Shown: piece after piece, positions 1-28,127 of the stretch | How the letters are laid out: the number at the start of each line of letters is the position of its first letter | Numbering within the stretch: the stretch's first letter is position 1 | Source: a virus | Length of the DNA: 28,127 nucleotides | Virus record (IMG/VR): IMGVR_UViG_3300035698_018921 | Location: 1-28,127 of that record | Reading direction: 5' to 3' (one strand) | Position numbers and translations under genes: made by a program | The notes under the pieces: model-generated | What the model was told of the DNA's origin: nothing | Seen by the model: the letters and a program-made list of their open reading frames with translations, nothing else | Databases searched by the model: none

Positions 1-30
1 AATTAAATCTTAATTGCAACTTAATATCAG

Positions 31-60
31 AAAAGGGACTGCTTATGTGGTCCCTTTTTT
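31..60 (+). terminator. Rho-independent terminator after the tail tube gene
   Basis: The stem AAAAGGGAC (31-39) pairs with GTCCCTTTT (50-58) across a 10-nt loop and runs into a T tract (55-61). It lies 25 bp past the tail tube stop codon (at 4-6, equal to 28004-28006). Its likely job is to lower read-through from the abundant tube transcript into the chaperone and tape-measure genes. Confidence 0.85.
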
Positions 61-80
61 TATTGTGTGCTATATATAGA

Positions 81-88
81 TATAAATC
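81..88 (+). promoter_or_regulatory. Putative phage late-type promoter element (TATAAATC)
   Basis: TATAAATC lies just after the tail-tube terminator and 25 bp before the chaperone ATG at 114. It differs by one base from the T4 late promoter core TATAAATA and resembles the AAATGTAAATA motif found before other genes here. Its position between a terminator and a gene start supports a promoter. That function is an inference. Confidence 0.4.
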
Positions 89-113
89 AAACCAAACATG
101 GAGTATTAAAAAT

Positions 114-575
114 ATGTTCTCACCACACAAAACACAAGTTGTATCTTTTGAATTCGAAGATACGGATGGACAAGTTCATCCGATTACCCTGACTTTATCT
201 CGTATGTCAGCTAGTTTACAGATCTTGTTGGCATTAAAATATGCAAATGTACAAGCCTTGATTGAATTAACCAAAGAAGATGAGGATGCATTAGATGATG
301 CGAAGTCAGATAGTAATAATGATATATACGTACAACTAGACATTCTTAATCGCCAGACATTGTCAAATACCGTGGTGGGTATAGAAGGGGTAGATTTGAG
401 TTTCTTTGAGGATTCCGTTTGGCCCTCAGACGTTCAGTCTAGATTTAATTGGTTTAATTTATGTGGTAGAACTTTTGTTGAGAATTGCTGTATTGCATAT
501 CAGGAGGCTGGAACACCAAAAATGCCCCCAAAATCCTCAAAGCCTTCTGCTCGAGCAAGGCAGCCCAAGAAATAA
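114..575 (+). CDS. Tail assembly chaperone, short form (gpG-like)
   Basis: This 153-residue protein sits between the tail tube and tape-measure genes, where siphophages encode the chaperone that loads the tape measure for tail assembly. The sequence alone shows no strong family motif, so the call rests on position, size and the frameshift below. I start it at ATG 114 (GGAG at 100-103). An upstream in-frame ATG at 45 lies inside the terminator hairpin. The C-terminal tail is rich in Pro, Lys and Arg and overlies a canonical -1 slippery heptamer, C CCA AAA, at 527-533. A -1 ORF continues to 838. That arrangement is the classic G/GT chaperone pair. Confidence 0.75.
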   Translation: MFSPHKTQVVSFEFEDTDGQVHPITLTLSRMSASLQILLALKYANVQALIELTKEDEDALDDAKSDSNNDIYVQLDILNRQTLSNTVVGIEGVDLSFFEDSVWPSDVQSRFNWFNLCGRTFVENCCIAYQEAGTPKMPPKSSKPSARARQPKK

Positions 576-838
576 GTCAGGATCCATCAAAGGACGGAAG
601 TAACATTGCCGTGGTAGTTAACAATTATGATGTTATTAGGGACAAGTATGGTCATTTTTGGAATTATTTAGAACATATTTATATCCAAGCTGGGCTGTAT
701 CAAGATAACTATATGACATTGCACGATTTAACTGATTATGACTATCAAGCTATAATCATGGTGCTCAATGGTATCCATCAAGCAAAGAATGAATTTAAGT
801 CAAATGAGAAGTTCCTAGATAGTTTCTTCGGCTCTTAA
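114..838 (+). CDS. Tail assembly chaperone, frameshifted long form (gpGT-like)
   Basis: Slippage by -1 at C CCA AAA (527-533) would join the first 140 residues of the short form to 101 residues read in the -1 frame, giving about 241 residues. The T extension starts ILKAFCSSK and ends DSFFGS. The -1 frame has an ATG at 485 but no convincing ribosome binding site, which argues for frameshifting over separate initiation. In lambda-like phages the long form is made at a low ratio and binds tail tube subunits while the G part coats the tape measure. The family role is established; its use here is inferred from position and the slippery site. Confidence 0.7.
527..533 (+). other. Programmed -1 ribosomal frameshift site (C CCA AAA)
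   Basis: In the zero frame the codons read CCC CCA AAA TCC. The heptamer C CCA AAA fits X XXY YYZ exactly, so both tRNAs can re-pair after a one-base backward slip. The -1 frame then stays open to 838. The zero frame ends at 575, giving a 42-nt window downstream. Confidence 0.75.
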
Positions 839-840
839 AA

Positions 841-848
841 TGTAAATA
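841..848 (+). promoter_or_regulatory. Putative late promoter motif before the tape measure gene
   Basis: TGTAAATA sits in the core 11-mer AAATGTAAATA (838-848), in the 46-bp gap between the GT stop and the tape-measure ATG at 885. The same 11-mer occurs before several other gene starts in this genome. A phage-specific promoter is inferred. Confidence 0.5.
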
Positions 849-884
849 TGAATAGCATTTGAAACTCATCGGGGACAGTAAAAC

Positions 885-2654
885 ATGGCCAATGTCAGTA
901 CAAACGTATCAGTAACATCTTCAGATAATCTATCCCAATTACAAGATAATTTGAACGGTGTCACAAAAGCCGTGGAAGATGTAGATAAAGCTTTGGATAA
1001 AGCTGCGCATCAGGCCGGGGCTATGGGTCGAGCAGTTTCGGCTGGGTCGGACAAAGCAGAATCATCTGTTAGAAGTCTCAGGCAAGCCGCTAACGGAGCC
1101 GCAAATGGTTTGGCCGCTATGGGTGGTGTGTCAACTTTGGCAGCCATAGGTGGCATTGTAGCCGCTGTGGAACTCGCTAAACTTGCATTTGAAGGTCTAA
1201 AGATTATTTTAGAGAAGACAGTAGAATCAAATGAGGAAGTAGCCAGTAGACTATCTAATACCTCCAATGGATTAAATACTATGACCGCCGCATTGGGTGG
1301 TGCCATTTTTGGTGGTGAGGGAGCTAACGCTGTCTTTGATACCTTTAATTCAATAATCCAACAGGCTACAGACTATATTGAAGCCAATAAAGATTCAATT
1401 GATGCATTTGTCGTCAGCATGTCTGGGGGATTCCTCACGGCCATACAAACATCTATCCAGGTTGTTGGTTTTCTAGCTACTGGTTTCAATAATATAAGAG
1501 CAATTATACCTCTAATGCAAATTGGAACAGTTAATCTTGCATCTGCATTTATTGATTTCGGATTAGTTTTAACTGATGCTGTGGTAGGTGCCATATCTTT
1601 GGCTGCAAGTTCCCTCGCTGACTTCGTCGACGGCTCGGTAGAACTAGCAAATAGAATTCCAGGTGTAAGTATTCAACTGGATGCTGCTTCTACTGTATTA
1701 AGAAACTTTGCTGCTGACGCTGATGCCTCCAGCGAATCTTTGAATGCACAAAGAGCTGCTATGGAAATGGCAGCAAACGTTACACGAGACGAATATGTTG
1801 CAGAATTGGTTAGATTAGAAGATCAAAATGCTTCTATTACAGAAACTGTTGGACTAGCATCCGCAGCAATTGATGGTATGGCCTCTAGAATGGCTTCAGG
1901 GGCTGCCTCTGCCACGACGTTTGCTGCGGCGCAAGAAGACGTGGGTGGGTCAACAGATACCGCCACAGAGGCTCTCAATGCGCAAGCTCAAGCTTTAGAA
2001 AAACTATTATCTCTCCAGTCTGAACAGGGTGCAAGACTATTGGCACAGAAAGAAGAAGAATCTATTAAACAATTAGAACTTCAAACTATGCTTACTGATG
2101 GTATATTAGCAGATAAGCAAAGAGAGTTGGACGCATTGGCCAAGATGGGCGCAATTAGCATCGAAAGAGCAGCGAGCCAAAGCGATAAACTATTAGAAAT
2201 AGCAACTGCTGAGAAAGAAGCTAGAGCTGAAAGAGATTCTTTAATCACAAATAAGGCTCAGGGACTATCGGCTGCTCTTGTTTCTATTGAAGGAAAAAGC
2301 GCCAAGGAGCGCAAGAAGGCAGCCAAGCAGGCAATTGCTGGCGTGTTAAAATCAGAAGGTTCCGGCCTTATTGCTCAGGGTGTTGGTAATCTAATAGCAT
2401 TGAATCCAATTGGATCCCTCCAGATTGCCGGTGGTACATCTATGCTGGTGGCCGGTCGTAAGCTCGGCGGCGGCGGAGGAGGCGGTGCTGGTTCTGCTCC
2501 ATCAGCTCCAGTTTCAGCCCCAAGGGCCAATGTTCAGGCAGGAAATAATACAACAATCAACCCAACAGTTAATATAGGTTTTGCTGGGGATCGTAGAGCT
2601 ATCTCGCGAGATGTTGATGATGCTGTAAGAAAATCACAGTCTAGGAGAGTATAA
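885..2654 (+). CDS. Tail tape measure protein
   Basis: This 589-residue protein follows the tail chaperones and precedes the distal tail protein, the usual place for the tape measure. It is helix-rich and Ala-rich, with heptad-like coiled-coil stretches near residues 10-65 and 370-460. Strongly hydrophobic segments lie around residues 75-110 and 175-240 (for example AAIGGIVAAVELAK). The C-terminus has a Gly-rich linker (about 530-540), then a short Asn/Thr-rich stretch and a basic end. At roughly 1.5 angstrom per residue, a rule known from the family, it would specify a tail near 90 nm. A ribosome binding site-like GGGGA (871-875) precedes ATG 885. It is the clearest tail call after the tube protein. 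Confidence 0.85.
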   Translation: MANVSTNVSVTSSDNLSQLQDNLNGVTKAVEDVDKALDKAAHQAGAMGRAVSAGSDKAESSVRSLRQAANGAANGLAAMGGVSTLAAIGGIVAAVELAKLAFEGLKIILEKTVESNEEVASRLSNTSNGLNTMTAALGGAIFGGEGANAVFDTFNSIIQQATDYIEANKDSIDAFVVSMSGGFLTAIQTSIQVVGFLATGFNNIRAIIPLMQIGTVNLASAFIDFGLVLTDAVVGAISLAASSLADFVDGSVELANRIPGVSIQLDAASTVLRNFAADADASSESLNAQRAAMEMAANVTRDEYVAELVRLEDQNASITETVGLASAAIDGMASRMASGAASATTFAAAQEDVGGSTDTATEALNAQAQALEKLLSLQSEQGARLLAQKEEESIKQLELQTMLTDGILADKQRELDALAKMGAISIERAASQSDKLLEIATAEKEARAERDSLITNKAQGLSAALVSIEGKSAKERKKAAKQAIAGVLKSEGSGLIAQGVGNLIALNPIGSLQIAGGTSMLVAGRKLGGGGGGGAGSAPSAPVSAPRANVQAGNNTTINPTVNIGFAGDRRAISRDVDDAVRKSQSRRV

Positions 2655-2657
2655 TAA

Positions 2658-3578
2658 ATGGCTTCATATTTAAACACACCTGAGTTTCCAATTATCAGTT
2701 ATAACGTGGCTGTGCCAGAAATAACTGTTACGGTTCTAAACATATCTACTGCTGAGACTCATAATACAATCATTCCTCTGGGCTCATACCTTGGATATAG
2801 TCAGACATGGAATACATCCTTGGGTGGGCTTGCCGTTGCAGGAAATAGAAGTCTAAATGGCATTCTAGACCAAGTTGTCACAGATGTACTCGTTAATGAT
2901 TTTGGATATGTAGGAGCTTCCTGTTGGACTGCTTATGATACTGTCACATCTTTAGGCGAAGTTCAGTTGAGAACTCTTATACATTTTGATACAGTTCCAG
3001 CAGCAGCAGCCGGATATAGAATTACTTTATCAAGTAACTTTGAGGACTTTGGATGGGACTCAGCTAATAGAGTTTTACCAAATGTCACATTTGTTGCAGC
3101 GAATGACTTTTATCCATCTGGACTGTGGCAACCGTATAATTTAACTGTGTTAGATAACAGGAGAAGTTTAAGGGAAGTCTATCAAACAGAGGCTTCTTAT
3201 GACTTCCCAGTTGAAACGCTGACTTGGGGTGAGCAGAAAGTTAGAAGGGTCATGTCCTTTCCAGCAGTTTATGCTGCATATATCTACGAATATAGAAAAC
3301 AAGTTCAATCATTTGCTGATGTGGCCTCGGTCGATTCAACAGACCCACACAATCTACTAGCTAACATGATGTCAGCATTAGGTGTAGACACATCGTGCAG
3401 GATTTATCAAGGGCCAGCAGATGCGACCGATACGGCTGGACAGTACTGGCAATCGTATTATGTAGGGACGGGAGTCAATGATACGTCATCTATCATTGAC
3501 GACGTGTCAAATGGGCAGATGTTCTCGGTAAACTTAGGATTTCTTCTTTCAAATAAGGTAGGAGCGGGAACAATCTAA
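2658..3578 (+). CDS. Putative distal tail protein (Dit-like)
   Basis: This 306-residue beta-rich protein lies directly between the tape measure and a large hub protein. Siphophages place the distal tail protein there, forming the ring that joins tube to tip. It starts 3 bp after the tape-measure stop with AGGAGAG at 2643-2649. Its own stop overlaps the next ATG by one base (TAATG). No diagnostic motif is visible, so the role comes from order and size. It could instead be another minor tail protein. Confidence 0.55.
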   Translation: MASYLNTPEFPIISYNVAVPEITVTVLNISTAETHNTIIPLGSYLGYSQTWNTSLGGLAVAGNRSLNGILDQVVTDVLVNDFGYVGASCWTAYDTVTSLGEVQLRTLIHFDTVPAAAAGYRITLSSNFEDFGWDSANRVLPNVTFVAANDFYPSGLWQPYNLTVLDNRRSLREVYQTEASYDFPVETLTWGEQKVRRVMSFPAVYAAYIYEYRKQVQSFADVASVDSTDPHNLLANMMSALGVDTSCRIYQGPADATDTAGQYWQSYYVGTGVNDTSSIIDDVSNGQMFSVNLGFLLSNKVGAGTI

Positions 3579-6500
3579 TGACAAATCAATACAAAATAGC
3601 TTATATGGTCCTCCATGGTTGGGGGTATGTGACAACTGATATGGCAACATCTACAGTTGTCTCCGTAGTTAATGTTTCTGATGATATTTGGGACGTGGAA
3701 TTAACATTTGCCACAGCTTATAGTTCCACCATTTTTGATATCGATGACGAAATAGGATCAAGAGTCTGGTGTGAAGGACTTTCTACCAGAAATATCTTTC
3801 CTGGAGAATATACTCTCATAAATGCTGATGGAGCAAGTAATAGAATCACAATTAGAGGCGAGTTTACCCTTGGAAATCCAACTACAGGTACAGCCGTTAA
3901 CGGGACCACACGCATCGAAGACTTCTATAAGTATTCAAATGCTCGACATCCAGACTTTGTCACCGGAGCTAATGCTCAGTCCAGATGGGTCGGGAATATC
4001 ATTAGAGGGCAAGATCAAACCACGGAAGGCATTTCCCTCACAATAGGCCAGAGTATCGACCTAGATAAGGCGGGGTTCGCGTCAGTTGGCGGCATTTCTG
4101 TTACTATGGCCTATTCCGAATCATACCCTTCAATAATTAGATTACTAAGGTCAAGACCGGAATATATTCAAGACGTTACAGATAAAGAACTAATCACAGA
4201 AGCTATGACCCTGAATGTGGCTCGTTCAGCATACGCCACCAATCTTGGTATTAAATACACGCGCTCAACTGCGCCTACTGTTGTCCTAGACAACGCTGAT
4301 GCGGTAGATACCTCATTTAATGCCACAAATGGTACAGCCTTTTCGTTTAGTCCAATCTGGATTGATCAAGAAGCTATGATATTGAACGCGGATTCAACGC
4401 AAACTGCTGGCACACAACGTTCCCTTGCTGTCACTCGCGGCGTACTTCGCACCCAAGCTGTGAATCACGTCCCTAAATCAACAGTATTACAGCCTCTCCC
4501 AGGTTCAATTGGAACGCTCTGCCAAATATTAACAATAGATTCTTCAGCCCTTCTACTTTCAGCAGAAGACGAACAGTTTTTCGGCATCGTTGAAAACCTA
4601 TTAATTGTGGATAACCAAACCAAGTTTACTTTAGAAATCTCAGATGTTTCTATTACAGGTTTTAGGCAGACATTTCAGGCAAAACTTGCAGGAGCTTCCC
4701 TTGTACTGGATAAAGCTAGAAATTCCAATTTAGATCAAAGATTGAAATTCGACGTGGATGATACCATACCTTATATTAATTCCACGACTTCTCAAGGATC
4801 TTGGCAATGGTTACAAATAGGTAAGGCTGCTGTTAGGGTGGACGATCTAAACTACATTCAGGCTGATGACCAACCAAAATACATTCAGAATATTCAGCCA
4901 ATAATTGACACCAATGGAAACTATGTATACAGATGCGAGTACAAGGGTAACGGGTTTCTTTCATATCGATTAACTGGATCAGCAACTACTTTAGTTGATA
5001 ACTGGTATACTATTGAGCCATCTGAGGATCAATTATCTCAAGATCCATACCTATATCCAGTCTCCCTACTTGATGGGGACGATGCCCGTAGTACATTAGC
5101 TAATAATTACAGAGCCAGATCAGAGGGTTCTTTTCTAATTAGATCAGACCAGATCGAAATGCCTATAGGTTCCAATTTTGAAACACAAGGTGGAGGGCCT
5201 ACAAGGGATGCCGTATATATACAACAGTTTGATCAAGATAATAGAACTAGACTTAACAGAGACTTGGGAGATACTGGAGAAGATTTTTACACGAAACGTG
5301 CTTATAATGCTATTGGACCACGAAAGAACATCTCCCTATGCCACGTTTTTGAGCAGACTCCAGGTCTTGTAATTGGTTTGGAAAGAGATGATACTGAACT
5401 AGTTAATACAATAAATCCTCTAGCAAAGGTTGCATTCAATAAGAAGAAAATCAATGTTGCAATGCTATTACTTCAGGTACTAACATCTGGTGATGGTCTA
5501 TGTGGAGATAGTCCGAATGGAATTTGGGATGTTTTACCACACAATGTGGGGCTTGGTATTCCTTTAGATAGAATAGACTTAGAATCCTTTGGAATAAAAG
5601 ACTTTGGAAACGGTACTACATACGAATTCCAGCCACGAGCACCTGAACAGGCAGCGAAAGGAGCTGATAGATGGGCACGAACTGAATTTTATAACGTCGC
5701 AATCAAACAGAAAGATACGGGGAATGTGGCAAAATGGCTGACACAAAAGATATTAAGACCTCTTGGTGTTGTTCTTGCTCAATCAAAAAATCCAGATACT
5801 GGACTGCTGCAACTCACAGCATATCCAATTCAGGGAGTCGCGCCCACCAGCGAAGCAGAATTGAATATAATTTCTGGTGTCGGTCTTACTGATGCAGATT
5901 TATTTAAAGAAGTAGGACAACCTATAGACTTCTCGTCAGAGGCTGATGGTGGTGATATTATTTCTTCTGTTTCATATAAATGGCAAAACATCACGAATAG
6001 AATAGATGACACCGATGTAGCCTATAATCAAACTATAAAAACAATACCGGCGTTGCCTGTTACAGACTCTGCCGAGGTTCAGCCTGGAGCTAATCTATTC
6101 AGTTTCATACAAGCTAAGCCAGTTGAAATTACCCTTGATTTTCAACCAGTTGCAACAAAGGTTATAACTAAACTAGGTAGAGATAAGGTGAGGGAATATT
6201 CCAGCGTTCTCTCACGAATTAATTTCACAACTCAAAATACAAATGACATCAGAGTTGGTCAGAGAAAGTTCTTATCTTTTACTAATGCCATTAATACATC
6301 CTCTGGAGAGCGTGGTATAGCTGGTGTTGGCATTGTTATTGAGCAGAAAAATGACATATTGAAAGGACTATTTTACAACACGGTACTAGTTATACTACAG
6401 ACTAAGAGTTTCAATTATAACAATTGGGCGCCAACTGGCGAACTAGACATTATCAATTCAAATGTATCATTTGATATTATAAGAAATAAGTTCTCTATGC

Positions 6501-6793
6501 CAGAAATGTATGCAAGGGATGCAGAAACATTTGAAATTAATGATGAACTTCTATTATATGATGCTAATTGGAATCTATTATCAATAGATGGTTCAGGGGA
6601 TCCTGATCCTCAGCCAATCAGCTCAATAACTGGAAATACTATTGTTGTTGATTTCCCATTCACAAATGGAGCTGGCTCAAGTATTACGCCGACTTCTGGA
6701 ATGTACATTACTTTGGATTCCTCAGAGGTTCAGCCTTTCGATACAGAAACAAATTGGTCGTTTATGAATGACAACTTATCAATATGGGAATAA
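3578..6793 (+). CDS. Putative tail hub / tip attachment protein (Tal or gpJ-like)
   Basis: At 1071 residues this is the largest protein in the genome. It is encoded immediately after the distal tail protein with a one-base overlap, the canonical place for the baseplate hub or tail-associated protein. The sequence looks like a multidomain beta protein. A long central region (about 550-760) lies near segments such as KWLTQKILRPLGVVL, followed by a late beta domain (about 840-1000) containing GERGIAGVGIVIEQK. I see no peptidase or muramidase motif. The family normally caps the tail tube and contacts the host envelope. Annotation rests on size and position. Confidence 0.6.
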   Translation: MTNQYKIAYMVLHGWGYVTTDMATSTVVSVVNVSDDIWDVELTFATAYSSTIFDIDDEIGSRVWCEGLSTRNIFPGEYTLINADGASNRITIRGEFTLGNPTTGTAVNGTTRIEDFYKYSNARHPDFVTGANAQSRWVGNIIRGQDQTTEGISLTIGQSIDLDKAGFASVGGISVTMAYSESYPSIIRLLRSRPEYIQDVTDKELITEAMTLNVARSAYATNLGIKYTRSTAPTVVLDNADAVDTSFNATNGTAFSFSPIWIDQEAMILNADSTQTAGTQRSLAVTRGVLRTQAVNHVPKSTVLQPLPGSIGTLCQILTIDSSALLLSAEDEQFFGIVENLLIVDNQTKFTLEISDVSITGFRQTFQAKLAGASLVLDKARNSNLDQRLKFDVDDTIPYINSTTSQGSWQWLQIGKAAVRVDDLNYIQADDQPKYIQNIQPIIDTNGNYVYRCEYKGNGFLSYRLTGSATTLVDNWYTIEPSEDQLSQDPYLYPVSLLDGDDARSTLANNYRARSEGSFLIRSDQIEMPIGSNFETQGGGPTRDAVYIQQFDQDNRTRLNRDLGDTGEDFYTKRAYNAIGPRKNISLCHVFEQTPGLVIGLERDDTELVNTINPLAKVAFNKKKINVAMLLLQVLTSGDGLCGDSPNGIWDVLPHNVGLGIPLDRIDLESFGIKDFGNGTTYEFQPRAPEQAAKGADRWARTEFYNVAIKQKDTGNVAKWLTQKILRPLGVVLAQSKNPDTGLLQLTAYPIQGVAPTSEAELNIISGVGLTDADLFKEVGQPIDFSSEADGGDIISSVSYKWQNITNRIDDTDVAYNQTIKTIPALPVTDSAEVQPGANLFSFIQAKPVEITLDFQPVATKVITKLGRDKVREYSSVLSRINFTTQNTNDIRVGQRKFLSFTNAINTSSGERGIAGVGIVIEQKNDILKGLFYNTVLVILQTKSFNYNNWAPTGELDIINSNVSFDIIRNKFSMPEMYARDAETFEINDELLLYDANWNLLSIDGSGDPDPQPISSITGNTIVVDFPFTNGAGSSITPTSGMYITLDSSEVQPFDTETNWSFMNDNLSIWE

Positions 6794-6796
6794 AAC

Positions 6797-7924
6797 ATGG
6801 CTTACATACCATTGGACAATGCTAACGATTGGATTGAGAAAGGAACCAGTCCATCCGTAGCCGCTGGTCCAGTAAAAATATTAAAGGAGAATGCAGTTTG
6901 GATGCTGGATAACAAATTGCAACAAAAAGGAGCACATTACCATCCAGGCCCAACAAATTCTACAGATATTACAGCAATGGATGGGAGTAACCTAACGGGG
7001 CAACCAGATGCAAGACTAGGTTCAGATAACCCTGAGACGATTGGGTTGCAATTTTCTACACATCCGTGCATGCCACATATACTACCGCTTGGGTTCATGC
7101 CTTCGGCTCGCTCTCAGGAGCTTACAGTCAGAATATCATGTAAGATTGAAAATGCTCCGGTAGATGTTGCTGCTGTACTGTTGGACCAAAGTACTGGTGC
7201 CATGATTCCATATCAGCCCGATTGGGGATTCAATGAAGCTAATTTTGGGGCCGCCAATACTGCTGGAACTACTGATTGGATCAGTACTACGGGGTCTTTC
7301 AGAGGTGCAATTCTTACGGCTGATAATTATGTGTCGATGCCAATCTCCGTCAGCGGTACGTCTTCTACTGGTGATATCAGCTATTATTCGTTAGATGTTA
7401 ATTTAAATAAAGACTTAGAAAATAACGCCACAACGGTAATTGGGGATAATTTTGCAGTTCGAACCACAGATAGCGACACATCGGGTAACGGAGTATTTGA
7501 CAAGGAACCACAGGGTTCGTTTGTGCTGGCTTTAGTTTTTTGCTCTCGCGTGGATGAGGCTGGGGCCGCCACACCTAATATTGTTGGAGTAAGATATGGT
7601 AATAAGGCAATTGAAATTGATAGTAAAACTACAGCTCTAACAAATGGACCAGGTAAATATCATAAGATTGTCAAGATTACCGATGGAGTCGCCAATCCCA
7701 CACCGACAGTATCATATCAAGACACATGGCATCATGTGATCCAAGCAAGACCTAGAGATATAACAGATTCAAATTGGGGAACAAACAATGTGGAGCTGTT
7801 CGTTTGGCCTGAGGTTCCGGCTTCCGCTAATCCAGCTACTTTTACTTCAGGTGCTGGGGTGTCTATTTATGATCTTGGTAAGGTAACTTTACTTTCAGTA
7901 TCTGTCACGGAGAAGATCTTATGA
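6797..7924 (+). CDS. Tail-tip structural protein of unknown family
   Basis: I do not recognise this 375-residue protein. It follows the hub gene after 3 bp and overlaps the next gene in an ATGA junction (7921-7924), so it is translationally coupled within the tail operon. It is Gly/Ser/Thr/Asn-rich and appears beta-structured, with few charged helices. An N-terminal HYHP motif and Cys residues near CMPHILPLGF are visible. Position suggests a tail-tip or receptor-contact component, which is an inference. Confidence 0.5.
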   Translation: MAYIPLDNANDWIEKGTSPSVAAGPVKILKENAVWMLDNKLQQKGAHYHPGPTNSTDITAMDGSNLTGQPDARLGSDNPETIGLQFSTHPCMPHILPLGFMPSARSQELTVRISCKIENAPVDVAAVLLDQSTGAMIPYQPDWGFNEANFGAANTAGTTDWISTTGSFRGAILTADNYVSMPISVSGTSSTGDISYYSLDVNLNKDLENNATTVIGDNFAVRTTDSDTSGNGVFDKEPQGSFVLALVFCSRVDEAGAATPNIVGVRYGNKAIEIDSKTTALTNGPGKYHKIVKITDGVANPTPTVSYQDTWHHVIQARPRDITDSNWGTNNVELFVWPEVPASANPATFTSGAGVSIYDLGKVTLLSVSVTEKIL

Positions 7925-8478
7925 GACAAGATATATTTATATTTATTGACTCGAATGGAGACATTCAACCTACAAATATCACCGGCTCTCTGGCAGGTTC
8001 TGTCACAGATTTCCGTTCCGGTTACTCAGACGAGCAGAACTTTGTTAGGCAAAATGCTGCGCCCGTCATAACGATGCAACCAATGCCGGTCAACATTGAT
8101 CCACAATCAGAATTCCTTTTGCCAGATGGAGTTAACACACAATTACAAAGGTTATCTCATGGTTTTTGGTTGACTGGATCTAGAGCGCAAATGGCAGCCG
8201 CCAGCGTGGATAAGGATGTTGATTATATGTATTCTAATCAAGTTTACAATAGCCAGGAGTATATTGCCGTTGGTTTTATATCTCAACTTATAAATGAATA
8301 CAGACAGACACCAGAAGGCTTTTTCATCGATCCTTATATTTTGAGGGGAACTAGTTGGACGTTATCTGGTACTACATCAAGAGATGATGTTCAGTCTAAT
8401 CAATTAAGCATAACTGGATATTATGGGCAGAATTTTCTACCTCAACATTGGAGCTACTACTATATTCTCAGGCCCTAA
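7921..8478 (+). CDS. Tail protein, zero-frame product of a possible +1 frameshift gene
   Basis: This 185-residue product is of unknown family and starts in an ATGA overlap with the preceding tail gene. It ends ILRP at CCC TAA (8473-8478). A second ORF in the +1 frame begins before this stop and runs to 8782. A Pro codon CCC before a stop codon is a known +1 slippery context; Listeria phage PSA uses CCC UGA in structural genes. A slip would produce one protein of about 286 residues. Without it, this is a separate short tail-tip protein. An assembly indel could give the same picture. Confidence 0.6.
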   Translation: MRQDIFIFIDSNGDIQPTNITGSLAGSVTDFRSGYSDEQNFVRQNAAPVITMQPMPVNIDPQSEFLLPDGVNTQLQRLSHGFWLTGSRAQMAAASVDKDVDYMYSNQVYNSQEYIAVGFISQLINEYRQTPEGFFIDPYILRGTSWTLSGTTSRDDVQSNQLSITGYYGQNFLPQHWSYYYILRP

Positions 8479-8782
8479 TGTTGGTATTCCCGTGGACCAG
8501 TATTACAAGGTGGCAAATGATATGGGTGGATTAAATGTGAGTAATGCAGATTTAATTCCAATTACGAATATACTTAGAGAATACCCTTTGAGTTACAATA
8601 TATCCAGTTTTGCATTCGGAAATTTATCAGATGGATTTACCAGAGATTTTGAACCTAATATATTCACCCAAATTCATGATCCTGAGTTTGATGATGCAGG
8701 GAGATTCGACCAAACTCAGATTATTCGACATGTAGTTTTTGAAATCGGAAGAACGGGTGGTGAAGATGATATTGTTACATAA
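8423..8782 (+). CDS. +1-frame continuation of the tail gene (possible recoded C-terminus)
   Basis: This ORF lies in the +1 frame relative to the 7921 gene and overlaps it by 56 bp. Its first ATG at 8423 lacks a convincing ribosome binding site. If made by a +1 slip at CCC TAA, the continuation reads NVGIPVDQYY and adds 101 residues to the upstream product. A separate start at ATG 8522, with AAGGTGG at 8507-8513, would give only 86 residues and is the main alternative. The product is of unknown family and sits within the tail-tip genes. Confidence 0.5.
   Translation: MGRIFYLNIGATTIFSGPNVGIPVDQYYKVANDMGGLNVSNADLIPITNILREYPLSYNISSFAFGNLSDGFTRDFEPNIFTQIHDPEFDDAGRFDQTQIIRHVVFEIGRTGGEDDIVT
8473..8478 (+). 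other. Candidate +1 frameshift site (CCC TAA T)
   Basis: The zero frame reads AGG CCC TAA T. A one-base forward slip of the Pro tRNA turns CCC into CCT, then reads AAT GTT GGT. The rare-type AGG codon and a stop in the A site would both favour slippage. The +1 frame is open to 8782. Confidence 0.5.
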
Positions 8783-8797
8783 TAGGAGAGTTTAAAT

Positions 8798-9409
8798 ATG
8801 GGATATACAGTCACAAAATCAACTACATTCCGGGATAATGAAGGCGCAGCCAATGGTTTTATTAGGAAAGAATCCTTTTCTACAATGGCGGATAACGATA
8901 GAATTACATATATCACACATGGTATGCAGTCTTTAATTTCAGAAATGCGCTCAGATGTTGATGATGCATCTAATCTTAATGCTAGATCATATGCAATTCC
9001 ATCAACGACCGAATATACCGCATTAAGTATGGGTAATATCTTTACTTTACCTGCCGTTCTTCCAGGTACAAACAACTTTTCAACAAATCTAGCTGGAGTT
9101 TCTACCAATACAGGATTTCTTTATTGCCGTGCAAGGTTACGTTATGCTCAGGTCACGTTCAGATTTAGAACAATTGGTTCTATTTCAAATGATGGACAAT
9201 TAACATCACCAGGATCTTGGTCTTCTGTATCCGTGACTAATTCCACAGCTACTTATGCTTGGTCGACTGGAGCCATTCCTCTTCCAGTTCCCATGACAGC
9301 AGGAGATTTATATCAGATTGAGGTGTATGCAAGAAGGAATACTGGAGCAGTCGGTTACGTTGCTGGTTTCGAGGTTTTCGAGCCAGTTCTTGCTTCTGCC
9401 AACCCTTAA
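8798..9409 (+). CDS. Putative minor tail / tail-tip protein
   Basis: This 203-residue protein of unknown family is last in the run of tail-tip genes. AGGAGAG at 8784-8790 gives a good start at ATG 8798. It has an N-terminal helical half (residues about 15-65, with MADNDRITYITHG) and a beta-rich C-terminal half from about residue 100 that looks like a small jelly-roll or receptor-contact domain. That domain view is by composition only. A virion role is inferred from context. Confidence 0.5.
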   Translation: MGYTVTKSTTFRDNEGAANGFIRKESFSTMADNDRITYITHGMQSLISEMRSDVDDASNLNARSYAIPSTTEYTALSMGNIFTLPAVLPGTNNFSTNLAGVSTNTGFLYCRARLRYAQVTFRFRTIGSISNDGQLTSPGSWSSVSVTNSTATYAWSTGAIPLPVPMTAGDLYQIEVYARRNTGAVGYVAGFEVFEPVLASANP

Positions 9410-9417
9410 TTCATAAT

Positions 9418-9425
9418 GTAAATCT
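9418..9425 (+). promoter_or_regulatory. Putative late promoter motif variant (TGTAAATC) before the membrane gene cluster
   Basis: AATGTAAATC lies in the 50-bp gap between the last tail gene and the membrane-protein gene at 9460, 34 bp before its ATG. It differs by one base from the repeated TGTAAATA motif. Promoter function is inferred. Confidence 0.4.
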
Positions 9426-9459
9426 ATCTGAGGTAATAAAAGATAGAGAGGGTCTTATA

Positions 9460-9837
9460 ATGTCTAGCGAAAAGAACGAAGCTACATCATCGATGATGAC
9501 TATCAATGATTTAAAAAAGAATCCTATAGTAGCGATATTACTTATGATGACCCTTGGCTCTCAAGGTATGGATTTTATAGTTTCAAATAAAACAGCGGAT
9601 TCTGTCGATAGCTCGAATGTTGAATTAACTGTTATTTCTAACCGTATAGAACAGGCTTTGACTGAGATTACCGATAATTCAGATAGAATCTCTCGTCTAG
9701 AAATTAAAATTGACGAAAGTATTGATGATAGACTTGACTCTTTTGATAATCAAATAAATAGGCTTGGTTTTATCATAACTTATGCGGGGGAAAATCATTC
9801 ATCCTGTAACTTTGGAGGTTTGTATGAGTCAGAATAA
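9460..9837 (+). CDS. Membrane protein with coiled coil, holin-like or spanin-associated
   Basis: This 125-residue protein has a basic N-terminal region ending DLKKN, one hydrophobic segment at about 21-40 (PIVAILLMMTLGSQGMDFIV) and a predicted coiled coil over about 50-100. The topology suggests an N-terminal membrane anchor with a helical C-terminal part. AGAGAGGG at 9445-9452 precedes ATG 9460. Its end overlaps the next gene (ATG 9824), which is itself coupled to a lipoprotein gene. A role in host lysis, as holin or extra inner-membrane component, is inferred from the cluster. No family is recognised. Confidence 0.5.
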   Translation: MSSEKNEATSSMMTINDLKKNPIVAILLMMTLGSQGMDFIVSNKTADSVDSSNVELTVISNRIEQALTEITDNSDRISRLEIKIDESIDDRLDSFDNQINRLGFIITYAGENHSSCNFGGLYESE

Positions 9838-10081
9838 TAGAATAAAAGTCCTTCTAGTTTTCCTAGCTCTTGCAATATGCTCAGCTTCTCCAGTTTATAC
9901 ACATTTGTATAATCCCTCTGAGAGCATTGTTGAGCCATTCGTGTTTGATATGGACTACCAAGAGTTTCAAGAGCTTAGAGATACGCTGGGTAGCGTAGAG
10001 GATGAATTAAACGATTACATTGATCGATTGGTTATCTTAGAATCAACAACAAATAACTTAATTACTGAGGAACATGAATAA
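9824..10081 (+). CDS. Putative inner-membrane spanin (Rz-like)
   Basis: This 85-residue protein has a short polar N-terminus, a hydrophobic segment at about 8-24 (KVLLVFLALAICSASPVY) and an acidic helical coiled-coil region at about 42-80. The layout matches inner-membrane spanins, which pair with an outer-membrane lipoprotein to fuse the two membranes. I start it at ATG 9824 because GGAGGT (9812-9817) is ideally spaced; an upstream in-frame ATG at 9782 is not. The lipoprotein gene begins inside its last codons. A cleaved signal peptide is possible instead of an anchor, which would weaken the call. Confidence 0.5.
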   Translation: MSQNNRIKVLLVFLALAICSASPVYTHLYNPSESIVEPFVFDMDYQEFQELRDTLGSVEDELNDYIDRLVILESTTNNLITEEHE

Positions 10082-10475
10082 TAAATCTAAACTAACTGTT
10101 ATAAACTCTGTGATCATGGCATCCATTTTGGGAGCCGTGATTGCCATTGTGTCTTGTGGTGGACCTGTACCTGTAGTTGACCTGTCATTAGGTCCTAATG
10201 GCATTAATTCTTCTGTTGGTTCTGGAGATATTACTGTTGGCGTTGGTCTTGATGGGGATACATACTACGTATCAGGTGATGGCAGTAGAATTGCAGGTAG
10301 CATCGCCGTGGATTGTGCAAATGACCCTGCAAGAGCTTGCATCGATTTCCAGGGCTTGAACATGTGCTCTCCTCTTGGAGAGAAAATAGAACGTACTCTT
10401 TGTGCTCCAGTTGATTTGTTTTCAGAAGATGTTGGTGTTTCAGATGCAGATGCAGATGCAGAGATGCAGCCCTAA
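10074..10475 (+). CDS. Outer-membrane lipoprotein, putative o-spanin partner
   Basis: This 133-residue protein has a lipoprotein signal: charged N-terminus, hydrophobic core, then lipobox IVSC with Cys28 followed by Gly-Gly. Lack of Asp at +2 fits outer-membrane sorting. The mature part is Gly/Ser/Val-rich with Cys pairs near residues 80-110, and it ends in a short acidic DADADAE repeat. The gene starts within the end of the spanin-like gene, as in Rz/Rz1 pairs, with GAGG at 10067-10070. It is longer than typical o-spanins and not proline-rich, so it may instead be a surface or superinfection-exclusion lipoprotein. Confidence 0.55.
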   Translation: MNNKSKLTVINSVIMASILGAVIAIVSCGGPVPVVDLSLGPNGINSSVGSGDITVGVGLDGDTYYVSGDGSRIAGSIAVDCANDPARACIDFQGLNMCSPLGEKIERTLCAPVDLFSEDVGVSDADADAEMQP

Positions 10476-10484
10476 ACTCATCCT

Positions 10485-10610
10485 CCCACCCCCTCTATAC
10501 CCTTAGGTAAGTAAACAGAGACTGTTTTAGAGAAACTTACTCTATTATAGCCAGTATCTATGCGGAGCACAGCCTGAGGGACTGGCGCACCTCATTTTGC
10601 CATTATCAGA
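10485..10610 (+). pseudogene. Decayed fragment of the PolA-like replication gene
   Basis: Positions 10485-10513 are identical (29 bp) to 21789-21817 inside the replication gene, and the similarity continues to 10532 with 4 mismatches in 48. A second identical block of 21 bp (10579-10599) matches 21885-21905. The spacing is 94 bp here against 96 bp in the gene, so the two blocks are collinear. The middle has diverged. Reading in the gene's frame meets a stop, TAA in place of TAT, after PTPSIPLGK. It corresponds to residues about 275-315 of the polymerase. Either a recombination remnant or a retained nucleotide-level signal is possible. Confidence 0.8.
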
Positions 10611-10630
10611 CCCTAATTAGGCTTTATTTT

Positions 10631-10656
10631 AGACCTATTTGGGGTCTTCTTGTTTC
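10631..10656 (+). terminator. Hairpin terminator after the tail/lysis operon
   Basis: AGACC (10631-10635) pairs with GGTCT (10643-10647) around a 7-nt loop, followed by TCTTGTTTC. The stem is short and the T tract interrupted, so strength is probably moderate. Its location after the last plus-strand gene fits termination. Confidence 0.5.
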
Positions 10657-10805
10657 TATTATATGACGTAAGTAAAGTAAGCAGTTTCAATTCACACCCG
10701 TGGAATATCCAAGCTCTTGTAATCCATTCTAAGAGATTCTATTCTAAAACCCATGCCCTGGTATAGGAAACCATTACAAATCCATTAGAGGATGACCTAG
10801 GTGTC

Positions 10806-12161
10806 TTAGAATTTAATCTGACGTCTGAGGCGGGACAGGTCTTGACGTACTGTTATCATTTTATCTGAGTTATTCCCTCCCATGCGACTCATAACCATTA
10901 ACAGGGCAACGGCAACATCTTGGTGGCATTGTCGTTGACCTATCCTGGTCCTGGGTACATTCACCTTCCCTTCTTTTTCTGAAATAGCTAATAACTGAGA
11001 AGAAATAATAGATTTCACCGTCTCATCTGGAATTGATAATCTCCCTTCCTCTATTATCATAGAGAGTTCCCTCGTCCAGGTTGTATATCGTTTACTATTA
11101 ACAGCCAGTTTCTCAACGGAGGCCATACGAGATCTTTCTAAATTCCCAGCCAATGTTAGTCCAGCCACGCCTGGGTCAACCAATATCTTTGTGATGCCAT
11201 GCAATTTGACGAGAGATTTAATCTTAGCCTGTTGCTCATCCGTGGTTTTGCCCCAGTCCATGCCGCAGTCAACTACTTCTACGTTTTTATTAGTCTGTTT
11301 GCACACGACCCATCCAGCAGGGTCTGCAACGAATCCAGGGTCGTATGCCAGTACCATCTGCCCAACCCCCTCCCCAAGTCCCTTGGAGGCTATTTTAGAG
11401 ACTGTGAACGGGCTTTCGCCACCCGAAACGAAGAGGCATTCATACTCTCTTGCCCATATGGCGGATGGGAGTCTAGTATGTTGTATCCTGATTTTATCAG
11501 GATAATCTTGCGGGTCTGGATACACATAAGAGATGGGCGTAGAAATCAGATTAAATCCATATCTAAGGTCGACCCAGTCCGATTCTTGATTATTTAGAAG
11601 ATTATCTGTCCATGATCCCTGGTAGTCAGCATTGGTCAATATAATAGTTTTCAAATGACTATCAGAAGATGGGATGGTGGTTGCCATAGCATACAGTTCG
11701 TTTGATTCTCCTTCGTTATGAGCAAATTCGTCGACGATGACATGACCTCCAAGTCCTCGACCAGATTTGGGCAATCCTGGTAAGGCCATGATTTTCTTAC
11801 CATTTTTCAACCATATAGATGTAACAGAACCCCTCTTACTATCCGTTATCTTTTTAATAAGATCAAATGCTTCTGTATGTCTTTTTACTTCCCGTACCAT
11901 TTCTTGAGCGGTTCTAAGATCTTTAGAAATAATAACTACGTCTGAACCCTTATGTGTAACGCCTTTGTGTGTAACACCTGCGCACAATAACACGGCAGCG
12001 AGAGCGGAAACAAAGGACTTACCAATTCGTCTGGACCCTAAGATGATAGTATCTCCGGCCAACATGGAATCTAGCCATTCTACTTGATGAGGTTGAAGTA
12101 CATTGTTATATATCTGTTCAAGTAGTTGATTTAATTGAGTTTTATTTTCCATAGGTTTCAA
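10806..12161 (-). CDS. terL: Large terminase subunit (ATPase and nuclease)
   Basis: This 451-residue DNA packaging motor has a Walker A motif GSRRIGKS (residues 42-49), a Walker B motif VIVDEF (141-146) and the coupling motif TIILTNA (172-178). The C-terminal RNase H-like nuclease shows Asp274 (LAYDPG), Asp329 (ILVDPG) and Asp415 (HQDVAVALL). It moves DNA into the prohead and cuts it. The start is probably TTG at 12161 because AAGGAG lies 7 nt upstream; ATG 12152 is too far. It overlaps the upstream gene's end by 20 bp, implying coupling. A 5-residue tandem repeat (VTHKG twice, residues 63-72) lies between the Walker motifs. Length is normal for the family. Confidence 0.93.
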   Translation of the reverse strand: MKPMENKTQLNQLLEQIYNNVLQPHQVEWLDSMLAGDTIILGSRRIGKSFVSALAAVLLCAGVTHKGVTHKGSDVVIISKDLRTAQEMVREVKRHTEAFDLIKKITDSKRGSVTSIWLKNGKKIMALPGLPKSGRGLGGHVIVDEFAHNEGESNELYAMATTIPSSDSHLKTIILTNADYQGSWTDNLLNNQESDWVDLRYGFNLISTPISYVYPDPQDYPDKIRIQHTRLPSAIWAREYECLFVSGGESPFTVSKIASKGLGEGVGQMVLAYDPGFVADPAGWVVCKQTNKNVEVVDCGMDWGKTTDEQQAKIKSLVKLHGITKILVDPGVAGLTLAGNLERSRMASVEKLAVNSKRYTTWTRELSMIIEEGRLSIPDETVKSIISSQLLAISEKEGKVNVPRTRIGQRQCHQDVAVALLMVMSRMGGNNSDKMITVRQDLSRLRRQIKF

Positions 12162-12591
12162 ATACTATCTCCTTTATATCTTCTTTGCTTGTAGAAATTT
12201 CCAATGTACTATGCTTAGCTAAAAGCTTTGTCATTGTGTTATAAGCTTGAAGTTTTAAACTCATCAACTGGGCTTTCTCATGATCGTGTTTGGATCTATT
12301 AATCATATCATTATACTGAGTTATCATGCTTGATAGTCCGGCTCTAACTCCAGCTATCATCTCAAGCTGCCAGTCCTCGTCCATGGTCAAGACATATTTA
12401 GCACATCCGATTGCAATATCAGCCTCTCTGGACGTGGCCTTATCAGATCTAAGTTCCATGCGGATCTGGGTTGAGGGGGCGCATTCCCCCATACGTTGTA
12501 TTGCATATTCAATCCATGATGATATTTTTGGATTAGAGTCAGCAGTCGTGTATTTAGCTAATTTCTTATTATCTATGATAATATTAGGCAT
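12142..12591 (-). CDS. Putative small terminase subunit
   Basis: This 149-residue helical, charged protein is encoded directly upstream of terL on the same strand, the usual place for the subunit that recognises phage DNA. The ATG at 12591 is preferred over an in-frame TTG at 12603 because GAGGTGG sits just before it. Its start overlaps the stop of the preceding gene. No clear helix-turn-helix motif is visible, and the upstream 166-residue protein is a rival candidate for the same role. Confidence 0.5.
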   Translation of the reverse strand: MPNIIIDNKKLAKYTTADSNPKISSWIEYAIQRMGECAPSTQIRMELRSDKATSREADIAIGCAKYVLTMDEDWQLEMIAGVRAGLSSMITQYNDMINRSKHDHEKAQLMSLKLQAYNTMTKLLAKHSTLEISTSKEDIKEIVFETYGK

Positions 12592-13084
12592 GCACCACCT
12601 CAACTATTTTGTTAAACAACTCTACTGTTTCACATTCTTCCCAGGTCATTAAAAACCAGGATGGAGACATTGTCCATGGTCCTTCTATATATAATTCTGT
12701 CTCAGAAAGCTTCCAATTATATAGATTTGCTAGACATTCTAAGTTTTTAAGAAAAGCATTGAAAGACATCTGACCATATTGACGACTATATGCCATTGTA
12801 AGGTTTTCCAAATTAATGGTGATAGGGTTTTGCGTTAAAAACGCAGAGTACGATTGCACAAACTGACAGAATTTAGTTCTTCTTTCAGATTTAAGGATAC
12901 TCAGATCTACCAGTTTAGTAACAAGAGGTGTAATATACATTTCTTCTGACTCTTTTATTTTTTCTAAGTCCCTGTCTTGTAAGTCTTCTATTAGATTATC
13001 TAACTTCTTGTTGTGCCAGTTCCTTATTTTGGCTTTTTTAGCCTGTGCTCGGAGTTCTTTTTCTTCTAAATCTATGTAATTCAT
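12584..13084 (-). CDS. Hypothetical protein, first gene of the terminase operon
   Basis: This 166-residue protein is not recognised. The N-terminal third (residues 5-50) is highly charged and helical (KELRAQAKKAK), probably a coiled coil. The rest is mixed, with aromatic residues near the C-terminus (GPWTMSPSWFLMTWEEC). I start it at ATG 13084 because AGAGGAAA lies 5 nt upstream, rather than a longer form from 13120. It opens the minus-strand operon that ends with terL, so a packaging or DNA-recognition role is likely but unproved. Confidence 0.6.
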   Translation of the reverse strand: MNYIDLEEKELRAQAKKAKIRNWHNKKLDNLIEDLQDRDLEKIKESEEMYITPLVTKLVDLSILKSERRTKFCQFVQSYSAFLTQNPITINLENLTMAYSRQYGQMSFNAFLKNLECLANLYNWKLSETELYIEGPWTMSPSWFLMTWEECETVELFNKIVEVVHA

Positions 13085-13108
13085 ATTTATTTCCTCTATA
13101 GCTACTAC

Positions 13109-13137
13109 ATAATATATCAATCATATATAGCATTCAA
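13109..13137 (-). promoter_or_regulatory. Putative sigma70-type promoter for the terminase operon
   Basis: On the minus strand, TTGAAT (13137-13132) is followed by a 17-bp spacer and TATTAT (13114-13109), close to host -35 and -10 consensus. Transcription would begin near 13102, 18 bp before the first ATG of the operon at 13084. The repeated TGTAAATA motif is absent here, suggesting host RNA polymerase use. Confidence 0.45.
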
Positions 13138-13150
13138 TCGAGGTAAATCA

Positions 13151-14071
13151 ATGGCAAAAAAGAAGAATTTCTGGGACAACGACGTTATGAATCCCTTGTT
13201 GGGGCAGTATAAGTCTTTATATGTCATAGACAAAAAGTCAAAAACGGCCAAAATGGTGGGTCCAGAGTCGCTCAGAAAGGCTCTCTATGACGATCAGATA
13301 CATGCACAGCTAGCAGGACTAGTTAATGCAGCAGCCGTGATAATTGATCGTAGTCTCGGAAATAGATTTGCTAGTCGCGCGCTTAACTATGACGTAATCC
13401 ACGGATGCACAGCTTTTTTGAACGAATGCATTCTTTTTAATTGGGATTCGTCAAAGTCCAAGAGTTTCAATTACTTACTACTCTGTGCGCGTGGATGGCT
13501 AGTTGATTATCATAAGGGTCAGAGTAAGAGGGCTACTTCTGGAGATATTGGAAAGATTAAATACAAGAGTAGCATCAAAGACCTTCCAGATCATTTGAGG
13601 GATTTGAAGAACACGGAAAGATGGAAGATTGGAGATTGGGTCGATGAAGAATTCCCTGGATGTACGTGGGGTTGGCACCGTAAAAAAGAGAACAAAGTAT
13701 TAATTAATACTCCCATCAGATACATTGTATCGATGAATGACGAGGCACAGGTTGAAGAGATGGCGGCGGAGGAGGATGTATCATGGGCCCAAATTATCGA
13801 CACAATCAATTGGCAACTCCTATCAGAGTACATCCCGGATACATCCTCCTCATATTATTCAAAACAATTAGCTTATAGTCTCATAGATATATTAAAAGAC
13901 ATTGTTACACATTCAGAAGATGGGATTTATAAAGGAAAGAAATTGAATCAAATATATCTCTACAGTTTGCTCACCCAGGCCCTCCCTTATTCAGTCAATA
14001 TGGGCGCATTTATTTTGACAAAAGATACTCTTCGACAAGCATATAGTTTTTATGCTGAGGATTACATGTGA
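13151..14071 (+). CDS. Sigma-like transcription factor (T4 gp55-like region 2)
   Basis: In this 306-residue protein, residues about 78-126 resemble sigma factor region 2. A DVIHGCTAFLNECILFNWD stretch is followed by KSKSFNYLLLCARGWLVDYHKGQSK. This matches the pattern of bacterial sigma factors and T4 gp55, where the first part binds the RNA polymerase clamp helices and the second contacts the -10 element. The C-terminal half is not recognisable as region 4. It lies between terminase and portal genes and is transcribed with the head genes, start ATG 13151 with AGGT upstream. The likely role is directing RNA polymerase to phage late promoters. The call is from pattern only. Confidence 0.55.
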   Translation: MAKKKNFWDNDVMNPLLGQYKSLYVIDKKSKTAKMVGPESLRKALYDDQIHAQLAGLVNAAAVIIDRSLGNRFASRALNYDVIHGCTAFLNECILFNWDSSKSKSFNYLLLCARGWLVDYHKGQSKRATSGDIGKIKYKSSIKDLPDHLRDLKNTERWKIGDWVDEEFPGCTWGWHRKKENKVLINTPIRYIVSMNDEAQVEEMAAEEDVSWAQIIDTINWQLLSEYIPDTSSSYYSKQLAYSLIDILKDIVTHSEDGIYKGKKLNQIYLYSLLTQALPYSVNMGAFILTKDTLRQAYSFYAEDYM

Positions 14072-14083
14072 TATTCACATAAA

Positions 14084-14091
14084 TGTAATAT
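14084..14091 (+). promoter_or_regulatory. Putative late promoter motif variant before the portal gene
   Basis: AAATGTAATATATAG lies in the 56-bp gap before the portal ATG (14128). It shares AAATGTAA with the repeated 11-mer but then diverges. The preceding CATAAATG is also late-promoter-like. Weak, position-supported call. Confidence 0.35.
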
Positions 14092-14127
14092 ATAGTATGA
14101 CTTATAGGATTCAAAAAGGTTAAAAAT

Positions 14128-15450
14128 ATGACATCAGATGATCAGAAATCCAAAAACCAAAGCATTGACAAGGTAGGTGTTAACCTTGCTGCTCGTAGAC
14201 GCGCAAAAGCTAACGCTGAGAGGATGACCGAAGGTTTTTCTTATAGAGGTAACAAGGCTGGCTTTTATGATAGTAATAGGTTGTTTTCCCCACAAGAGTT
14301 GATTGGTCGTGCAAATTCTTGCCGTGGACTATACATGGAGATGAGAGATTCCCATGATATTATTGCATCTTGCATGGATTCCAGGGTGTCGGCAGTTTCT
14401 AACTTGGATTATAAGATCAGACCAAGATATGATGATCCATCCCCAGACCAAATTATGGCATCCGAGGCCATAAAATACATGTTTGAAAACATGGAGAACT
14501 TCGATTTGAATTCATTTATCGGTCATGTTTATAATCACGTATCGAGCTATGGATTTTCTCTGTATGAGATTTGGATTCCGTCTGAGGGTCAGTACAAAAA
14601 CAACCCGCAACTTCTGCCAATTGCACCCTACCAAGTTGATAGATTTGAGTTGAATGATACTAGGGATAGATTGAAAGCTGCCTGGATTATTACAGATGAT
14701 AATATCGTGGAAGTCCCAGCTACTCGCCTTGTTTGGTTCGGCAAGCTCAATTTTACAGGTAATTTCTGGGGTATCTCAGACTTACGAAAGATCGTGGCAA
14801 TATTTTCCGCGTGGAAAGAAGATCTTTTGAACTATATGGAACTAAGAAAACAGCAAGCTGGAATCTTTTATTTTCAAGAACAGGAGGAAGGGACCACGGA
14901 AGCGTCGTGGGACATTGCCAGTTCATATTTAGTAGACTATTTTGCAGGTTATTCGAGCCCATTGATTGCTTCGTATGGACTCAAACCAGATTTTGTGAAT
15001 GCCCAGCAGCCTGGAATTGAGAATGCTAACAACATGTTGGGATATTTTGATACAAAAATAAAACAAGCTTTGGATTCTACCCTTTCCACCCTTGGTATGA
15101 CTGGTGTCGGGAGTCTCGCTCTTGGTCAGGAGTTTGCGATGGACGATGCAATTAAGTTTGAAAACCACGTTTATCAGTTTTTGACTATTATCAACGGGGA
15201 TGTTGCCCCGGAATCGAAAATTATGGAGATTCTTACCTACATTGCAGGTTTTTCTCCGTCAGACGCACCTCAGGTCGAGCTATTTGAAAGCATATCTGAT
15301 AATAAGGGATTTGATTCAAACAAGGTGGTCGAACTAATTAAATCAGGCATTGTCACCCCGGATGAACTGGGACTCACAGCGATGGCAAAAATCCTGGAAG
15401 ACTTGGGAGTCGATCCCACAGATTATATTGATTATAATAAGGAGAAATAA
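14128..15450 (+). CDS. Portal protein (Mu gp29 / DUF935-like)
   Basis: This 440-residue protein has the layout of Mu-type portal proteins. An N-terminal segment is followed by RDSHDIIASCMDSRVSAVSN at about 73-92, which matches the conserved D-x-x-I...R...V pattern, then KIRP. A YGFSLYEIWI block lies near 145 and a long helical stem follows. The portal forms the dodecameric ring at one capsid vertex through which DNA enters. Position immediately before the protease/scaffold and capsid genes agrees. Start ATG 14128 is preceded by AAGG. Confidence 0.82.
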   Translation: MTSDDQKSKNQSIDKVGVNLAARRRAKANAERMTEGFSYRGNKAGFYDSNRLFSPQELIGRANSCRGLYMEMRDSHDIIASCMDSRVSAVSNLDYKIRPRYDDPSPDQIMASEAIKYMFENMENFDLNSFIGHVYNHVSSYGFSLYEIWIPSEGQYKNNPQLLPIAPYQVDRFELNDTRDRLKAAWIITDDNIVEVPATRLVWFGKLNFTGNFWGISDLRKIVAIFSAWKEDLLNYMELRKQQAGIFYFQEQEEGTTEASWDIASSYLVDYFAGYSSPLIASYGLKPDFVNAQQPGIENANNMLGYFDTKIKQALDSTLSTLGMTGVGSLALGQEFAMDDAIKFENHVYQFLTIINGDVAPESKIMEILTYIAGFSPSDAPQVELFESISDNKGFDSNKVVELIKSGIVTPDELGLTAMAKILEDLGVDPTDYIDYNKEK

Positions 15451-15451
15451 T

Positions 15452-16750
15452 ATGCCGCTAATATCAGGCACCACCGACAGTATCATATTAAATAACATTA
15501 GAGATCTTGTCAAATCAGGTAAAACTCCAGCTCAAGCAGCGGCAATTGCTTACGAGATGGCGGGTAGAATAAAAAAGTTTGCCCATATTATGCCACGAGG
15601 TGGAGTTCTCAATGGTGAGTCTATCTTACCGATGGGCGATGAAGACTTTTATAAAGAAACCATGAGTTCCATGAAAGCTTGGATCGATGCCAATGACGTA
15701 CCAGTATTAAGAGAGCATAAGTCAGATGGATTAGTCTGGGGGCAGGTAACTGACTTAGTTTCAGCCTCGGATGGTGCCTGGATGGGGTTCTTTTTAAATC
15801 AAGAGCTGGAAGATTCTTGGAAGGAAGGAAAGATTAAATGGGCTTCCATCGGAATGAGATTGAATTATAGACCAGATGATTCCGGCCTGAATGATTCACC
15901 TCTTGCTGCGATACCGTTGGAAATGTCAATTACTTCCACGCCTCGGCATAAGGTCAGGCAACAATTTATAACTACAGATAAGCCTGTCGCGGACATGGAA
16001 CTTTCTGATGAAAATGTAAATAAAGACAACACAGTATACTTGGATTTGCACCTGTCTGACGATGGTTTGCTCAGGTACGCTACCGAAGATGATATTCACA
16101 AGGAGAAGAATACTATGGACATGAATCAACTAAAAGAAATGATTCACGAGCTTTTGTCACCAGTTATGGCTCGTTTGGACGAGCTTGAAAAACTAGATTC
16201 AGAGGCCCGTGATGATGACCGCAAAGAGGACCAGAATGAAAAAGAGGTTGAAGCCGCTGATGAATCCCCAGACGAGGGGGAGGCTACTGAGGCTACTGCT
16301 GACGATAGCGGAAGCAATAGCGAGGAAGAGAAAGTTGAGGCGGCAGAAGAAGAAGGAAAAGAAAAGGAAGACGAAGTAAAAATGTCTGAAGATTCCAACC
16401 TTGTGAAAGAAAATGCCGAACTTCTAATGTCAGTTGTTTCTTTGCGCACCGAAATGGCAAAGATGAAGGCTGAGAGAGTCGTCGAAAAAGATTTAATCAA
16501 TAAGCCACATCTTGGAGATATGAAAGAAAAGCTCGTTGGTATCTATATGAATGACCAGGATCTTTATAACGACGTATTGGACGTGTCAAAAAATGTAAAT
16601 AGCGACTCGTTTTTCTCTGAAAGGCTTTCAAGCGGCGTTTCAGAATTGAAAACACAAGATAAAGTAAATCCTTACGTAGCAGCAAAAGAACTGTCTGCTT
16701 CTGAGGGTATCTCTTATAGCGAAGCTATGAGCAGAATAACCAATAAATAA
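15452..16750 (+). CDS. Prohead protease fused to scaffold (Mu I/Z-like)
   Basis: This 432-residue protein has an N-terminal half (about 50-200) with features of Mu gpI-type prohead proteases: REHK with His89, then KWASIGMRL with Ser132, likely catalytic residues. The C-terminal half is highly acidic and helical (about 240-430, Glu-rich), as in scaffold proteins. The start is ATG 15452 with AAGGAG upstream; an in-frame ATG at 15350 lies inside the portal gene. An internal ATG at 16115 with AAGGAG 9 nt before it would make the scaffold alone. It matures the capsid by cleaving scaffold and capsid protein. Family assignment is from motif layout and neighbours. Confidence 0.75.
   Translation: MPLISGTTDSIILNNIRDLVKSGKTPAQAAAIAYEMAGRIKKFAHIMPRGGVLNGESILPMGDEDFYKETMSSMKAWIDANDVPVLREHKSDGLVWGQVTDLVSASDGAWMGFFLNQELEDSWKEGKIKWASIGMRLNYRPDDSGLNDSPLAAIPLEMSITSTPRHKVRQQFITTDKPVADMELSDENVNKDNTVYLDLHLSDDGLLRYATEDDIHKEKNTMDMNQLKEMIHELLSPVMARLDELEKLDSEARDDDRKEDQNEKEVEAADESPDEGEATEATADDSGSNSEEEKVEAAEEEGKEKEDEVKMSEDSNLVKENAELLMSVVSLRTEMAKMKAERVVEKDLINKPHLGDMKEKLVGIYMNDQDLYNDVLDVSKNVNSDSFFSERLSSGVSELKTQDKVNPYVAAKELSASEGISYSEAMSRITNK
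16015..16022 (+). promoter_or_regulatory. Intragenic copy of the AAATGTAAATA motif upstream of the internal scaffold start
   Basis: The exact 11-mer AAATGTAAATA (16012-16022) lies in the protease coding sequence, 92 bp before the internal ATG at 16115. It may be an internal promoter for scaffold, or chance in an Asn/Val codon run. Confidence 0.3.
16115..16750 (+). CDS. Putative internally initiated scaffold protein
   Basis: This in-frame internal start in the protease gene would yield a 211-residue protein beginning MDMNQLKEMIHELL. AAGGAG at 16100-16105 with 9-nt spacing is as good as the start sites of real genes here. The product is an acidic coiled-coil protein with no protease part. Lambda Nu3 and Mu gpZ are known scaffolds made from internal starts within protease genes, so the arrangement has precedent. 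It would be made in excess over the protease to guide capsid assembly and then be removed. Confidence 0.6.
   Translation: MDMNQLKEMIHELLSPVMARLDELEKLDSEARDDDRKEDQNEKEVEAADESPDEGEATEATADDSGSNSEEEKVEAAEEEGKEKEDEVKMSEDSNLVKENAELLMSVVSLRTEMAKMKAERVVEKDLINKPHLGDMKEKLVGIYMNDQDLYNDVLDVSKNVNSDSFFSERLSSGVSELKTQDKVNPYVAAKELSASEGISYSEAMSRITNK
16594..16601 (+). promoter_or_regulatory. Intragenic copy of the AAATGTAAATA motif before the decoration/capsid genes
   Basis: The exact 11-mer (16591-16601) lies near the end of the scaffold coding sequence, 167 bp before the decoration gene. It could supply extra transcripts for the abundant capsid proteins. It is less secure than the intergenic copies. Confidence 0.3.
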
Positions 16751-16768
16751 TTACAAGGAGAAATAATT

Positions 16769-17131
16769 ATGTCAGAAAGTAGAATATCAGTATTAGCATC
16801 AGAGGCAATCTTGCAGGGTCAAGGCGTTGATGTTGATGGAGCAGTTGTTACCGCTAACACGACCCCAGTCGCAGGCTTTTGCTTCGACACATCAGCAGCA
16901 AGCGGCGATTACGTTACGCTAGTTGGACCGGGTGCAAAAGTTCGATGCCTCGCTCAGGGTGCAGTATCCGCAGGAGATCTTTTGATTTCTTCAGGATCTG
17001 GACACCTTGCAGTAACAGGATCTCTTGTGGGGACCCCAGCGGGTACTCAGGTCGTTGGTACAGCTCTGGAGGCAGGAACTGATGATCAGTTCTTCTACAT
17101 CCAGTTCGCACCCTTCACAGTAAGCAACTAA
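16769..17131 (+). CDS. Putative capsid decoration protein (DUF2190-like)
   Basis: This 120-residue protein lies immediately before the major capsid gene, with AAGGAG upstream of ATG 16769. It is rich in Gly, Ala, Val and Ser with few charges, and has short beta strands such as VAGFCFDTSAASGDYVTLVGPG and KVRCLAQGAVSAGD. This composition is typical of small trimeric decoration or cement proteins (DUF2190-like) that stabilise expanded capsids. Codon choice is more GC-rich than the tail genes, like the adjacent capsid gene, consistent with high expression. Confidence 0.65.
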   Translation: MSESRISVLASEAILQGQGVDVDGAVVTANTTPVAGFCFDTSAASGDYVTLVGPGAKVRCLAQGAVSAGDLLISSGSGHLAVTGSLVGTPAGTQVVGTALEAGTDDQFFYIQFAPFTVSN

Positions 17132-17162
17132 GCTACTAATTATATAATGGGAGAATAAAAAT

Positions 17163-18101
17163 ATGGCTAATATTAACGAAAGCTTGACTGCTGCAATCGA
17201 AGGACTCTGGAGGGACCGATCACAAGATATGTCCAATCTTCCGGGGATGCTACAAGCGGCACCAACCAACTACGCGATGGGCAATGGGCAGTTCCAGGTT
17301 ATGAGCACCGATACTCGTTTCGACGAGCGCGATTCTGCACAAGGTGGAGCTATCTCGGACCACGCTGATTTTGTGAGCAACACGATCGGATATAGCACAG
17401 TCGCTGTCAGTACAGTTCGACATGCTTCAGAGGGTTTTCCAATCAGCGAAGCCGTCATCGACGCCCTCCAGGGTCAGAACAGTACCCTTGACTTGGCCGG
17501 AAATGCAATGAGCTTTTGCTCAAGCCAAATCCTTGATCGTTACACCCGTAACGCTCTTGCCGCTGCAACCGCAGGACTTGCATCTGGTGGTACCATTGCA
17601 GTTTCGACCGCATCAACGGACATAACTTCCGCCATCCTGACTTTGAATGAAAGTATCGATCTTGGTTCCGGCCACGCTCCTAATACTCTTGTAATTGGCA
17701 AGGATACCCTTAGATTTCTCACGCAGAACGACCAGGTCTTTGGTTCTGGAATCGCTGGAGCAGCCGGTGGTGGATCGTTCCGTAGACTTGGAGCCATGGA
17801 CGCACAGTCTGTTGTGGCTTATTTCCGAGACATTCTTGGCCTCAACCTAGTTGTGGACGGTCGCTCATACACGACTTCCGCTGGCGCAAAAGCTTATACT
17901 TTAGCAAATCGTGGAGTACTTTGCTACGCAGCTCCAGTTGGCGGATGCATGAGCACATTCGCTCGCGATGCTGGCCTTGTACGCTTCGATGTGCATGATC
18001 TTGCTTACCCGCAACCACGAGGAGTTGCGGTGACTGGCGAGGCTTGGTACGACGTACAGGTGACTGATGCCGAAGCAGGCCGAATCATCACATTCAGCTA
18101 A
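17163..18101 (+). CDS. Major capsid protein
   Basis: This 312-residue protein is encoded after the portal, protease/scaffold and decoration genes. It has an N-terminal helical arm, a middle part with DILGLNLVVDGRSYTT and a C-terminal GEAWYDVQVTDAEAGRII, consistent with an HK97-fold shell subunit of the Mu gpT type. GGGAG precedes ATG 17163. The gene prefers C- and G-ended codons more than its neighbours, as expected for the most abundant virion protein. A strong terminator follows immediately. No maturation cleavage site can be fixed from sequence alone. Confidence 0.82.
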   Translation: MANINESLTAAIEGLWRDRSQDMSNLPGMLQAAPTNYAMGNGQFQVMSTDTRFDERDSAQGGAISDHADFVSNTIGYSTVAVSTVRHASEGFPISEAVIDALQGQNSTLDLAGNAMSFCSSQILDRYTRNALAAATAGLASGGTIAVSTASTDITSAILTLNESIDLGSGHAPNTLVIGKDTLRFLTQNDQVFGSGIAGAAGGGSFRRLGAMDAQSVVAYFRDILGLNLVVDGRSYTTSAGAKAYTLANRGVLCYAAPVGGCMSTFARDAGLVRFDVHDLAYPQPRGVAVTGEAWYDVQVTDAEAGRIITFS

Positions 18102-18107
18102 TCATAT

Positions 18108-18129
18108 ATGTTAGTTATTTAACTAACAT
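18108..18129 (+). repeat. Perfect 9-bp inverted repeat after the capsid gene
   Basis: ATGTTAGTT (18108-18116) and AACTAACAT (18121-18129) flank an ATTT loop, 7 bp after the capsid stop. It has no T tract of its own. It may protect the mRNA 3' end or bind a protein. Confidence 0.7.
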
Positions 18130-18138
18130 TCAGGACGA

Positions 18139-18176
18139 AGGGAGGTATCAGCGATGGTGCTTCCCTTTTTCTTTTT
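18139..18176 (+). terminator. Strong rho-independent terminator of the head operon
   Basis: A 12-bp stem (18139-18150 with 18155-18166, including G-U pairs) is closed by a GCGA tetraloop and followed by a T-rich tract (18166-18176). This is the best terminator in the window and ends the plus-strand head operon. Confidence 0.9.
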
Positions 18177-18192
18177 CAAAAGAGCTTAAGTT

Positions 18193-18230
18193 AAAACAAA
18201 AACCCCCCGAGCTTATTAGGGCTCAGAGGG
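18193..18230 (-). terminator. Rho-independent terminator of the minus-strand nuclease gene
   Basis: Read on the minus strand, CCCTCTGAGC (18230-18221) pairs with GCTCGGGGGG (18212-18203) around an 8-nt loop, followed by TTTTTGTTTT. It faces the capsid-gene terminator, so the two operons are insulated from each other. Confidence 0.85.
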
Positions 18231-18350
18231 CAGAGGTAGTTTTCCCGGCGAAAAGAAAACTTAGTTACGATTATATGTCTAATATGAGGTGCGTAACTGG
18301 TGTATTATATAGTCAATTGCAGAACAATGCAAGCATTTTATCTGCTCTTT

Positions 18351-18941
18351 TTAATCTTTTAATTGGCCCATGTGGAAATCGTTAATGATTTTATTTAGTT
18401 GGTTCATCGTGGCAACGACAAAATGGCTGTAACATCCTGCTTGATTCTTTCCTTTCCTCTGATTTATTTTATATTTGGAGCACAATCTCTTGATTTCTTT
18501 TTCATCATATACAAATATCTGAGACAAAATAGAATGTGGCATCATGATAGAGCTTCTATATTTTTCTGAAACCCCTGGATAGACCCAGAGCACATAATCG
18601 CATCTTGAGTTTGGGTTATTAATCCATCCGTAAGAGTCTGTTTGCCTCCATTCGATAGCCACATCTTGAGATAGTCTACTATCCGCCCAATATTTTTCGA
18701 CACCCTCTCTTACTTTTACATCCACAGTATATGTCTGTGCTTCATTGTCTTCGCGCTCAACTCTGACAAAATAATCTATTCCGGCTTTCTGATCTTTTTC
18801 GTTAGTTGCGGGGAGGTATGCGATCTGATTACTATCATATCTTATAGCAAACTGCTCTTTGATCTGTAACTCGCTGAATTTACTATTCTTTTTCTCAATT
18901 TGAATATTACGATCCCAACTTGTGATTCTCTCTGTGTACAT
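18351..18941 (-). CDS. PD-(D/E)XK-superfamily nuclease-like protein
   Basis: This 196-residue protein shows the ordered signature of PD-(D/E)XK nucleases: GID (Asp56), VDVKVR (Asp74 and Lys76), then an acidic residue in DVAIEWRQ (Glu97) and GWINNP...CDYVLWVYP. Members include restriction enzymes, Holliday-junction resolvases and recombination nucleases. The start is ATG 18941 with ACGGAG 5 nt upstream; a longer TTG form lacks one. It is a single-gene unit with TATAAATA upstream and its own terminator. Role may be host DNA degradation or recombination; the sequence does not decide. No methyltransferase accompanies it. Confidence 0.55.
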   Translation of the reverse strand: MYTERITSWDRNIQIEKKNSKFSELQIKEQFAIRYDSNQIAYLPATNEKDQKAGIDYFVRVEREDNEAQTYTVDVKVREGVEKYWADSRLSQDVAIEWRQTDSYGWINNPNSRCDYVLWVYPGVSEKYRSSIMMPHSILSQIFVYDEKEIKRLCSKYKINQRKGKNQAGCYSHFVVATMNQLNKIINDFHMGQLKD

Positions 18942-19004
18942 ATTAACTCCGTATTGATTCTCCGTACGCAATTAAATAGGTAGTATAAAAAGTTAAGAGT
19001 AATA

Positions 19005-19262
19005 TTATTTATATTCATATCTTAACTTTGAATCACACACATCAAGTTCGGTCGGAAACCATAGGGGCATTATCTTGTTCAGAAAGTAAAAGTCATACAT
19101 GGTATTCTCACAAGTTTTTTCCATAATGTCAGGGAAGATCTCGTGGAGAAAAAAAGATTTCATTTCATCTTCGGAGTAATTATTTAACATATATAATAGC
19201 ACCGTGACTTGTATTATTTCATAATACGTAACATACTCAGGATCTAGTAGTAATAGTTTCAT
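19005..19262 (-). CDS. Hypothetical small protein, possibly leaderless
   Basis: This 85-residue protein (from ATG 19262) is of unknown family. It begins MKLLLLDPEYVTYYEII and is rich in aromatic and acidic residues, with no membrane segment. An upstream extension to 19310 overlaps the terminator of the preceding gene, so it is unlikely to be translated. TGTAAATA ends only 5 bp before this ATG, which would make the mRNA leaderless or nearly so. No ribosome binding site is seen. Another in-frame ATG at 19190 is possible. Whether it is a real gene is uncertain. Confidence 0.4.
   Translation of the reverse strand: MKLLLLDPEYVTYYEIIQVTVLLYMLNNYSEDEMKSFFLHEIFPDIMEKTCENTMYDFYFLNKIMPLWFPTELDVCDSKLRYEYK
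19006..19013 (-). promoter_or_regulatory. Putative late promoter TATAAATA before the nuclease gene
   Basis: On the minus strand, exact TATAAATA (19013-19006), the T4 late promoter core, overlaps the stop codon of the preceding gene and lies 64 bp before the nuclease ATG (18941). Confidence 0.45.
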
Positions 19263-19266
19263 ACTA

Positions 19267-19274
19267 TATTTACA
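19267..19274 (-). promoter_or_regulatory. Putative late promoter motif before the 85-residue gene
   Basis: On the minus strand, ATATGTAAATATAGT (TGTAAATA at 19274-19267) lies just after the terminator at 19292-19322 and 5 bp before ATG 19262. The T4-like start point would coincide with the ATG. Confidence 0.4.
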
Positions 19275-19280
19275 TATTAA

Positions 19281-19322
19281 AAACCCCGCAAACCAAAAAC
19301 CCCCGACCATGCGGGCCGAGGG
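19281..19322 (-). terminator. Rho-independent terminator of the minus-strand structural-like genes
   Basis: On the minus strand, CCCTCGG (19322 leftward) pairs with TCGGGGG around a 9-nt loop, with two G-U pairs, then TTTTTGG. It ends the operon of the two Gly/Ser-rich genes. Confidence 0.65.
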
Positions 19323-19352
19323 AATAGGAATATCAATTATATAATTAAGGGA

Positions 19353-20174
19353 TTAAGTTAATGTCACCAATACACCAGCATCCATCGATAGGGTGGTTGT
19401 GGAGGCGCCAACTCTATCGGATACAATTCGACCGCTTAAATTAAGAGCAAAATTAAGAGCAAATGTCTTCGTGGACCATGCACCAGATCGGCCAAATCTC
19501 CAATAAATAGCATTAGCTCCACCATCACACAGGATTTCTATATCCGTGGCTGTAGAGGGATTGATAGACGAAGCCGAAGCACCATCCATATTCCACACAT
19601 TGGAATTAATTCGCAACGATGCATATCGATTACTGGTATTAACCGCAACTATAATTTCAGCTTCGTTATTAGAGGTGTATGTAGCTTGAGCCTGCTCAAT
19701 GACCAAGAGTACCCTGTCTGCTGACTGATCACCTGCTATCATACGAGCCTCGTTATTACCGGTTGCTGTGGAGGTACCGACTAGGACATCGGAAGCTAGG
19801 GACCATGCTCCAGAGCCTCGTGAGGCGTCTGTCCATCCTGAATCACCAGGAAGCTGCCCTCTCCATCCTGCAAATAATCCTGCTGGCGTGAAGTAAGATC
19901 CGTCTGGAAATTGAGCCGGAATGACTTGTGTGTTACCGGTTGAATCGCCAATAACTAAAAATACTTCCGGTGCTGTACTAAAAGCTACAATTAAAACATC
20001 TCCAGAACTTAAATTTTCTCCTGCCGTAGCTTTGGCTGCGTTAATTCCTGCGGTACCTGTTAAATTGCTCGTCCACACATTACCATTTCCCAAATCGCCA
20101 CCACCGCCGCCGCAGCCAGCTTGAGGAATGTTGCTTATTCCGGTAGTATACCCTATTTTAACTAATGATGACAT
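19353..20174 (-). CDS. Gly/Ser/Ala-rich putative virion or fibre protein
   Basis: This 273-residue protein is of unknown family. It has an N-terminal region beginning MSSLVKIGYTTGISN, a Gly-rich linker (CGGGGGDLGNGN at about 20-31) and a long Ala/Thr/Ser/Asn-rich, probably beta-stranded body with a repeated G-A-W-S motif (SGAWSLASD and SGAWSTKTF). This resembles trimeric fibre or minor structural proteins. AGAGGG upstream supports ATG 20174, which follows the previous stop by 4 bp; a longer form from 20219 would overlap that gene. It stands apart from the main tail operon, possibly as a host-range or decoration cassette. Confidence 0.5.
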   Translation of the reverse strand: MSSLVKIGYTTGISNIPQAGCGGGGGDLGNGNVWTSNLTGTAGINAAKATAGENLSSGDVLIVAFSTAPEVFLVIGDSTGNTQVIPAQFPDGSYFTPAGLFAGWRGQLPGDSGWTDASRGSGAWSLASDVLVGTSTATGNNEARMIAGDQSADRVLLVIEQAQATYTSNNEAEIIVAVNTSNRYASLRINSNVWNMDGASASSINPSTATDIEILCDGGANAIYWRFGRSGAWSTKTFALNFALNLSGRIVSDRVGASTTTLSMDAGVLVTLT

Positions 20175-20178
20175 ATAC

Positions 20179-20493
20179 TTAGCCCTCTGAGATGAGTACG
20201 TCGAATGACACCCAAGCACCGCTTTCAGCGTCGAATCTAATGGTAGGGAAATCTAGATAATTAACCGGCCCATATTGAGCCGAACCACCTGATGCAATAA
20301 GCCTACCATCGGCCACATTGGTGCTTCCAGATGCCTGAAGGAATGCATTTCCAGACCCAGTAACATATACGTTAATATATACAGGACTGGAGAAATCATC
20401 CTGAAAAGTAACTAACGATCCAGTAGGTAGAAGATACGCACCTGCTGCACCGGAAACAGAGGATCCGTCTAATGGTTTAATTCTCGTGGCCAT
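20179..20493 (-). CDS. Small Gly/Ser-rich protein, putative structural partner
   Basis: This 104-residue protein of unknown family is encoded immediately before the 273-residue fibre-like gene. It is beta-rich with Gly, Ser and aromatic residues (YINVYVTGSGNAFLQASGS) and has no signal peptide or membrane segment. The start is ATG 20493 with TTGGAG 6 nt upstream; that TTG also opens a four-codon extension I reject. AAATGTAAATA lies 49 bp upstream. The pair probably makes associated virion proteins, inferred from composition and coupling. Confidence 0.5.
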   Translation of the reverse strand: MATRIKPLDGSSVSGAAGAYLLPTGSLVTFQDDFSSPVYINVYVTGSGNAFLQASGSTNVADGRLIASGGSAQYGPVNYLDFPTIRFDAESGAWVSFDVLISEG

Positions 20494-20542
20494 GTTATTC
20501 TCCAAATATTATTTAATCGTGGTGAGAAATACATCTCATATC

Positions 20543-20550
20543 TATTTACA
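20543..20550 (-). promoter_or_regulatory. Putative late promoter motif before the 104-residue gene
   Basis: On the minus strand, exact AAATGTAAATA (20553-20543) lies between the tRNA and the structural-like operon, 49 bp before ATG 20493. It is one of seven exact copies of this 11-mer. Confidence 0.5.
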
Positions 20551-20566
20551 TTTAATAAGGACGTCT

Positions 20567-20581
20567 GGCTCCAGTGGAGCC
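20567..20581 (-). repeat. Inverted repeat sharing the tRNA acceptor 3' strand
   Basis: On the minus strand, GGCTCC of the tRNA acceptor arm is followed by ACT and then GGAGCC, a perfect 6-bp inverted repeat. The 3' flank could pair with the acceptor strand in place of the tRNA 5' end. Confidence 0.7.
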
Positions 20582-20647
20582 TATCGGACTCGAACCGATC
20601 ACCTCCGCCTTGCAAAAGCGGCGCTCTCCCAGATGAGCTAAGGCCCC
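20575..20647 (-). tRNA. tRNA-Ala (anticodon TGC)
   Basis: This 73-nt cloverleaf has acceptor arms GGGGCCT/AGGCTCC (one G-U pair), D arm GCTC/GAGC, anticodon arm CCGCT-TTTGCAA-GGCGG with anticodon TGC, variable loop AGGTG, T arm ATCGG-TTCGAGT-CCGAT and discriminator A. CCA is not encoded. TGTAAATA ends 9 bp upstream of its first base. It is the only tRNA seen and may support Ala-rich virion proteins. Confidence 0.96.
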
Positions 20648-20655
20648 AGATGTAA

Positions 20656-20663
20656 TATTTACA
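20656..20663 (-). promoter_or_regulatory. Putative late promoter motif directly before the tRNA
   Basis: On the minus strand, exact AAATGTAAATA (20666-20656) precedes the tRNA. By analogy with T4 late promoters the transcript would start about 3 nt before the mature tRNA 5' end. The site sits in the near-palindrome TGTAATATTTACA. Confidence 0.5.
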
Positions 20664-20698
20664 TTTTTCAGGTCTAGCCTTGACAAGATCTGGATGGT

Positions 20699-20717
20699 GA
20701 TCTGGTCGTACCAGGTC
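20699..20717. repeat. 8-bp inverted repeat between divergent units
   Basis: GATCTGGT and ACCAGGTC flank CGT, with one mismatch as DNA (G-U as RNA). It lies between the leftward tRNA and the rightward polymerase promoter and could be an operator. Nothing else supports function. Confidence 0.4.
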
Positions 20718-20762
20718 GGAAAATACTAAACGGAGAACAATTATGATAATAATACATAACCC

Positions 20763-20792
20763 TTGACAGTTTTGCCATCGGTGTGCATACAT
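20763..20792 (+). promoter_or_regulatory. Putative sigma70-type promoter of the polymerase unit
   Basis: Perfect TTGACA (20763-20768), an 18-bp spacer, then ATACAT (20787-20792) with an extended-minus-10-like TGC just before it. Predicted start is near G20801, the first base of the structured RNA below. TGTAAATA is absent, which suggests early transcription by host polymerase. Confidence 0.5.
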
Positions 20793-20800
20793 ATAGTATC

Positions 20801-20903
20801 GGGTAGGGAGATGGACACAAAATAAAACTCCGTAAAAGTAAAAACCGTCCAGACGAATTGATCCTCGTCAACTCCCTACCCCGCCTTCGGGCTTTTTACG
20901 GGG
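20801..20903 (+). ncRNA. Predicted structured RNA: three-way junction plus possible pseudoknot
   Basis: P1 is GGGTAGGGAG (20801-20810) with CTCCCTACCC (20872-20881), a perfect 10-bp helix. P2 is TGGAC (20812-20816) with GTCCA (20847-20851). P3 is GACGA (20852-20856) with TCGTC (20865-20869). Junction linkers are 1, 0 and 2 nt. The A-rich P2 loop contains CCGTAAAA (20830-20837), complementary to TTTTACGG (20894-20901), which overlaps the T tract after a GCC-TTCG-GGC hairpin (20883-20892). An alternative CCCCG/CGGGG stem (20879-20883 with 20899-20903) would break P1. It may be a small RNA or an attenuator-like leader for the polymerase gene at 20967. I match it to no known RNA family. Confidence 0.6.
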
Positions 20904-20966
20904 TTTCTAAACAGTTTCTTTTATTATCAGATTAATGTCTGGTATTAAACAATTACGGAGAATAAT

Positions 20967-22487
20967 ATGAGCATGAAAATAAACAAGCTGGATGCTATGA
21001 AGCAGACTAATACTTCCTCACCAGGGGAGGATATATGGTTGGACCCAATGATTTCAAAATCTGCTGGATCTACAAATCAACTGTACATAATGGCTGGATA
21101 TGTGGAATCTAAGATGGGCTGGCCCTGTGGCGTGAAGAGAGGTCATCTAATCCTATCTCACCTAGCTGACTGCCATTATAGAGAATTAAATTACTGGGCT
21201 GATGAGGCTCCAGCTTACATAGCAATATCCCTGGATAAAAACGACTACCGTCCACAAAATGCGTCAAACAAATCTAAGTCTGGGAAGATGATAAGAAGGG
21301 ATTATAAGAATGCCTTTTTCAAACTAGATGAAATCAAAGACACGATAGAGAAACTGAGAGATCATGGATACATCTTTATTATTGGAGGTGCATCTGGAAG
21401 AAAGACTAGAATAACTCCTTCAAGAAAACTAAAGATACTTTTTGAGGTGACTCCAGAAAACTTAACAACTGCAATCGAATATAACTCTAAAGAAAAGGCT
21501 ACAGCCCTTATTAAAGAATCATTTGTCTCAATAATTGTTAAAGATCAGAATAAAAGACTAACAACTACTATTGATGGTACTACGAGAAACCTGGAGAGGA
21601 CTAGAAATATATTGCTGAAAGCTATGGAGACTATCTGGTCATCAGAACACGTCCTCAGTCTTGAATTAACTCAAGATATGATAGACAATGCATCTGATGA
21701 GACGGCAGATCATCTTGCGAGAATGCTTAATGATGCAACTGTAGATTGGAGCCCTCTAGAGGAGTCCCACGACGACCTGAATCTCACACCCACCCCCTCT
21801 ATACCCTTAGGTAAGTATACAGAGACTATTTCAGGGTACTCAACATACAAAAACTTCAATGATTACAAAGGTATAGACGTGGCTGGACTGGCGCACCTCA
21901 TTTTGGCCCCTGGCAGCTATAATATCACCCCTCATTTGGTCTGCAAAACTGTCTACAATAATTGCTCCAGCAAGCAAGGCGGAAGACTGTATTGCGCTGC
22001 ACAAAACATCCCAAAAGAATTCAGAGTCGGATTACGAATAAATGGTGAGCCATTAGTTTATCTCGACATTAAATCATGCCAACCAAGAATGCTTTTCCAC
22101 ATGAAGAACCTGGAAGCTCCAGACGATCCATATCTAATAGAGGGATACGACAGGTCAGAGATGAAAAAGATCGTCAATATAGCCATAAATAACCCAAAGA
22201 CCACCAGAAGCCCTCTAATCAAAGCGTTCCTGCAAGCCCACCCCTTGGTACAAGATTACATTGGATCAGGCGTAGGGATTAAATTACAAGCCTTTGAGGG
22301 TACAATAGCTCGTAGGCTGATGGATAAATGGACATGCAGGAAGGGAATACTATTCTTGCCGATACATGATGGCTATATAATCCAGAAAGAATATGAAGAA
22401 GAGTTTTCAAATGACATAATTAATTATTACTCGGACATAAAAGAACTAAATAACTTCAATCCAATACTGGACATTGAACATATATAA
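20967..22487 (+). CDS. PolA-like palm-domain replication protein
   Basis: This 506-residue protein has a C-terminal polymerase palm. Motif A is LDIKSCQPRML (Asp367, Arg374), the motif B-like helix is RSEMKKIVNIAINN (396-409) and motif C is LPIHDGYII (His467-Asp468), the order seen in family A DNA polymerases and T7-type RNA polymerases. GGRLYCAAQNIPKEFR upstream of motif A is typical of a phage/plasmid branch as I recall it. No 3'-5' exonuclease motif is seen. Residues 1-330 are charged, helical and unrecognised. ACGGAG precedes ATG 20967. It is the only replication gene visible, so it may combine initiation and synthesis. A fragment of this gene recurs at 10485-10610. Confidence 0.65.
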   Translation: MSMKINKLDAMKQTNTSSPGEDIWLDPMISKSAGSTNQLYIMAGYVESKMGWPCGVKRGHLILSHLADCHYRELNYWADEAPAYIAISLDKNDYRPQNASNKSKSGKMIRRDYKNAFFKLDEIKDTIEKLRDHGYIFIIGGASGRKTRITPSRKLKILFEVTPENLTTAIEYNSKEKATALIKESFVSIIVKDQNKRLTTTIDGTTRNLERTRNILLKAMETIWSSEHVLSLELTQDMIDNASDETADHLARMLNDATVDWSPLEESHDDLNLTPTPSIPLGKYTETISGYSTYKNFNDYKGIDVAGLAHLILAPGSYNITPHLVCKTVYNNCSSKQGGRLYCAAQNIPKEFRVGLRINGEPLVYLDIKSCQPRMLFHMKNLEAPDDPYLIEGYDRSEMKKIVNIAINNPKTTRSPLIKAFLQAHPLVQDYIGSGVGIKLQAFEGTIARRLMDKWTCRKGILFLPIHDGYIIQKEYEEEFSNDIINYYSDIKELNNFNPILDIEHI

Positions 22488-22772
22488 GAAAGACAAGAAA
22501 CTAGATACCACAGAGGAGATAGCATTAATAAATACAATCAATACAATCTGAAAGCAAGAGGCAAGGCCACCCACAACGATTAGGGAGACTCAAGTACTTT
22601 TGAAATCATAGCTTATGAGAAACTGAAAGCATGGTTACCCATCACAATGTCTACTTAAAGGTCCACAACCGCCCCTAGAATCCATTTGTAATACCTACCC
22701 TACGCCGTACCATATCAAGGACCAACAAAGTCCTTAGAAGGTATTTGAGAGACTAACTCTTAATTAAAATTA

Positions 22773-22793
22773 CTTAAAGTCAATTCTAGGAAA
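22773..22793. repeat. 21-bp direct repeat, copy 1
   Basis: The sequence beginning CTTAAAGTCAATTCTAGG is repeated exactly at 22851-22871, with starts 78 bp apart. The two copies flank an AT-rich segment. Confidence 0.9.
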
Positions 22794-22850
22794 TAAAGGT
22801 CACATCAAATGCAAATAGTCTTTTAATTTCAACAAGTTAAGAGAACATTC

Positions 22851-22871
22851 CTTAAAGTCAATTCTAGGAAA
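22851..22871. repeat. 21-bp direct repeat, copy 2
   Basis: This is identical to 22773-22793. It lies 4 bp before the terminator stem at 22876. Possible iteron-like site or a product of local duplication. Confidence 0.9.
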
Positions 22872-22875
22872 GGAG

Positions 22876-22905
22876 CCTAACTGTTTGATATTGTTAGGTT
22901 TTTTT
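22876..22905 (+). terminator. Rho-independent terminator before the lysis genes
   Basis: CCTAAC (22876-22881) pairs with GTTAGG (22893-22898) and is followed by seven Ts. It separates the polymerase transcript from the lysis/late operon. Confidence 0.8.
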
Positions 22906-22935
22906 ACATCATGGACTCCATAAATGTTAGTAAAA

Positions 22936-22943
22936 TGTAAGTA
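22936..22943 (+). promoter_or_regulatory. Putative late promoter motif variant (TGTAAGTA) before the lysis operon
   Basis: AAATGTAAGTA (22933-22943) follows the terminator and lies 29 bp before ATG 22973, differing from the repeated 11-mer at one base. Confidence 0.45.
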
Positions 22944-22972
22944 ATAATAGTACTAATTAAGAGGAGGTCTAC

Positions 22973-23536
22973 ATGGGGAAATTAGGAAAGAAGTTCTTGG
23001 CATCGCTGCCACACAATCTTTATTATTCAATCACAATTAGGCGCACCAAGCCGAAGAATCATGGTAGATGGGCTCTCCCAAATCACAAGAATATTGAATC
23101 TATAGCATTAGCTTTAAATATGGGTAGAAGCTATAAGTCAGATGGACTAATTGATAAGGTTAATCACCCCAGATTAACTCAGAAGAGGATTCAAAATTAT
23201 AAACCTATCGGTGATTGTGATGATCATGCAATCTATATCGCATCATGCTTATTGAAGTCTGGACTGGCAACTAATGTTAATTTACTATCGGTATACTATC
23301 AGAAGGAACATAATAAGAAAGGAGCACATGTCGTATGCTTTTTTACGGGTCTGGATGGACAAAAGTATTGGATGGATTATGGAATGCCTAATGCATCAGC
23401 TAACATCTCAGCGGCATCATATTGGATTGGGGACCATGCGTATGGTACTAGGGTAATCTCGTCCACAGTAACGCCTGTGCGTCGTCTAGGGCGTCATGAC
23501 ACACCCATCCTAGGAAAGTCCAGGCGCGTGCTATAA
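22973..23536 (+). CDS. Transglutaminase-like cysteine protease
   Basis: This 187-residue protein carries the core of the transglutaminase-like fold: GDCDDHA with Cys82, GAHVVC with His119 and YWMDYG with Asp135, in the order of the Cys-His-Asp triad. Bacterial and phage members include cysteine peptidases. AGGAGG at 22963-22968 gives a strong start at ATG 22973. There is no signal peptide. It opens the lysis operon and its stop overlaps the next ATG (TAATG). The substrate is unknown; cell-wall crosslinks, host proteins or virion processing are possible. Confidence 0.6.
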   Translation: MGKLGKKFLASLPHNLYYSITIRRTKPKNHGRWALPNHKNIESIALALNMGRSYKSDGLIDKVNHPRLTQKRIQNYKPIGDCDDHAIYIASCLLKSGLATNVNLLSVYYQKEHNKKGAHVVCFFTGLDGQKYWMDYGMPNASANISAASYWIGDHAYGTRVISSTVTPVRRLGRHDTPILGKSRRVL

Positions 23537-23739
23537 TGTTTATCAAGTTATTTTATTTGTGGTGTCTATTTGGATGTTTGACATGGGGACATGGTGACTT
23601 CCAAAGTATTGAAACATGTTTGGTCAACGAATGGGAACATGGAGATATGTGTGAACCACACAGAACAATAGACTATAGAGAAGTAATTGGTTGGGAAAAA
23701 ATAGAAAAGATCCCACAAAAGGAGAAGTATGATTGCTAA
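23536..23739 (+). CDS. Small membrane or secreted cysteine-containing protein
   Basis: This 67-residue protein has a hydrophobic N-terminus at about 2-18 (FIKLFYLWCLFGCLTWG) and a polar, acidic remainder with two further Cys and a C-terminal Cys. The segment could be a signal anchor. It overlaps the gene before by one base and the endolysin gene after by 11 bp, so the three are coupled. A holin-type or signal-arrest role is possible from position, but the hydrophobic stretch is short. Family not recognised. Confidence 0.5.
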   Translation: MFIKLFYLWCLFGCLTWGHGDFQSIETCLVNEWEHGDMCEPHRTIDYREVIGWEKIEKIPQKEKYDC

Positions 23740-24310
23740 AATGATGATAGATATGAGAAGCCATCCTAATATAATAATGTGTCAGATAGCGAGGTCCTAT
23801 GCCAAGATGGAAGTCCGGGAAAGAAAAAGTAATAGAGGTCGTTGGGTGGACGCTATTGTTGCTATGGGCGGCGGGGATGCTACTGATGCTGGTGCTTGGT
23901 GCGTATATTTTGCATGGGCGTGTGCTCATCAATCGGCGTTATCAACAGGTATGCGACTGGATAATGAAACATCGGGAGGGGTAGTTAGAAGTTGGCACAA
24001 AAACGATGAGAATAGAATCACAATAGCCGCTGTGAGAGCCGGATTTGCTTCTCCAAGACCTGGAGATATTATGGTTAGAGTTAGGTCTGCGCCCGACCTG
24101 TCGGGTGTCTTACAAGGCGGCTCAGCATATGGGCACGCAGAGGTGGTACTTGCGGCTCCAGATTCCGAAGGATGGATTCACACAGTAGGCGGAAACACAA
24201 ATGGTGAAGATTCCGCCGAAGGCGATGGGGTATACGAGAAGATTAAAGGCATTAATCTAGATGATGATAGGCTGATCGGATTCATCCGCCCATCATGGTC
24301 AAAACTGTAA
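23729..24310 (+). CDS. Endolysin with CHAP-like domain
   Basis: This 193-residue protein has a NlpC/P60-CHAP-type catalytic order: AWCVYFAWACA with Cys58, GHAEVVL with His136 and VGGNTNGE with Asn156. SPRPGDIMV before the His matches CHAP domains. These enzymes cut peptide or amide bonds in peptidoglycan. No signal peptide or membrane anchor is visible, so it would need a holin. AAGGAG at 23718-23723 supports ATG 23729. It has no separate cell-wall-binding domain, usual for phages of Gram-negative hosts. A second reading frame inside it encodes a hydrophobic protein (23799-23984). Confidence 0.75.
   Translation: MIAKMMIDMRSHPNIIMCQIARSYAKMEVRERKSNRGRWVDAIVAMGGGDATDAGAWCVYFAWACAHQSALSTGMRLDNETSGGVVRSWHKNDENRITIAAVRAGFASPRPGDIMVRVRSAPDLSGVLQGGSAYGHAEVVLAAPDSEGWIHTVGGNTNGEDSAEGDGVYEKIKGINLDDDRLIGFIRPSWSKL
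23799..23984 (+). CDS. Embedded membrane-protein ORF inside the endolysin gene (possible holin)
   Basis: This 61-residue ORF lies wholly in the +1 frame of the endolysin gene. It has a basic N-terminus, one strong hydrophobic segment at about 14-39 (VVGWTLLLLWAAGMLLMLVL) and a charged tail with RR and KHREG, the topology of small holins. GAGGT lies at 23791-23795, slightly close to ATG 23799. Hydrophobic overlaps can arise by chance in an Ala/Gly-rich enzyme, so this is a hypothesis. Its appeal is that no other convincing holin sits in this operon. Confidence 0.3.
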   Translation: MPRWKSGKEKVIEVVGWTLLLLWAAGMLLMLVLGAYILHGRVLINRRYQQVCDWIMKHREG

Positions 24311-24313
24311 ATA
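24306..24313 (+). promoter_or_regulatory. Putative late promoter motif before the connector genes
   Basis: AAACTGTAAATATCTATAG contains TGTAAATA overlapping the endolysin stop codon, 34 bp before the connector ATG (24348). Confidence 0.45.
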
Positions 24314-24347
24314 TCTATAGTAGATAAACCAATCAAAGGTAATCCAT

Positions 24348-24809
24348 ATGGCAAATACATTCTCAATTGACACAGCAGACCTACAGGCTGTTGTTTCTAA
24401 TTTAACTATTGACGCAACAACTCAGCCCAATACTGCGCAAGTATCTGAAATCATTGAATATGCAGCAGCAGAAATGGAACTGGAGAGCGAGGCCGTAGGT
24501 CTATCGACTGCTGGATTGACTGACGCAACTGACAGTATGTATCTACTATATAAGCGAGCAATCATATACAGGTCTGTAGCTGATACGCTGGTGGCAAAAA
24601 ATAGAGGCAACGCTGACTCTGGGAAATACTACATGGATCAACATTTAAGAATGCTGGATAACATTAGAAAGCACCCTGATAGAGTAGCATCCAGAACGTC
24701 AGAACAGGGACCAAACCGCATGAAGTACGTCACACGAGCAGAATCTAATGCTAATCCCTACCAGATTGGTACGACCAATGGCAGGATTTTGGCCAGCAGG
24801 AGCCTCTAA
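24348..24809 (+). CDS. Head-tail connector / adaptor protein
   Basis: This 153-residue protein is predominantly helical (AQVSEIIEYAAAEMELESEAVG, then SMYLLYKRAIIYRSVADTLVAKN), the pattern of gp6/gp15-like adaptor proteins that bind beneath the portal. It starts the connector-tail operon and is followed at once by a gp10-like gene. AAGGT precedes ATG 24348. Assignment is from helical layout, size and order. Confidence 0.6.
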   Translation: MANTFSIDTADLQAVVSNLTIDATTQPNTAQVSEIIEYAAAEMELESEAVGLSTAGLTDATDSMYLLYKRAIIYRSVADTLVAKNRGNADSGKYYMDQHLRMLDNIRKHPDRVASRTSEQGPNRMKYVTRAESNANPYQIGTTNGRILASRSL

Positions 24810-25217
24810 TTGATTTCTTTAGATTCAAACTTTGCTGATCTGACCTCATGGACTCAAGATCTTCAGTATGATATCGACCTACTAAATGAATTGTTAGATA
24901 ATTCAAGCTTTATCCGAGGCGTAGCTCAAATTATGGAAGAATCATATCAAGATATATGGGACACAGAAGGTGCAGTCATAGGTGAAGACTGGGACGGTAG
25001 AGATTTAGTTCAATCTGGAAGATTAAGATTAGAAGCTACATCAGCCTTGTCGTTCACGGTGTCGGGAGATTCAATAACATTCCAGATAGATGTGCCCTAT
25101 GCCTCAATCGTCAATGACTTATATCGATTTAATGCTATCACACCTGGAACTCCTGCTAAAATAGAAGACCTTATTAAAAATACTTTGAACTCTGAAGGGA
25201 AATTGCTCTGGACCTAA
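24810..25217 (+). CDS. HK97 gp10-like tail completion / stopper protein
   Basis: This 135-residue protein begins with TTG at 24810, directly after the previous TAA, with AGGAG 7 nt upstream. Residues about 70-95 carry LVQSGRLRLEATSALSFTVSG, matching the 'SG-x-L-R-x-S' core of gp10/virion-morphogenesis proteins, followed by beta strands ending DVPYASIVN. These proteins complete the head-tail interface. Order after the adaptor agrees. Confidence 0.65.
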   Translation: MISLDSNFADLTSWTQDLQYDIDLLNELLDNSSFIRGVAQIMEESYQDIWDTEGAVIGEDWDGRDLVQSGRLRLEATSALSFTVSGDSITFQIDVPYASIVNDLYRFNAITPGTPAKIEDLIKNTLNSEGKLLWT

Positions 25218-25255
25218 CTAGTTAATCTTGCGTACTCCCGAAACCGAGAGATAAC

Positions 25256-25873
25256 ATGGCTCCAATCAAAATACTGCCCCCAAATGAGTTGAATCAATTA
25301 GCTCTACAATACAAAGTAAATCCCACAGCCATACTATCACAGCAATTAATCTCCAGTACAGAGGCTATGATAGTACACATCATGCATAAGCTTTTTGCTA
25401 AATCAACATTGGCTGCACATTACAAAGACTTGATGCAATCTGGGTTTGTTGGAGTATTAGATTCTGCCAATAGATATGATGATTCTAAGGGGTCCTTTTC
25501 AAATTACGCTTGGTTTTACATCAGATTACATATGCAGAGCTTTCTCTACACACAATCAATGGTAGAAGATAGTCCATCAGCGTATGCACAGAATGAAGAA
25601 TCGCATGAAGATGTATTAGGTCGACTTGGCGATGCGTCGTTACCTGGTGATGACATGATTGATTTAGAAGTTAAAAACATTATAAATATCATGGATGAAC
25701 TGATCAAGTCTGGAAAGCTACTAGCTCGGCAGAAGTTTATCATTTTAGAGTTCTTATTGAACGATAGGTCTATCACATCAATAAGTAAGGAGATGGGATT
25801 CACGCGCCAGCACATTAATAACGAATATAATAAAGGCATAGTAATAATACAGAAGAGATTAGGTGTTGAATAG
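25256..25873 (+). CDS. Sigma-70-family-like transcription factor
   Basis: In this 205-residue protein, residues about 58-97 match sigma region 2: DLMQSGFVGVLDSANRYDDS, then GSFSNYAWFYIRLHMQSFLY. Residues about 161-200 form a helix-turn-helix typical of region 4: ITSISKEMGFTRQHINNEYN followed by KGIVIIQKRLG. The pattern fits compact sigma factors that direct RNA polymerase to selected promoters. GAGAG precedes ATG 25256. It sits oddly inside the connector-tail operon. It is the stronger of the two sigma candidates and may read the repeated AAATGTAAATA sites. That link is an inference. Confidence 0.72.
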   Translation: MAPIKILPPNELNQLALQYKVNPTAILSQQLISSTEAMIVHIMHKLFAKSTLAAHYKDLMQSGFVGVLDSANRYDDSKGSFSNYAWFYIRLHMQSFLYTQSMVEDSPSAYAQNEESHEDVLGRLGDASLPGDDMIDLEVKNIINIMDELIKSGKLLARQKFIILEFLLNDRSITSISKEMGFTRQHINNEYNKGIVIIQKRLGVE

Positions 25874-25883
25874 TTCGGTGAAA

Positions 25884-25891
25884 TGTAAATA
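25884..25891 (+). promoter_or_regulatory. Putative late promoter motif before the tail terminator-like gene
   Basis: Exact AAATGTAAATA (25881-25891), continuing TAGATGA, lies in the 45-bp gap after the sigma gene and 27 bp before ATG 25919. Confidence 0.5.
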
Positions 25892-25918
25892 TAGATGACT
25901 ATATACAGTAGGTAATCG

Positions 25919-26857
25919 ATGGCAATAAAATCAATTCTATACGCTCAGACGTACCTGGAAAAGAAGATCCAATGGGCTCTCCATACATATATGGGCACAA
26001 AGGTTACTGAATACAATAAGGACCAGAATCTAACTGGCGCAGAAGCAATTGAATTGCCAAGGAAGTACTATGTTGGATCTGACATGCTCCCTCTGGCATC
26101 CCTGGCCCATTCCCCATTTGATACAATGCCAGTTGTAATCGTAAAACAAACCTCGTCCTCGGTTGCATCAGAAACTATGGCGGGAACTAGAGATTTGGTA
26201 ATCAATTATGAAATAGTTGCTATCTCCGTATCTGATATGGCCGAGGTGGACTTCGCCACGAGACAGTCCAAACATCTAGCTCTCGCTGCTCAGGAGGTCC
26301 TAGAAGGTCGCCTGCCTGATCGAGCAAACGATACTGATGGATGTGTGGTGTGGGATACTAGGTTGTTATCAAATGCTGGAACCTATACTATTCCTGTTCA
26401 ATCACAATCATTACATTGGGTGGCTACAAGCGTGAGTATGGAAGTTAGAATTAGAACTGCCTGGAAGTATCAGCCAACCTATGCCCCAATTGATTTGCCA
26501 CAAACTCCTTGGTATGCTAATGCTTTTGCAGCTCCGATCGTATCAATTCAATCTTCCCTCGCTACTCCAATGGGTTCTGCTAGTCCATCCCAGCAAGTTA
26601 ATCTGTCTGTTTTATCTGGAACGATAACAGGGTCGACTGCCACATCTTTGACGGCGGCAACAATGCCAGATTCATCGACCGTATTCTTGATCAATCAAAC
26701 TCAAGGTGAGCGATATACAACTACATTTACATCTGGCGTGGCAACGATACCCTTGACTTCGGCCTCAATAAATGATGGTGATCAATGGACTATTACAAAT
26801 GTAAATAATACTACTGGGACACCGTGCAACTACTTGATCTCGTGGACCCTAATTTAA
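25919..26857 (+). CDS. Putative tail terminator with extra C-terminal beta domain
   Basis: This 312-residue protein lies between the connector genes and the tail tube, where tail terminators (gpU-like, normally about 130-200 residues) are found. Residues 1-190 could be that domain. Residues about 205-312 are Ser/Thr-rich and beta-stranded (QQVNLSVLSGTITGSTATSL), resembling an Ig-like decoration. TAGGT before ATG 25919 supports the start. The extra domain is unusual. It may instead be a minor head-tail or tail-sheath-related protein; the name is from position. Confidence 0.45.
   Translation: MAIKSILYAQTYLEKKIQWALHTYMGTKVTEYNKDQNLTGAEAIELPRKYYVGSDMLPLASLAHSPFDTMPVVIVKQTSSSVASETMAGTRDLVINYEIVAISVSDMAEVDFATRQSKHLALAAQEVLEGRLPDRANDTDGCVVWDTRLLSNAGTYTIPVQSQSLHWVATSVSMEVRIRTAWKYQPTYAPIDLPQTPWYANAFAAPIVSIQSSLATPMGSASPSQQVNLSVLSGTITGSTATSLTAATMPDSSTVFLINQTQGERYTTTFTSGVATIPLTSASINDGDQWTITNVNNTTGTPCNYLISWTLI
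26800..26807 (+). promoter_or_regulatory. Putative late promoter motif before the tail tube gene
   Basis: Exact AAATGTAAATA (26797-26807) lies near the end of the preceding coding sequence, 65 bp before the tail tube ATG (26873). It would give this abundant protein its own transcript. Confidence 0.4.
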
Positions 26858-26872
26858 TAAGGAGATAACAAT

Positions 26873-28006
26873 ATGGCTTCCGGTAATACACCGTTTCTAA
26901 CAAAAAACTTACGATGGGCTATCGGGGCACAAACGTCCTTGACCGCTCCAGTTGCAACATCGGCAACCCAAATCCGCATGCTGCCCGCAACAACCGACTC
27001 ATCTATCAGCTACGATAAGGGAACTAATTTAATTCCTCGATCATCTGTTATGGATGGTTTTGCTGGAGCAATGTGTGGAGTTAGAGGTTCGGCTGGGTCG
27101 ACTATAGCTTTAACAGCAGAACTGCACGATACAGATGGTGGAGCAGCAGGCGAAGTCGCAAATTACTTCGCTCAAACTATGCTAGCATCAGGTTTTTCAG
27201 CGACCTCTAATGGTACTGATCTAGTCGAATTCAGGCCAAGTCATGGATTGCTAACTGCTGTGGCAGCCACCGTAGTACCAGCAAGCTCAGGGTCAGTAGT
27301 TCAACCAGCCGTTGCAACTCTATTCCATTATCAAACCAATACTAATACTGGTTTTCCATATATGAATAGATTCGTAGGATGCACAGGAAACACCACGTTT
27401 GATTTACCAACAGGTGAAATTGCAAAGATTACAACAACTTACACAGGTCTATTCGAAGACTCTGATGATTGGCAAAATACTACTGGTATATCAAGCCTAC
27501 CAACAGCTTTCTCAGGATCGGGGGCGACCGCTGACGTATCTTGCCGACCATACGTGGTCAGGGGAGCTACAATAACCATTGCGGATTCAGCCGGCGAGGC
27601 AGCTAATGTCATAAACCTCCCATCTGTATCAATTGATTTCAAGGGAACTCCAGTTGAAAACCTTGACCCAACTCAGACTTATGGATTTGGTTCTGAAAGA
27701 ATTAGTTTTAACGAAGCTGCTGAGATTAGTTTCTCAATTGGTCTTGATGCATTAAATATGGGAGATGAAGATTTTATTGGATTTCTTCAGGCGTTCCGCG
27801 ACGGAGACAAAGGTAGTTTGAACATTGTTCTTGATACTGGGGATAATTCTGGAAATACTATTGAATTTGTTTTCCCAGGCGTCCAGTACTCGGGTTACAC
27901 CCCAGCGGCCGCCAATGGCGGAATGTCAGCAGCCATAACAGCCGTGGCAGTAAGAACTCCAGGTGTCGATGATGGTCCTGTGATTTATTACACCTACGGT
28001 AATTAA
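26873..28006 (+). CDS. Major tail tube protein
   Basis: This 377-residue protein is encoded before the tail chaperones and tape measure across the circular junction. It is Gly/Ser/Thr/Ala-rich and beta-stranded. An N-terminal LRWAIGAQTSLTAP is followed by a core with repeated Ig-like strand patterns and a C-terminal GDNSGNTIEFVFPGVQYSGY, typical of tail tube subunits. AAGGAG precedes ATG 26873. The stop lies in the terminal repeat (28004-28006) and is followed by a strong terminator. It polymerises into the DNA-conducting tail tube. Confidence 0.78.
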   Translation: MASGNTPFLTKNLRWAIGAQTSLTAPVATSATQIRMLPATTDSSISYDKGTNLIPRSSVMDGFAGAMCGVRGSAGSTIALTAELHDTDGGAAGEVANYFAQTMLASGFSATSNGTDLVEFRPSHGLLTAVAATVVPASSGSVVQPAVATLFHYQTNTNTGFPYMNRFVGCTGNTTFDLPTGEIAKITTTYTGLFEDSDDWQNTTGISSLPTAFSGSGATADVSCRPYVVRGATITIADSAGEAANVINLPSVSIDFKGTPVENLDPTQTYGFGSERISFNEAAEISFSIGLDALNMGDEDFIGFLQAFRDGDKGSLNIVLDTGDNSGNTIEFVFPGVQYSGYTPAAANGGMSAAITAVAVRTPGVDDGPVIYYTYGN

Positions 28007-28127
28007 ATCTTAATTGCAACTTAATATCAGAAAAGGGACTGCTTATGTGGTCCCTTTTTTTATTGTGTGCTATATATAGATATAAATCAAACCAAACATG
28101 GAGTATTAAAAATATGTTCTCACCACA
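28001..28127. repeat. Right copy of 127-bp terminal repeat (circularity overlap)
   Basis: This is identical to bases 1-127. Features in this copy (tail tube stop, terminator, promoter-like TATAAATC, chaperone start) are the same locus as at the left end and should not be counted twice. Confidence 0.93.

Follow-up and report, generated by a model that had tools for sequence, protein, structure and literature searches.

Repeated boxes of a 28-kb phage are very likely late-type promoters with a layout like that of T4

The late promoters of phage T4 contain a box, TATAAATA, that covers positions −13 to −6 (PMC1524935). They have no −35 element, and the DNA downstream of the box is AT-rich (PMC1524935, PMC2988020). 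The late box of Aeromonas phage Aeh1 is CTAAATA and starts at −12 (PMC1524935). The sigma factor of 7-11/phiEco32 is a distant relative of the sigma A family (PMC4331800). The phage DNA analyzed here (IMG/VR record IMGVR_UViG_3300035698_018921; the window is the whole stretch of 28,127 nucleotides) shows the layout of the T4 late genes with a different word. This word is the 11-mer AAATGTAAATA, with the core TGTAAATA. It is very likely a late-type promoter, and the case, which rests on statistics and anatomy, is strong for a promoter.

The word AAATGTAAATA is present in seven exact copies, five on the plus strand (838, 16012, 16591, 25881 and 26797) and two on the minus strand (20543-20553 and 20656-20666), all of which are recovered at the positions given by the sequence-only reading that preceded this analysis. 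When both strands are counted, no other 11-mer of the genome is as frequent. Markov models of order 1-5 predict 0.04-0.09 copies of this word, and no 11-mer of any kind exceeds five copies in 300 dinucleotide shuffles, so that the number of seven is never reached. These results agree with the earlier estimate that the 11-mer should occur well under once by chance, and the shuffle count, which had been named as a check, places AAATGTAAATA far above shuffled sequence. When one mismatch is allowed, 12 matches are found against 1.57 expected, and none of 100 shuffles equals this number. The core TGTAAATA is present in nine copies against 1.65 expected. The T4 word TATAAATA as such is not enriched in the genome (four copies against 2.4 expected), and one of its copies is located upstream of a gene. 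As a natural-DNA control, 58 other loci of at least 15 kb were analyzed, and a subset of 11 loci was GC-matched (0.36-0.46). The top dispersed 11-mer is present in 3-5 copies in the GC-matched loci. The most recurrent 11-mers of the natural loci are AAAGTGCGGTG (Pasteurellaceae) and GGCTGCCTGAA, which we take to resemble host DNA-uptake words. The possibility that the repeats arise by chance, as a composition artefact of an AT-rich genome, has in its favor that the word is rich in A and T and that near variants, such as TATAAATA, are no more frequent than expected by chance. Its probability is negligible, because it is ruled out by the shuffle, Markov, codon-shuffle, natural-DNA and positional controls.

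The near copies of the box differ in quality. Those at 24306 and 19274(−) contain the full TGTAAATA, and those at 22936 and 9417 read TGTAAGTA and TGTAAATC respectively. The matches are weaker at 81 (TATAAATC), at 19013(−) (TATAAATA) and at 14084 (AAATGTAATATA, which lacks one A). The boxes and their surroundings are summarized in Table 1. The window is the complete virus record. Its first 127 bases are identical to its last 127 bases, which leaves 28,000 bp of unique sequence out of the 28,127 recorded; the genome is probably a closed circle or terminally redundant. Because of this identity of the ends, the box at 81 recurs at 28081.

Table 1. Positions of the boxes and of neighboring features in the window
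Feature	Position	Strand	Remarks
Box AAATGTAAATA	838..848	+	TGTAAATA begins 44 nt 5' of ATG of tape-measure-like gene 885-2654
Variant box TAATGTAAATC	9414..9424	+	TGTAAATC begins 43 nt 5' of ATG 9460
Variant box AAATGTAAGTA	22933..22943	+	37 nt to ATG 22973; ~30 nt past hairpin 22869-22905
Box AACTGTAAATA	24303..24313	+	42 nt to ATG 24348; first in unit that holds the sigma gene
Box AAATGTAAATA	25881..25891	+	35 nt to ATG 25919
Box AAATGTAAATA	26797..26807	+	In 25919-26857, at the 3' end of this gene; 73 nt (TGTAAATA) to ATG 26873
Box AAATGTAAATA	20656..20666	−	TGTAAATA begins 16 nt from mature 5' end of tRNA-Ala
Box AAATGTAAATA	20543..20553	−	Between tRNA and ORF 20493-20179; 57 nt to ATG 20493
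Box ATATGTAAATA	19267..19277	−	26 nt past hairpin 19322-19300; 12 nt to nearest ATG 19262
Exact box	16591..16601	+	In gene ending 16750; 175 nt (TGTAAATA) to 16769, upstream of head genes
Exact box	16012..16022	+	In gene ending 16750; 754 nt (TGTAAATA) to next start
Weak variant AGATATAAATC	78..88 (= 28078-28088 in terminal repeat)	+	TATAAATC 33 nt to ATG 114; after terminator 29-60
Weak variant AAATGTAATATA, one A short	14082..14093	+	~43 nt to portal gene ATG 14128
Weak variant GAATATAAATA	19006..19016	−	72 nt to ATG 18941
Sigma factor, 205 aa, region 2 + region 4	25256..25873	+	Candidate box reader
tRNA-Ala(UGC)	20574..20647	−	
Intrinsic terminator	29..60	+	−18.8 kcal/mol; precedes box at 81
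Terminator-like hairpin CCTAAC..GTTAGG + T7	22869..22905	+	−13.2 kcal/mol; precedes box 22933
Terminator-like hairpin + T5	19300..19322	−	−15.7 kcal/mol; precedes box 19277

Gene starts were curated by ribosome-binding site, and the leaders contain a conserved GGAG-type ribosome site. Seven of the nine TGTAAATA copies are located upstream of the start of a gene or tRNA on the same strand by 12-73 nt (44, 42, 35, 73, 12, 57 and 16 nt), and all seven are in the sense orientation. By chance, 4.2% of oriented positions would be located in this way, and P is 7.5e-9. The distance from the box to the start is 35-44 nt at five core sites. The proposal that most copies lie 5-65 bp before a gene holds for four or five of the seven exact copies; the copies at 16012 and 16591 are located within a gene, and that at 26797 is located within the last 61 nt of 25919-26857. 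A ZOOPS motif search to which the word was not supplied was run on 33 upstream regions, in which, with two exceptions, the 18 nt nearest the start were masked. The motif found is AAATGTAAAT, and its log-likelihood is 48.3, compared with 37.6 or less in 30 random genomic sets. Thus, motif discovery, which had also been named as a check, recovers the box word from the upstream regions.

In the columns from −50 to +44 around the nine sites, conservation is limited to the 11 bp of AAATGTAAATA. A −35-like signal is not detectable upstream of the nine sites, where a single column from −50 to −4 reaches p=0.046, and a second conserved element is found neither within 50 nt upstream nor within 44 nt downstream of the box. 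The 10 nt that follow the box are AT-rich, with a GC content of 0.31 versus 0.44 upstream. The word might instead be the site of a regulator, either an activator or a repressor, that adjoins unremarkable promoters, because a word dispersed upstream of many genes gives the same count. However, its 11 bp are not palindromic, all of the upstream copies are oriented alike with respect to the gene, and at the five core sites the spacing to the start codon is −10-like, as it is in T4. Moreover, the lack of a second element from −50 to +44 means that each of the sites would need a core promoter that escapes detection. A regulator site is quite improbable.

Three boxes (81, 22933 and 19277(−)) are preceded by terminator-like hairpins that end 20-30 nt before them. 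If transcription from the box upstream of tRNA-Ala starts as in T4, +1 would be 20650, and the mature tRNA would be preceded by a leader of 3 nt. The position of this box, together with that of the box between the tRNA and the next gene, fits a promoter and does not fit a translation signal. This result bears on the possibility that the word is an element of the mRNA leader, which acts as a translation enhancer or on RNA stability. Such an element is compatible with the conserved ribosome site of the leaders and with the spacing of 35-57 nt between the box and many start codons. However, one copy closely precedes the gene of a tRNA, for which translation plays no part, Rfam matches the tRNA only, and nothing is conserved downstream of the box. 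The probability of a leader element is therefore very small. At the box 19267..19277, either the start codon 19262 is uncertain or the transcript is leaderless.

The exact copies at 16012 and 16591 are located in one gene, where each encodes N-V-N. The number of exact copies within genes in the sense orientation is three, against a mean of 0.28 in codon shuffles, and is reached in none of 300 shuffles. The boxes at 26797 and 16591 may be internal promoters, because they are located 73 nt before 26873 and 175 nt before the head genes respectively. A function of the box at 16012 is doubtful. The presence of two exact copies deep in one gene, with no evident role, counts against the promoter as the best explanation.

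The polymerase and terminase units contain no box, as had been noticed before, and the best box scores there are low: −2.1 for the polymerase gene 20967, −1.3 for 13084(−) and 2.9 for 13151(+), versus 7-12 at the box sites. The accompanying claim that these units have sigma70-like sites instead is not supported, because the number of such matches does not depart, or departs little, from that expected in shuffled sequence. TTGACA and TATAAT at a spacing of 16-18 are found 46 times in one half of the genome versus 43.1 (sd 5.0) expected, and 49 times in the other versus 38.6 (sd 6.4).

The phage encodes one sigma factor with both region 2 and region 4 (25256-25873). Its region 2 is matched by Pfam Sigma70_r2 at 2.6e-8 (34 bits versus a cut-off of 24) and aligns with region 2 of FliA. 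Its region 4 helix-turn-helix is included in a match to TIGR02937 at 1e-13, above the curated cut-off, in which residues 29-202 are aligned on positions 4-165 of the 165 of the profile. The protein also matches phrog_351 at 8e-14; T4 gp55 sits in phrog_234. A gp55 profile scores neither this protein nor that of 13151-14071 above shuffled decoys. On this evidence, the 25256 sigma appears to lie outside the T4 gp55 family. The phage had been thought to encode two sigma-like proteins, of which the profile search supports 25256-25873 only. The second candidate, 13151-14071, was rejected, because it has no sigma match in PHROGs, Pfam, NCBIfam, PDB or tblastn and fails the shuffle tests; its resemblance to region 2 (FNWDSSKSKSFNY) is one seen by eye. 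AlphaFold without an alignment gives pLDDT values of 34 and 42 for the two candidates. Profile searches, in which many of the phage proteins receive no assignment, give no match to the sliding clamp (gp45) or gp33 families. Because no clamp or gp33 homologue is found, the activation mechanism of T4 cannot simply be copied.

Position −12 is read by Q437 and T440 in E. coli sigma70. When region 2 of the 25256 sigma is aligned by eye on F-S-x-Y-A-x-x-x-I-R, L and Q are located at these positions. These residues would fit a changed −12 base, which is only a lead. Region 4 of a sigma factor usually reads the −35 element, and the presence of region 4 where no −35 is seen counts against the 25256 sigma as the reader of the box. 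A further point against this reading is that the sigma gene has no box directly upstream and sits in a late-looking unit, so that the first sigma must come by another route. Alternatively, the word may be a real promoter element that is read by an alternative sigma of the host, or by its housekeeping sigma with an unusual −10. The unit of the phage sigma is itself a box unit, and the specificity of this sigma is only predicted, both of which leave room for a host reader. However, a dedicated sigma together with a box for most virion genes is the pattern in T4 (PMC2988020) and in 7-11/phiEco32 (PMC4331800), and the box is unlike the −35/−10 sequences of sigma70, for which the matches do not clearly exceed shuffle expectation. 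A host sigma is an unlikely reader.

It is likely that the box is recognized by the phage sigma 25256-25873, with moderate support for this pairing, and the reading as a whole, that −10-only late promoters are read by host core RNA polymerase with this sigma, is quite probable. According to this model, AAATGTAAATA would be the entire recognition element, a −10-only box without a −35 element. The reader would most likely be host core RNA polymerase with the 25256-25873 sigma, region 2 of which would bind and melt the box. RNA polymerase would start a few nucleotides downstream, by analogy with T4 6 nt past the last base of the box. The boxes would drive the tail, lysis, head-tail connector, fibre-like and tRNA units, and the timing of their transcription would be late. 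The polymerase unit and the divergent pair of terminase and 13151, which are box-free, would presumably be read earlier by the host holoenzyme, so that the transcripts of the early units, and in some way also those for the first sigma molecules, would be made by the host enzyme. Because the box at 24303 heads the unit of the sigma gene, positive feedback would follow once the system is primed, with high late expression. The original proposal of a phage-specific late promoter like the T4 box is upheld by the number, position and orientation of the boxes, the lack of a −35 element, the order of terminator and box, the tRNA site and the T4 control described below; two sigmas, sigma70-like sites and an enrichment of TATAAATA variants, which had been part of it, are not supported.

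Relatives were sought in phage records by megablast and by tblastn with the terminase, capsid, polymerase, sigma and portal proteins, in IMG/VR with the sigma, capsid, terminase and polymerase as queries, and with patterns for the terminase Walker B, the polymerase and the tRNA-plus-box, together with a scan of genome contigs. No phage that shares more than one distant protein was found in the phage records, IMG/VR and genome contigs by these searches. Of the nearest sigma-bearing contigs, L135 contains no box words, and the repeated words of L136 and L137 represent one tandem array. Among the matches listed for titles and abstracts of the open-access literature, there is no phage-promoter paper for AAATGTAAATA or TGTAAATA. 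The box provides a ready transcription map, which marks probable late units in a phage with mostly unassignable genes. If the model is correct, such boxes and a single sigma suffice for a small phage to transcribe most of its virion genes, and a T4-style late promoter that consists of a −10 box only is not tied to the replisome-coupled machinery of T4.

As a positive control, 30 kb of T4 that contains late genes (76000-106000) was analyzed in the same terms. TATAAATA is present there in 12 copies, of which seven are located 22-36 nt before an ATG and others 81-472 nt away, mostly in genes. The phage resembles T4 in that an 8-bp box is located at the −10 place, without a −35 element and with AT-rich DNA downstream, and is associated with virion-assembly genes (PMC2988020, PMC1524935). 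In T4, the box mostly precedes the ATG by 22-36 nt, as compared with 35-44 nt at five core sites of this phage, and copies within genes are present in both phages. As had been stated, the core differs by one base from the T4 late promoter: the second base of TGTAAATA is G, whereas it is A in T4. The T4 consensus (TATAAATA, with A or T at −13) is not what is enriched here, the enriched word being TGTAAATA, and the AAA ahead of the box is also conserved, unlike in T4. T4 uses the gp55/gp33/gp45 system of the Straboviridae, whereas this 28-kb phage has no detectable clamp, gp33 or gp55 homologue; the two sigma factors belong to different PHROG families, and the phages are apparently unrelated.

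The Aeh1 box shares TAAATA with the box of this phage, and its −12 base also differs from the A of T4 (PMC1524935), but it is C in Aeh1, which is related to T4 and has a diverged gp55, and G here. Thus, phages differ at position −12 (A in T4, C in Aeh1 and G in this phage), and this base, if the model is correct, represents a natural specificity switch. In 7-11/phiEco32, as here, a short box upstream of structural genes was found by sequence alone and ascribed to a phage sigma, the gene of which is itself located downstream of such promoters (PMC4331800). The core of that box is TGATGT, however, as compared with TGTAAATA, and long and short motif classes are predicted and an anti-sigma gene is reported for 7-11/phiEco32 (PMC4331800), neither of which is identified here. 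It is conceivable, although somewhat short of probable, that a 28-kb phage that lacks both a clamp and a gp55 homologue has come independently to a late promoter like that of T4, which has no −35 element, is read by a small sigma with regions 2 and 4 and has G at −12 as a private specificity base, and that the phage uses this promoter for its own tRNA as well. The word is most likely this phage's own late promoter, with the layout of that of T4 but one base changed, in an apparently unrelated phage.

One TGTAAATA box, the core of an 11-base repeated word proposed as the late promoter of this phage, lies very close to a start codon. The ATG nearest to this box, at 19262 (-), is located 12 nt past the box start, so the transcript would open on the start codon and be leaderless if transcription starts 6 nt past the last box base by analogy with T4 late promoters, or the gene would start further in. 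Another box precedes tRNA-Ala, which contains the G3-U70 pair in the acceptor stem that is typical of alanine tRNAs. CCA is not encoded, and a perfect hairpin, GGCTCC-ACT-GGAGCC, overlaps the 3' end of this tRNA.

Features of the phage genome
Feature	Position	Strand	Remark
Protein, 306 aa	13151-14071	+	divergent from terminase unit
Terminator	18137-18168	+	convergent with 18231-18202 (-)
Terminator	18231-18202	-	convergent with 18137-18168 (+)
tRNA-Ala(UGC), single	20574-20647	-
Polymerase-like protein, 506 aa	20967-22487	+	matches phrog_4756
Stretch without long gene, 485 bases	22488-22972		after polymerase gene

The 306-aa protein, regarded as a second sigma candidate in the sequence-only reading, gives no match in any search made. 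Its short stretch FNWDSSKSKSFNYLLLCARGWLVDY resembles sigma region 2 by eye, and this similarity is not significant. The convergent terminators separate the capsid gene from the oppositely oriented unit.

The stretch after the polymerase gene is possibly a replication or regulatory region. Besides a terminator-like hairpin, it contains an inverted repeat of 17 nt and a direct repeat of 28 nt, whose copies at 22766 and 22844 share 93% identity. The window ends are identical over 127 bases (1-127 and 28001-28127). They may represent the overlap of a circular assembly instead of a true terminal repeat, because 127 is a common k-mer length in assemblers.

The polymerase-like protein also has distant matches, both to hypothetical proteins encoded by large Vibrio phages and to an 11.8 kb IMG/VR contig, L045 (32% over 174 aa). 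Among the comparison loci, AAAGTGCGGTG and GGCTGCCTGAA are abundant in prophage regions of Pasteurellaceae and Neisseriaceae (L047-L062, L063 and L116), and may be the DNA-uptake words of the respective hosts.

Follow-up and report, generated by a model that had tools for sequence, protein, structure and literature searches.

The c4 RNA of phages P1 and P7 blocks translation through loop sequences that pair in the region of the ribosome-binding site (RBS) (PMC12197685). The c4 consensus structure (RF01695) is a three-way junction with two 5-bp hairpins. A second RNA family, sRNA-Xcc1 (RF02221), is regarded in published work as a virulence sRNA acting in trans, and no paper naming both sRNA-Xcc1 and antirepressors was found in a literature search. 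In Xanthomonas integron cassettes, sRNA-Xcc1 lies upstream of symE (PMC12444791).

Members of the sRNA-Xcc1 family were gathered by BLAST with the family consensus, which yielded phages of Haemophilus, Acinetobacter, Escherichia, Pasteurella, Moraxella and Bordetella as well as plasmid-collection records. Fourteen loci scored above the family cut-off, at 63-86 bits (loci examined: L014-L027, e.g. L025:898-1018 and L018:122-253). In every annotated locus that was opened, from phage and plasmid alike, a gene on the strand of the RNA began about 30-60 nt after it; this gene was usually an antirepressor, or else a KilA-N, BRO, Rha or unnamed one. The P3 loop was perfectly complementary to the RBS of the next gene over 6-11 nt in 11 of the 11 loci tested, the target mostly lying at about -14 to -19, and at -7 in two loci. 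The summed P3-loop match was 81, compared with a mean of 54 for swapped partners, and none of 10,000 permutations reached 81. Judged from these sequences, the family function is suggested to be c4-like repression of the next gene; by analogy, the P3-loop rule is the c4 principle of P1 and P7, and it predicts that sRNA-Xcc1 represses symE. Additionally, a sub-threshold copy (33.9 bits) was observed in a Neisseria gonorrhoeae record (L022:1110-1180), 140 nt after a full copy, with CTGTTTG in its loop and CAAACAGGAG ahead of the next ATG, which indicated that degenerate sRNA-Xcc1 members exist below the Rfam cut-off.

Genome setting and fold of the element

The window analysed here is the whole 28,127-nt stretch of IMGVR_UViG_3300035698_018921. 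Its 127-bp ends (1-127 and 28001-28127) are identical, and the contig is a complete circular-type phage genome of 28,000 bp, carrying terminase, Mu-type portal, capsid, sigma-factor and CHAP-lysin genes. The element is located in a 319-nt non-coding stretch between a tRNA-Ala gene, which was the sole Rfam match of the genome at gathering score, and a gene at 20967-22487. The features of this region and of the element were as follows.

20574-20647, minus strand: tRNA-Ala(UGC) gene; the CCA end is not encoded
20744-20767: mini-ORF ATG ATA ATA ATA CAT AAC CCT TGA (MIIIHNP), with a strong Shine-Dalgarno sequence
20763-20799, plus strand: weak candidate promoter region (consensus scans only)
20801-20810, plus strand: 5' strand of P1, from the fold and the covariance-model alignment
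20812-20851, plus strand: P2 hairpin in the fold, with a 5-bp stem (20812-20816/20847-20851) and a 30-nt loop; aligns with P2 of sRNA-Xcc1
20825-20838, plus strand: 5' strand of the loop-to-flank (pseudoknot) helix
20852-20869, plus strand: P3 hairpin in the fold, with a 5-bp stem (20852-20856/20865-20869) and an 8-nt loop
20872-20881, plus strand: 3' strand of P1 in the fold, pairing perfectly with 20801-20810 over 10 bp
20878-20904, plus strand: alternative tail hairpin ACCCCG...CGGGGT, competing with the base of P1; counterparts in most sRNA-Xcc1 loci
20883-20897, plus strand: UUCG hairpin (20883-20892) followed by T5, a possible weak terminator or small-RNA 3' end
20893-20906, plus strand: 3' strand of the loop-to-flank (pseudoknot) helix

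The earlier note had described a three-way junction here, and this is indeed the minimum-energy fold of 20801-20903, with linkers of 1, 0 and 2 nt among P1, P2 and P3. The z-score relative to dinucleotide shuffles was -2.8 for 20801-20903 and -3.6 for 20801-20880. The 10-bp inverted repeat taken alone is at chance level, as four perfect 10-bp inverted repeats within 100 nt were counted in the genome against 3.3 expected. The plus-strand fold was among the best 1% of genome windows; the minus-strand fold ranked higher (0.07%), so that folding alone does not fix the strand. The 8-nt pairing between loop and 3' flank that the note had claimed exists and proved longer, extending to 14 bp with G-U pairs. 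This 14-bp helix was matched by 24 of 4000 shuffled loops, and its strict 8-nt Watson-Crick core was common (1089/4000). The claimed CCCCG/CGGGG stem was also recovered, as ACCCCG at 20878-20883 with CGGGGT at 20899-20904.

The TTGACA promoter proposed in the note was found to be weak (TTGACA at 20763-20768, 17 nt, CATACA at 20786-20791; genome rank 264), and a better candidate was formed by TTGCCA at 20772-20777, 16 nt and TAGTAT at 20794-20799 (genome rank 36). At the other end of the element, the terminator scan did not report the UUCG hairpin with its T5, whose stem is only 3-4 bp. The pseudoknot strand does overlap the T tract as had been stated; its use as an attenuation switch does not stand, the 3' strand being made after the termination decision. 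Since this strand begins within the T tract and extends past it, the pseudoknot could act only in read-through RNA.

No close relatives of the phage were detected through its polymerase, terminase and capsid among viral and genome contigs, and BLAST of the RNA against phages and plasmids returned no homologues. A search for the P1 pattern in viral and genome contigs gave only long perfect hairpins of another kind, and three matches to the loop-and-flank pattern were rejected, their folds being entirely different from that of the element. Several other features of the genome were recorded. Positions 20696-20708 of the plus strand are a partial repeat of the T-arm region of tRNA-Ala. The strongest local fold of the genome lies at 13769-13857, a perfect 14-bp inverted repeat within the gene at 13151-14071. 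On the 3' side of the gene at 20967-22487, 420 nt (22552-22972) lack a sizeable ORF, and a fairly stable plus-strand fold is found inside this stretch at 22816-22905.

The polymerase-like gene and its Shine-Dalgarno sequence

The gene following the element encodes a 506-aa protein, and three further features were needed to describe the proposed relation between the two.

20967-22487, plus strand: family-A-like polymerase gene, 506 aa (PHROG 4756, E 1e-24; motifs), the proposed regulated gene
20828-20835, plus strand: CTCCGTAA, anti-Shine-Dalgarno sequence in the P2 loop, perfect complement of 20953-20960
20953-20960, plus strand: TTACGGAG, Shine-Dalgarno sequence of the polymerase-like gene, the proposed target of the P2 loop

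PHROG 4756, a PHROG of unknown function, was the only one matched by the protein, and Pfam did not recognise it. Distant relatives of it were found in Vibrio and Rheinheimera phages and, by an alignment-based search, on five IMG/VR contigs. Across the five relatives, motifs characteristic of family-A and single-subunit polymerases were conserved: D367 (motif A), R396-x3-K400 (motif B, assigned by visual inspection) and H467-D468 (motif C). The AlphaFold model was poor (pLDDT 36), and its weak structural matches were to family-A DNA polymerases. The protein is probably a diverged polymerase-like protein of the family-A or single-subunit type, and because it is unrecognised by Pfam, "polymerase-like" is drawn from the motifs. 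In the upstream regions of the five distant relatives, neither the RNA nor a loop-to-RBS match was found.

The match between the P2 loop and the Shine-Dalgarno sequence of this gene is the most telling feature of the locus and was absent from the earlier note. The loop pairs with the Shine-Dalgarno sequence by 8 of 8 Watson-Crick pairs at -14. The sequence TTACGGAG is unique on the plus strand of the genome, and its complement CTCCGTAA likewise occurs just once, in the P2 loop. When 30 genes were tested for an 8-nt upstream complement to their RBS, the polymerase-like gene was the only one to have it, with the longest such match. An equal match was obtained with 45 of 4000 shuffled loops (1.1%) and with 0.9% of random 30-mers of the genome. 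P3 offers a weak 5-nt match, AATTG at 20856-20860 complementing CAATT at 20950-20954 at -17, which is expected by chance in 3%. The pairing of the P2 loop with the Shine-Dalgarno sequence and its 14-bp pairing with the flank are mutually exclusive.

The mini-ORF upstream of the element was seen to resemble the start of the polymerase-like gene: 11 of 12 bases are repeated between the two start regions, and CCTTGACA is present twice, with a spacing of 83 nt. The mini-ORF is possibly a leader peptide or a duplicated start.

Likeness of the element to sRNA-Xcc1

An Rfam scan of 20780-20970 (191 nt) gave sRNA-Xcc1 as the best match, with 20.6 bits and an E-value of 0.19 against all families. The match covered model positions 1-87 entirely on the plus strand and was sub-threshold, missing the gathering cut-off of 53 bits by far. 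A wider scan of 341 nt returned no sRNA-Xcc1 match, probably owing to the filters, and a search of the phage's own genome with RF02221 reported nothing. A covariance model (R1) with 18 pairs was built from eight sRNA-Xcc1 RNAs, with the window excluded; the covariation of its members exceeded that of all 500 of 500 shuffles. When R1 was run across the whole 28-kb window with filters off, the top site was 20803-20887 on the plus strand, at full model length with 21.3 bits and an E-value of 0.00068, which is not an independent test, the family having been picked after a scan of 4227 Rfam families. The runner-up in the 28 kb scored 8.5 bits and the minus strand at the same site 7.3 bits. Among the controls, loci sharing the exact P1 letters scored 10-13 bits and a true c4 RNA 7.9 bits, which indicated that neither P1 nor a generic three-way junction accounts for the match. 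A sequence-only sRNA-Xcc1 model was not significant at the site (3.3 bits, E 2.1), and the likeness is therefore mainly structural.

The earlier note had called the element undescribed, a description that can no longer be kept: its architecture, register and strand fit sRNA-Xcc1 and also, though less closely, the c4 antisense RNA. With the model built from other members, P1, P2 and P3 were found in register on one strand, and the RNA (20801-20897) directly precedes the gene starting at 20967, which is on its strand. The element shares with sRNA-Xcc1 its length, junction order, P1 GGGAG/CUCCC, P2 GGAC/GUCC, P3 and the register over 87 positions, the position just upstream of a gene on the same strand, a loop complementary to the downstream RBS, and a tail hairpin that overlaps P1 at its 3' end, as in most family loci. 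Differently, the pairing loop is P3 in the family and mainly P2 in the element, the linker after P3 is 6 nt in the family and 2 nt in the element, and the downstream gene is ant, BRO, Rha or symE in the family and a polymerase-like gene here. In the alignments, the conserved P2 motif AUACAA..ACCCGAAAGGGGAAUA of sRNA-Xcc1 was absent from the element. Because this motif and the 6-nt linker are missing and P3 offers 5 nt, the element was not filed as a member of sRNA-Xcc1; by analogy it most likely functions like one, and it may be a very diverged relative. The c4 covariance model (RF01695) gave no match in this genome. A pRNA-like packaging RNA and a hammerhead ribozyme were also considered and rejected, with no Rfam match and no catalytic core.

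Proposed function and comparison with known systems

The earlier note had left the choice between a small phage RNA and a switchable leader, which was about right. On the sequence evidence, the element would be a small antisense leader RNA of the sRNA-Xcc1/c4 kind that blocks translation of the polymerase-like gene, to which we assign a probability of roughly 0.55. Transcription of the plus strand would start just upstream of 20801, and the RNA would either end close to the UUCG hairpin with its T tract or be cut from the leader of the gene. The three-way junction would display CUCCGUAA in the P2 loop, which would pair with UUACGGAG, the Shine-Dalgarno sequence, about 72-79 nt downstream of the 3' stem of the RNA. 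The block on translation would come either from the free small RNA, acting in trans, or from the leader itself, in cis, and less polymerase would be made as phage copies and small RNA build up. In RNA that reads through, the 3' flank could capture the P2 loop in the 14-bp pseudoknot, by which the Shine-Dalgarno sequence would be freed and the mRNA made competent.

Two other readings place the same stretch in the leader of the gene. In the one, there is no functional RNA, and a chance inverted repeat and chance complementarities happen to lie in a long 5' untranslated region. The number of 10-bp inverted repeats, a plus-strand fold only within the best 1% of windows, the lack of homologues in our searches and a p of about 0.01 for each single test agree with it; we nevertheless consider it rather unlikely, as several lines concur in strand, register and gene context and R1 picks out the site alone in 28 kb. 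In the other, an attenuator or leader that acts in cis and has no relation to sRNA-Xcc1 sets read-through into the polymerase gene by means of the junction, the weak terminator and the pseudoknot, perhaps coupled to the upstream mini-ORF with its three AUA codons. The UUCG hairpin followed by T5, the overlap of the 14-bp helix with the T tract, and the good Shine-Dalgarno sequence of the mini-ORF with its bases shared with the polymerase start region would suit such a device. An intrinsic attenuator as the main function was rejected, its stem of 3-4 bp being too short and the pseudoknot strand being synthesized too late, and this reading, which leaves the unique anti-Shine-Dalgarno and sRNA-Xcc1 matches unexplained, is unlikely.

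The strand and the nucleic acid itself were also questioned. A structured RNA or a tiny gene on the minus strand would agree with the slightly more stable fold there (-29.1 kcal/mol), with its rank in the genome, and with the following open frame.

20740-20818, minus strand: 25-codon frame through P1, starting with GTG at 20818, with Shine-Dalgarno-like ACGGAG 9 nt upstream

This frame is probably due to chance, and a minus-strand feature is very improbable, given that the plus strand holds the C(UUCG)G loop, the T tract and the sRNA-Xcc1 match, that R1 scored poorly on the minus strand, and that no convincing minus-strand promoter appeared in the consensus scan. It is just as improbable that the stretch acts as DNA, as a replication origin or protein-binding cruciform beside the polymerase gene. 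The adjoining replication-type gene and the long inverted repeats would agree with this, but the single-stranded DNA fold is much less special (z -1.95) and the anti-Shine-Dalgarno match has meaning only in RNA; a replication origin was rejected, as no iterons occur in 20560-21000.

The small antisense leader RNA proposed here resembles c4 (RF01695) in being a phage RNA with its target downstream on the same strand, in its three-way junction with two hairpins of 5 bp, and in having a loop that complements the RBS region of the target. Differently, the closing helix of c4 is 17 bp long, its first hairpin carries a UUCG loop, and it controls an antirepressor operon, whereas the proposed target of the element is a polymerase-like gene. 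With the Inc RNA/repZ system of the ColIb-P9 type, it would share RNA control of replication-gene translation and a 5' pseudoknot (PMC9977716); Inc RNA is encoded on the opposite strand, with full complementarity to the leader, whereas the element is on the same strand, and the likeness is one of analogy only. A broader and more tentative proposal is that phages use sRNA-Xcc1/c4-type antisense leaders generally and not just for the lysogeny switch; here a diverged example, with a rewired loop and a competing pseudoknot, would set the polymerase dose. If true, same-strand antisense control of the c4/sRNA-Xcc1 type would extend from antirepressor to polymerase genes, and the locus would be a directly testable example of RNA-based dosage control in phage replication, comparable to copy-number control in plasmids, though with the RNA encoded on the strand of its target.
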